Origin: Limimaricola sp. G21655-S1
Lineage (GTDB): Bacteria; Pseudomonadota; Alphaproteobacteria; Rhodobacterales; Rhodobacteraceae
Reading direction: 5' to 3'
DNA length: 42,464 nucleotides
Assembly (NCBI RefSeq): GCF_027213785.1
Contig: NZ_JAPWGO010000023.1
Span: 1 to 42,464, forward strand
This document shows positions 1 to 42,464 of this stretch, one piece after another. Position numbers and translations under genes: made by a program. Within the stretch, counting starts at the first letter, position 1. Each line of letters opens with the position of its first letter. The notes under the pieces were generated by a model that made no database searches, was not told the origin of the DNA, and saw only the letters and a program-made list of their open reading frames with translations.

Positions 1-214
1 CGCCGATCCTCCCATCCCCTATGGGAATTGAATCAGCCACGGGCACCCCGATCAAGATCGAGTTTTTCAACGGAATACGCCCATCCTGTCGAAGCCATAT
101 AGATCCGGCGCAAACACTGTGATGCCGTACCGGTTGGAGGGAAAGTACGCGTCGAGGACTTGGGTAACTGGAGGCATTTCAGTTCGTTTGTCCTGCAAGA
201 GAGATTTCGGTGGC

Positions 215-232
215 ATCCTGCTCCCGCAACCA
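215..232 (+). repeat. tRNA-fMet 3'-end fragment, probable attachment site
   Basis: The 18 bases end in CTCCCGCAACCA and match the 3' end of alphaproteobacterial initiator tRNA: T-stem end, acceptor strand with the A72 typical of fMet, discriminator A, and CCA. The bases just upstream do not continue into a T-loop or anticodon arm, so the tRNA is not intact. A 15-20 base copy of a tRNA 3' end is the usual core of an att site used by tyrosine integrases. I recognise the tRNA end from memory of the family; no alignment was run. Confidence 0.65.
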
Positions 233-244
233 ACTTCAGCGAAC

Positions 245-275
245 ACGCCGCAGCCTTTCAGCTCGCGGCGTTTTT
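245..275 (+). terminator. Rho-independent terminator after the tRNA fragment
   Basis: ACGCCGC at 245-251 pairs with GCGGCGT at 265-271. The stem is extended by AGC/GCT with a one-base bulge, and five T residues follow (271-275). It lies 12 bases after the CCA end, where a tRNA gene terminator normally sits. This supports reading 215-275 as the preserved downstream half of a tRNA-fMet locus. Confidence 0.75.
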
Positions 276-628
276 GCTGTCCGCAGCACTCAGCATCAAG
301 ATAAGCTTGCCCTGAAGCTCGACCGTGTGGCCGGCACTTGGAACTTGTTTGTCGAGGGTGACCTGCCAACTCGACGACTTCCCGGCATGCCTTGAGCCGC
401 GACACTGCTAGCTGGGCAAGGCCGTTGGTAGCAGGCCGGAGAGTCCGGCGCAGCTGCGTGAGCCAACCATATGCCCTGCGGCAGCGGGCCCTGCCGACTG
501 CACGCGTTGGGGTTGAGGCTCGGCTGACACGATCGGGATAAAACTGCGGGCCGAGGCGGCGAAAGTTTGGCGGCGTCTGGCGTCTGATGTTCAATCCGCT
601 CAGAAAATTCCAACCTTGAAGGTTTCCC

Positions 629-1117
629 ATGATCCGATCGCATCTGCTCACCGCGCTGTGCCTGTCGCTGGCGCTCGCGACCCCCGGCTTGGCTCAAGAA
701 ACACCCGAAGTCGCCGATGAGCTGGTATTGCAGGCCGAGGGTGGGGAACCCGCGACCTTCGATCTCGAGGCGCTCAAGGCGATGCCGGTGACCGAATTCG
801 AGACCAGCACCGTCTGGACCGATGGTGTGATCCGCTTCACCGGCGTGGCACTCGCCGACCTGCTGGAGGATGCCGATGCCGAAGGCACGGTGATCCGCGC
901 GATGGCCCGCGACGGCTATGCGGTCGAGATTCCCGTGACCGACGCCGTGCCGGGCGGCCCGATCGTCGCCTACCAGATGGATGGCGAGCCCTTGGACGTC
1001 GATATGATGGGGCCCTACTGGATCATCTATCCCTATGACAGCGACGAGGCCTACAAGGCCAAGGAGTTCGAGGATCGCAGCATCTGGCAGCTGAAATCCC
1101 TGACCCTAACCGACTGA
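629..1117 (+). CDS. Secreted molybdopterin-fold (SUOX-like) protein
   Basis: A 162-residue protein with an N-terminal signal peptide (hydrophobic stretch at about 5-20, likely cleavage after LATPGLA), so it is probably periplasmic. The rest resembles the small stand-alone oxidoreductase molybdopterin-binding domain (sulfite-oxidase fold) annotated as 'oxidoreductase' in Rhodobacterales. The features seen are the 'FTGVALADLLE' segment after an early strand and a WIIYPYD segment near the end. Family members of this size usually lack the conserved cysteine that ligates molybdenum, and no cysteine is present in the mature part. A catalytic role is therefore doubtful and a binding or sensing role possible. 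The start is an ATG with GAAGG six bases upstream. The next gene is convergent, 11 bases away. Confidence 0.7.
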   Translation: MIRSHLLTALCLSLALATPGLAQETPEVADELVLQAEGGEPATFDLEALKAMPVTEFETSTVWTDGVIRFTGVALADLLEDADAEGTVIRAMARDGYAVEIPVTDAVPGGPIVAYQMDGEPLDVDMMGPYWIIYPYDSDEAYKAKEFEDRSIWQLKSLTLTD

Positions 1118-1128
1118 ACCCTCCAGGC

Positions 1129-1542
1129 TCAGTCTGGCGAAAGGCCGAGTTTCTCGACGAAGCGCATCTCGGCCGCGACGTCGGCCAGCGCATTTATCGC
1201 CATCATGGCCGCCATGAAGGCGGCCATGCAGACGGCATGGTTAACCCCGGTCTGGATCAGCCGCTTTCGACGTGTATCGGTGCGGGCAAAGATCGGGATT
1301 TCGGGGCGCAGCAGGAAGATCGAGGCAAGATAGGCGAAGAGAAGCGCCGACAGGGCCCAGTGCAGCGCCTTGAAACCCCATAGCCCGGTCTCCAGCGCGA
1401 TCAGTCGCGCCAATCCGACGAGAAGCCCCCAGCGCAGCACGGTGAAGGTCTCGGTGGCGGCGGTCTCCAGTCGGTCGCCGACGAAACGGCGCCACCGGTC
1501 ATCGGAGAGCCGGTCCAGCCAGTTTCGCAGGCGGCCCATCAT
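1129..1542 (-). CDS. Small integral membrane protein, unknown function
   Basis: A 137-residue protein of no family I recognise. The first 30 residues are charged and arginine-rich, then come about three hydrophobic segments (roughly 36-52, 60-80 and 103-122), the first two separated by a short Trp-rich stretch. A basic loop of about 84-98 (RTDTRRKRL) lies between the second and third. This suggests an inner-membrane protein with a basic cytoplasmic face. The start ATG follows a clear GGGAGG. The gene converges on the secreted protein at 629-1117 and is divergent from the antitoxin-like gene at 1793, across 250 bases. It is a gene by its length, hydrophobic pattern and ribosome binding site; the function is open. 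Confidence 0.65.
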   Translation of the reverse strand: MMGRLRNWLDRLSDDRWRRFVGDRLETAATETFTVLRWGLLVGLARLIALETGLWGFKALHWALSALLFAYLASIFLLRPEIPIFARTDTRRKRLIQTGVNHAVCMAAFMAAMMAINALADVAAEMRFVEKLGLSPD

Positions 1543-1792
1543 CGCCTCCCTCGGAAAGGGGCGCTCTCATTGAACACCGTCAAAGGCCCGCTGCATAGGC
1601 TGCCGGCCCGCTTGGCTCGCGGGCATTAACCGAAACTCAACAAATGTAGGGACTGGATCTCCCTTGCGGGCGATCTGATCGTCCACGGGCCAAGCGAGCG
1701 GCCGCACGCAGCCAAGGGTTGTTGTCTGTACGGTTTTCTCTCTTTTCACGGTGCGCTTGCCCGCTATCTCCGCCCGCAGGGAGGCACATGTC

Positions 1793-2182
1793 ATGACGGT
1801 GAACACGGGGAGTTTTCCTGCGGGGATCGAGATGCTCGACGCGGGCGAAGTGGCGGCGCGGCTCGGCCGGTGGGTTCCGCTCGGCGCAAGCCTAGCGCGG
1901 TCCTGGGCCGAAGCCGGGCGGATCGTCGGGGTGACGCAGGGCGCGAGGCGGCTCTACCCGGCCTGCCAGTTCGATGCGGTGGGTCTGCCTCTGCCGGTGA
2001 TGCGCGAGTTGATCCTGGTGCTGCGCCCGGGCATGTCGGATGCGGATGTCCTGCGCTGGCTCGGCACGGCTTGCCCGGCATTGCAGGAGGCACGACCCGC
2101 CGAGCTGCTGCCGCTCCGGCCCGATGCGGTTTTGGAGGCGGCGCGTCTCATGGTGACAGGGCGGGCGCCCGCCGCCGCCTGA
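1793..2182 (+). CDS. Xre/MbcA/ParS-like antitoxin-family protein (orphan)
   Basis: A 129-residue protein. The C-terminal 45 residues (VLRWLGTACPAL, then ELLPL, then VLEAARLMVTG) have the look of the DUF2384 toxin-binding domain of MbcA/ParS/Xre antitoxins, in which a WL..P.PAL..PxELL core is followed by an amphipathic helix. The N-terminal part (about 10-60) resembles the small winged or helix-turn-helix module that precedes it, including the 'RRLYPACQFD' hairpin. In known systems the partner is a RES-domain toxin encoded next door. No RES gene is present here: the next gene is a methyltransferase on the opposite strand, six bases away. A GTG start at 1751 is possible, but the ATG at 1793 has GGGAGG eight bases upstream and is preferred. 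Confidence 0.65.
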   Translation: MTVNTGSFPAGIEMLDAGEVAARLGRWVPLGASLARSWAEAGRIVGVTQGARRLYPACQFDAVGLPLPVMRELILVLRPGMSDADVLRWLGTACPALQEARPAELLPLRPDAVLEAARLMVTGRAPAAA

Positions 2183-2188
2183 TCGGCT

Positions 2189-3340
2189 TCAGGTGATCGG
2201 CGGCGCGGTGAAGAGCGTGATCTTCAACCCGCCATGCGGCACAGGCGGTCCCCACGGGGTCACCGAAAGGCCCGTGGCACGGGCGAGCCCGGCCTCGCTG
2301 GTGACGATGCCGACGCGCCAGCCTTTGAAATTGCGGCGCAGCGTTTCGCCCAGCGCGCCATGCAGCCCGTACAGCAGCTTCTTGTTGCCGATCCGCCCGC
2401 CATAGGGTGGGTTGACGATCACGAGGCCCGGCGGCCCCTCGGGCGGTGTGGCGTCGCTCACCGCCGCGTGGTGGAACGTGGCCAAATCGCCGAGCCCGGC
2501 CCGAGCGGCATTGGCATTGGCGCCCGCGACCGCGCCGGCGTCGCGGTCCGAACCAGCAAAGCGCAGCTCCGGCGTAGTGGAGCCGCCCGCGGCGTCGCGA
2601 AGGGCCTGCCAGCGCGTCGCATCGAAGCTTGCCAGCCGCTCGAAGGCGAAGCCGCGCGACAGGCCGGAGGCGCGCCCAGTGGCGATCGACGCCGCCTCGA
2701 GCACGAATGTGCCCGAGCCGCACATCGGGTCATAGACCGGCTCGCGGCCGTCATAGCCACAGGCGCGCAGGAACAGCGCTGCCAAGGTCTCGCGCATTGG
2801 CGCCTTGCCGACGAACTGCTTGGTGCCGCGCCGGTGCAGCGGTGCGCCGGAACTGTCGAGGCTGAAGATCACCTCGTTGTCCTCGATCCGCACCTTGAGC
2901 GTCAGCGCCTCGATCCCGGCCTCGGCGTCGCTCTCATCGTCCTGCACCGTGTCGCCGGCGATCCGCGCGCCGAAGGCTTCGAGCGCCGTTTCGATCCGCT
3001 GCTTCGCGGCCCCCGCGTGGTAGATCTTGGAGCGGCGGCAGCTCACATCGACGCGCACCCTCTCGCCGGGGCGCAGCAGTCCGGCCCAGGGAAACTTGCG
3101 TGCCCGCTTGTCGAGTTGCGCGAGGTGGAAGGCCATGAAGGAGCCGATCCGCACCAGCACCCGGCCCGCGCCGCGCAGTTCGAGATTGGCGCGCCAGACA
3201 TCCTCCCAGCCGCCACGTGTCACCACGCCGCCGGGCACCGCCTCGGGCATGGCAAAGCCCTTTTCCCGCGCCTCTTCGGCAAGCAGCGGCTCCAGCCCGG
3301 GCGGAGCCTGCAGGAAGATTTCGAATGTATCATCGCTCAT
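2189..3340 (-). CDS. THUMP-domain class I SAM-dependent RNA methyltransferase (RlmL-like)
   Basis: A 383-residue enzyme expected to methylate an exocyclic amine of a guanosine in rRNA or tRNA, using S-adenosylmethionine. Residues about 45-150 form a THUMP RNA-binding domain. From about 180 there is a Rossmann methyltransferase with the SAM-binding DPMCGSGT (204-211) and the catalytic NPPYG (310-314) typical of N2-guanine methyltransferases. It corresponds to the N-terminal half of the fused RlmKL of gammaproteobacteria. The reading frame stays open upstream, but the ATG at 3340 begins the family's usual N terminus and has GGGAG four bases upstream. Both that site and the first two bases of the ATG lie in a perfect inverted repeat. 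Confidence 0.9.
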   Translation of the reverse strand: MSDDTFEIFLQAPPGLEPLLAEEAREKGFAMPEAVPGGVVTRGGWEDVWRANLELRGAGRVLVRIGSFMAFHLAQLDKRARKFPWAGLLRPGERVRVDVSCRRSKIYHAGAAKQRIETALEAFGARIAGDTVQDDESDAEAGIEALTLKVRIEDNEVIFSLDSSGAPLHRRGTKQFVGKAPMRETLAALFLRACGYDGREPVYDPMCGSGTFVLEAASIATGRASGLSRGFAFERLASFDATRWQALRDAAGGSTTPELRFAGSDRDAGAVAGANANAARAGLGDLATFHHAAVSDATPPEGPPGLVIVNPPYGGRIGNKKLLYGLHGALGETLRRNFKGWRVGIVTSEAGLARATGLSVTPWGPPVPHGGLKITLFTAPPIT

Positions 3341-3359
3341 GCGGCTCCCATAGCCGCAT
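3339..3359. promoter_or_regulatory. Inverted repeat over the methyltransferase start
   Basis: Perfect 8-base arms (ATGCGGCT / AGCCGCAT) are separated by five bases. In the minus-strand transcript the GGGAG ribosome binding site falls in the loop and arm, and the A and U of the AUG are in the stem, so folding would hide the start of the RlmL-like gene. Whether it regulates anything is inference. Confidence 0.4.
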
Positions 3360-3692
3360 CGCTGGGCTACCGCGATGGATTTCTCGTCCCTGCGGGATGG
3401 CGGGCGGAATTCCTTCCATGTCGGCACCGGCCCATCCGCCGCGAGGCGCAGGAAGCTCGAATGTCCCGCGCGATGCGGCGAACGGCACCGAGTGGCCGCG
3501 ATCGCCGGGTGCCCGCCCGCCGCCTCGGCGACTGTCGTGGCCGGGCCTCCATGGTGACCGTGGAATGGAGGCCTCCGCCGCGAAGGGCAGGCGTGGTCTG
3601 CGCCACCGCCTCTTGAGCGCGCTCCACCCGAAGCTAGATGTCGCGGCGCGGCCTTGATCGAAGGCCGCGCCATTTCAGTTCAGGGGGCATCC
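3341..3692. other. Non-coding interval with three perfect inverted repeats
   Basis: No frame here looks like a protein. The 352 bases separate the divergent methyltransferase and rhodanese genes and contain three hairpin-forming repeats: 3339-3359, 3544-3573 (9-base arms GGCCTCCAT / ATGGAGGCC, 12-base loop) and 3645-3671 (11-base arms, 5-base loop). The last ends ten bases before the rhodanese ribosome binding site. The interval could be a structured 5' leader or a small RNA gene. Nothing in it matches an RNA family I can name. Confidence 0.4.
3645..3671 (+). terminator. Strong hairpin upstream of the rhodanese gene
   Basis: GGCGCGGCCTT pairs perfectly with AAGGCCGCGCC around a GATCG loop. 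It is followed by ATTTCAGTT, only a weak T-tract. It may end a short transcript from 3341-3640 or act as a leader structure of the gene at 3693. Confidence 0.4.
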
Positions 3693-4064
3693 ATGAAGAC
3701 CGCGAAGAACTATCTCGACGAGGCCAATGCGCAGGTCACGCGCATTCCGGCCAAGGACGCCATCGGCAAGCACGGCGGCGACGCGCTTTTCGTCGATGTG
3801 CGCGACTCGGCGGCGATCGCCAAGACCGGCACCATCCAGGGCGCGCTGCGGGCGCCGCGTGGCTTCATCGAGTTCATGGCCGACGAGAACAGCCAGTTCC
3901 ACGAGCCGAAATTTCGCAAGGATGCCGACATCCATCTTGTCTGTGGTGCCGGCGGGCAGGCGGCGCTGGCGGGCAAGACGCTCAGGGAGATGGGCTTCGA
4001 GAAGGTCACCAATATCGGCGGCATCGGCGACTGGAAGGAAGCCGGCGGCCCGATGGAGGACTGA
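3693..4064 (+). CDS. Rhodanese-like domain protein
   Basis: A single-domain rhodanese of 123 residues, probably cytoplasmic since no signal peptide is visible. Rhodanese domains carry a sulfur atom as a persulfide on a cysteine. The likely catalytic residue is C84, in a VCGAGGQAA loop after the central strand (DIHLVC), with the usual VDVRD strand earlier (34-38) and a C-terminal NIGGIGDW segment where the family has GG...W. The loop lacks the arginine seen in classical thiosulfate sulfurtransferases, so the sulfur donor is unclear. The frame opens upstream at 3654, but the ATG at 3693 has a CAGGGGG site and a normal N terminus. It stands alone between a leader hairpin and a terminator. Confidence 0.85.
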   Translation: MKTAKNYLDEANAQVTRIPAKDAIGKHGGDALFVDVRDSAAIAKTGTIQGALRAPRGFIEFMADENSQFHEPKFRKDADIHLVCGAGGQAALAGKTLREMGFEKVTNIGGIGDWKEAGGPMED

Positions 4065-4086
4065 ACCTCTTCTCGGTCGAGAGACA

Positions 4087-4115
4087 GGGGCCGCGCCGAA
4101 TCCGCGGCCCCTTTT
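4087..4115 (+). terminator. Rho-independent terminator after the rhodanese gene
   Basis: A perfect 9-base stem, GGGGCCGCG / CGCGGCCCC, has a 7-base loop and is followed by TTTT. It begins 22 bases after the rhodanese stop codon. Confidence 0.85.
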
Positions 4116-4120
4116 GCGCG

Positions 4121-4915
4121 TCAGATGTTCATCGTGCCGACGGAGCCGCCATCGACCCGATAGGCCGAACCCACGGTGAAGCTGGCACGATCCGAGCACA
4201 ACAGCGCGATGACGGGGGCGACCTCCTCCACCTTGCCGCGCCGACCCAGCGTCAGGAACGGGCGCTCTTCCTTGAGGAAGCTCTCGATCGCCTCCTCCTT
4301 GGACACGCCCAACTCTTCGGCGCGCTTTTCCATCATGCCGTCGGTCATCGGCGTTTCGATGAAGGCGGGCGAGACGGTGTTGAACAGCACGCCCTTCGGT
4401 GCGTAGGGCATCGACACGCATTTGGTGAAGTTCAGAAGCGCCGCCTTGGCTGCGTTGTAGACCGCCTCGTCGGCATAGGGCTGCACCGCGTTCTCCGAGG
4501 TCACGAAGACGACCCGGCCCCAGCCCTTCTCGACCATGCCGGGCACCAGAGCGCGGCTGAGACGGACGGCGGACATGAAGTCGATCTCCCAGGCCTCCAT
4601 CCAGTCATCATCGGTCATCTCGAGCGGATCGCCCTTGGCGCCGGTGACGCCGGCGGCATGGACGAGGATGTCGCAGCCACCCTGTTCCGCGAGCTTGTCC
4701 TTGAGCGCCGCGATCTGGGCGGTGTCGGTGAGGTCGGCGGCCATGTAGCCCGCGGTGCCGCCGATCTGCCTGTCCGCCTCGGCGAGCGCGTCCTCGCCGA
4801 TATCGGTGAGGAAGGGATGCGCGCCTTCCTGTATCAGCAGCTTGGCCACCTCGATGCCCATGCCGCCGGAGCCGCCGGTGATGAGGGCGCGCTTGCCCCT
4901 GATGCCGAGATCCAT
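4121..4915 (-). CDS. SDR family NAD(P)-dependent oxidoreductase
   Basis: A classical short-chain dehydrogenase of 264 residues, the usual length. It has the dinucleotide-binding TGGSGGMG (13-20), the HAAG motif (86-89, N replaced by H), and a complete catalytic set S140, Y153 and K157 in YNAAK. D38 at the end of the second strand suggests a preference for NAD over NADP. The C terminus ends in the family's G..YRVDGG motif. Substrate cannot be told from sequence. The gene is divergent from treZ across 152 bases, and its 3' end faces the rhodanese terminator. Nothing ties it functionally to trehalose synthesis. Confidence 0.9.
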   Translation of the reverse strand: MDLGIRGKRALITGGSGGMGIEVAKLLIQEGAHPFLTDIGEDALAEADRQIGGTAGYMAADLTDTAQIAALKDKLAEQGGCDILVHAAGVTGAKGDPLEMTDDDWMEAWEIDFMSAVRLSRALVPGMVEKGWGRVVFVTSENAVQPYADEAVYNAAKAALLNFTKCVSMPYAPKGVLFNTVSPAFIETPMTDGMMEKRAEELGVSKEEAIESFLKEERPFLTLGRRGKVEEVAPVIALLCSDRASFTVGSAYRVDGGSVGTMNI

Positions 4916-5014
4916 GCCGTGTTCCGTTCATTGCTGGGATCGGGCCCATGGACCCGTTGCGGACCCAAGAGCCGCGAAACCCCGCTGGTTCCCCGACAGG
5001 ATGTCGCGCTGCAT

Positions 5015-5040
5015 GGAACCGGCGGGCACGCCGGCCTGTT
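5015..5040 (+). promoter_or_regulatory. EcfG-like promoter candidate for treZ (imperfect)
   Basis: GGAAC at 5015-5019 is followed, after 18 bases, by GTT at 5038-5040, i.e. GGAAC-N17-TGTT against the consensus GGAAC-N16/17-CGTT. It lies 28 bases before the treZ start. The spacer contains a hairpin-forming repeat (CCGGCG / CGCCGG, 5019-5034). Confidence 0.45.
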
Positions 5041-5067
5041 CGCGCTACAGGGGCTAAGAGGACCATC

Positions 5068-6831
5068 ATGACCAAGAACGACACGCCGCCGGCGGCAGGG
5101 GCGGCCGCATCTCGCAATCGCTGGGGCGCGCGGCCCGATGGAACGGGCCAGTGGCAATTCGGCCTCTGGGCCCCCGCGGCCAAGAAGGTCGCCCTTTGGC
5201 TCGACGGCTCCGAAACGCCCATGACCCAGGATGATGACGGCTTCTGGAGCCTCGCGGCCAAGGCCGAGCCGGGTCTCGAATACGCCTTCGTCATCGACGG
5301 CGAACGCCGTCCCGATCCGGCCGCGCGGCAGCAGGCGGGCGACGTGCATGGCCCCTCGCTGCTGGTCGATACCGCAGCCCGGGAGTGGCGCTCGGAATGG
5401 AGCGGACGCGCTTGGGACGAGGCGGTGATCTACGAGATGCATGTCGGCACCTTCACCAAGGAAGGTACCTTCGCCGCCGCCGCGAAACGGATGCAGGAGC
5501 TGGCCGATCTCGGCATCACCGCGATCGAGCTGATGCCGGTGGGCCAGTGGCAGGGCGCGCGCGGCTGGGGCTATGACGGCGTGCTGCCTTACGCGCCGCA
5601 CCCGGCCTATGGCCGCCCCAAGGACATGCAGGAATTCGTCGAGGCGGCGCAGGCCGCGGGGATGATGGTGATCCTCGACGTGGTCTACAATCACTTTGGC
5701 CCCGACGGCGCCTATCTCCATGCCTATGCGCCCGAGTTCTTCGAAGAAGAGCGCCACACGCCTTGGGGCGCGGCGATCGACTTCACCGAACCGGCCGTGC
5801 GCGAATTCTTCATCGAGAACGCGATCTACTGGCTGCGCGACTATAGGCTCGACGGGCTCAGGCTCGACGCTGTGCACCAGATCATCGACCCCTCGCCGCA
5901 TCATTTCCTCGTCGAACTGGGCGAACGGGTGCAGGCGCTCGATCTCGGGCGGCCGCTGCACCTGATCACCGAGGATGAGCGCAACGAGCCCGAGCTGCGC
6001 GACACCGGCTGCTACGTCGCGAGTTGGAACGACGACTACCATCACTCGGTGCACACCGCGCTCACCGGCGAGTCCGAGGGGTATTACGCCCCGTTTGCGC
6101 ATGATCCGATCGGCGATCTGGTCCTGTCGCTGACCCGGGGCCATGTCGAGGAGGGCCAGCCCCGCCACGGCAAAGAAACCCGCCGCGGCCGTCCGGCATC
6201 GCATTTGCCGTGGACCGGTTTCGTCAATTCCAACCAGACCCATGATCAGGTCGGCAACCGGGCCCTGGGCGACCGGCTGATCTCGCTTGCCGATCCGCGC
6301 GGGGTCGAGGTGGCGCATGCGATGCTGCTGACCTCGCCCTTCATCCCGATGCTGTTCATGGGCGAAGAGGTGGGCGAGATCGCGCCCTTCCTGTTCTTTT
6401 GCGACCACGAGGGCGAGCTGGCGCGGCTTACCCGCGAGGGGCGGCAGAGGGAGTTCAAGGATTTCCTGAGCTTTGGCGAGGAAGTGCCGGACCCGAACGC
6501 CCCGGAGACCTTCGAACGCTCGCGCCCGTTCCAAGGCGATCCGGCGCATATGGAGCATTGGCGCGACCTCACGCGGCGCTTGCTGTCGCTGCGCGCCGAG
6601 CGCATCGTACCCTTGATGAAATCGGGCCGGGCCGGGCCCGCGCGCGTCACCCGCACCGGGCCGCGCGCGATCTCCGCCTGCTGGCCCTTCGCGGAGGGGC
6701 TCGTCGTGGCGCGCATCAATCTCGGTTCTCCACCCGACACCCCGCCCACGGCCGAGCCCGAGGATTTCACCATCGGCGATCCCGCCGCCGATCCCTTTGC
6801 CTTTTCCCTGATCGTGAGCCCGCATAAATGA
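5068..6831 (+). CDS. treZ: Malto-oligosyltrehalose trehalohydrolase
   Basis: A GH13 enzyme of 587 residues that cuts the bond next to the terminal trehalosyl unit made by TreY, releasing free trehalose in the cytoplasm. The N terminus (about 25-100) is the E-set domain with the typical FGLWAPAAKKV start. The TIM barrel carries the nucleophile D267 (in RLDAVH), the acid/base E302 (ITEDER) and D393 (QTHDQVGNR). The ATG at 5068 is chosen because the family N terminus begins here and AGAGGA precedes it; upstream in-frame sequence is unlike the family. It is the first gene of treZ-treY, with a 4-base ATGA overlap to treY, and is probably transcribed from the EcfG-like promoter just upstream. Confidence 0.95.
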   Translation: MTKNDTPPAAGAAASRNRWGARPDGTGQWQFGLWAPAAKKVALWLDGSETPMTQDDDGFWSLAAKAEPGLEYAFVIDGERRPDPAARQQAGDVHGPSLLVDTAAREWRSEWSGRAWDEAVIYEMHVGTFTKEGTFAAAAKRMQELADLGITAIELMPVGQWQGARGWGYDGVLPYAPHPAYGRPKDMQEFVEAAQAAGMMVILDVVYNHFGPDGAYLHAYAPEFFEEERHTPWGAAIDFTEPAVREFFIENAIYWLRDYRLDGLRLDAVHQIIDPSPHHFLVELGERVQALDLGRPLHLITEDERNEPELRDTGCYVASWNDDYHHSVHTALTGESEGYYAPFAHDPIGDLVLSLTRGHVEEGQPRHGKETRRGRPASHLPWTGFVNSNQTHDQVGNRALGDRLISLADPRGVEVAHAMLLTSPFIPMLFMGEEVGEIAPFLFFCDHEGELARLTREGRQREFKDFLSFGEEVPDPNAPETFERSRPFQGDPAHMEHWRDLTRRLLSLRAERIVPLMKSGRAGPARVTRTGPRAISACWPFAEGLVVARINLGSPPDTPPTAEPEDFTIGDPAADPFAFSLIVSPHK

Positions 6832-9236
6832 ACGCTGCCCCGCTTCCCCGCGCCACCTACCGTCTGCAGCTGCGCGAGGGCGTCGATTTCGATACCGCGC
6901 GGCGGCTCGTGCCCTACCTGGCCGGGCTCGGCATCAGCCATCTCTATCTCTCGCCGATCTTCACCGCGGCCTCGGGATCGACCCATGGCTACGACGTGAC
7001 CAACCCGGCCGAGATCGACCCCTGCCTCGGAGGCCGCGCGGGCTTCGAGGCGCTGGCCGAGGCGGCCCGGGCGGCGGGGCTCGGGGTCATCCTCGACATC
7101 GTGCCCAACCACACCGCCTTCCACCTCGAGAACCCGTGGCTGCGCGACGTGCTGCGCCACGGGCAGGACAGCCGCTACGCGCGCCATTTCGACATCGACT
7201 GGGCTAAGGGGCGGCTGGTTCTGCCCTTCCTCGGCCAGCCCTTCGACGAGATGCTGGAAGCAGGCGCCTTCCGGCTCGAGGAAGGCGATGAGGGACCGCA
7301 GCTCGCCACCGAGCATTTCGCGGTGCCGATGTCGCAGGGCACGCTGCCCTCGGAGGAGATGCGCCGCGATCCAGAGGCGATCCGCGACGCCCATGCCGCC
7401 CAGCCGTGGCGGCTGACGCATTGGGAATACGAGCGCGACGGCGTCACGCATCGGCGCTTCTTCAACGTCACCGGGCTCATCGGCATGCGGGTCGAGGACG
7501 AGGCGGTGTTCGAGGAGATGCACGCGCTGCTGTTCGAACTGCTTGATAAGGACCTGGTGCAGGGCATCCGGCTCGATCACATCGACGGGCTCGCCGATCC
7601 GGCGGCCTATCTGCGCCGCCTGCGCGAGCGCGTCGGCGACACGCCGATCTGGATCGAGAAGATCCTCACCGGCGACGAGACCGTGCCGGCCTCATGGCCG
7701 ATCCAGGGCACCACCGGCTACGAGGCGGCAAGGGCGATCTCGCGCATCCTCACCGATGCCGAGGGGCTGGCGCGGCTCGACGAGAGCTGGCGCCGCGAAA
7801 CCGGGCGCGAGGGCAGCTTCCACGACGCGCTCAAGACCGCAAAGCACGAGGTGATCCGGCAGGAGCTGGCAGCCGAGCTGCACCAGTTGATTGACATGGC
7901 GCGCAGCGCCGTGGGGCCCGAGGATTCGCTGGAGACCGGCGATGAGGCGCTGCGCGAGGCGATCATCGCGCTGCTCGTGGCCTTTCCGCGCTACCGCACC
8001 TATTTCGCCGAAGGCGAAGCGCCCTCCGACGAAGAGCGCGCGCTGATGGACAGCGTCACGGCCGAGGCGGGCGAGGGTCTGCGCACGGACGCCACGGTCA
8101 AACGGATCGCGGGCTTCATCACCGATCCCGAAACCCCCGAGGAACGGGCCCTGCAGGTGCGTTTCCAGCAGGTGACCGGCGCGCTTCTGGCCAAGGCGCA
8201 TGAGGACACGGCGGGTTTCCGTTGGAACCGCTACATTGCCGCCAACGAGGTCGGCGCCGATCCCGACGAGTCGACCATCACGCCTGAAGAGCTTTCCGGT
8301 TGGCTGCAGCGCCGCGCGCCCACCGAGATGACGCTGACCTCGACCCACGACACCAAGCGTTCCGAGGATGCGCGGATGCGGCTCGTGGCGATCAGCCATC
8401 TGCCCGAGGCGTTTCTGGCGCTTTGGGAGCACAGCGAGGATGTCGATGGCGCACATGACATCGATCCGAACCTGCGCTGGTACATCCTGCAGACGCTGCT
8501 GGCGATGTGGGAGGCAGGACGCGGCGACATCGCCGAGAGATTGGGCCAGCATGTCGAGAAGGCGATGCGCGAGGCCAAGGAAGTCACGACCTGGACGCAT
8601 CAGAACCAGGAGGCCGAGGCTGATGCGCAGCGCTTTGCCAAGGCGCTGGCACAGAGTTGGGAGGGCGAGCTGCCCGCCGGGGCGGGCCAGCTGATGGCAC
8701 GCGGCGAGGTGCTGTCGCTGGCGCAGACCGGGCTCAAGCTGGTCATGCCGGGCATCCCCGACATCTATCAGGGCACCGAGCTGGGGGCGTTCCAGCTGAC
8801 CGACCCCGACAACCGCATGGCCGTGGATTTCCGCGCCGTCGCGGATCTCGCGATCCGGGGGGCGCCCGACTGCTTCGAGCGAGAGCTGTCGCTCGACGAG
8901 ATCCCCGGCGCTGCCGCCACCGACGGGCCGGATCCCGAGCCCGCCCCCGATCTCGACAGCTTCGCGGGCCGCAAGGCGCGGCTGATCTGCCACGGGCTGG
9001 CGTTGCGCCGCCGGATGCCGGGCTTCTTCGAGCAGTCCGAGACCCGGTTCGAAACCTCCGGCGATGGCCATCTGGTGCTGACCCGGCAGAGCGGCGAGGG
9101 ACGGCTGGAATTGCGCATCGACCGCCAAGGCCATGGCCTGCCTGAGGCGGCGCGCGAGGCCGAGCGGATCTGGCCGCGCCACGAGGCCGATCTCGACGCA
9201 CCGGTCTGCCTCGACTGGGTCGCGGCGGCGGGCTGA
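6828..9236 (+). CDS. treY: Malto-oligosyltrehalose synthase
   Basis: A GH13 enzyme of 802 residues that converts the reducing-end maltose of a maltodextrin into a trehalose unit by intramolecular transglycosylation, the step before TreZ. It has the expected N-terminal ATYRLQL, STHGYDVT (about 52-59) and the catalytic trio: D250 in RLDHIDGL, E277 in WIEKIL and D508 in TSTHDTKRSEDAR. The long insertion between barrel strands that is characteristic of TreY lies at about 300-490. It overlaps treZ by four bases, implying translational coupling. Length is normal for the family. A hairpin-forming repeat, but no T-tract, lies 19 bases after the stop. Confidence 0.95.
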   Translation: MNAAPLPRATYRLQLREGVDFDTARRLVPYLAGLGISHLYLSPIFTAASGSTHGYDVTNPAEIDPCLGGRAGFEALAEAARAAGLGVILDIVPNHTAFHLENPWLRDVLRHGQDSRYARHFDIDWAKGRLVLPFLGQPFDEMLEAGAFRLEEGDEGPQLATEHFAVPMSQGTLPSEEMRRDPEAIRDAHAAQPWRLTHWEYERDGVTHRRFFNVTGLIGMRVEDEAVFEEMHALLFELLDKDLVQGIRLDHIDGLADPAAYLRRLRERVGDTPIWIEKILTGDETVPASWPIQGTTGYEAARAISRILTDAEGLARLDESWRRETGREGSFHDALKTAKHEVIRQELAAELHQLIDMARSAVGPEDSLETGDEALREAIIALLVAFPRYRTYFAEGEAPSDEERALMDSVTAEAGEGLRTDATVKRIAGFITDPETPEERALQVRFQQVTGALLAKAHEDTAGFRWNRYIAANEVGADPDESTITPEELSGWLQRRAPTEMTLTSTHDTKRSEDARMRLVAISHLPEAFLALWEHSEDVDGAHDIDPNLRWYILQTLLAMWEAGRGDIAERLGQHVEKAMREAKEVTTWTHQNQEAEADAQRFAKALAQSWEGELPAGAGQLMARGEVLSLAQTGLKLVMPGIPDIYQGTELGAFQLTDPDNRMAVDFRAVADLAIRGAPDCFERELSLDEIPGAAATDGPDPEPAPDLDSFAGRKARLICHGLALRRRMPGFFEQSETRFETSGDGHLVLTRQSGEGRLELRIDRQGHGLPEAAREAERIWPRHEADLDAPVCLDWVAAAG

Positions 9237-9248
9237 TCCTCGGACCAA

Positions 9249-9273
9249 GGAACCGGGCTGCCGTTGCCGCGTT
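9249..9273 (+). promoter_or_regulatory. EcfG-type general-stress promoter for glgX
   Basis: Exact GGAAC (9249-9253), 16 bases, CGTT (9270-9273). It lies between treY and glgX, leaving a leader of about 135 bases. The -10 sits inside a hairpin-forming repeat with 8-base arms (GGCTGCCG 9256-9263 / CGGCAGCC 9278-9285), which may act as operator or as the treY terminator. Confidence 0.7.
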
Positions 9274-9413
9274 GCTGCGGCAGCCTCCAATCCGTGCGGG
9301 GGCCGTTTGCGCGTGCCCCGCATCTCCAAGTTCCACCCCCTCCGGCGCATGCCCTCGCGCCGGTCAGCCGCGCCGCTCGTTTTCGAGCGCCGCCACGGAG
9401 TTCAGACATCCCG

Positions 9414-11573
9414 ATGGCCAAGGACATCCAACCGAACCTGCCCAGCTTCGATCTCGCAGCCTCGCGCTCGGACGAGCTGGGCGCGAATTACGACGGCTAC
9501 GGCACCAATTTCGCGCTCTGGTCCGAGAATGCGACCCGGGTGCAGCTCTGCCTCTTCGACGACGAGGGCAAGGAGCAGATCGCCTGCCTCGACATGCCGC
9601 GCATGGAAGGCGGGATCTGGCATGGCTACCTGCCCGATATCGGACCGGGCCAGGTCTATGGCTACCGGGTGCACGGCCCGTGGGCGCCGGAAGAGGGGCA
9701 CCGCTTCAACCCCAACAAGCTGCTGCTTGACCCCTATGCCTGCGAGCTGATCGGCGAGATCAAGTGGGACCCGGCGCTGTTCGGCTACACCCAACCGGGC
9801 GACGACCTTCAGGGCCCGGACCCGCGCGATTCCGCGCCCTTCATGCCCAAGGGCGTGGTCGTCGACACCGATTTCGACTGGGAGGCCGACAGCGCGCTGC
9901 GCCGCCGCTGGCAGAACGGGCTGATCTACGAAACCCACGTCAAGGGCGCGACGATGCGCCACCCGGACGTGCCCGAGGAGGATCGCGGCACCTTCGCGGG
10001 TCTCGCCTCCGACGCCTTCATCGACCACCTGACCCGGATCGGCGCCAGCGCGGTCGAGCTGCTGCCGATCCACGCCTTCGCCAATGACGGTCATCTCGTC
10101 GACAAGGGGCTGTCGAACTACTGGGGCTACAATACCCTGTCCTTCTTCGCGCCGCACAAGCCCTACTTGAAATCGGGCTTCTACCGCGAGGTGAAGCAGG
10201 CGGTGAAGAAGTTCCACGCCGCCGGTCTCGAGGTGATCCTCGACGTGGTCTACAACCACACCTGCGAGGGCAACGAGATGGGGCCGACCCTGTCGTTCCG
10301 CGGCATCGACAACGCCTCGTACTACCTGCTGTCGCCCGAGAACCCGCGCCACAGCTTCGACACCACCGGCACCGGCAACACGCTCAACGTGGCGCATCCG
10401 ATGGTGCTGCGCATGGTGCTCGACAGCCTGCGCTACTGGGTGCAGGTGATGCATGTCGACGGCTTCCGCTTCGATCTCGCCTCGACGCTGGGCCGCGAGG
10501 CGCAGGGTTTCGAGCGCGAGGGCTCGTTCTTCGCGGCGATCCGGCAGGACCCGGTGCTTTCCAAGGTCAAGCTGATCGCAGAGCCGTGGGACATCGGCGA
10601 TGGCGGCTACCAGGTCGGTGGCTTTCCCTGGCCGTTCCGCGAATGGAACGACAAGGCCCGCGACGACATTCGCGCCTTCTGGCGCCGCGACAAAGGGTTG
10701 ATCCCGGCGATGGCGGAGCGGCTCTTGGGCTCCCCGGTGCAGTTCAACCACTCGCACCGGCCCGCCACCTCGTCGATCAACTTCATCGCCGCGCATGACG
10801 GCTTCACGCTGTGGGACACAGTGTCCTACAACGAGAAGCACAACGAGGCGAATGGCGAGGACGGCAAGGACGGCCATTCCAACAACCTCTCCGACAACAT
10901 GGGTGTCGAGGGCGCGACAGACGACGAGACCGTCAACGACAGCCGGGTGCGCCGGGTCAAGGCGATGCTGGCGACGCTGCTGATGAGCCAGGGCGTGCCG
11001 ATGATCCTTGCCGGCGACGATTTCGGCCAGACCCAGAACGGCAACAACAACGCCTATTGCCAGGACAACGAGACCACCTGGCTCGACTGGGAGAACCGGC
11101 GCGACGAGATCACCAGCGCCGTGGCTGAGTTGATGGCATTCCGAAAGGGGGAGGGCGGTCTGGCGCGGCTGCGCTTCGCCCGCGCGCCCGAGGATGCCCC
11201 CGATGGCGGCCCGACCGTCACCTGGCGCCACCCCGAGGGGCGCCGGATGGAGCCGGGCGATTGGGAAAACCCCGAGCTGAGCTGCTTCGGCATGCGGCTG
11301 GTGCCGCATAGCGAGGGGCGCGAGGTGATGGTGGTGCTGAACTCGGGCGACAATTGCGAGTTCAAGCTGCCCAAGGGCGGCTGGCGCCGCGCCATCGACA
11401 CCACGCTCGACCCGGTGAGCTGCGACACGCCCGAACAGGGTGTGGTCGGCGTCGGCTGGCAATCGGTGGTGGTCTGGGTGCCGGACCCCGAGGCGGAGAT
11501 CGAAGCCGAGGACGAGGTCGCCGAGGCTGATGCCGCCGGCGAGAGCGAGGCCGCCAGCGCCGAAAAGGGCTGA
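9414..11573 (+). CDS. glgX: Glycogen debranching enzyme (GlgX/TreX type)
   Basis: A GH13 isoamylase-type enzyme of 719 residues that hydrolyses alpha-1,6 branches of glycogen, supplying linear maltodextrin to TreY and TreZ. The N-terminal E-set (about 15-130, GTNFALWSENA) precedes the barrel. The nucleophile is D354 (FRFDLAS), the acid/base E390 (IAEPWD) and the third acid D462 (AAHDGF). The last 30 residues are a strongly acidic, low-complexity tail that is not part of the enzyme fold. The start at 9414 matches the family N terminus; the nearest site, GGAG, is rather far (13 bases). Its own stress promoter lies at 9249-9273, so it can be expressed apart from treZY. Confidence 0.93.
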   Translation: MAKDIQPNLPSFDLAASRSDELGANYDGYGTNFALWSENATRVQLCLFDDEGKEQIACLDMPRMEGGIWHGYLPDIGPGQVYGYRVHGPWAPEEGHRFNPNKLLLDPYACELIGEIKWDPALFGYTQPGDDLQGPDPRDSAPFMPKGVVVDTDFDWEADSALRRRWQNGLIYETHVKGATMRHPDVPEEDRGTFAGLASDAFIDHLTRIGASAVELLPIHAFANDGHLVDKGLSNYWGYNTLSFFAPHKPYLKSGFYREVKQAVKKFHAAGLEVILDVVYNHTCEGNEMGPTLSFRGIDNASYYLLSPENPRHSFDTTGTGNTLNVAHPMVLRMVLDSLRYWVQVMHVDGFRFDLASTLGREAQGFEREGSFFAAIRQDPVLSKVKLIAEPWDIGDGGYQVGGFPWPFREWNDKARDDIRAFWRRDKGLIPAMAERLLGSPVQFNHSHRPATSSINFIAAHDGFTLWDTVSYNEKHNEANGEDGKDGHSNNLSDNMGVEGATDDETVNDSRVRRVKAMLATLLMSQGVPMILAGDDFGQTQNGNNNAYCQDNETTWLDWENRRDEITSAVAELMAFRKGEGGLARLRFARAPEDAPDGGPTVTWRHPEGRRMEPGDWENPELSCFGMRLVPHSEGREVMVVLNSGDNCEFKLPKGGWRRAIDTTLDPVSCDTPEQGVVGVGWQSVVVWVPDPEAEIEAEDEVAEADAAGESEAASAEKG

Positions 11574-11599
11574 TCCCCAGACGAAACCCCGAAAAGGAA

Positions 11600-11633
11600 C
11601 GCCCCCGCGTCGCGAGAGGCGGGGGCGCTTTCT
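11600..11633. terminator. Terminator after glgX, probably bidirectional
   Basis: A 9-base stem, CGCCCCCGC (11600-11608) / GCGGGGGCG (11619-11627), is followed by CTTTCTT. On the minus strand the flank reads TTCCTTTT, so it can also end the convergent flavoprotein transcript. Confidence 0.8.
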
Positions 11634-11654
11634 TGATGAACCTGTGAGGGGGCT

Positions 11655-12959
11655 TCAGCCCATGGCTTCCTCGGAGGTCGATGGGTGCACGCCCAGCGCC
11701 CGGCGCATCGTTGCGCGGTCGGGGCGGTGCAGCAACATCAGCGCGGCCCAGCCGATCGCCTCGTGCGCGCCCTCGGCCACGAGCGAGACCGACGTGACCT
11801 CCGCCTCGGAGCCGCCCAGCCCCCAATAGTCCTGCGCGGCATCCGAGCGTAGCGCCGCCGATAACGGAGACAGCGTGTTCTCTTCGAAGATCTCCTCCTT
11901 CGAGGGTTGCCCGACCTCGCCCACTGGCGGCAGCACATAGGCGGATGTGGCGACGTGGCGCAGATCGACCGGCGGGCGGTAATCCCCGAAGAGCTGCAGC
12001 GCCAGCGTCTCGCCATCGCTCGAGGCGACCGGCGTCAGCGGCAACCGGTCGGCACAGTCGCCCACCGCATGCAGGCCGGGGAGCGAGGTCTCGAACCGCT
12101 CGTCGATCCGGATCACCCCCTTTTCGGTAAGCGAAACGCGCGCCCTCAAATCGCCCAGCGCCTCGAGGTTCGGCGCCCGCCCGGTGGCGGCCACGACCTT
12201 GTCGACCGACAGCACGGTATCGGCATCAAGCATGAGCTCCAGCCCGTCATCGCCGCGCCGCACCGCCTCGGGCGTGCAGGAGGTGACGATCCGGATCCCC
12301 TGCGCCTGCATGTTGGCCTGACCGACCAGAGCGGCATTCTCAGAGAACTCGGTCAGCACGCGCTCGGTATCCGTCACCAGCGTCACGCGCACCCCCATGG
12401 CGGCATGGATCGCCGCCATCTCGCAGCCGATATAGCCGCCGCCGATGATCGCCATGGCGCGCGGCAGCTCGGTCCAGTTCAGCACCTCGTCGCTGTCGCA
12501 GGCCAACTCGGCGCCGGGCATGTCGGGCTTGACCGGGTGGCCACCGGAGGCCAGCACGATGCGCGGCGCCCGCAGGCGCTGGCCCTGGATCGTGACTTCG
12601 CCCGGCGCGGTCAGCTCGGCCGTCTCTTCGATCAGCGTGACACCCGCCTCGTGCAGCTTGTCGCGGTAGCTCTGACGGATGCCTTCGAGCTTGGCGGCAC
12701 GCGCGGCGCAGAGCCGCGGCATGTCGACCTGCGGGGTCGGACCGAGAAGCCCGGCACGGGTCAGCCCGGTGCCCCGATGCAGGGCGTCGGCCACGGTCCA
12801 GAGCATCTTCTTCGGCACGCAGCCGCGATTGACGCAGGTGCCGCCCAACTTGTCGCGCTCGATCAGCGCGATCTTGCGCCCGAGCCCCGCCGCGTGGCGC
12901 GCAAAGGACAGCCCGGCGGAGCCGCCTCCGATGACGATCGCGTCGTAGTCCGTATCCAT
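11655..12959 (-). CDS. gor: Glutathione-reductase-like FAD/NAD(P) disulfide oxidoreductase
   Basis: A 434-residue class I pyridine nucleotide-disulfide oxidoreductase. It has the FAD-binding GGGSAG (11-16), the redox-active pair C42 and C47 in GGTCVNRGCVPKK, a second dinucleotide motif (GGGYIGCE), and near the C terminus HPSTSEE, whose histidine (H425) and glutamate form the base that activates the thiol in the partner subunit. These match glutathione reductase better than dihydrolipoamide dehydrogenase. It is slightly shorter than typical Gor (about 450), so a related thiol reductase is possible. It probably keeps glutathione reduced in the cytoplasm. It is divergent from the stress-type SDR, and the shared interval has EcfG-like motifs facing both ways. 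Confidence 0.8.
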   Translation of the reverse strand: MDTDYDAIVIGGGSAGLSFARHAAGLGRKIALIERDKLGGTCVNRGCVPKKMLWTVADALHRGTGLTRAGLLGPTPQVDMPRLCAARAAKLEGIRQSYRDKLHEAGVTLIEETAELTAPGEVTIQGQRLRAPRIVLASGGHPVKPDMPGAELACDSDEVLNWTELPRAMAIIGGGYIGCEMAAIHAAMGVRVTLVTDTERVLTEFSENAALVGQANMQAQGIRIVTSCTPEAVRRGDDGLELMLDADTVLSVDKVVAATGRAPNLEALGDLRARVSLTEKGVIRIDERFETSLPGLHAVGDCADRLPLTPVASSDGETLALQLFGDYRPPVDLRHVATSAYVLPPVGEVGQPSKEEIFEENTLSPLSAALRSDAAQDYWGLGGSEAEVTSVSLVAEGAHEAIGWAALMLLHRPDRATMRRALGVHPSTSEEAMG

Positions 12960-12987
12960 GGGCGCTCCTTCAGCAGGTCAGGTGGGC

Positions 12988-13013
12988 AACCGAAGGGCAG
13001 GGGCGCGGGTTCC
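12988..13013 (-). promoter_or_regulatory. EcfG-like promoter candidate for the gor-like gene (imperfect)
   Basis: On the minus strand GGAAC (13013-13009) is followed after 18 bases by GTT (12990-12988), i.e. GGAAC-N17-GGTT. It lies about 30 bases before the start codon. One -10 position and the spacer depart from the best consensus. Confidence 0.4.
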
Positions 13014-13069
13014 GGATCGGACGGGGCGGCGGATCGCCGCGCGGCAGTCCCGAGGACGCATCCCGCCCG

Positions 13070-13094
13070 GGAACCCCGTCTTCCCGCTGCCGTT
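13070..13094 (+). promoter_or_regulatory. EcfG-type general-stress promoter for the stress SDR
   Basis: Exact GGAAC (13070-13074), 16 bases, CGTT (13091-13094). It is 55 bases before the start codon of the SDR gene. Confidence 0.75.
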
Positions 13095-13149
13095 GTCGAG
13101 AGGAATACCCCACACCCCGAAAACGACACTCCGAACCGGGAGATCGATC

Positions 13150-14004
13150 ATGACCGAACCCAAGGACATGCCCGCGCAGAGCCAGGATCACATGCCGGGC
13201 AACGAGCACGAGATGCATCCCGCCCCCGACTACCGCCCGCGCCATCCCGGCGTCGGCAAGCTCAAGGGCAAGGTCGCCCTCGTGACCGGTGGCGACAGCG
13301 GTATCGGCCGCGCCGTCTCGGTGCTCTTCGCGCGCGAGGGCGCGAAGCTCGCCATCGCCTATCTCGAAGAGGACCGGGACGCCGAGGAAACCAGGCGGCT
13401 GGTCGAGGAAGAAGGCTCCGAGGCGCTGCTGATCCGTGGCGATCTGGGCCAGAAGGAGCATTGCGAAAGCGCCGTCGCCAAGACCATGGAGCGATACGGC
13501 CAACTTGACGTGCTGATCGTCAATGCCGCGCAGCAATGGCTCGATGACGGGCTCGAGGACATCTCGGGAGAGCGGCTGCGCCGCACCATCGACAGCAACA
13601 TCATGCACCCGATGTTCATCACCCAGGCCGCGCTGCCGCATCTGAAGGAGGGCGACGCGGTGGTCTACACCACTTCCGTCAACGCCTTCAAAGGCAATGC
13701 CGGTCTCGTCACCTATTCGACCACGCGCGGCGCGACGCTGGCCCTGTCGCGCTCGATGTCCTCGGCGCTGGCCGAGAAGGGCATCCGCGTGAACGCCGTG
13801 GCACCGGGGCCGATCTGGACCCCCTTCATCCCGGGCTCGATGCCGCCCGACAAGGTCGAGGGCTTCGGCAAGAACACGCCCCTGGGCCGGCCCGGGCAGC
13901 CTTGGGAGGTGGCGACTTCCTACCTGTTCCTCGCCTCGTCCGACGGCAACTACTTCACCGGCCAGACGCTGCACCCCAATGGCGGCAAGATCGTCGGGGC
14001 CTGA
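13150..14004 (+). CDS. Stress-type SDR oxidoreductase (YghA/YhdG-like) with altered active site
   Basis: A 284-residue short-chain dehydrogenase of the group with a long hydrophilic N-terminal tail (1-38, rich in M, H and P) seen in general-stress proteins such as YghA and Bacillus YhdG/YdaD. The NAD(P) motif is TGGDSGIG (about 53-60), with NAAQQ where the family has NAG. The active site has S176 and Y189, but the YxxxK lysine is arginine (YSTTR, R193). That lysine normally lowers the tyrosine pKa and holds the nicotinamide ribose. The start is the ATG at 13150, with CGGGAG ten bases upstream. An exact EcfG-type promoter precedes it, agreeing with the family's stress induction. Confidence 0.85.
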   Translation: MTEPKDMPAQSQDHMPGNEHEMHPAPDYRPRHPGVGKLKGKVALVTGGDSGIGRAVSVLFAREGAKLAIAYLEEDRDAEETRRLVEEEGSEALLIRGDLGQKEHCESAVAKTMERYGQLDVLIVNAAQQWLDDGLEDISGERLRRTIDSNIMHPMFITQAALPHLKEGDAVVYTTSVNAFKGNAGLVTYSTTRGATLALSRSMSSALAEKGIRVNAVAPGPIWTPFIPGSMPPDKVEGFGKNTPLGRPGQPWEVATSYLFLASSDGNYFTGQTLHPNGGKIVGA

Positions 14005-14023
14005 GGAGCGATGATCGACACGG

Positions 14024-14049
14024 ACAGGGGCGCCGACGGGTGCCCCTGT
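14024..14049. terminator. Hairpin between convergent genes
   Basis: ACAGGGGC (14024-14031) pairs with GCCCCTGT (14042-14049). It sits in the 45 bases between the convergent SDR and GNAT stop codons. There is no T-tract, so termination is inferred from position. Confidence 0.45.
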
Positions 14050-14550
14050 TCAGATCAGGTCGTAGCGCTTGCGGATCCTGTCCACTGGCGTGCCGTCCGA
14101 GAGCGGCACGGCCCGCAGCAGGTCCCAGTCGTCGAAGCCCATCGCCGAATAGTAGCGCAGACCAGCCGGGTTGTCGGCGCGGATCGTGGCATCCATTGCG
14201 ACGACCCCGGCAGCCTTCGCCGCCGCACGGGTCCTCTCGAACATTGCCCGTCCGATACCGCGACCGGTCAATCCCCGCTGCACGAAGCTGGCGATCACCG
14301 TCCAGCCCTCCGGGAGCGGGTCCTCGGGATCGCCCGCCCATATGAGCGACTGGAACCCCACCACATCCCCGTCGCGTTCGGCGACCACGCAGCTGACCAG
14401 TTCGTCGGGGGCGAGATAGTGCTGCCGCATCCGCGCCGCGTCGAAAGGCCGGCGATGCGCGGTGCTGCCACCCGCCGCGATCAGCGGGTTGAGGATGGCA
14501 CACATGGCGTCCGCATCATCGCGCCGCGCCGGGCGGATCGATGGCGCCAT
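14050..14550 (-). CDS. GNAT family N-acetyltransferase (phosphinothricin-acetyltransferase-like)
   Basis: A 166-residue acetyl-CoA-dependent N-acetyltransferase. It begins with IRPARRDDADAM, typical of the group annotated as phosphinothricin or methionine-derivative acetyltransferases, and has the acetyl-CoA pyrophosphate loop QRGLTGRGIG (about 91-100) followed by the alpha helix. The C-terminal NPAGLRYYSAMGF is the standard GNAT motif B. The physiological substrate is unknown. It is translationally coupled to mipZ: its ATG shares one base with the mipZ stop (TGATG), so it is in the same transcript, though no functional link is obvious. Confidence 0.85.
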   Translation of the reverse strand: MAPSIRPARRDDADAMCAILNPLIAAGGSTAHRRPFDAARMRQHYLAPDELVSCVVAERDGDVVGFQSLIWAGDPEDPLPEGWTVIASFVQRGLTGRGIGRAMFERTRAAAKAAGVVAMDATIRADNPAGLRYYSAMGFDDWDLLRAVPLSDGTPVDRIRKRYDLI

Positions 14551-15359
14551 CAGAACTCCACCTCGACACCGGGCAGCTCGAGCGCGCGCATCAGGTCGCG
14601 CAGTTCCTGGCGCGCCGCGACGTTGGAGATGTTGAGATTGCTCACCCCGACATCGCGCAGGTCCAGAAGCGTCAGACCGCGCGGGAACAGTTCACGGAAG
14701 ATCACCCGCTCGTTGAAGCCCGGGGCCGAGCGGAAGCCGATCCGCTCCGACAGCCGCGACAGCGCGCTTTCCATCTTCTGCTTGTTGACCATCTGCTGCG
14801 CGCCGAGCCGGTTGCGCAGCACCACCCAGTCGATCGGGTCGAGACCGGCCTGTGCACGCAGCTGCCGCGCGCTCCAGACCATTTCGGAATAGACCGAAGG
14901 CCCGAGGATCGTCTCCCCGTCATTGTCGATCTTGGCCAGCAGGTCGAAGTCGATGAAGCTGTCATTGAGCGGGGTGAGCAGCGTATCGGCCAGCGAATGC
15001 GCCACCTGGCTGAGACGGGTATGGCTGCCGGGGCAGTCGATCAGGATGAAATCGCTGTCGTCCTCGAGCTGCGCCACCGCCGCCGAGAGCCGGTGATCCG
15101 AGGCGTTCTCGCCCGGCTGCAAGGCCGAGGCGTCGATCTCGGGCAGTTCGACATGGGCGGGCGAGGGCAGCTCCAGCCCCGCGCGTTCGCAGTAGCGGCG
15201 GCGGTTCTCGATATAGCGCCCGAGAGATTTCTGCCGCAGATCGAGGTCGAGCGTGCCGATCTTGTGGCCCATCCGCGCGAGCGCGGTCGCGACATGCATC
15301 GCCACGGTGGATTTTCCGGCTCCGCCCTTCTCATTGCCGACGACGATGATATGCGCCAC
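14550..15359 (-). CDS. mipZ: Division-plane positioning ATPase MipZ
   Basis: A ParA-like ATPase of 269 residues. In Caulobacter and relatives MipZ binds the ParB-origin complex and non-specific DNA, forms a bipolar gradient, and blocks FtsZ assembly away from midcell. The N terminus AHIIVVGNEKGGAGKST has the deviant Walker A (K11 signature and K16), followed by LDLDLRQKS and IDCPGSHTRLS, both characteristic of MipZ rather than ParA. A GTG at 15359 is chosen as the start because family members begin exactly here and GGAGG lies eleven bases upstream; a TTG at 15383 is the alternative. It is the first gene of a pair with the GNAT enzyme. Confidence 0.92.
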   Translation of the reverse strand: MAHIIVVGNEKGGAGKSTVAMHVATALARMGHKIGTLDLDLRQKSLGRYIENRRRYCERAGLELPSPAHVELPEIDASALQPGENASDHRLSAAVAQLEDDSDFILIDCPGSHTRLSQVAHSLADTLLTPLNDSFIDFDLLAKIDNDGETILGPSVYSEMVWSARQLRAQAGLDPIDWVVLRNRLGAQQMVNKQKMESALSRLSERIGFRSAPGFNERVIFRELFPRGLTLLDLRDVGVSNLNISNVAARQELRDLMRALELPGVEVEF

Positions 15360-15732
15360 GTGTTCCGTCCCCTCCGGCCGCAAGGGGCCGTTCCCGCACT
15401 GCTTTCCGGGGTAGGGGATGGCGCCTTACCGCGCAAGTCCCACGCGGTGCACGACGGCCCTGCCCATTGACTTGTGCGGCTTTCGGGTCCATCTGCCCCT
15501 CAAGACCGAAGCGCTTGGCCCGCGTGAGCAGCCGCGCCGCCCCCGCAGGACCTGCGCTGGCGCCCGCACCGCTTCGGATCTCAGGTTCCCATTTCACGCA
15601 AGGGGCCGCGTCCTGTCGGCGCGTGGGCATTCGGCCCCGCGTGAGCGCAAGGGCGCAACCCGACCGTCGACCCGCATGCCGCGGGTCTGCGCCCATGCCG
15701 CGGTGCGTTTCGTGCCGCTTACAAGGATGCAC
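15360..15732. other. Long leader of the DEAD-box helicase gene
   Basis: No protein-like frame is seen in these 373 bases between the divergent mipZ and helicase genes. TTGACT at about 15467 is a possible -35 for the helicase, without a convincing -10. A perfect hairpin (GACCCGC 15669-15675 / GCGGGTC 15681-15687) lies 45 bases before the helicase start. Long structured leaders are common for cold-inducible DEAD-box genes; the link here is inference. Confidence 0.4.
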
Positions 15733-17007
15733 ATGGATTTCGACATGCTGGGGCTGGCGCCCCGTCTCGTTTCCGCCCTCGCCGAGCAGGGCATCACCGA
15801 TCCGACCCCGATCCAGACCCAGGCGATCCCGCACGCCATGAACGGCCGCGACGTGATGGGCCTGGCCCAGACCGGCACCGGCAAGACCGCGGCCTTCGGC
15901 CTGCCGATGATCGACCGGCTGATGAAGTCGGGCGGCAAGCCCGCCCCGAAATCGGCCCGCGCGCTGGTGCTGGCGCCGACGCGCGAGTTGGCCAAGCAGA
16001 TCGCCGACAACCTCACCGCCTATACCCAAGGCAGCCACCTCAAGACCGTGCTGGTCGTCGGCGGCGCCGGGATCAACGGCCAGATCAAGCGCATGGAAGG
16101 TGGCTGCTCGTTGCTCGTCGCCACGCCGGGCCGGCTGATCGACCTGCTCGACCGTCGTGCGGTCGACCTGTCGAAGACCGAGTTCCTGGTGCTCGACGAG
16201 GCCGATCAGATGCTCGACATGGGCTTCATCCACGCGCTGCGCCGGATCGCGCCCCTGTTGCCGAAGGAGCGTCAGACGATGCTGTTCTCGGCCACCATGC
16301 CCAAGCAGATGGAAGAGCTGGCCTCGGCCTATCTCACCGACGCGGTGCGGGTGCAGGTGAACCCGCCGGGCAAGGCCGCCGACAAGATCGACCAGTCGAT
16401 CCACTTCGTCGCCAAGGCTGCCAAGACCGAGCTTCTGACCGAGCTGCTCGACCAGCACCGCGACGAGCTGGCGCTGGTCTTCGGACGTACCAAGCACGGC
16501 ATGGAGAAGCTTTCCAAGCAGCTCGCCGCCGCCGGCTTCGCCGCCGCCGCGATCCATGGCAACAAGAGCCAGGGTCAGCGCGAACGGGCGCTCCGCGACT
16601 TTCGCGAGGGCAAGGTCCGGGTGCTGGTCGCCACCGATGTCGCCGCACGCGGCATCGACATCCCGGGTGTGCGCCACGTCTACAACTACGAGCTGCCGAA
16701 CGTGGCCGAGAACTACGTGCACCGGATCGGTCGCACCGCGCGTGCCGGTGCCGATGGCCGCGCCGTGGCGCTCTGCGCGCCCGACGAGATGGGTGAGCTG
16801 AAGGATATCGAAAAGGCGATGAAGGCGGCGATCCCGGTGGCCTCCGGCACCCGCTGGGACCCGGTCGAGCCCGAGAAAAAGGGCCGTCGCGGTGGCGGCG
16901 GCGGTGGCGGTCGCCGGTTCGGAGGCGGCGCGCCCAAGCCCGAGGGCGCGGCCAAGCCGGGCGGCCGCCCGGCCCGGCGTCGCAGGCCCGCCCGCAAGGC
17001 CGCCTGA
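15733..17007 (+). CDS. DEAD-box ATP-dependent RNA helicase
   Basis: A 424-residue RNA helicase that unwinds structured RNA, probably in ribosome assembly or RNA decay (RhlE/RhlB-type). The order is a Q motif (TPIQTQAIPHA), AQTGTGKT (45-52), PTRELA, DEAD (155-158), SAT (from 186), then the second RecA domain with ATDVAARGIDIP and HRIGRTAR (from 330). The last 45 residues are glycine and arginine rich (RRGGGGGGRRFGGG), a typical RNA-binding tail. ATG at 15733 is preferred over 15727 because AAGG is six bases upstream. The frame stays open upstream for 300 bases but that part is not protein-like. A 373-base leader precedes it. Confidence 0.92.
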   Translation: MDFDMLGLAPRLVSALAEQGITDPTPIQTQAIPHAMNGRDVMGLAQTGTGKTAAFGLPMIDRLMKSGGKPAPKSARALVLAPTRELAKQIADNLTAYTQGSHLKTVLVVGGAGINGQIKRMEGGCSLLVATPGRLIDLLDRRAVDLSKTEFLVLDEADQMLDMGFIHALRRIAPLLPKERQTMLFSATMPKQMEELASAYLTDAVRVQVNPPGKAADKIDQSIHFVAKAAKTELLTELLDQHRDELALVFGRTKHGMEKLSKQLAAAGFAAAAIHGNKSQGQRERALRDFREGKVRVLVATDVAARGIDIPGVRHVYNYELPNVAENYVHRIGRTARAGADGRAVALCAPDEMGELKDIEKAMKAAIPVASGTRWDPVEPEKKGRRGGGGGGGRRFGGGAPKPEGAAKPGGRPARRRRPARKAA

Positions 17008-17012
17008 AGACG

Positions 17013-17041
17013 AAAACGCCGCCCCTCGGGGCGGCGTTTTT
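17013..17041. terminator. Bidirectional terminator after the DEAD-box gene
   Basis: AAAACGCCGCCC pairs with GGGCGGCGTTTT around a CTCG loop, and T residues follow on both strands. It ends the helicase transcript and probably also that of the gene at 17067-17579. Confidence 0.88.
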
Positions 17042-17066
17042 CATTTCCGAAAGCTGTCGGAAGCGA

Positions 17067-17579
17067 TCAGACGTCGAGATCGACGCGCGCCCGTGGTTGG
17101 GTCGCGCCGAGGAGCCGCGCCCGAAGCGTGGCGCACTGCTCGGCGGTGACGATGTCGAAGCCGCCCGAGGCTGCCCGCGCGCGGTGTTTCTCGGCCAGCG
17201 CGCCATGCGGCCGGGCGGCGTGCGCCGCGCCGAATGCGGCCGCGATCTCCGACCATGGCGCGATGCGGCTCAGCTCGTCCCACTGCGCCACCAGCGCGGG
17301 GCCGCGCCCTTGGGCAAGCGCGTCGGAGACCAGCCGGGCATTGGGCACCAGCATCCAGACCTCGCGGCGGGTTTGGCGGATCGGGCTCGCCTCGTCCCAC
17401 CGCATGGCACGGGGGCGCGCGGCGGCCTTGTGCATGCCATAGGCGGCCCGGCCCATCGTGGCTTTTTCGTGGCGCCCGCGCGGCTCGATCGGGGGCACCC
17501 GGCCCAGGATACGCATCATTTCATGATGATCGATCAGGTGGGCCTTGTCGGCGAAGGAACGGGCGCCGGAATGTTGCAT
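17067..17579 (-). CDS. Unknown protein of 170 residues
   Basis: I recognise no family. The protein is soluble-looking, with no signal peptide or membrane segment. It has a basic His/Met/Arg-rich first third (about 15-65, including IDHHEMMRILGRVPPIEPRG) and an alanine-rich helical second half. Trp residues at about 61, 74, 100 and 109 suggest a folded core. The start ATG at 17579 has CAGGGG about eight bases upstream; longer in-frame starts give non-protein-like extensions. A perfect inverted repeat ATGACA-TATT-TGTCAT (17596-17611) lies 17 bases before the start, and the upstream 60 bases are AT-richer than the surroundings, consistent with a regulated promoter. It is transcribed alone. Confidence 0.6.
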   Translation of the reverse strand: MQHSGARSFADKAHLIDHHEMMRILGRVPPIEPRGRHEKATMGRAAYGMHKAAARPRAMRWDEASPIRQTRREVWMLVPNARLVSDALAQGRGPALVAQWDELSRIAPWSEIAAAFGAAHAARPHGALAEKHRARAASGGFDIVTAEQCATLRARLLGATQPRARVDLDV

Positions 17580-17595
17580 CGAAAAAGCCCCTGAA

Positions 17596-17611
17596 ATGAC
17601 ATATTTGTCAT
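17596..17611. promoter_or_regulatory. Inverted repeat, candidate operator
   Basis: ATGACA and TGTCAT, six-base perfect arms four bases apart, lie directly upstream of the unknown gene ending at 17067. The position overlaps where the -10 to +1 region of its promoter should be. No known regulator is implied by the motif. Confidence 0.45.
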
Positions 17612-17777
17612 GGTCTAGCAGGGTCGAACGCATTGCGACACAATTAGGTGCCGATTGTTGCCCGCAAAACGCCATATTTCGACATCGCCCTGCCATTGTT
17701 GTGCGATGTAGGGGCAAATCGGGCGGATTTTCGGGGCAGGGTGGGCGCCGCGTCGCCGCAATTGCGCCACAAATGCA

Positions 17778-17803
17778 AAACGCCGCCCCGAAGGGCGGCG
17801 TTT
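17778..17803 (-). terminator. Terminator after rpmE
   Basis: AAACGCCGCCC pairs with GGGCGGCGTTT around a four-base loop. On the minus strand it is followed by TTTTGCATTT. It ends the ribosomal protein cluster, 24 bases after the rpmE stop. Confidence 0.88.
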
Positions 17804-17826
17804 CCGATTCGCCGAGGCTGGGGCTA

Positions 17827-18048
17827 TCAGAAGCCGAGGCCGGCGTACTTGTTCTTGAACTTCGAGACGCGGCCGCCGGCATCCATCAGGCGCGAGGAGC
17901 CGCCGGTCCAGGCCGGGTGCACGGAGGGGTCGATGTCGAGCGACAGCTGGTCGCCTTCCTTGCCCCAGGTCGACTTCATCTTGACCACGGTGCCGTCGGT
18001 CATCTTGACGTCGATGATGTGGTAGTCGGGGTGGATGTCCGCTTTCAT
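17827..18048 (-). CDS. rpmE: 50S ribosomal protein L31
   Basis: A 73-residue bL31, part of the large-subunit central protuberance and a bridge to the 30S head. It has the family start KADIHPDYH, the [13 protein letters not shown] core and the [10 protein letters not shown] end, as in other Rhodobacterales. The zinc-binding CxxC found in many L31 proteins is absent (no cysteine at all), so this is the C-minus form that does not depend on zinc. It follows rplS by 11 bases and is the last gene of the cluster before a strong terminator. Confidence 0.97.
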
Positions 18049-18059
18049 GTCGGCGCTCC

Positions 18060-18452
18060 TCAGGCCTGGGCCGCGGCCGTGTCGGCCTTGGGCTTGTAGT
18101 TGCTGACTTCGGCGATACGGGCCGACTTGCCGCGACGCGAACGCAGGTAGTAGAGCTTCGCGCGGCGCACGCGGCCACGACGCACCACCTCAATCGAATC
18201 GATGTTGGTCGAGTAGAGCGGGAAGACGCGCTCGACGCCCTCGCCGAACGAGATCTTGCGCACGGTGAACGAGCCGGCGATGCCGGAGCCGTTCTTGCGG
18301 CTGATGCAGACGCCTTCGTACATCTGGACGCGGGTCCGGGTGCCCTCGGTCACCTTGTAGCCGACGCGCACGGTGTCACCGGCCTTGAAGTCGGGAATGG
18401 TCTTTCCCAGCGAAGCGATCTGCTCCGCTTCGAGCTGTGCGATCAGGTCCAT
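18060..18452 (-). CDS. rplS: 50S ribosomal protein L19
   Basis: A 130-residue bL19, located at the 30S-50S interface. It has the typical start [25 protein letters not shown], the [14 protein letters not shown] motif, and [18 protein letters not shown] near the end. It is slightly longer than E. coli L19 because of an alanine-rich C-terminal tail. The ATG at 18452 has AAGGAG upstream and begins the family N terminus; upstream in-frame sequence is spacer. It lies 52 bases after trmD, the conserved trmD-rplS order, with a small hairpin (TCGCGG / CCGCGA, 18473-18490) in the gap. Confidence 0.97.
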
Positions 18453-18504
18453 GCCTGTCACTCCTTGATTGCTCGCGGTTATCTCCGCGAAGTTGCTCGC
18501 AACC

Positions 18505-19335
18505 TCAGAGCTCTCGGTCTTCATCCGGGTCCATACCGCGCGCCGCGCAATATGCCCGCCAGAGATCAGGTCGCCGTTCTTTCGTCAGCCTCTCGGCCAT
18601 CTCCCGGCGCCAGTCGGTGATCTTCGCGTGATGGCCCGAGAGAAGAACCTCGGGGATCGCACGACCCTTCCAGAGCGCGGGCTTGGTGTACTGCGGGTGT
18701 TCGAGGAGACCGTGGGAGAAGGATTCCTCCTCCGTGGACGCCTGATTCCCGAGCACGCGGGGTATAAGGCGGACCGTCGCGTCGATCAAGGCCTGCGCCG
18801 CGATCTCGCCGCCGGTCAACACGAAATCTCCGAGCGAAACCTCGAGGATGCCGTGCTCCTCGATCACCCGCTCGTCCACCCCCTCGAAGCGGCCGCAAAG
18901 CAGGATCACCCCGTCCGCCTGCGCCAGTTCCCGCGCCAGCGCCTGATCGAAGCGGCGACCGCGCGGCGAAAGGTAGATCACCGGGGTCACGCCCTTGGCG
19001 CGCGCCTTGGCGTCGTCGATGGCGCGACCGACGATGTCGGGGCGCAGGACCATGCCGGCACCGCCGCCCGCGGGCGTGTCGTCGACATTGCGGTGCTTGC
19101 CCTCGCCGTAGGGGCGCAGGTCGATCGGCTGTAGCTGCCACCGCCCGTCCTTCAGCGCCTTGCCGGTCAGGCTCTCGCCCAGCACGCCGGGGAAGGCCTG
19201 TGGAAACAGGGTGACGACCTGCGCGGTCCAGGCCCCGGCGAGGTCCGGAGTGTCGGTCATCAGCTCGCGCGGCTGCGCCGAGGGGCGGGCGCTCAGCCGA
19301 CCTGCGGCGCGGGGGGGGGGAGGGGTGTCGCTCAT
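18505..19335 (-). CDS. trmD: tRNA (guanine-N1-)-methyltransferase
   Basis: A 276-residue SPOUT-class enzyme that makes m1G37 next to the anticodon, preventing frameshifting. The family core starts at about 34 ([15 protein letters not shown]). It has the [12 protein letters not shown] loop, the knot segments VIYLSPRG and [12 protein letters not shown], and [13 protein letters not shown], where the catalytic aspartate lies. The first 30 residues are a poorly conserved extension also seen in related bacteria. Codons 5-8 are a run of ten C residues (G on the plus strand, 19311-19320). A slip there would kill the long start but not an in-frame ATG at codon 26 (19260). Confidence 0.95.
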
Positions 19336-19357
19336 GGCGACGGCTCTAGCGGATCAC

Positions 19358-19385
19358 GGGCCGCCGGGAAAGATCCCGGCGGCCC
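19358..19385. terminator. Perfect hairpin between DUF1328 gene and trmD
   Basis: Eleven-base arms GGGCCGCCGGG / CCCGGCGGCCC have a six-base loop. It lies 16 bases after the DUF1328 stop on the minus strand. There is no T-tract, so it may attenuate rather than stop readthrough into trmD. Confidence 0.5.
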
Positions 19386-19401
19386 GGAGCTTGCTGCGCG
19401 A

Positions 19402-19566
19402 TCAGGCCGCGAGGCCGATGATCCCGAACAGCACCAGCAGGAACAGCACCAGCGCGATGATGGCGAGCCACTTGGCCCCGGTAAGCGCGGCGCCGGAAAT
19501 CCGGCCCATGCCCAGAAGACCGGCGACGGCAGCGATGGCGAGGAGGATCAGAATCCATTCGATCAT
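19402..19566 (-). CDS. DUF1328 small membrane protein (UPF0391 family)
   Basis: A 54-residue protein, the usual length of the family. It has two hydrophobic segments (about 3-18 and 33-53) separated by a glycine-rich turn (GMGRISGAALTGAKW), expected to form an inner-membrane hairpin. The molecular role of the family is not known; members are often induced by stress. The ATG at 19566 begins with the standard MIEWILILLAIAA. It sits between rimM and trmD, where most bacteria have nothing, with its own EcfG-like promoter upstream and a strong hairpin downstream. Confidence 0.9.
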   Translation of the reverse strand: MIEWILILLAIAAVAGLLGMGRISGAALTGAKWLAIIALVLFLLVLFGIIGLAA

Positions 19567-19617
19567 GTCATAGCCTTTCGGTCTGCGCCCGGAAAAACTC
19601 CGGCGCTTCAAGGGCTC

Positions 19618-19642
19618 AACACGGATGGGTAAGGCGGGTTCC
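19618..19642 (-). promoter_or_regulatory. EcfG-like promoter for the DUF1328 gene
   Basis: On the minus strand GGAAC (19642-19638) is followed after 17 bases by GTT (19620-19618), i.e. GGAAC-N16-TGTT, one base from consensus. It lies in the gap just after the rimM stop and about 50 bases before the DUF1328 start. Confidence 0.6.
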
Positions 19643-19649
19643 GGGGCGT

Positions 19650-20159
19650 TCAACCCTCGAACAGGCCCTCCGGCGGATCGGCGACGATGCGCCCCGCCGC
19701 GAGATCGACGGTCGGCACGGCAGCGAGCGTGAAGGGCAGTAGAACCGTGGCCTGACCCTGCGGCGGCAGCACCTCCAGCAGGTCTCCGGCCCCGTGGTTG
19801 AGCACCGCGCGCACCGTGCCCAAGAGCGCGCCGCCGGTATCGTGCACCGCGAGGCCGATCAGGTCGGCGTGGTAGTATTCGTCGTCGGGCAGGGCTGGCA
19901 GCCGGTCGCGCGGCGCGAAGAGATCGGCGCCCTTGAGCGCGTCGGCCTCCTCCTTGCTGGTGATGCCGTCGACCCGGGCGGTATAGGCGCCCGAGCCCTG
20001 ACCGGTCAGCACGATCTGCCGGAATTCGCGGCCATCGGCGGTGCTGAGCGGCACGTAGTCGACGATCGCCTCGGGATCGGCGCAGAAGCTCTTGAGCCGC
20101 ACCTCGCCGCGCACCCCGAAGGCGCCCGCCAGCCGCCCCACGCAGATCATGTCGCCCAT
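19650..20159 (-). CDS. rimM: 16S rRNA processing protein RimM
   Basis: A 169-residue ribosome maturation factor that binds S19 and helps assemble the 30S head. The N-terminal RimM barrel ([19 protein letters not shown], described by its start at about residue 7) is followed by a PRC-barrel starting near the conserved [10 protein letters not shown] (about 94-103). Length is normal. ATG at 20159 has GGAGG seven bases upstream; a second in-frame ATG follows at 20150. It lies 61 bases after bluB in the rpsP-rimM-trmD order, here interrupted by bluB and DUF1328. Confidence 0.95.
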
Positions 20160-20220
20160 GTCATGTCCTCCAAGCCTGTTCTCGCGCGTTGGAACAACAG
20201 CCCGGCCCCGAAGGCAAGGC

Positions 20221-20874
20221 TCAGCGCGTCTCGATCGGCAGGTGGCCGCGCCGGACCTCCCAGCCTTCGGCCTCGAGCTCGGGCACCCGGTCGAGCGCGC
20301 GGGCGTAACCGACGCAGAGATAGCCCACCAGCGCCCAGCCGGGCGGGACGTCCAGATCCCGCGCCAGCCGCTCGGGGTCGAGGATCGAAACCCAGCCGGT
20401 GCCTAGGCCCTCGGCGCGCGCGGTGAGCCAGAACTGGGTGATCGCGGCGACGACCGAGTAGCGCCGCATCTCGGGCATGGTGGCCGCGCCGAGGCCGTGC
20501 CCCTTGCCGGTGGTCTCGTCGCAATAGACGGCAAGCTGCACCGGCGCGTCGCGCATGCCCGACAGCTTGAGCCGCGCATAGAGCGTGGCGCGGTCGCGCG
20601 GCTGCCCCGCAAGGGCCTCGGCATTGGCCGCCTCGAAATTGGCGAGCGCCGCGGCGCGGGCTCTCTCGCTTTCGACCCGGATCACCCGCCACGGCTCCGA
20701 CAGCCCCACCGATGGTGCGGTCAGAAACGAATCGAAGCAGCGCGTCAGCGCTGCCTCGTCCACCGGATCGGTGCGGAACCGGCGCACGTCGCGCCGGCGG
20801 TCCATCAGCCGGGCCAGCTCGGCCCGGAACTCCGGCGCGAAGGCGCCGGGGCGTTCCGGGCCACCGCCGATCAC
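20221..20874 (-). CDS. bluB: 5,6-dimethylbenzimidazole synthase
   Basis: A 217-residue nitroreductase-fold flavoenzyme that fragments reduced FMN with oxygen to give 5,6-dimethylbenzimidazole, the lower ligand of vitamin B12. It resembles Sinorhizobium BluB along its length: [22 protein letters not shown], the lid segment with [39 protein letters not shown] and GYLCVGY. The start is a GTG at 20874 whose last two bases are the first two of the rpsP stop (GTGA overlap), so translation is probably coupled to ribosomal protein S16. No other B12 gene is in the window, and no cobalamin riboswitch was seen. A general nitroreductase is the less likely alternative. Confidence 0.88.
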
Positions 20875-21233
20875 TCGGCGCTCTCTTCGGCCGGGGCGGC
20901 CTCGCGGGCGGCGCGCTTCTCGGCGCGCTCCTTGGCGGCCTTGCCCGGCTCGCCCTTCTTGGGGTTGGAGCGGGTCTTCTTCTCGGCGACGCCGGCGGCT
21001 TCGAGCATGCGCGCGACGCGGTCGGTCGGCTGGGCGCCCTTGGCGATCCATTCCTGGATGCGCTCGATGTCCATCTTCACGCGGTCCTCGCTGTCCTTGG
21101 GGAGCAGCGGGTTGTAGGTGCCGAGCTTCTCGAGGAAGCGGCCGTCACGCGGCATGCGCGAGTCGGTGGCGACGATCGAGTAGTGGGGGCGCTTCTTGGA
21201 ACCGCCGCGGGCGAGCCGGATCTTCATGGCCAT
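20871..21233 (-). CDS. rpsP: 30S ribosomal protein S16
   Basis: A 120-residue bS16. It has the family start [19 protein letters not shown], the [19 protein letters not shown] segment and the [16 protein letters not shown] motif. The last 35 residues are a lysine/alanine/glutamate tail ([17 protein letters not shown]) common in alphaproteobacteria. The ATG at 21233 has AGGAG upstream; a second ATG two codons on is equally possible. It follows the chorismate mutase gene and overlaps bluB by four bases. A perfect hairpin precedes it in the gap at 21261-21277. Confidence 0.97.
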
Positions 21234-21260
21234 GGGAGTATCTCCTTGGGTATGGCTGGT

Positions 21261-21277
21261 GACGGGAACGTCCCGTC
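21261..21277. repeat. Hairpin at the chorismate mutase/rpsP junction
   Basis: Perfect seven-base arms GACGGGA / TCCCGTC lie three bases apart and overlap the chorismate mutase stop codon. With no T-tract it is more likely an mRNA processing or stability element than a terminator. Confidence 0.4.
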
Positions 21278-21572
21278 AGGATTGATGTTTTTCGTGGTGC
21301 TTGATGACTTCCTGGATGATGAAGGCCAGGAATTTCTTGGCGAATTCGGGGTCGAGATCGGCCTCCTTCGCAAGATCGGTGAGCCGGGCGATCTGCGCTT
21401 CCTCGCGGATCGGATCGGCCGGGGGCAGGTCGTGCTCGGCCTTGAGCCGGCCGACCGCCTGAGTGTGCTTGAACCGCTCGCCCAGCGTGTAGACGAGGAT
21501 CGCGTCGAGCCGGTCGATGCTCTCGCGGTGCTCGCGCAGAAGCTGCGCGGCACGGTTGCTGGCCTCGGTCAT
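21276..21572 (-). CDS. Chorismate mutase (AroQ type)
   Basis: A 98-residue all-helical chorismate mutase catalysing chorismate to prephenate, the branch to phenylalanine and tyrosine. The arrangement is the AroQ one: first helix RAAQLLREHRESIDRLDAILVYTLGERF with the active-site Arg and Asp, KHTQAVGRLKAEHDLPPADPIREE for the second, and FLAFIIQEVIKHHE for the third. It lies between a GNAT gene (4-base ATGA overlap) and rpsP, the order usual in Rhodobacterales, so it is part of the ffh-rpsP transcript. Confidence 0.93.
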   Translation of the reverse strand: MTEASNRAAQLLREHRESIDRLDAILVYTLGERFKHTQAVGRLKAEHDLPPADPIREEAQIARLTDLAKEADLDPEFAKKFLAFIIQEVIKHHEKHQS

Positions 21573-22087
21573 GGGCGCTCTCCCGTCAGGTCGTGGCGCC
21601 AGATCTCGACGGCGGGGCCGTCGGGGTCGGCGCGGAATTCGCGGCCCGTGTTCTCGGCGCCTAGCCGCCGCGCCACCGATTGGCTGGCGGCGTTCTCGGG
21701 GTCGATCATCGAGGCCAGCTCGCGCATCCCCAGACGGTCGCGCGCGAAATCGAGAACGGCACGGCCGGCCTCGGTGGCATAGCCCTTGCCTTCGGCCCCC
21801 TCGTAGAGGTGGTAGCCCAACTCCGGCATCGGCCAGGGTTCGGGGCCCCAGAGACCGACGAGCCCGACCGGCGCGCCGCTATCGCGCTCGATCGCGGCCC
21901 ACATGCCGTAGCCGAGGATCTGCCAGTGCCCCAGATGCAGCGCGATCACCCGCCACGCCTTGTGCCGGGGTGCCGGGCCGCCGACGAAGCTCGACCGCTC
22001 GGAGGCGAAGAATTCGCGCTCCGCCGGCAGCACCGACAGCGAAGGCGGCACGAGGTGCAGCCGGTCCGTGGCGAGCGACGGGATCAT
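21569..22087 (-). CDS. GNAT family N-acetyltransferase (RimJ/RimL-like)
   Basis: A 172-residue acetyltransferase of the RimJ/RimL-like group, with LATDRLHLVPPS at the start, GLVGLWGPEPWPMPELGYHL in the middle, the acetyl-CoA loop GAEGKGYATEA (about 97-107), and DPENAASQSVARRLGAEN toward the end. The family acetylates N termini of ribosomal proteins, other proteins, or small molecules; the target here is unknown. It overlaps ffh by four bases upstream and the chorismate mutase by four bases downstream, so all three are translated as a coupled unit. Confidence 0.88.
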   Translation of the reverse strand: MIPSLATDRLHLVPPSLSVLPAEREFFASERSSFVGGPAPRHKAWRVIALHLGHWQILGYGMWAAIERDSGAPVGLVGLWGPEPWPMPELGYHLYEGAEGKGYATEAGRAVLDFARDRLGMRELASMIDPENAASQSVARRLGAENTGREFRADPDGPAVEIWRHDLTGERP

Positions 22088-23580
22088 TTCTTCTTGCCGA
22101 AGCCGGAGAGGCCCGAGGGCAGGCCCATGCCGCCGCCCATGCCGGGCATCTTGCCCATGCCCGGCGGCAGCTGCTTGCCGAGCATCTTGGCGGCCTTTTC
22201 CATCGCGGCGGGGTCGTTCATGTCGGGCATCTCGCCGCCCTTGCCGAACATGCCCTTCATGGCCTGTTTCAGCATGCCGCCCTTGCCCATCTTCTTCATG
22301 ACATCGGCCATCTGCTTTTGCTGCTTGAGCAGCTTGTTCAGCTCCGACACCTCGAGCCCCGCGCCCTTGGCGATGCGCTTCTTGCGGCTGGCCTGCAGGA
22401 TGTCGGGGTTGGCCCGCTCCTTCTTGGTCATGGAGTTGATCAGCGCGATCTGGCGCTTGAGCATCCGGTCGTCGAAGCCCGCCGACTGCGCCTGCTTGGC
22501 CATCTTGCCCATGCCGGGCAGCATGCCCATCAGGCTCTCCATGCCGCCCATCTTGAGCATCTGCTCGAGCTGCATCTTCAGGTCGTTCATGTTGAAGCGG
22601 CCCTTCTGGAACCGTTTCATCATCCGCTCGGCCTGTTCGGCCTCGATCGTCTGCTGCGCCTTTTCCACGAGGGCGACGATGTCGCCCATGCCGAGGATCC
22701 GGCCCGCGATGCGCTCGGCCTCGAAGGTCTCGATCGCGTCCATCTTCTCGCCGAGGCCGACGAAGCGAATGGGCTTGCCGGTCACCTTGCGCATCGACAG
22801 CGCCGCACCGCCGCGCCCGTCGCCGTCCATCCGGGTCAGGACGACGCCCGAGACGCCGATCTTGTCGTCGAACTCGGTGGCGACGTTGACCGCGTCCTGA
22901 CCGGTCAGGCCGTCGACCACCAAGAGCGTCTCGCGCGGGGTGACCGCGTCGCGCACCGCCGCCGCCTGGGCGATCAGCTCCTGATCGATATGCAGGCGTC
23001 CGGCGGTATCGAGCATGTAGACATCGTAGCCGCCCAGGCTGGCCTGCGTCTTGGCGCGCTTGGCAATGGCGACCGGGTCCTCGCCCTTGACGATCGGCAG
23101 CGTGTCGACGCCGATCTGGCGGCCGAGGATCTCCAGCTGCTCCATCGCGGCGGGGCGGTTGACGTCGAGCGAGGCCATCAGCACCCGCTTGCCCTCGCGC
23201 TCGGTAAGGCGCTTGGCGAGCTTGGCGGTGGTGGTGGTCTTGCCCGAGCCCTGCAGGCCGACCATCAGGATCGGCGCGGGCGGGCTGTCGATCTTGAGCT
23301 TGCCCGGGTCGCTGTCACCGGTGAGCACCGAGACCAGCTCGTCATGCACGATCTTCACGACCTGCTGGCCCGGCGTGATCGACTTGGTCACCGCCTGGCC
23401 GGTGGCCTTTTCCTGCACGGCGGCGACGAAATCGCGCGCCACGCTGAGCGACACGTCGGCCTCCAGCAGCGCCACGCGCACTTCGCGCAGCGCGGTACGC
23501 ACGTCCTCGTCGGAGAGGGCGCCCTGCTTGGTGAGCCTGTCGAAGACGCCTGAGAGGCGGTCTGAGAGCGATTCGAACAT
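22084..23580 (-). CDS. ffh: Signal recognition particle protein Ffh
   Basis: A 498-residue SRP GTPase that binds signal peptides on the ribosome and delivers them to FtsY at the membrane. It has an N domain (about 1-85), a G domain with GLQGSGKT (108-115), the DTAGR and TRMDGDGRGG motifs, and a methionine-rich M domain (about 295-460), followed by a Gly/Met/Pro-rich end. The ATG at 23580 begins the usual MFESLSDRLSGVF and has AAAGGA upstream. It is the first gene of the cluster ffh - GNAT - aroQ - rpsP - bluB - rimM, with a sigma70-type promoter 130 bases before it. Confidence 0.97.
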   Translation of the reverse strand: MFESLSDRLSGVFDRLTKQGALSDEDVRTALREVRVALLEADVSLSVARDFVAAVQEKATGQAVTKSITPGQQVVKIVHDELVSVLTGDSDPGKLKIDSPPAPILMVGLQGSGKTTTTAKLAKRLTEREGKRVLMASLDVNRPAAMEQLEILGRQIGVDTLPIVKGEDPVAIAKRAKTQASLGGYDVYMLDTAGRLHIDQELIAQAAAVRDAVTPRETLLVVDGLTGQDAVNVATEFDDKIGVSGVVLTRMDGDGRGGAALSMRKVTGKPIRFVGLGEKMDAIETFEAERIAGRILGMGDIVALVEKAQQTIEAEQAERMMKRFQKGRFNMNDLKMQLEQMLKMGGMESLMGMLPGMGKMAKQAQSAGFDDRMLKRQIALINSMTKKERANPDILQASRKKRIAKGAGLEVSELNKLLKQQKQMADVMKKMGKGGMLKQAMKGMFGKGGEMPDMNDPAAMEKAAKMLGKQLPPGMGKMPGMGGGMGLPSGLSGFGKKK

Positions 23581-23716
23581 GGCGGTCCTTTCCGACCGTT
23601 GCGTCAGTCCCGGTTGCCCCATGCGGTTGCGCGCCCGTGGGCGCAACGCGCTGACGGACGGCGATCCCCGCAATGGCCGGGGACCGGAAAGCCTGAGCTT
23701 CCGGGTTTGGGGCTCG

Positions 23717-23745
23717 CAATTACGGCGGATCGCGCTTCCGGTCAA
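23717..23745 (-). promoter_or_regulatory. Housekeeping promoter of the ffh cluster
   Basis: On the minus strand TTGACC (23745-23740), a 17-base spacer, then TAATTG (23722-23717). It gives a leader of about 130 bases to ffh, containing a short hairpin at about 23664-23682. Confidence 0.65.
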
Positions 23746-23814
23746 GAGGCGGGAGTCGCTTGGAGGCGGCGGAAATGCATCCTAGAAGAGGGTCCCACCC
23801 CCGAGGAGAGCCGC

Positions 23815-24690
23815 ATGGACAACTGGGACGAAATCCGCACCGCCTTTCACGTGGCCCGCATGGGCACGGTCTCGGGTGCCGCCGACGTGCTGGGCGTGCA
23901 TCATGCGACGGTGATCCGCCATGTCGACGCGCTCGAGACGCGGCTCGGCGTGAAGCTGTTCCAGCGCCACCCGCGCGGCTACACCGCGACCGAGGCAGGG
24001 CGCGACCTCTTGCAGGTGGCGCAGGCCACGGACGACCAGTTCGCGCAGCTGGTCAGTCGTCTCAAGGGGCAGGGCGACGGCGTCGAGGGCGAGTTGGCAG
24101 TGACCACGCTCGATACCCTGGCCGATCTGGTGACGCCGCTGCTGATCGACTTCCAGGCCGAGTACCCGTCCGTGATCGTGCGGCTGCTCACCGGCACCCG
24201 GCTGTTCCGGCTCGAATATGGCGAGGCGCATGTCGCGATCCGCGCCGGCGCCGCGCCGGACCAGCCCGACAACGTGGTGCAGCCGCTGCTGCGGATGCAG
24301 GTCGTGCTGGTGGCCTCGCGCAGCTACATCGCGCGCCATGGCCTGCCGCGCGGGGTTGAGGATCTGGCCGAGCACCGTTTCGTGTGCTCCGACGACCTCG
24401 AAAGCCGCGCCCCCTTCTATCGCTGGCTGCGCGAGACAGTGCCGCTCGACCGGATCGCCTTTCGCGCCTTCGGCGAGCGCAACCAGCGCGACGCGGTGCT
24501 GGCCGGGGCGGGCCTGGGCTTCGTGCCGCTGCACGAGGCGCAGACGCGCGACGATCTGGAAATTATTCATGGGCCGCTGCCGGAATGGGAGGTGCCGATC
24601 TGGGTCGTCACCCATGTGGACCTGCACCGGACGCCCAAGGTGCAGGCCTTTCTCAAGGCTTTGAAGGACCGCGCGAAAAGCTGGAGCTAG
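23815..24690 (+). CDS. LysR family transcriptional regulator
   Basis: A 291-residue LysR-type regulator. The N-terminal winged helix-turn-helix (about 1-62) reads WDEIRTAFHVARMGTVSGAA, then VHHATVIRHVDALETRLGVKLF, with histidines in the recognition helix where most LysR proteins have serine or threonine. The effector-binding part starts at about 92 (ELAVTTLDTLADLVTPLL). The ligand and target are unknown. LysR genes often control a divergent neighbour; here that is ffh, which is unlikely to be a specific target. The ATG at 23815 has GAGGAGAG upstream. The EcfG-type promoter of the next small gene begins six bases after its stop. Confidence 0.88.
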   Translation: MDNWDEIRTAFHVARMGTVSGAADVLGVHHATVIRHVDALETRLGVKLFQRHPRGYTATEAGRDLLQVAQATDDQFAQLVSRLKGQGDGVEGELAVTTLDTLADLVTPLLIDFQAEYPSVIVRLLTGTRLFRLEYGEAHVAIRAGAAPDQPDNVVQPLLRMQVVLVASRSYIARHGLPRGVEDLAEHRFVCSDDLESRAPFYRWLRETVPLDRIAFRAFGERNQRDAVLAGAGLGFVPLHEAQTRDDLEIIHGPLPEWEVPIWVVTHVDLHRTPKVQAFLKALKDRAKSWS

Positions 24691-24695
24691 GTCGA

Positions 24696-24720
24696 GGAAC
24701 GATTTCGTGAGCGCGGCGTT
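24696..24720 (+). promoter_or_regulatory. EcfG-type general-stress promoter for the 24-residue peptide
   Basis: Exact GGAAC (24696-24700), 16 bases, CGTT (24717-24720). It lies 41 bases before the start codon of the small gene at 24762. Confidence 0.75.
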
Positions 24721-24761
24721 GGCCCGACAGCTTCTTACTCAATTCATCCTGAAGGGCAGCC

Positions 24762-24836
24762 ATGCGCAACATCATTTACATCATCGGTCTCGTCGTCGTC
24801 GTCATCGCCGTTCTCTCGCTGATCGGCCTGGTCTGA
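24762..24836 (+). CDS. 24-residue single-span membrane peptide
   Basis: A very short gene encoding MRNIIYIIG followed by a valine/isoleucine/leucine stretch and ending IGLV. The peptide is essentially one transmembrane helix with Arg2 and Asn3 at the N-terminal end. Reasons to believe it: an ATG with GAAGGG about five bases upstream, an exact EcfG-type promoter 41 bases upstream, no competing gene in the interval, and similarity to tiny hydrophobic proteins annotated in other Rhodobacterales (from memory). The stop is two bases from the convergent ArsR gene's stop. Function is unknown; small stress-induced membrane peptides often bind and tune larger membrane complexes. Confidence 0.7.
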   Translation: MRNIIYIIGLVVVVIAVLSLIGLV

Positions 24837-24838
24837 GA

Positions 24839-25204
24839 TCAACCCTCCGCCGCGGCCGGGTCTTCGGAACCCGGCGCGGCGGACGCCCCCAGTTCCCGTG
24901 CGAGGAACCTCTCGAAGGCGTCGAGATCGATGCCTTCCATCTGCCCGAACCCCTGCATCCAGACCGAGGCCTCGCGCAGCCCGTCCGGCTCCAGCTGGCA
25001 CCAGGTCACGCGGCCCCGGCGATCGCGCGAGATCAGCCCCGCCTCAGCCAGAACCCCCAGATGCTTGGAGATCGCCGCGAGCGACATCTCGAACGGCTCC
25101 GCCACGTCGGTCACCGCCATGTCATCCTCGAGCAGCAGCGCGAGGATCGCGCGCCGCGTCGGGTCGGCAAGAGCGGAAAAGACGAGATCGAGAGATGCGG
25201 CCAT
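24839..25204 (-). CDS. ArsR family transcriptional regulator
   Basis: A 121-residue helix-turn-helix repressor-type protein. It belongs to the ArsR branch that starts LDLVFSALADPTRRAILALL and has FEMSLAAISKHLGVLAEAGLISRDRRGR as the DNA-binding helices and wing. It lacks the ELCV(C)DL metal-binding box of ArsR/SmtB metal sensors, so it probably does not sense metals. Members of this branch often sit beside an SRPBCC-domain gene; none is here. A perfect 16-base palindrome 31 bases upstream is a likely autoregulatory operator. It converges on the 24-residue peptide gene. Confidence 0.9.
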   Translation of the reverse strand: MAASLDLVFSALADPTRRAILALLLEDDMAVTDVAEPFEMSLAAISKHLGVLAEAGLISRDRRGRVTWCQLEPDGLREASVWMQGFGQMEGIDLDAFERFLARELGASAAPGSEDPAAAEG

Positions 25205-25235
25205 GGCGCGACCTGACCCCGCGCCGGGGCAAACG

Positions 25236-25251
25236 TCAACCGCGCGGTTGA
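25236..25251. promoter_or_regulatory. Palindromic operator candidate for the ArsR gene
   Basis: TCAACCGCGCGGTTGA is a perfect 16-base palindrome upstream of the ArsR start. AACC-N4-GGTT palindromes are typical targets of this ArsR branch. Confidence 0.6.
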
Positions 25252-25364
25252 ATGTCGCAACCACTGCTCCCATGGCGCTGGCGCCTCGTCCCGCGCGGCA
25301 AGTTTCCGAGAATATCCAGCAAAAACAGGGCATAGCTTCGCTATCCCTCGTGGATTTCGCCTGC

Positions 25365-25391
25365 TTGACCAAACCGGCCCCGCGCTATAGC
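25365..25391 (+). promoter_or_regulatory. Probable promoter of the atp operon
   Basis: TTGACC at 25365-25370 and TATAGC at 25386-25391, 15 bases apart (16 if the -35 is read as CTTGAC). It lies about 35 bases before the atpI start. The spacing is short, so the call is tentative. Confidence 0.45.
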
Positions 25392-25424
25392 ACCCTCCTC
25401 GACCGATGAGGGGGCCGACCCGGA

Positions 25425-25763
25425 GTGTCCGACAGCCAAGACGACGACGATCACGAAGCGCGGTTGCGCGCGCTGGAAGAGCGTCTCGCGAAGCTGAAGG
25501 GCAAGCCAGAGGAAGCCGCTCATCAGGAGAGCCATTACAGCCAGGCACAGGTCGCCTGGCGGATGGTGATCGAGCTTGTGGCCGGTCTCGGGATCGGCTT
25601 CGGGATCGGGTACGGCTTGGACACCCTTTTCGGGACCATGCCGATCTTCCTGATCCCGTTCATATTCCTGGGCCTCGCGGCGGGCGTGAAGACGATGCTG
25701 CGCACGGCCAAGGAACTGCAGGTTAAACAGCAGGCCGATCAGGCCGGCGACGACGAGGGCTGA
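25425..25763 (+). CDS. atpI: F0F1 ATP synthase assembly protein AtpI
   Basis: A 112-residue protein of the AtpI family that assists assembly of the c-ring. It has an acidic N terminus ([25 protein letters not shown], coiled-coil-like, described by its first 20 residues), then two membrane segments (about 45-65 and 72-90) with the glycine-rich [15 protein letters not shown] motif between charged ends. The start is a GTG at 25425 with GAGGGGG ten bases upstream; the ATG at 25406 is in another frame. It is the first gene of atpI-B-E-X-F, four bases before atpB. Confidence 0.9.
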
Positions 25764-25767
25764 GAGA

Positions 25768-26544
25768 ATGGCGACAGAAGCGGTGGCGTTGGTCGAGGGT
25801 GAAGAGCCGGGCGGTCTGGTGTTCCACCCGTTCGACCAGTTCGAGATCAAGCCGCTCTTCGGCGAGATCGGCGACCCGGTGTCCTGGTACACGATCTCCA
25901 ACGCCACCTTCTGGATGGCGATGGCCGCGCTTTGCGTGATCGGGCTGCTGGTGATCGGCACCCGCGGTCGCGCCGTGATCCCGAGCCGGGTCCAGTCGGC
26001 CGCCGAGCTGGTCTATGGCTTCGTCTACAAGATGGTCGAGGACGTCACCGGCAAGGAAGGCCTCAAGTATTTCCCCTGGATCATGACGCTGTTCCTGTTC
26101 ATCCTGTTCTCGAACTATCTCGGGCTGCTGCCGCTGGCCTTCACGCCCACCTCGCACATCGCCGTCACCGCGGTGCTGGCGCTCGGCGTGTTCATCACCG
26201 TCACCGTGATCGGCTTCGTGAAGAACGGCATGGCTTTCCTCGGGCTGTTCTGGATGAAGGAAGCGCCGCTCTTCCTGCGCCCGGTCATCGCGATCATCGA
26301 GGTGATCTCGTATTTCGTGCGCCCGGTCAGCCACTCCATCCGTCTCGCCGGCAACCTCGTCGCCGGTCACGCGATGATCAAGGTGTTCGCGGGCTTTGCC
26401 GCCATCGCCGCGCTGTCGCCGCTCTCGGTCGTGGCGATCACCGCGATCTATGGGCTCGAAGTGCTCGTGGCCGGCATTCAGGCCTACGTGTTCACCATCC
26501 TCACCTGCATCTACCTCAAGGACGCGCTGCACCCGTCGCACTGA
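25768..26544 (+). CDS. atpB: ATP synthase F0 subunit a
   Basis: A 258-residue integral membrane subunit that forms the two proton half-channels next to the c-ring. About six membrane segments are visible, with the essential arginine R192 in [14 protein letters not shown] and the FSNYLGLLP motif at about 114-122. The start lies four bases after atpI. Between atpB and atpE is a 71-base leader with no terminator. Confidence 0.97.
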
Positions 26545-26615
26545 GACGGGGCGCGATCCGCCGAGGTCGGTTCACCCTTCACCAAACACGCAATTCCAAA
26601 TCAGGAGATACCCCC

Positions 26616-26852
26616 ATGGAAGGCGATATCGCACAATTCGGTCAGTTCATCGGCGCCGGCCTCGCGGCCATCGGCTCGGGCCTCGCGGCCATCGGTGTGG
26701 GCTCGGTCGCGGCGAACTACCTGGGCGGCGCGCTGCGCAACCCCTCGGCTGCTGCCTCGCAGACCGCCACGCTGTTCATCGGCCTGGCCTTCGCCGAAGC
26801 GCTCGGGATCTTCTCGTTCCTCGTCGCCCTGCTGCTGATGTTCGCGGTCTGA
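26616..26852 (+). CDS. atpE: ATP synthase F0 subunit c
   Basis: A 78-residue proteolipid. Two hydrophobic helices are separated by the polar loop [10 protein letters not shown] (about 37-46, the R-N-P contact to the gamma and epsilon subunits), and the proton-carrying carboxylate is E61 in AFAEALGIF. The first helix has the glycine repeats needed for ring packing ([20 protein letters not shown]). AGGAG lies eight bases before the ATG. A perfect palindrome at 26875-26900 follows the stop. Confidence 0.97.
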
Positions 26853-26874
26853 TCCAGACCTCGATCTCCTGACC

Positions 26875-26900
26875 GGCGGCGCGGGAATTCCCGCGCCGCC
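26875..26900. repeat. Perfect 26-base palindrome between atpE and atpX
   Basis: The repeat GGCGGCGCGGGAA and its exact reverse complement meet at an AATT centre. In RNA this is an 11-base GC stem with a four-base loop, starting 22 bases after the atpE stop, with ATTTCCTT after it. It is a likely attenuator or 3' protecting element that raises subunit c output over the b subunits. Confidence 0.6.
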
Positions 26901-26928
26901 ATTTCCTTAGGGCTCGATGGAGGACGCC

Positions 26929-27486
26929 GTGGCGACCGAAACCATTACCGCCGAAGAAGCACTGGCGGTGCACGGAGCCGAAGCCGCTGGGCCGGGCATG
27001 CCCCAGCTCGACGTCTCCAGCTTCCCGAACCAGATTTTCTGGCTCCTGGTCACGCTCGGCGTGATCTATTTCGTCCTGTCCCGCTTCGCCCTGCCGCGCA
27101 TCGGCGCGGTGCTGGCCGAGCGCGCGGGCACGATCACCAACGACATCGCCGCCGCCGAGGAGCTGCGGCATCGCGCCCGCGAGGCCGAGACCGCCTATGA
27201 CAAGGCGCTGGCCGATGCGCGGGCCGAGGCCAACCGGATCGTCGCCGAGACCAAGGCGCAGATCCAGGCCGATCTCGACGCCGAGATCGAAAAGGCCGAT
27301 GCGCAGATCGCCGCGAAGACCGCCGAAAGCCAGGCGGCGATCGACGAGATCCGCGAAAGCGCCGCGCGCAACGTGAGCGAGGTCGCCCGCGACGTCGCCC
27401 GCGAGATCGTCGCCGCCTTCGGCGCCGATGCCGATGCCGCGAAGGTCGATGCCGCGGTCGACGCCAAGCTGGGAGAGCGCGCATGA
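26929..27486 (+). CDS. atpX: ATP synthase F0 subunit b'
   Basis: The second, diverged b-type stator subunit found in phototrophs and Rhodobacterales, also called AtpF2 or AtpG, about 185 residues. A single membrane helix ([20 protein letters not shown]) is followed by a long alanine/glutamate-rich helix that forms the peripheral stalk with subunit b. The start is uncertain: an ATG at 26917 gives four more residues, but the GTG at 26929 has GGAGG (26919-26923) five bases upstream and gives the family-like ATETITAEE start. It overlaps atpF by four bases. Confidence 0.92.
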
Positions 27487-28043
27487 AACTCGTTCTCGCA
27501 ACCCTGGCCCTGAGCCTGACCGCCGCCCCGGCGATGGCCGCGACGGGGCCGTTCTTCTCGCTCCGCAACACCGACTTCATCGTGCTGCTGGCGTTCCTGC
27601 TCTTCGTCGGCGTGCTCCTTTACTTCCGCGTTCCGCGCGAAGTGGGCAAGCTGCTCGACAAGCGGGCCGACGGCATCCGCGCCGAACTCGACGAGGCCCG
27701 CGGGCTTCGCGAGGAAGCGCAGTCGCTGCTGGCCTCCTACGAGCGCAAGCAGAAGGACGTGCAGACCCAGGCCGACCGCATCGTGTCGAACGCGCGCGAA
27801 GAGGCCAACCGCTCGGCCGAGCAGGCCAAGGTCGATATCGCGAAGTCGATCCAGCGCCGCCTGACCGCCGCCGAGGAGCAGATCCAGTCGGCTCAGGACA
27901 AGGCCGTCAAGGAGGTCCGCGACCAAGCCGTGGCCGTGGCCGTGGCTGCCGCGCGCCAAGTCATCGCCGAGCAGATGACCGCCCAGCGCGCCGACAAGAT
28001 GATCGACGAGTCGATCCAGACGGTGGGCGCCAAGCTGCACTGA
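27483..28043 (+). CDS. atpF: ATP synthase F0 subunit b
   Basis: A 186-residue stator subunit. The first 20 residues look like a cleavable signal peptide (hydrophobic core, then APAMAA), as in other Rhodobacterales b subunits, followed by the membrane helix [19 protein letters not shown] and a long charged helical region with heptad-like spacing (about 55-160). It starts within the atpX stop (ATGA overlap). It is the last gene of the operon; the F1 genes are not in this window. Confidence 0.95.
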
Positions 28044-28064
28044 CCGGACCGTCGAGACGACACC

Positions 28065-28098
28065 GAAAGGCCCGGCCGCGACAGCGACCGGGCCTTTC
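28065..28098. terminator. Terminator after atpF, bidirectional
   Basis: GAAAGGCCCGG pairs with CCGGGCCTTTC over 11 bases with a 12-base loop. The A and T ends are symmetrical, so it serves both the atp operon and the convergent small secreted protein gene. Confidence 0.8.
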
Positions 28099-28117
28099 CG
28101 CTTTCGGATTGTTCGCC

Positions 28118-28357
28118 TCAGCGCGGGGTGCTCGCGGCCTCGCTCGGCAGCGCGCCGTCCAGCAGCGCCAGAAGATCGATTGAGGGGGCGGGGGGCTCGA
28201 CGGGGGAGGTCGAGGCCATCTCGCTGCTTTCGGGGAGGGAGCGGTCCTGCGCGGCATCGGCGGTGACATTGTGCCGATCGCCGCAGCCGCCGGGCCCGGC
28301 CATCGCCGTGGAGGCCGTCAGGAACGCGGCGCAGGCCGCGGCCAGAAGTCGTGTCAT
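28118..28357 (-). CDS. Small secreted protein, unknown
   Basis: A 79-residue protein with a clear signal peptide (TRLLAAACAAFLTASTAMA, cut before GPGG). The mature part of about 60 residues has one cysteine, is rich in S, P, E and A, and ends with a short amphipathic helix (IDLLALLDGAL). No family is recognised. AGGAGG lies six bases before the ATG, but the upstream 28 bases form a perfect hairpin with that site in its loop and the AUG directly at its foot, which suggests translational control. It is 60 bases downstream of the GntR gene on the same strand and could share its transcript. Confidence 0.6.
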   Translation of the reverse strand: MTRLLAAACAAFLTASTAMAGPGGCGDRHNVTADAAQDRSLPESSEMASTSPVEPPAPSIDLLALLDGALPSEAASTPR

Positions 28358-28385
28358 CGCGTATCCTCCTGTGGTGCGATACGCG
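28358..28385 (-). promoter_or_regulatory. Hairpin enclosing the ribosome binding site of the small secreted protein
   Basis: Eight-base arms CGCGTATC (28358-28365) and GATACGCG (28378-28385) enclose a 12-base loop. In the minus-strand mRNA the loop holds most of AGGAGG and the stem ends flush against the AUG at 28357. Confidence 0.5.
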
Positions 28386-28417
28386 ATCCTAGCACGGATC
28401 GGGTCTTGCGTCGCGCC

Positions 28418-29191
28418 TCAGCGGCCGGTCTCGCGGCTGAGCCGCCGCCGCGCGATCTCCTCGTGACGATCGGCCTGCCGCTGATCGCTCAGGGCGCCCT
28501 GCACGTAGTCGAGATGCGCCGCGACGGCGGCGCGGGCGGCGGCGGGATCGCGCGCCTGCAGCGCCTCGTTGATCGCGCGGTGCTGTTCCAGCACCGAGGC
28601 CCGGGTGATGCGCTGGCGGAACATGACTTGGCGGTTGTAGAACACGCCTTCGCGCAGCAGGTCGTAGATCGAGCGCATCATGTGCAGCATGACGACGTTG
28701 TGGCTCGCCTCGACGATGGCGAGGTGGAACTCGGCGTCGAGCGCGGCCTCTGCCTCGGCATCGGCGGTGGGCTTGGACTGCGCCGCTTCCATCCGCGCGA
28801 AGACCGCGCCGATCACCGCGAGATCGCTGTCGGAGCCGAGCTTGGCCGCGCGCTCCGCCGCCAGCCCCTCGATGTCGCGCCGGAACGCGACCATGTCCGA
28901 TACCGCCTCCTCATGGGTGGCGAAGAGCCGCACGAGGGCGGGAGAAAAGGCCGAGCCGATGACGTTCGAGACATAGACGCCGGCACCGGCCCGGGTCTCC
29001 ACCAAGCCGCGTGTCTGCAACTCGGCCAGCGCCTCGCGCAGGCTCGGCCGCGATACGCCCAGCCGCTCGGCCAGTTCGCGCTCGGGCGGCAGCCTGTCGC
29101 CGGGGCGCAATATGCCGCGCAGCACCAACTCCTCGATCTGGCGCACCACGCCATGCGAAAGCTTTTCGGGCTGGATCGGCTTGAAAGGCAT
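28418..29191 (-). CDS. GntR/FadR-type transcriptional regulator (FCD domain)
   Basis: A 257-residue regulator. The N-terminal GntR winged helix (about 8-75) has LPPERELAERLGVSRPSLREALAELQTRGLVE-type sequence, and the C-terminal FCD domain (about 95-225) is all helical, with the metal-binding D and H residues typical of the group (DAEFHLAIVEASHN, then H at MLHMM). Such proteins sense small carboxylates such as lactate, pyruvate or gluconate. The regulated pathway is not adjacent, so the ligand is unknown. ATG at 29191 is the family start. An inverted repeat 17 bases upstream may be its own operator. Confidence 0.88.
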   Translation of the reverse strand: MPFKPIQPEKLSHGVVRQIEELVLRGILRPGDRLPPERELAERLGVSRPSLREALAELQTRGLVETRAGAGVYVSNVIGSAFSPALVRLFATHEEAVSDMVAFRRDIEGLAAERAAKLGSDSDLAVIGAVFARMEAAQSKPTADAEAEAALDAEFHLAIVEASHNVVMLHMMRSIYDLLREGVFYNRQVMFRQRITRASVLEQHRAINEALQARDPAAARAAVAAHLDYVQGALSDQRQADRHEEIARRRLSRETGR

Positions 29192-29207
29192 GGTTTGCTC
29201 CGCGATT

Positions 29208-29224
29208 GGTAAATTTCTATTACC
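29208..29224. promoter_or_regulatory. Inverted repeat upstream of the GntR gene
   Basis: GGTAA (29208-29212) and TTACC (29220-29224) are seven bases apart in an AT-rich stretch just upstream of the regulator start. Its position suits autoregulation. Confidence 0.4.
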
Positions 29225-29250
29225 GCGTGCGGCGCGGCTCAACCGAAAAT

Positions 29251-29279
29251 AAAAAGGGGCCGCCCCCGAAGGGCGGCCC
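29251..29279 (-). terminator. Terminator after the OmpA-like lipoprotein gene
   Basis: GGGCCGCCC (29257-29265) pairs with GGGCGGCCC (29271-29279). On the minus strand it is followed by CTTTTTATTTT. Confidence 0.9.
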
Positions 29280-29302
29280 GATCCTGTCCGGTGTGATGCG
29301 GA

Positions 29303-29962
29303 TCAGCTGTTCGGGGTGATGATGATCTCGACCCGGCGGTTCTGGCGACGGCCCTCGGGGCTCAGGTTCGAGGCGATGGGCTGGTCCTCGCCGCGGCCGA
29401 TGGCGCGGACGCGCGACGGCGAGACGCCGGCCGAGGTCAGCACCGAGGCGACGGCCTGAGCGCGGCGCTCGGAGAGCTGCTGGTTGTACGCGGCCGAACC
29501 GGTGTTGTCGGCATGGCCCACCACGTTGACCGTGGTGTTGGGATAGTTGTTGAGCGACCCCGCGATGGCGCGCAGGTCGGATTGCAGCGATCCGGTCAGC
29601 TGGGCGCTGTCGGTGGCGAACAGGATGTCCTGCGGCAGGGTCACGACCAGCTGCTCGCCGGTGTTGACGATGCCCACATTCGAGCCGAGCTGGTTGCGCA
29701 GTTCGGCTTCCTGACGGTCGAGCAGGGCACCGGTACCGGCACCGGCGGCACCGCCGAGGGCCGCACCGACGGCGGCGCGGCGCAGCCGCTCGTCGCTGTC
29801 ATCGGCGGTCAGCGCGCCCACGGCCGCGCCGAGACCGGCACCGACGAGGGCACCGCGGCGGGTGTTGGCGTTCGGGTCGGGGTTGTTCGGAGTGACGGGC
29901 TGGCAAGCGGCCACGGCAAGGGCCGACACGGTGACGAGCGCGAGGGGAAGCTTGGTGATCAT
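29303..29962 (-). CDS. OmpA-family outer-membrane lipoprotein (YiaD-like)
   Basis: A 219-residue lipoprotein. The signal peptide ends in the lipobox AVAAC, with lipidation at C20. After a short Pro/Asn-rich linker there is a glycine-zipper segment (about 37-82, GALVGAGLGAAVGAL and AAVGAALGGAAGAG), then a peptidoglycan-binding OmpA domain (about 105-219) with the NVVGHADNTGSAAYNQQLSERRA core and the RRVEI end. It probably anchors the outer membrane to the cell wall. An exact EcfG-type promoter lies about 90 bases upstream, so it is a likely envelope component of the stress response. A strong terminator follows. Confidence 0.92.
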   Translation of the reverse strand: MITKLPLALVTVSALAVAACQPVTPNNPDPNANTRRGALVGAGLGAAVGALTADDSDERLRRAAVGAALGGAAGAGTGALLDRQEAELRNQLGSNVGIVNTGEQLVVTLPQDILFATDSAQLTGSLQSDLRAIAGSLNNYPNTTVNVVGHADNTGSAAYNQQLSERRAQAVASVLTSAGVSPSRVRAIGRGEDQPIASNLSPEGRRQNRRVEIIITPNS

Positions 29963-30050
29963 CGGTTTATCCAATTCTTGCGAGTCGCGCGGGAAGTGAT
30001 GCCCGCGCCTGTCCCGGTTTGATAGAGGCCGCGTGCGGCTGCTATGCAAT

Positions 30051-30075
30051 AACGTAGCCTTGATAGGTGGGTTCC
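30051..30075 (-). promoter_or_regulatory. EcfG-type general-stress promoter for the OmpA-like lipoprotein
   Basis: On the minus strand, exact GGAAC (30075-30071), 16 bases, CGTT (30054-30051). It leaves a leader of about 85 bases. Confidence 0.72.
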
Positions 30076-30114
30076 AGCCTTTTCGGGAACCAAACCGGTT
30101 GTTGCGGGCGGGCA

Positions 30115-30945
30115 TCATGCCTCGCCCCGCGCGGCCTCCCATGCCAGCATCGCCCGCTTCACGGGCAAACCCCAGTGATAGCCCCCCAGCTCGCCCGATT
30201 TGCGCAGCGCCCGGTGGCAGGGGATGAGCCACGAGACCGGGTTGCGCCCGACCGCCGTGGCGGCAGCGCGGATGGCGCGGGGCGCGCCGATCCGCGCGGC
30301 GATATCGGAATAGGTGGTGACATGGCCCGAAGGCACCTCGAGCAGCGCCTGCCAGACCTTGATCGCGAAGGGGGCGCCGATAAGCGCGACCCGCGCCTCG
30401 CCTCGGCCCGCGAAGGCCGCCTCGACCCAAGGCGCGATGGCATGCGGCGCCTCCGAGAACCGCGCGGCGGGCCAGCGATCGCACAGGTCCCTGAGCGCCG
30501 CCTCCGTCCCGGTCTCGGCGGCGAAGCCGAGGCCGCAAAGGCCGCGCTCCGTCCCCATGGCGACGACCGGCCCGAACGGGCTGTCGAAGTTGCCATAACG
30601 AATGTCGAGGCCGGCGCCGCCGGCGCCGTAATCGCCCGGGCTCATCGCTTCCCAGCGCAGGAACAGGTCGTGCAGCCGGCCCGTGCCGGACAGCCCCACC
30701 TCCTGCGCCGTCTCCAGCGTCGTGCGCCGCGCCCGCAGCAGCGCCTTGGCGTGTCCGAGCGCCAGATATTGCTGGTATCGCTTGGGCGAGACGCCGACCC
30801 AGGCGGAAAACACCCGCTGGAAATGGGCAGGCGACATCTCCATCCGCGCCGCGAGATCCTCGAGCGCGAGCGGGGCGGGCGCGGCGTCGATCGCCTCGAT
30901 CGCGCGGCGCATGACGCCGTAATGATATGAATGGGTCTGGTCCAT
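30115..30945 (-). CDS. ada: AraC-type HTH / O6-methylguanine-DNA methyltransferase (Ada-like)
   Basis: A 276-residue fusion. The N-terminal AraC helix-turn-helix pair (about 15-105) is joined to a full alkyltransferase domain (about 110-276) that removes methyl groups from O6-methylguanine onto C243 in IPCHR. The zinc-bound N-terminal domain of E. coli Ada, whose Cys38 accepts methyl from phosphotriesters and switches on transcription, is missing; the protein begins right at the HTH part. It can therefore repair DNA, but how the regulator half would be activated is unclear. ATG at 30945 has no strong ribosome binding site. The gene is monocistronic. Confidence 0.9.
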   Translation of the reverse strand: MDQTHSYHYGVMRRAIEAIDAAPAPLALEDLAARMEMSPAHFQRVFSAWVGVSPKRYQQYLALGHAKALLRARRTTLETAQEVGLSGTGRLHDLFLRWEAMSPGDYGAGGAGLDIRYGNFDSPFGPVVAMGTERGLCGLGFAAETGTEAALRDLCDRWPAARFSEAPHAIAPWVEAAFAGRGEARVALIGAPFAIKVWQALLEVPSGHVTTYSDIAARIGAPRAIRAAATAVGRNPVSWLIPCHRALRKSGELGGYHWGLPVKRAMLAWEAARGEA

Positions 30946-31166
30946 GGTCCGAGAATAGGCCGCCGCCGACGGCCGCGCGACCCGGAAGCTGCGCATCCGG
31001 TCGAACCACGCGTGTGACCAAAGCGGCAGGCCCTGCGTTTTTAGCGAAAGTTGAAGGGGGCGGCGCGCGTCCCTGATTCATCTTTCTGCAAATACGCATG
31101 GCGCCCGTGATCGACCCTCAAGGCGGCGGCCTTGTGAGCGCGTCTTTGGCCGGGCATAGAGGCTTG

Positions 31167-31811
31167 ATGACCCGACAGCTCGACTATCACGAGATCGACG
31201 CGATCTTCGCCCGCCTGCATGCCGCCGAGCCCGAGCCCAAGGGCGAGCTCGAGCATGTCAACGCCTACACGCTGCTCGTCGCCGTCGCGCTTTCGGCGCA
31301 GGCCACCGATGTGGGGGTGAACAAGGCCACCCGGAAGCTCTTCGAAATCGCCGATACGCCGCAGAAGATGCTCGATCTCGGCGAGGAAGGGCTTATCGAG
31401 CACATCAAGACGATCGGCCTTTACCGCAACAAGGCCAAGAACGTGATCCGGATGAGCGAGATCCTCGTCGAGCGGTTTGGCGGCGAGGTGCCCTCGTCGC
31501 GGGCTGCGCTGGTGTCGTTGCCGGGCGTCGGCCGCAAGACTGCCAATGTCGTGCTCAACATGTGGTGGAAGCATCCGGTGCAGGCGGTCGACACGCATAT
31601 CTTCCGCGTCTGCAACCGCACCGGCATCGCGCCCGGCAAGGATGTCGACGCGGTCGAGCGCGGCATCGAGGACCACGTGCCCGCGCGCTGGCAGGGCCAT
31701 GCGCATCACTGGCTGATCCTGCACGGGCGCTACATCTGCGTGGCGCGCAAGCCCAAATGCCCGGCCTGCCCGATCCGCGAATACTGTCTCTTCGAGGAGA
31801 AGACCGCATGA
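31167..31811 (+). CDS. nth: Endonuclease III
   Basis: A 214-residue bifunctional DNA glycosylase/AP lyase removing oxidised pyrimidines. It has the helix-hairpin-helix LPGVGRKTA, preceded by the region with the catalytic lysine, the catalytic aspartate in AVDTHIFRV, and the C-terminal [4Fe-4S] ligands in exact C-x6-C-x2-C-x5-C spacing (CVARKPKCPACPIREYC). The ATG at 31167 is the family start, although the frame opens earlier at 31098. Its last four bases overlap the next gene (ATGA), so the two are coupled. Confidence 0.95.
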   Translation: MTRQLDYHEIDAIFARLHAAEPEPKGELEHVNAYTLLVAVALSAQATDVGVNKATRKLFEIADTPQKMLDLGEEGLIEHIKTIGLYRNKAKNVIRMSEILVERFGGEVPSSRAALVSLPGVGRKTANVVLNMWWKHPVQAVDTHIFRVCNRTGIAPGKDVDAVERGIEDHVPARWQGHAHHWLILHGRYICVARKPKCPACPIREYCLFEEKTA

Positions 31812-32791
31812 GCATTCCCCGCATCCTCGGCATCGGCAACGCCATCGTCGACGTCTTCGCGCAGGCCGATGACAGCTTTCTCGACCTGATGGGCATCGAG
31901 AAGGGCATCATGCAACTGGTCGAGCGCGAGCGCGGCGAAATGCTCTACGGCGCCATGGAGGAGCGGCGGCAGGCGCCAGGGGGCTCCGTCGCCAACACGC
32001 TGGCGGGCTTGGGCAATCTCGGGCTCGAGACGAGCTTCATCGGACGGGTGCGCGACGATGCTCTGGGCCGCTTCTATGCCGCGAGCATGGAGGAGGGGGG
32101 CACCCGCTTTCCCAATCCGCCGGTTTCGGGCGGCGAGCTGCCGACCTCGCGCTCGATGATCTTCGTGAGCCCGGATGGCGAGCGTTCGATGAACACCTAT
32201 CTCGGCATCTCCGCCGAGCTCGGGCCCGACGACGTCTCCGATACGGTGGCGGGCCAAGCGGGGCTGCTTTATCTCGAGGGGTATCTCTACGACAAGCCCA
32301 AGGGCAAGCAGGCCTTCGAACGCGCGGCGCGGCTGGCCCAGCAGGGCGGTGGCATGGCCGGGATCGCGCTGTCGGACCCATTCTGTGCCGACCGGCACCG
32401 GGCCGATTTCCAGAAGCTGGTGCGCGAGCTCGATTTCGTCATCGGCAACGAGCATGAATGGGAAAGCCTCTACGAATGCCGCCTTGACGAGGCGCTGACC
32501 CGCGCCGCGGCCGAGTGCCGGCTCGTGGTCTGCACCCGATCCGGTGCGGACGTGGTGCTGATCCGGGGCGAGGAACGCGTCGTGGTCCCGGTGCGCAAGG
32601 TGACGCCGGTCGATGCCACCGGGGCGGGGGACCTGTTCGCTGCCGGATTCCTCTACGGTATCGCCACGGACCGGGATCTGGAGACGGCGGGACGCATGGG
32701 CTGCGTCGCCGCGGCCGAGGTGATCTCGCATTTCGGAGCGCGACCCGAGACGGATCTCAAGGCGCTCTTCGCGCAGGCCGGGCTGCTCTAG
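31808..32791 (+). CDS. PfkB-family adenosine kinase-like enzyme
   Basis: A 327-residue ribokinase-family sugar/nucleoside kinase, annotated as adenosine kinase in relatives. The N-terminal ILGIGNAIVD and the PGGSVANTLAGL motif bind the substrate, and the C-terminal signature DATGAGDLFAAGF contains the anion hole and the catalytic base D275. In the adenosine kinase role it would convert adenosine to AMP. It is translationally coupled to nth and overlaps the PAP2 gene tail-to-tail by four bases. Confidence 0.85.
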   Translation: MSIPRILGIGNAIVDVFAQADDSFLDLMGIEKGIMQLVERERGEMLYGAMEERRQAPGGSVANTLAGLGNLGLETSFIGRVRDDALGRFYAASMEEGGTRFPNPPVSGGELPTSRSMIFVSPDGERSMNTYLGISAELGPDDVSDTVAGQAGLLYLEGYLYDKPKGKQAFERAARLAQQGGGMAGIALSDPFCADRHRADFQKLVRELDFVIGNEHEWESLYECRLDEALTRAAAECRLVVCTRSGADVVLIRGEERVVVPVRKVTPVDATGAGDLFAAGFLYGIATDRDLETAGRMGCVAAAEVISHFGARPETDLKALFAQAGLL

Positions 32792-33513
32792 TCCTTGGCG
32801 TCTTCCGCGGGCTCGATCTGGCCCCGGCGCTGCAGCCATTGCGCGATCAGAAGGCACAGCACGGCCCAGCCCGCGCCGGCGGTCCAGCCGGCGATCACGT
32901 CGGTGGGCCAATGCACCCCGAGATAGACCCGGCTGGCACCGACGAGCCCGGTCAGGATGATCGCGCAGGTCATGATGTAGACCTTGATGATGCGGCGCGG
33001 CTCGAGCCGCGACAGCATCACCGCGAGCGTCAGATAGGTCACCGCCGAAAGCATGGTGTGCCCTGAGGGAAAACTCGCCGTGTAGACGTAGGAGCCATGC
33101 GGCACGAGGTCGGGGCGGGCACGCTCGAAGAAGATCTTGGCGGTACGGCTCAGCAGCGTGCCGCTGCCGATCGCGATCAGCAGAAACCACATGGTGCGGG
33201 TATGGCGCGACAGCGCGAGATACCCCGCCACGCCGGCCGTCAGCAGGCTCAGCCAGGCCACGCCACCCAGCGCCGTCATGTCGCGCGCCATCTCCTCGAC
33301 CCAGTGCGAGCCGATCGGATCGCTCAGATCGGCTGGGTTGCGCAGCGCCAGCAGGATGGCCTCGTCGAATGCCGCCGTATCGCCCTCGACCACCTCCCCG
33401 GCGAGCAGGAAGAAGCCCAGCGCGGCCAGCGACACGAGAAACAGCAGCACCATCCACAATTCGGGACGGCGCCGCAGCCGGGCGGGGATGTCTGTGGCAG
33501 CGGGATCAGGCAT
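32788..33513 (-). CDS. PAP2-family membrane phosphatase
   Basis: A 241-residue membrane phosphatase with about six membrane segments and all three catalytic motifs: KIFFERARP (126-134), PSGH (149-152) and SRVYLGVHWPTD (194-205), with H152 and H201 as the catalytic histidines. Such enzymes dephosphorylate phosphatidate, undecaprenyl diphosphate or related lipids on the periplasmic side. The substrate is unknown. GAGGGA lies right before the ATG. A weak EcfG-like match (GGAAC 33549-33545, N16, TGTT) lies so close that its start point would cut into the ribosome binding site, so it is not listed as a promoter. Confidence 0.92.
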   Translation of the reverse strand: MPDPAATDIPARLRRRPELWMVLLFLVSLAALGFFLLAGEVVEGDTAAFDEAILLALRNPADLSDPIGSHWVEEMARDMTALGGVAWLSLLTAGVAGYLALSRHTRTMWFLLIAIGSGTLLSRTAKIFFERARPDLVPHGSYVYTASFPSGHTMLSAVTYLTLAVMLSRLEPRRIIKVYIMTCAIILTGLVGASRVYLGVHWPTDVIAGWTAGAGWAVLCLLIAQWLQRRGQIEPAEDAKD

Positions 33514-33558
33514 GTCGTTCCCTCAACAACGGGGCCGGGGCAGGGTTCCGGAGCCGCC

Positions 33559-34377
33559 TCATGCGCCGAGCTTCGCATGCACCGCGTCGAGATCGATCTC
33601 GCGCCGCGGCGCAGGCCGGGACGGGTCGTCGATGTCATAGCCGAACAGCTCGAAATCGCGGCCATAGACTTCCTGCACGAGATGCATCGACAGGTCGTCG
33701 AAGAACGCCTCGACCGGGTGAGCGCGCCTGGGCCCATGCCCTTCGCTTTCGTTGAAACGCGGCATCGCGCCGAGATCCACCGGATGGCGCAGCGGCGCGC
33801 GTGCCAGAACCCCGGCCATGCCGGCCTCGAAATCCTCGACATGCAGGATCACGTCGTAACGCCCGCCCCCCTTGATCAGGGTCGAGACATGGCCCGACAT
33901 CGCCGACCAGTGGATGTCGGGGTCCATCGGCCTGTTGAAGCGGATCGTGTCGCGCACGAAGAGCAGGAACCGGCGAAAGCTGCGGATCTGGTCGAACTCG
34001 AAGCCGGTGTCGGGATCGCCCACCTCGACCCCGTATGTCTCCATCAGCTTCGGGACGAGATTGCCGCGATAGCGTCGCCCGTTGCGCTGGATGCCGCAGA
34101 TCTTGTCGAAGAAGGAGGAGAGGATGCGCTCATAGGGGTTGCGAACGCAGCTGAAGACGAGGCTCTTATGCGCGGTGACGTTGTCGGAAATCGGGCCCCG
34201 GCTGTGGTCGAGGCCCCATTTGTGCAGCCCCTCCTGCGCGTCGTGGATGTCGCCGTCGAAGAACCGGCCGTGATCCGAGCGGTACATGATCTGGCCGATG
34301 GTCGAGCAGGCGCATTTCGGCACCACCCGATAGACCATGCTTTCGCTCTCGGTCATCCAGGTGCCCGGAAACCCCAT
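33559..34377 (-). CDS. Sulfotransferase (Sulfotransfer_2 family)
   Basis: A 272-residue PAPS-dependent sulfotransferase. The 5'-phosphosulfate loop is PKCACSTI (20-27), the form seen in carbohydrate sulfotransferases of the HNK-1/chondroitin type, and the 3'-phosphate motif is RNPYERILSS (79-88). It probably transfers sulfate to a surface glycan or lipid. The ATG at 34377 has GGGAG five bases upstream; the frame opens further upstream but not with family-like sequence. It is divergent from a branching glycosyltransferase gene across 142 bases. Confidence 0.88.
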   Translation of the reverse strand: MGFPGTWMTESESMVYRVVPKCACSTIGQIMYRSDHGRFFDGDIHDAQEGLHKWGLDHSRGPISDNVTAHKSLVFSCVRNPYERILSSFFDKICGIQRNGRRYRGNLVPKLMETYGVEVGDPDTGFEFDQIRSFRRFLLFVRDTIRFNRPMDPDIHWSAMSGHVSTLIKGGGRYDVILHVEDFEAGMAGVLARAPLRHPVDLGAMPRFNESEGHGPRRAHPVEAFFDDLSMHLVQEVYGRDFELFGYDIDDPSRPAPRREIDLDAVHAKLGA

Positions 34378-34519
34378 GCGCGCTCTCCCATGCCTGCGAT
34401 GGCGCGCCTGCGCCACAAGGGACGGCGAAATCCCCGCAGCCCTGTTTAGGGGAGGGTCGGACGGGCTATCAAGGCGCAAACCGCCGCCAGTTCCGGCGCG
34501 TGGCGCAGCGGAAACGGAC

Positions 34520-36091
34520 ATGACGCGCATCGCCTTCATCCTGTTGGTTCACAAGGACCCCGAGGCGGTCGTTCGACAGGCGCGCGGGCTCGCCGCCTCG
34601 GGCGACGCGGTGGTGGTGCATCTCGACGCCCGCGCCCCGGCCGAGGCCTGGCGGATCCTGCAGGACGGGTTGCGCGCCGAACCCGGCGTGGCGCTGGTCG
34701 AACGGCGCCGACGCTGCGGCTGGGGCGGCTGGAGCCTCGTCGCCGCCACCATCTCGGCGCTGCGTCTCGCGCTCGTGCGGTTTCCCGACGCCACGCATTT
34801 CTACCTGCTCTCGGGCGATTGCATGGCGATCAAGTCCGCGGTCCATGCGCATGAGCTGTTGGCGCGCGACGACGTCGACTGGATCGAGAGCGTCGACTTC
34901 TTCGATGGCGGCTGGATCAAGACCGGCATGCAGGAGGAGCGGCTGACGCGCTGGCATCTTTTCAACGAGCGCGAACGCAAGGGGTTGTTCTATGCTAGCC
35001 TCGACCTGCAGCGGCGGCTGGGGCTGCGCCGCCGGCTGCCTGCCGACGTCCGGCCGATGATCGGCTCGCAATGGTGGTGCCTGCGCCGGGCCACGGTGGA
35101 GAGAGTGCTGCGTCTGCTGGACGAGCGGCCCGATCTGCGGCGGCTGTTCCGCTGGAGCTGGATCCCCGACGAGACGCTGTTCCAGACGCTGGTGCGCCAC
35201 CTCGTGCCCCGCGAAGAGATCCGCTCGCGCAGCCCGACCTTTCTCGCCTTCACCGATTACGGCATGCCCGCGAGCTTCCACGACGAGCATCACGACATGC
35301 TGCTGGCCCAGAACGCGCTCTTTGCACGCAAGATCAGCCCTGGCGCGACGCGGCTGCGGGCGCGGCTTTCGGATCTGTGGGCGTCGCAGCGGCGCGATTA
35401 TCCACGCGGCGGCGACGGGCGGCGGCTGCATGACTACCTGACCGGGCGCGGCCGGATCGGGGAAAGATACGGGCCACGGGCGTGGGAGGTCGGCGGCAGG
35501 GTCGGGGCCGGGCGCGAGCTTTTGCTGATCGTCGCGCATAAGCGGCACGTGGCCAAGCGGCTGGTGGGCATGATCAGGCAGCAGGGCGATCCCGCCGTGT
35601 TCGACTACGTCTTCGACGAGGAGGCGGCGGCGCTGCCTCCACTGGGCGGCTTCGAGCGCGGCCTTGTCAAGCGGTCGCGGCATCCCCGGGCGATGCTGCG
35701 GGTGCTGTTCGAGGCGCAGGACCTGGCGCGGCTGGCGTTCTGTATCGATCCCTGCCGTCTCGACCTGATCCAAGACCTCATAGAAGACCGCACCGATCTA
35801 CGCATTCTCGAGATCGCGACGCGGATCGACGACGCCTATTTGCGCCTGCACGCGCAGCGCCTGAAGCTGGCGGATACCGACGCGGCGGGGCTCGATCTGC
35901 TGATGCCGACGCTCCGCCGGCAGTTCGATGGCGAGAGCCGCGCCTTGGGCGAGGCGGGCATCGCGCGGCATTACCGGCTTGTCGAGGGCGCGCCCGCAGA
36001 GGACAACGCGAAGGCGTTGCAGGCGTTTCTCGACATCCCGGCGGATACTGCGCTGGATATCGTGCGGACGCCGCACTTGTTCGACGACTGA
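34520..36091 (+). CDS. Branch-type (GT14-like) glycosyltransferase with C-terminal extension
   Basis: A 523-residue protein. The first 270 residues resemble the core-2/I-branching beta-1,6-N-acetylglucosaminyltransferase family: FILLVHKDPEAVVRQ at the start, VVVHLDARAPA, the SLVAATISALRLAL helix, FYLLSGDCMAIKS, and the SQWWCLRR to PDETLFQTL acceptor region. The C-terminal 230 residues match a domain seen attached to such enzymes in Rhodobacterales (DUF5927/5928 type, from memory); its role is unknown. No membrane anchor is present. The ATG at 34520 fits the family N terminus. It is followed by the HIT gene ten bases on. Confidence 0.8.
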   Translation: MTRIAFILLVHKDPEAVVRQARGLAASGDAVVVHLDARAPAEAWRILQDGLRAEPGVALVERRRRCGWGGWSLVAATISALRLALVRFPDATHFYLLSGDCMAIKSAVHAHELLARDDVDWIESVDFFDGGWIKTGMQEERLTRWHLFNERERKGLFYASLDLQRRLGLRRRLPADVRPMIGSQWWCLRRATVERVLRLLDERPDLRRLFRWSWIPDETLFQTLVRHLVPREEIRSRSPTFLAFTDYGMPASFHDEHHDMLLAQNALFARKISPGATRLRARLSDLWASQRRDYPRGGDGRRLHDYLTGRGRIGERYGPRAWEVGGRVGAGRELLLIVAHKRHVAKRLVGMIRQQGDPAVFDYVFDEEAAALPPLGGFERGLVKRSRHPRAMLRVLFEAQDLARLAFCIDPCRLDLIQDLIEDRTDLRILEIATRIDDAYLRLHAQRLKLADTDAAGLDLLMPTLRRQFDGESRALGEAGIARHYRLVEGAPAEDNAKALQAFLDIPADTALDIVRTPHLFDD

Positions 36092-36101
36092 GGAGGAAGC
36101 G

Positions 36102-36467
36102 ATGCGCTTCGACTATGACGACCAGAACATCTTCGCGAAGATCCTGCGCGGCGAGATTCCCAACAAGACCGTGCTCGAAACCGAGCACACGCTTGCCTTC
36201 GAGGACATCGCGCCGCAGGCGCCGGTGCATGTGCTGGTGATCCCGAAGGGGGCCTATGTCAGCTACGACCACTTCGCGCGCGACGCCTCGGACGCGGAGA
36301 TCCTCGACTTCACCCGTGCGGTGGCACGGATCTGCGAGGAGGCGGATGTCGAGGCCGGCTTCCGCGCGATCTCCAACGCCCGTGCCCATGGCGTGCAGGA
36401 GGTGCCGCATTTCCACGTGCACATCCTCGGCGGTCGGCCATTGGGCCGGATGCTGGAGCGCGGCTAA
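36102..36467 (+). CDS. HIT-family nucleotide hydrolase (HinT-like)
   Basis: A 121-residue histidine-triad protein of the HinT branch, which hydrolyses aminoacyl- and alkyl-adenylates. The triad is H103-F-H105-V-H107 in PHFHVHILGG, with the FAKILRGEIPNKTV start and HVLVIPKG strand typical of the branch. AGGAGG lies six bases before the ATG. It is cotranscribed with the glycosyltransferase, ten bases downstream, which may be coincidental. It is convergent with the MscS gene. Confidence 0.93.
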   Translation: MRFDYDDQNIFAKILRGEIPNKTVLETEHTLAFEDIAPQAPVHVLVIPKGAYVSYDHFARDASDAEILDFTRAVARICEEADVEAGFRAISNARAHGVQEVPHFHVHILGGRPLGRMLERG

Positions 36468-36515
36468 GGCCGGGCAGGGCGTCGCCGCGCCGAGTTCGGG
36501 AAGGCGCGATGGGGC

Positions 36516-37523
36516 TCAGGCCTTTTGCGAGGCGGCGGCGCGGATCGCATCGGCGATGCGGCGCGGCTCGGGGCTGTCGCCCCTGGCGGGCCAGCCCTCG
36601 CGCTGGGCGGTGCGGTCGCCGTCGGTCGCCTCGGTCTGGTCGTGGAACAGGACCATCCGGGTCGGGTAGGGCAGATCGACGCCCTTCTCGTTCAGCGCGT
36701 TGTAGGTGTCGCGGATCACCCGACCCCAGACATGCACCACGTCGGCGCGCGCCGGCTGGGTCCACCAGCGCAGGCGGATCGTGTTGCCGTCGGCATCCAT
36801 GCCCCACGGGATCGCCTCGGGCGCGGGATCGGCGAGCACGCCGTCGCAGTTCCCCGCAGCCTCGAGCATGATCCTGCAGGCCTCGTCGATATCGTCCGAG
36901 CAGCCGATCAGCACGTCGTATTGCGACCGGCGCTTGTCGAAGGCGGTGTTGACCACCACCGCGTCGGTGTAGATGTCCGAGTTCGGGATCACCACGCGGC
37001 GGCCGTCATAGGTCTTGATCAGGGTGGCGCGGGTCTCGATCCGCTCGACCGTACCTTCGTGACCGCCCGAGACGATCTGGTCGCCCACCTCGAAGGGCTG
37101 GCGGATCAGGATCAGGATGCCCGCCAGCATGTTCTGCAGGATGTCCTTGAAGGCGAAGCCGATCGCGACCGAGCCGATCCCGAGGCCCGCGAAGAGATCG
37201 CCCGGCGAGATCGACGGCGCGACGATGGTGACGGCGAGCATGATTCCGAGAATCGTCACCAGCCAGCGCAGCAGGCTTGCGCCGACATCGCCGAGGTTGT
37301 CGCGGCCACGCTTCCTGCCAGAGCGACGCACCAGCGCCGCCACGCCGCGGGCGAGAAACCAGAAGACGACCAGAAGCACCAGCGCCACGGCGATGTTCGG
37401 CAGCAGCCGGAAGAAGCCGTCTGCCCAGGCGTCGATCTTCTCGAATATGTTGCCGGTGTCGGCATCGACACCGGCGAAGCTGTCGATATCCTCGCGCGGG
37501 GCGGTCTGCGTCTCTTCTTCCAT
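36516..37523 (-). CDS. Small-conductance mechanosensitive channel (MscS family)
   Basis: A 335-residue channel subunit. Three membrane helices are seen at about 38-60, 85-106 and 111-142; the last is the pore helix with small residues in GLGIGSVAIGFAFKDILQNMLAG. It is followed by the beta domain (GDQIVSGGHEGTVERIETRATLIKT, given here by its start) and a mixed C-terminal vestibule with a charged tail. It releases solutes upon osmotic downshift. It lies 30 bases after the ABC ATPase on the same strand and is probably in one transcript with it. Confidence 0.93.
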   Translation of the reverse strand: MEEETQTAPREDIDSFAGVDADTGNIFEKIDAWADGFFRLLPNIAVALVLLVVFWFLARGVAALVRRSGRKRGRDNLGDVGASLLRWLVTILGIMLAVTIVAPSISPGDLFAGLGIGSVAIGFAFKDILQNMLAGILILIRQPFEVGDQIVSGGHEGTVERIETRATLIKTYDGRRVVIPNSDIYTDAVVVNTAFDKRRSQYDVLIGCSDDIDEACRIMLEAAGNCDGVLADPAPEAIPWGMDADGNTIRLRWWTQPARADVVHVWGRVIRDTYNALNEKGVDLPYPTRMVLFHDQTEATDGDRTAQREGWPARGDSPEPRRIADAIRAAASQKA

Positions 37524-37553
37524 GCGGTCCCTCCTGTCGGCGGAGGGGCAACC

Positions 37554-38504
37554 TCAGGCGGCGGAGACGGGTTCCTTGGCCTTGGAGGTGAGTTGCAGGA
37601 ACACGTCCTCCAGATCCGCCTCCTCGGTTTTCACGTCGGAAAGCCGCATGCCGCCCGCGCGGATCGCGTCGAGCACCGTGCCCGCGCTCATCAGGCGCGC
37701 GTCGTAGCTGAAGGCCAGCGCCCCGCCCGGCCGCTCGGTGACGCTGACGCCGTCGGGCAGGGCGGGGATCACAGCGGGGCCCTCGGGGGTCACCACCAGC
37801 GTCTTGCCGCTGACACGGCCGACCAGATTGGCGGTGGTGTCGCGGGTGATGACGCGGCCTTGGTCGATGATCGCGATCTCGTCGCACATCTCTTGCGCCT
37901 CTTCGAGGTAATGGGTCGTCAGGATGATCGTCGTGCCCTGCTCGTTCAGCTTGCGGACGTTGCGCCAGAGCATGTTGCGCAGCTCGATGTCGACGCCCGC
38001 CGTCGGCTCGTCGAGCACCAGCACGCGGGGGGAGTGCACCAGCGCCTTTGCAAGCAGCAGCCGCCGCCGCATGCCGCCCGAGAGCGAACGGGCATAGGCG
38101 TCGGCCTTGTCGGCGAGGCCGACGAGATCGAGAAGCTCCATGGTGCGACGCTGGGATTTCGGCACGCCCCAGAGCCCCGCCTGCACGTCGAGCGCGCCGC
38201 GCGGGGTGAAGAACGGGTCGAGGACGAGTTCCTGCGGCATCACGCCGATCGCCGCGCGTGACTGGCGGGGGTTCACGTCCTGATCGAAGCCCCAGATCTT
38301 CACCCGCCCTTCGGATTTGAGCACCAAGCCAGCCATGATGTTGATCATCGTCGACTTGCCCGCCCCGTTGGGGCCCAGGAGGCCGAAGATCGAGCCCGCC
38401 GGAATCGACAGGTCGACACCGTCGAGCGCCAGCTTGGCGGGGGATCTGGCGCTGGGCGCATAGGTCTTCTTCAGGCCGGTGATCTCGATGGCGGCGTCGG
38501 TCAT
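37554..38504 (-). CDS. ABC transporter ATP-binding protein without a partner
   Basis: A 316-residue ABC ATPase of the drug/polysaccharide export type (CcmA/YadG-like). Walker A is GPNGAGKST (44-52), followed by a Q-loop (VMPQELVLDPFF), the signature LSGGMRRRL, Walker B VLVLDEPTAGVD and the switch histidine in ILTTHYLEEA. The C-terminal 70 residues are the extra domain common in ABC-2 exporters. No ABC-2 permease is adjacent: the next gene downstream is an MscS channel, upstream is a divergent zinc-finger gene. Its membrane partner must be encoded elsewhere. Confidence 0.92.
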   Translation of the reverse strand: MTDAAIEITGLKKTYAPSARSPAKLALDGVDLSIPAGSIFGLLGPNGAGKSTMINIMAGLVLKSEGRVKIWGFDQDVNPRQSRAAIGVMPQELVLDPFFTPRGALDVQAGLWGVPKSQRRTMELLDLVGLADKADAYARSLSGGMRRRLLLAKALVHSPRVLVLDEPTAGVDIELRNMLWRNVRKLNEQGTTIILTTHYLEEAQEMCDEIAIIDQGRVITRDTTANLVGRVSGKTLVVTPEGPAVIPALPDGVSVTERPGGALAFSYDARLMSAGTVLDAIRAGGMRLSDVKTEEADLEDVFLQLTSKAKEPVSAA

Positions 38505-38612
38505 GGCTCGAGTCCTTTCGCGTCTTGTCCCTGCGGGCGGGGCGGCTAGAATGTAGCGCGATCAGGGCCGGGTCCATGCCCGGCCGCTCCCGTTTGCAAG
38601 GCAAGGCCCCTC

Positions 38613-38855
38613 ATGACACTTCCCGCGCCCGAGACCAAGATCGTCGACACATGGCGCATCGCCTGCGACGGCGGCAGCGCAGGGCTCGGCCATCCGCGCG
38701 TCTGGCTGATGATCCCGCACGATACCGGCTGGGTCGACTGCTCCTATTGCGACGCGCGCTATGTTCACCGCGATTTCGCCGAGAAGGGCGCGGAGGGGCT
38801 GGACGACATCACCCGCGGGCAGGATCGCTCGGGCCAGGAGAACGAGACCCGCTGA
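38613..38855 (+). CDS. Zinc-finger protein of the zf-CHCC (NDUFS6-like) family
   Basis: An 80-residue protein with the full C-H-C-C ligand set: C18, H27 (in GHPRVWLMI), C43 and C46 (CSYC), the fold of the mitochondrial complex I subunit NDUFS6. In alphaproteobacteria these proteins are thought to be complex I accessory subunits. Sequence after about 55 is charged and unstructured. It is divergent from the ABC gene and lies 98 bases before polA; two palindromes separate it from polA. Confidence 0.9.
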
Positions 38856-38872
38856 GGCGGGCGCTCCGGTCC

Positions 38873-38918
38873 CAATTTCCTTGCAAAGGAAATTGCCCGA
38901 ATTCTTGCAAGAATTCGG
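38873..38918. repeat. Tandem palindromes between the zinc-finger gene and polA
   Basis: First unit: CAATTTCCTT (38873-38882) and AAGGAAATTG (38886-38895) with a GCA loop. Second unit: a perfect 22-base palindrome (38897-38918) centred on TTGCAA, beginning CCGAATTCTTG. The units share a TTGCA core and are AT-rich in GC-rich surroundings. They may form a double terminator for the zinc-finger gene (TTT follows the second) or be copies of a dispersed repeat. Confidence 0.75.
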
Positions 38919-38953
38919 TTTGAATTGACACGACATCGCGAAAGAGGGCGGGC

Positions 38954-41749
38954 ATGACGCAATTCGGCAAGGGGTGCCACCTGCACCTGATCGACGGCTC
39001 GGCCTTCATCTTCCGCGCCTATCACGCACTGCCACCGCTGACCCGCAAATCGGACGGTTTGCCGGTTGGCGCGGTGTCGGGCTTCGTCAACATGCTGCAG
39101 CGCTATATCGACGGCAATACCGGCCCCGACGCCGCCACCCATGTCGCGGTGATCTTCGACAAGGGCTCGCATACCTTCCGCAACGATCTCTACGACCTCT
39201 ACAAGGCCAATCGCGAGGCGATGCCCGAGGATCTGCGGCCGCAGATTCCGCTGACGCGTCGCGCCACCGAGGCGTTCAACATCGCCTGCAAGGAGAAGGA
39301 AGGCTTCGAGGCCGACGACATCATCGCGGCGCTCTCCTGCCAAGCTCGGGACGCCGGCGGCCGCGTCACCATCATCTCCTCCGACAAGGACCTGATGCAG
39401 CTCGTCGGCGACGGGGTCGAAATGCTCGACCCGATGAAGAACCGCCGCATCGACCGCGACGGCGTGTTCGAGAAATTCGGCGTCTGGCCCGACCGTGTCG
39501 TCGATGTACAGGCGCTCGCGGGCGATTCGGTCGATAACGTTCCCGGCGCGCCCGGCATCGGCATCAAGACGGCGGCGCTCCTGATCAACGAGTTCGGCGA
39601 TCTGGAGACGCTTCTGGAGCGCGCCGGCGAAATCAAGCAGCCCAAGCGACGCCAGACCCTGATCGAGCACGAAAAACAGATCCGGTTGTCGAAGCAGTTG
39701 GTGGCGCTCGATTGCGACTGCCCGCTCGACTTCACGCTCGACGATCTCGAGATCCGCGAGCCGGACCCCGAGGTGCTGCTGGGCTTCCTCGCCGAGATGG
39801 AGTTCCGCACCATCACCCGCCGAGTTGCCGAGAAACTGGGGCAGGAGGCGCCGGTGGTGCCCGAGGTGGCCGCGACCGAGGCGGTCGAGCCCGAGCCCGA
39901 GGCCCCCTTCGATCATGCCGGTTATCAAAAGGTGACGACGGCCGAGGAGCTGCAGGTCTGGATCGACGCGATCCGCGAGCTGGGCCATGTCGCGGTCGAC
40001 ACCGAGACCACGAGCCTCGACGAGATGCGTGCCGAGCTCGTCGGCATCTCGCTGGCGCTGACGCCGGGCCATGCCTGCTACATACCCCTGTGCCACAGCG
40101 AGGGTGGCGACGATCTGTTCGGGGGTGCCCAGCTCTGCGCGGGACAGATGCCGATGGAGGAGGCGCTGGCGATGCTGAAGCCGGTGTTGGAGGATGCCTC
40201 GATCCTCAAAATCGGTCAGAACATGAAATACGACCTGAAGATTTTCGCCGGTCTTGGGATCGACGTGGCGCCCTTCGACGACACGATGCTCCTGAGCTAC
40301 GCGATGCATGCGGGGCTGCATGGGCACGGCATGGACACGCTCAGCGAGCGCTATCTCGGCCATCTGCCGATCCCGATCAAGCAGGTGATCGGCACCGGCA
40401 AATCGGCGGTGACATTCGATCGGGTCGGCATCGACGAGGCGGTGAAATACGCGGCCGAGGACGCCGACATCACGCTGCGCCTGTGGAAGCGGTTCAAGCC
40501 GGAACTGCACCGCAACCGAGTCACCACCGTCTACGAGACGCTGGAGCGCCCGCTGGTGCCGGTGCTGGCGCGGATGGAGCGGGCGGGCGTCGAGGTCGAC
40601 CGCGAGGTGCTGTCGCGCATGTCCAATGCCTTCGCGCAGAAGATGGCGGGGCTGGAGGCCGAGATCCACGAGAAGGCCGGACGGCCCTTCAATGTCGGGA
40701 GCCCCAAGCAACTCGGCGAGATCCTGTTCGACGATCTCGGCCTGCCCGGCGGAAAGAAGGGCAAGACCGGGGCCTATGCGACGGGGGCCGACATCCTCGA
40801 AGACCTCGCCACCGAACACGAGCTACCGCGCCTCGTGCTGGATTGGCGGCAGATCTCGAAGCTGAAATCGACCTATACCGACAGCCTGCAGGAGCACATC
40901 CACCCCGACACCGGGCGGGTACACACGTCCTATTCGATCGCGGGCGCCAACACCGGCCGCCTCGCCTCGACCGACCCGAACCTGCAGAACATCCCGATCC
41001 GCACCGAGGAGGGCCGCCGCATCCGCGAGGCCTTCGTCGCGCCCAAGGGGCGCACCCTCGTCTCGCTCGACTACAGCCAGATTGAGCTGCGCATCCTCGC
41101 CCACATGGCGGGGATCGAGGAGTTGAAGCAGGCGTTCCGCGAGGGGCAGGACATCCACGCCGCCACCGCGTCCGAGATGTTCAACGTGCCTCTGGACGAA
41201 ATGACACCCGAGATTCGGCGCCAGGCCAAGGCGATCAACTTCGGCGTGATCTATGGCATCTCGGGCTTCGGCCTCGCTCGCAACCTGCGGATTCCGCGCG
41301 AGCAGGCGCAGGGCTTCATCGACCGCTACTTCGAGCGTTTCCCGGGCATCCGCACCTACATGGACGAGACCACCGCCTTCGCGAAGGCCAATGGCTATGT
41401 CCAGACGCTGTTCGGGCGGCGCATCAACACGCCCGAGATCAACGCCAAGGGGCCGGGGGCGGGGTTCGCCAAGCGCGCCGCGATCAACGCGCCGATCCAG
41501 GGCACGGCGGCCGACATCATCCGCCGGGCGATGATCCGCATGGACGATGCCATCGCCGCCGTGCCCTCGGCGCGGATGCTGCTGCAGGTGCATGACGAAC
41601 TGCTGTTCGAGGTCGACGAGGCCGAGGCCGAGGCGCTGATCCCCATCGCCCGCGAGGTGATGGAGAACGCGGCGCGGCCCGCGGTGCATCTCGACGTGCA
41701 GCTGCTGGCCGAGGGCGGGCAGGGTCGGACCTGGGCCGAGGCGCACTGA
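38954..41749 (+). CDS. polA: DNA polymerase I
   Basis: A 931-residue DNA polymerase I for Okazaki-fragment processing and repair. The 5'-3' exonuclease spans about 1-290 (HLIDGSAFIFRAYHAL start). The proofreading domain (about 320-515) keeps D349 and E351 in VAVDTETTS, so it is likely active. The polymerase domain (about 545-931) has motif A with D706 (LDYSQIELR), the O helix RRQAKAINFGVIYG, and motif C with D881 (QVHDELLFEV). Length is normal. GAGGG precedes the ATG. The EcfG-type promoter of the next gene begins three bases after its stop. Confidence 0.98.
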   Translation: MTQFGKGCHLHLIDGSAFIFRAYHALPPLTRKSDGLPVGAVSGFVNMLQRYIDGNTGPDAATHVAVIFDKGSHTFRNDLYDLYKANREAMPEDLRPQIPLTRRATEAFNIACKEKEGFEADDIIAALSCQARDAGGRVTIISSDKDLMQLVGDGVEMLDPMKNRRIDRDGVFEKFGVWPDRVVDVQALAGDSVDNVPGAPGIGIKTAALLINEFGDLETLLERAGEIKQPKRRQTLIEHEKQIRLSKQLVALDCDCPLDFTLDDLEIREPDPEVLLGFLAEMEFRTITRRVAEKLGQEAPVVPEVAATEAVEPEPEAPFDHAGYQKVTTAEELQVWIDAIRELGHVAVDTETTSLDEMRAELVGISLALTPGHACYIPLCHSEGGDDLFGGAQLCAGQMPMEEALAMLKPVLEDASILKIGQNMKYDLKIFAGLGIDVAPFDDTMLLSYAMHAGLHGHGMDTLSERYLGHLPIPIKQVIGTGKSAVTFDRVGIDEAVKYAAEDADITLRLWKRFKPELHRNRVTTVYETLERPLVPVLARMERAGVEVDREVLSRMSNAFAQKMAGLEAEIHEKAGRPFNVGSPKQLGEILFDDLGLPGGKKGKTGAYATGADILEDLATEHELPRLVLDWRQISKLKSTYTDSLQEHIHPDTGRVHTSYSIAGANTGRLASTDPNLQNIPIRTEEGRRIREAFVAPKGRTLVSLDYSQIELRILAHMAGIEELKQAFREGQDIHAATASEMFNVPLDEMTPEIRRQAKAINFGVIYGISGFGLARNLRIPREQAQGFIDRYFERFPGIRTYMDETTAFAKANGYVQTLFGRRINTPEINAKGPGAGFAKRAAINAPIQGTAADIIRRAMIRMDDAIAAVPSARMLLQVHDELLFEVDEAEAEALIPIAREVMENAARPAVHLDVQLLAEGGQGRTWAEAH

Positions 41750-41751
41750 AC

Positions 41752-41776
41752 GGAACCGCGCCCCTCGCGCATCGTT
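41752..41776 (+). promoter_or_regulatory. EcfG-type general-stress promoter for the FMN-binding protein
   Basis: Exact GGAAC (41752-41756), 16 bases, CGTT (41773-41776), directly after polA. It lies 54 bases before the start of the stress protein. Confidence 0.75.
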
Positions 41777-41830
41777 GCCTTGCCGAAGCGGGCGGCGGCA
41801 ACGTGGCCGCCCGTCCAGCACGAGGATTCA

Positions 41831-42325
41831 ATGATGGGCGAGCACAGCCAAGAGAAGCGCGTGGAAATGTTCTGGAAGCGGATCGATGGTCTGCATGCCG
41901 GGCTGATCGGGCTCAAGGGCACCGATCGGCTGATTCCGATGGCGCATTACACCGACCCCGAAGCGGGCTGCCTGTGGTTCATCGGCCATGACGGCACCGA
42001 ACTGGCGGAGCGCGCCGAGGTCGGTCCGCAGGACGCGGTCTTCGCGGTGACCAGCGACGAGCATGGCATCTATACCCATGTCCACGGCACGCTGACGCTG
42101 AGCCATGACGAGCAGAAGCTCGACGAGCTGTGGTCGAAGGTGGCCGCGAGCTGGTTCGAGGATGGCCGCCGCGATCCCGACATCCGGCTGTTGTGCTTGA
42201 CGCTGCGATCGGCCGAGGTCTGGACCTCGACCACCTCCGCCGCGCGGTTCCTCTACGAGACCGCCAAGGGCAACCTGTCGGAGAGCAAGCCCGACGTGGG
42301 CGATAATTACTCGCTTACGTTCTGA
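41831..42325 (+). CDS. Pyridoxamine-5'-phosphate-oxidase-like general stress protein (GSP26 type)
   Basis: A 164-residue split-barrel flavin-binding protein of the Pyridox_oxase_2 / general stress protein 26 family. The pattern is a KRVEMFWKRIDGLHAG start, then LIPMAHYTDPEAGCLWFIGHDGTELA, the HVHGTLTLSHDEQKLDELW segment, and the LRSAEVWTSTTSA strand. Family members bind FMN or FAD; the reaction is not known. Two ATGs lie at 41831 and 41834, with GAGG upstream of both; the second is better spaced. An exact EcfG-type promoter precedes it, in line with the stress role of the family. Confidence 0.9.
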   Translation: MMGEHSQEKRVEMFWKRIDGLHAGLIGLKGTDRLIPMAHYTDPEAGCLWFIGHDGTELAERAEVGPQDAVFAVTSDEHGIYTHVHGTLTLSHDEQKLDELWSKVAASWFEDGRRDPDIRLLCLTLRSAEVWTSTTSAARFLYETAKGNLSESKPDVGDNYSLTF

Positions 42326-42464
42326 AACAAGGCGTCCTCGACGCGGGAAGGGCGGCCCCCGGGGCGCCCCTGACCGTTAAGGCGGGCCGAAAGATAACAA
42401 TCACGGAAATGGTAACCGCCGAAAAAAAACCCGGGGCCGTACCGGACCACCCCCCCCCGCCGGG

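Follow-up and report, generated by a model that had tools for sequence, protein, structure and literature searches.

The 42,464-nt stretch of DNA analyzed here, referred to as the window, carries five exact copies of the motif GGAAC-N16-CGTT, which are very probably promoters of EcfG, the alphaproteobacterial general stress sigma factor. This reading had been proposed in the first-pass annotation and is supported by the regulator locus of the Limimaricola genome, by the largely intergenic placement of N16 sites, and by a site before phyR itself. The regulon is a canonical general stress regulon, and possessing one is not exceptional. One of the five sites precedes a 24-residue ORF that, judged by its sequence, is a member of a selected, patchy but widespread family of predicted membrane micropeptides. 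On balance, we somewhat favor the view that this micropeptide is an unrecognized, widespread though patchy member of the general stress regulon, which would keep its EcfG promoter while its neighbors change and would alter the membrane or one of its proteins in stressed cells, and that EcfG has additionally captured the small RNA SorX through a direct promoter. In place of a set of promoter-like strings, the analysis yields a predicted stress regulon, in a genus of the Rhodobacterales with no prior work found on this response: among the matches listed, none addressed the general stress response in Limimaricola by title, and a Roseobacter search gave none.

GGAAC-N16-CGTT has five exact matches in the window, compared to a mean of 0.26 and a maximum of 2 in 100 dinucleotide shuffles, in agreement with the approximately 0.3 chance matches estimated previously. 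A motif rescan of the window reproduced the coordinates and strands first given for all five sites (Table 1). The motif form given in the published passages on EcfG, GGAAC-N16-17-C/GGTT (PMC12148442), occurs at seven window sites versus 0.67 expected. As originally claimed, all five exact sites are intergenic, with no overlap with genes called by a script made for this analysis, which missed at least three ORFs. The next called gene is faced by four of the five; the site at 24696-24720 instead faces the uncalled 24-residue ORF, beyond which the next called gene is of the arsR type and convergent. The near matches reported before the DUF1328 gene, treZ, and the gor-like gene were all located. 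Two further sites, an N17 GGTT site before an MscS-type gene and an N16 TGTT site before a PAP2 gene, were absent from the first-pass annotation. One-mismatch N16 matches number 16 in the window versus 7.57 expected, a count reached by 0 of 100 shuffles, and one-mismatch N17 matches number 10 versus 7.06, reached by 21 of 100. As a class, one-mismatch matches are weaker evidence than exact sites.

Table 1. EcfG-type sites and predicted target genes in the window.
Feature	Position	Strand	Remarks
EcfG-type promoter, exact	9249..9273	+	before glgX; least secure of five
EcfG-type promoter, exact	13070..13094	+	before SDR gene
EcfG-type promoter, exact	24696..24720	+	before micropeptide ORF
EcfG-type promoter, exact	30051..30075	-	before OmpA-like lipoprotein gene
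EcfG-type promoter, exact	41752..41776	+	before pyridoxamine-oxidase-like gene
GGAAC-N17-GGTT site	12988..13013	-	28 nt before gor-like ATG 12959; divergent to SDR promoter
GGAAC-N17-GGTT site	37550..37575	-	26 nt before MscS-type gene; overlaps end of upstream ABC gene
Near match GGAAC-N17-TGTT	5015..5040	+	27 nt before treZ ATG 5068
Near match GGAAC-N16-TGTT	19618..19642	-	before DUF1328 gene
Near match GGAAC-N16-TGTT	33525..33549	-	before PAP2 gene
treZ, malto-oligosyltrehalose trehalohydrolase	5068..6831	+	TIGR02402, 641 bits, cut-off 539
glgX, glycogen debranching enzyme	9414..11573	+	TIGR02100, 953 bits, cut-off 641
Pyridine nucleotide-disulfide oxidoreductase (gor-like)	11655..12959	-	PF07992
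SDR oxidoreductase, nearest PRK06701 type	13150..14004	+	Pfam adh_short_C2; NCBIfam PRK06701 369 bits, below cut-off 413
DUF1328 small protein	19402..19566	-	PF07043
24-residue ORF, predicted single-pass membrane micropeptide	24762..24836	+	conserved family
YiaD-type glycine-zipper/OmpA lipoprotein	29303..29962	-	NF053611, 239 bits, cut-off 175
PAP2-family protein	32788..33513	-	PF01569; start uncertain, 33513 or 33453
MscS-type mechanosensitive channel	36516..37523	-	PF00924
Pyridoxamine 5'-phosphate oxidase-like (PNPO-like) protein, first annotated as GSP26-like	41831..42325	+	PF16242, 111 bits

In the Limimaricola genome, nepR, phyR, an ECF sigma factor gene, and an HWE kinase gene together form one locus. 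NepR matched PF18557 (46.3 bits at C55:87254; cut-off 25.7), while PhyR matched PF22029, PF22233, and PF00072, corresponding to sigma-like and receiver domains, as well as NF006623 (366.6 bits; cut-off 240). The sigma factor, of 185 amino acids, is encoded directly after nepR and scored over the cut-off of NF009198; that model carries just the general label 'RNA polymerase sigma factor', so the identification as EcfG comes from gene order. The sensor kinase is of the HWE/HisKA_2 type (PF07568 and PF07536) and scored 203.7 bits with the PhyK equivalog model, far below its cut-off of 750. A second, sub-threshold NepR-like ORF lies elsewhere in the genome. The search for ecfG, nepR, and phyR that the first-pass annotation proposed found all three, including the EcfG-type sigma factor whose absence it had held would speak against its reading. 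A GGAAC-N17-CGTT site lies 38 nt before the start of phyR. Among 36 named relatives, an exact site is found 200-310 nt before ecfG in 29, all 7 Limimaricola loci included, and on the phyR-facing strand in 26; the stretch before ecfG holds no exact site at the other 7 of the 36 named loci.

Genome-wide, N16 sites number 64, whereas the 11 other spacings counted average 20; N17 was not enriched by count alone (24 versus 20, p 0.21). Counting intergenic and coding sites, as had been suggested, placed 44 of the 64 N16 sites between genes, versus 6 of 23 off-spacing controls (Fisher p 0.0005), and 32 of 64 are both intergenic and followed by a gene start within 100 nt, versus 2 of 23 (p 0.0004). 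Orientation was less informative. The next gene is faced by 41 of the 44 intergenic N16 sites but also by 6 of 6 intergenic off-spacing sites, and facing the next gene was therefore dropped as a discriminator, while a distance of at most 100 nt does discriminate. The original statement that all five sites point at the next gene thus holds in that each exact site faces an ORF, but it does not set them apart from controls. A reversed-pattern control (64 versus 28) was also set aside, since many relatives have more matches to the reversed motif than to the motif as such, and the spacing control took its place. An extended -10 element, with G after CGTT, was present at 28 of 41 intergenic facing sites and 10 of 20 coding sites (p 0.26) and is not claimed. 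Some further candidate targets in the genome are genes of a stress type, namely those for OsmC, Cu/Zn SOD, a ferritin-like protein, an S30AE/cold-shock protein, and topoisomerase IB.

We compared the sequences before orthologs of the window genes, scoring the motif with at most one mismatch within 150 nt. For the OmpA-like gene, it is present in 11 of 19 NepR-positive versus 0 of 11 NepR-negative genomes (p 0.0016; p 0.0035 without L166, whose start was not located), in Fisher tests that count related genomes as independent and with NepR-negative meaning no Pfam match, which a divergent NepR may escape; it is missing at 8 of the 19 NepR-positive loci. For R. sphaeroides NepR, excerpts of the published account give 25% identity (PMC5830050). 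The motif precedes the SDR gene at 10 of 14 loci, own included, and is missing at 4, and precedes the PNPO-like gene at 10 of 11, own included. Across 61 genomes, both genes occur only where NepR is found (SDR, E<=1e-60, 13 of 13; PNPO-like, E<=1e-20, 11 of 11). NepR was detected (E<=0.001) in 258 of 390 Rhodobacterales genomes and in 89 of 198 genomes of a genus-spread family sample. Within this order, the published extracts describe a PhyR locus in Rhodobacter sphaeroides (RSP_1271-1274; PMC5830050) and two PhyR loci in Rubellimicrobium thermophilum (PMC12148442). With NepR in 258 genomes of the order and these two published cases, the first-pass remark that many Rhodobacterales lack this system was overstated; the PhyR-NepR-EcfG system is patchy in the order, not generally absent.

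Some of these data would also be expected if the sites were fortuitous, the motif being short and the DNA GC-rich. The 20 N16 sites inside called genes (of 64) are near the 20 found per other spacing, and raw counts per genome hardly separate NepR-positive from NepR-negative genomes (median 14.3 versus 12.5 sites/Mb, p 0.02; 72 of 198 rows), with the coding background dominating. As an account of the five window sites, however, chance is scarcely credible given their excess over shuffles, the genome-wide peak at N16, and a promoter that is conserved before orthologs yet missing before the OmpA-like gene in NepR-negative genomes. Use of the sites by another ECF sigma factor, such as one of the RpoE/ChrR type, is a little less remote but still highly improbable, as the motif equals the published EcfG motif, its presence before the OmpA-like gene follows NepR, and phyR itself carries it. 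EcfG remains the preferred assignment for the set.

Two individual sites allow further readings. The glgX site might be fortuitous, with glgX read from the upstream treZ/treY, which we consider a real, if somewhat unlikely, possibility. The leader would be long (141 nt), and most of the relatives inspected lack the motif, their glgX overlapping or directly adjoining the gene before it. Of 27 other glgX-like loci inspected, just two (G042 and G006) have an exact motif within 220 nt upstream. In addition, glgX is present in 10 of 31 NepR-negative genomes, and passages of the Sphingomonas melonis study show glgX being tested there as one of the putative indirect targets (PMC6599016). On the other hand, the site is exact and intergenic, G042 and G006 also have a gap upstream and are both among the five closest homologs (63-72% identity), and many of the other loci may represent a glycogen-operon paralog, of which the same genome has one (C55, 56% identity). 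At the 24696 site, a weak ribosome-binding site (GAAGGGCAGCC before the ATG) and an ORF of just 24 codons without known product would suit an untranslated ORF and a promoter driving a non-coding RNA. This is unlikely, since nonsynonymous divergence is below synonymous divergence in 1264 of 1275 pairs of 51 micropeptide sequences (means 0.23 and 0.58), and length (22-24 residues) is conserved among 29 aligned members, with M1, Y6, G9, and V12 invariant.

The translated micropeptide thus favored belongs to a family found in 30 of 385 genomes of the class, under 20 family codes. Its loci carry the promoter (at most one mismatch) in 24 of 30 and 22 of 28 cases, versus 1.9% and 1.6% of shuffles. 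Plasmid copies (three of four matches) include one in Bosea with an exact site and two in Methylocystis (L246 and L247) with no motif within 120 nt. Pfam and NCBIfam models left the micropeptide unnamed, five core strings of the peptide had no match in open-literature full text, and no such peptide appeared by title or abstract start among the papers listed. Among 109 neighbor proteins at 58 loci there was no dominant family (ArsR type 7, EamA 6, LysR 4), and function by context therefore failed; a residue-pattern search found no micropeptide near the 36 named ecfG loci. The product would most likely form one membrane helix and, in stressed cells, modify either a membrane protein or the properties of the membrane itself. 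Its gene is one that annotation can overlook while its promoter tracks the sigma factor, and it is short enough to miss gene lists and so perhaps to be missing from published regulons. Laboratory Alphaproteobacteria that carry it would permit a direct test of tiny stress-induced membrane proteins.

Outside the window but in the same genome, the SorX covariance model RF02784 matched at L017 2041-2111 (64.9 bits; gathering cut-off 46.6), 3' of an OmpR-type regulator gene (L017 1320-1997; PF00072 and PF00486). An exact EcfG-type site stops 11 nt short of the match. The SorY model also matches at this locus, below its cut-off (43 versus 111).

From the known pathway we infer that the sigma factor binds these promoters, which signals act on it, and what the target genes do. 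In unstressed cells, NepR would hold the sigma factor; upon stress sensed by the HWE/HisKA_2 kinase, PhyR would be phosphorylated and remove NepR, and the freed sigma factor would transcribe from GGAAC-N16/17-[C/G]GTT. Predicted envelope or osmotic targets in the window are the OmpA-like lipoprotein, the MscS-type channel, and the trehalose and glycogen enzymes, while the SDR, gor-like, and PNPO-like proteins would be redox-type targets, joined by the 24-residue membrane micropeptide.

The PhyR-NepR-EcfG response, exemplified by Caulobacter SigT, S. meliloti RpoE2, and Methylobacterium EcfG, shares with this system adjoining regulators, the same motif, stress-type targets, and a promoter before phyR; no essential difference was found, only the extra sub-threshold NepR-like ORF in the Limimaricola genome. 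The PhyR locus of R. sphaeroides, from the same order, is alike in gene arrangement, but PhyR serves there chiefly in membrane stress (PMC5830050), whereas a broad stress regulon is predicted for Limimaricola. In S. melonis Fr1, treY/treZ/glgX, two MscS genes, and two ferritin-like genes are described as EcfG-dependent in sections of the report, matching target types found here, although the motif is given there as GGAAC-N17-20-GTT and glgX as a putative indirect target, and the micropeptide does not figure in those sections (PMC6599016). E. coli YohP, according to portions of its description a 27-residue stress-induced membrane protein that dimerizes via a glycine motif (PMC12719787), resembles the micropeptide in size, single hydrophobic stretch, glycines, and stress link. 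Homology was not supported by the YohP model PF25659, which matched 4 of 29 members at E<=1 (best 0.12, short of the threshold) and did not match the window member, and a YohP-like mode of action is a rather doubtful proposal. Finally, the SorX match agrees with R. sphaeroides SorX in sequence and in its place downstream of an OmpR-type gene. In that species, as far as the published excerpts go, SorX arises by cleavage of the ompR-type mRNA, its mature 5' end being generated by RNase E (PMC6238624, PMC9438474). Here, by contrast, an exact EcfG-type site lies just ahead; if it is a true promoter, it would connect the general stress response with a small RNA so far described as a fragment processed out of an mRNA.

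The first-pass annotation had located five exact GGAAC-N16-CGTT sites, predicted promoters of the general stress sigma factor EcfG, in the window; the coordinates proved correct, and 0.26 such sites would be expected from dinucleotide shuffles. With the consensus GGAAC-N16-17-C/GGTT, given in an excerpt of 2025 work on Rubellimicrobium thermophilum, also of the Rhodobacterales (PMC12148442), we found seven window sites against 0.67 expected, the extra ones lying 28 nt upstream of the gor-like gene and 26 nt upstream of an MscS-type channel gene. TGTT near matches were observed upstream of treZ, the DUF1328 gene and the PAP2 gene. As promoters these are suggestive only, because chance yields many one-mismatch matches. 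TGTT and GGTT variants were also found repeatedly upstream of orthologues.

The window is one entire contig of a 4.23 Mb genome, which holds 64 exact N16 sites. Summed over all spacings from N10 to N22, the genome-wide pattern count was 308, with N16 and N17 together contributing 88; N17 thus accounted for 24, and the remaining 11 spacings averaged 20. The N16 excess was pronounced (Poisson p 4e-15). Counts alone gave no N17 excess (24 versus 20; p 0.21), and 9 of the 11 N17 sites classified, from 24 in total, were intergenic and gene-facing. Using our own gene caller for the intergenic/coding split, we placed 44 of 64 N16 sites in intergenic sequence (39 of 59 with the window excluded); the non-coding share is about 10-12% (window plus 18 loci). 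Among these 44, 41 faced the next gene and 32 did so within 100 nt, compared with 1 of 20 coding sites facing a gene start within 100 nt. Manual inspection added the window micropeptide and two caller-missed genes (L013, L020) as targets.

As off-spacing controls we took the first 23 listed off-spacing sites, on contigs C11 and C22. Six were intergenic, two of them within 100 nt of the gene they faced. Intergenic position and nearness to a start set the N16 sites apart from these controls; facing the next gene was rejected as a discriminator because all six intergenic controls did so too. The window is a site-rich stretch: covering 1% of the genome, it carries 5 of the 44 intergenic N16 sites (Poisson p 1e-4 with one window considered, about 0.01 across all windows), but it was chosen for that very richness. 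An exact intergenic site in locus L041 could be a chance match or lead into an unrecognised RNA; an Rfam scan of that locus returned no match.

Proteins of Limimaricola soesokkakensis and L. variabilis, both Rhodobacterales, match the genome's own ECF sigma factor at every one of 185 residues, and GGAAC-N17-CGTT lies upstream of phyR. An exact site was present 200-310 nt upstream of ecfG in 29 of 36 named ecfG loci, including all 7 from Limimaricola, and the strand presumed to face phyR carried it in 26 of the 36. The other seven (L072, L082, L083, L085, L091, L092 and L099) had no exact site across the whole stretch. By eye, no phyR or ecfG was recognised next to a weak second NepR-like match in a 3-kb stretch (L010).

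Coordinates of the features discussed (C, contig; L, extracted locus)
Feature	Stretch	Position	Strand	Observation
Micropeptide ORF	window	24762-24836	+	24 residues; product MRNIIYIIGLVVVVIAVLSLIGLV
Rfam 'ffh sRNA' (RF01793)	window	23624-23675	-	60.7 bits (cut-off 35); immediately 5' of ffh
A and C runs	window	42420-42464		contig end; perhaps an assembly edge artefact
phyR locus	C55			order: phyR (minus), nepR, ecfG, HWE/HisKA_2 kinase, phospholipase D-like gene, 28-residue ORF with own exact site
28-residue ORF	L060 (C55, close to phyR locus)	6504-6590		second tiny hydrophobic ORF; starts 27 nt after exact site; strong ribosome-binding site
52-residue ORF	L010 (C573)	1441-1599		second NepR-like match, 23.1 bits (cut-off 25.7)
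Exact site	L017 (C111:131155)	2006-2030		between OmpR-type regulator gene and SorX match
SorX (RF02784)	L017	ends 2111		strong Rfam match; begins 11 nt after final T of CGTT
Exact intergenic site	L041	5442-5466		no called gene nearby on same strand

Targets outside the window were inspected in two family scans, ten in one and ten proteins in the other. Stress-type families included OsmC, Cu/Zn SOD, a ferritin-like protein that we read as Dps, an S30AE/cold-shock protein and topoisomerase IB. Further targets were a BrkB-family membrane protein, phospholipase D-like, PQQ dehydrogenase and AI-2E transporter proteins, and some gave no family match. Because additional targets resemble housekeeping genes, as judged from sequence, some intergenic sites need not be real.

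The first-pass annotation considered the system missing from many Rhodobacterales. This does not hold as a rule, as NepR was detected in 258 of 390 genomes of the order, and in 89 of 198 in a genus-spread family sample. Presence or absence of NepR served as a natural control, with motifs at the OmpA-like, SDR and PNPO-like loci scored at up to 1 mismatch within 150 nt, the window's own locus counted, and p-values that are optimistic because the genomes compared are related. The OmpA-like lipoprotein gene is near-universal (54 of 61 genomes); among its best 30 loci, the motif occurred in 11 of 19 NepR-positive versus 0 of 11 NepR-negative genomes (p 0.0016, or 0.0035 without L166, a NepR-negative locus lacking a proper start). 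The SDR gene (13 of 61 genomes, E up to 1e-60) and the PNPO-like gene (11 of 61, E up to 1e-20) were confined to NepR-positive genomes (13/13, p 2e-5; 11/11, p 1e-4), with the motif upstream in 10 of 14 loci, where distant SDR matches (41-49% identity) are possibly not orthologues, and 10 of 11 loci, respectively. The exception was glgX, found in 20 NepR-positive and 10 NepR-negative genomes; 3 of 28 loci examined (30 fetched, window counted) had an exact motif within 220 nt, all three with a gap between glgX and the preceding gene.

For the micropeptide, the motif (up to 1 mismatch, within 120 nt) was present in 24 of the best 30 loci, window included, 12 of them exact, versus 1.9% of shuffled upstreams. 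Among 29 new loci from the class, 22 of the 28 with a readable start had it, 11 exactly, versus 1.6% of shuffles (L241 was dropped). Genes adjoining the micropeptide differ between loci, and therefore promoter and peptide form a retained unit. Micropeptide (E up to 0.03) and NepR co-occurred: 39 genomes had both, 6 the peptide only, 50 NepR only and 103 neither (p 9e-11). We viewed four of the six peptide-only loci; near-complete G111 and G132 lacked the motif, and less complete G155 (92%) and G196 (64%) carried it.

Micropeptide homologues occurred in 58 of 198 family genomes (E up to 1), although several of the weakest matches, inside long open frames, may be chance. The distribution is widespread but patchy, because a profile built from 29 members matched 30 of 385 class genomes, which belong to 24 of the 277 genera and to 20 family codes. 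In 29 aligned micropeptides, M1, Y6, G9 and V12 were invariant. The peptide is under selection at the protein level, with a mean nonsynonymous divergence of 0.23 versus 0.58 synonymous over 1275 pairs (51 equal-length sequences of 58), and its hydrophobic sequence predicts a membrane helix. Pfam and NCBIfam returned no match for the window's micropeptide, and other family members gave weak matches only (best E 0.12 and 0.012). In plasmid records (one Bosea, two Methylocystis), the gene table, itself incomplete, lists no gene under the micropeptide match. Two adjacent copies occur at times (L104, L107, and other genomes G188, G145 and G048); L107 has a near-exact motif upstream of the first copy.

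Collectively, the promoters and the regulon are real by every sequence test with power, and we infer all steps between site and expression. The regulon is canonical. New, within the scope of the searches, are the micropeptide family with its retained promoter and the SorX promoter. In R. sphaeroides, SorX is cleaved out of the ompR-type mRNA, and RNase E generates its mature 5' end (PMC6238624, PMC9438474). The site preceding SorX here suggests a direct stress-sigma start for this sRNA, predicted in this one genome; precedent for an EcfG-driven sRNA is GsrN of Caulobacter, as described in an excerpt of PMC5869019.
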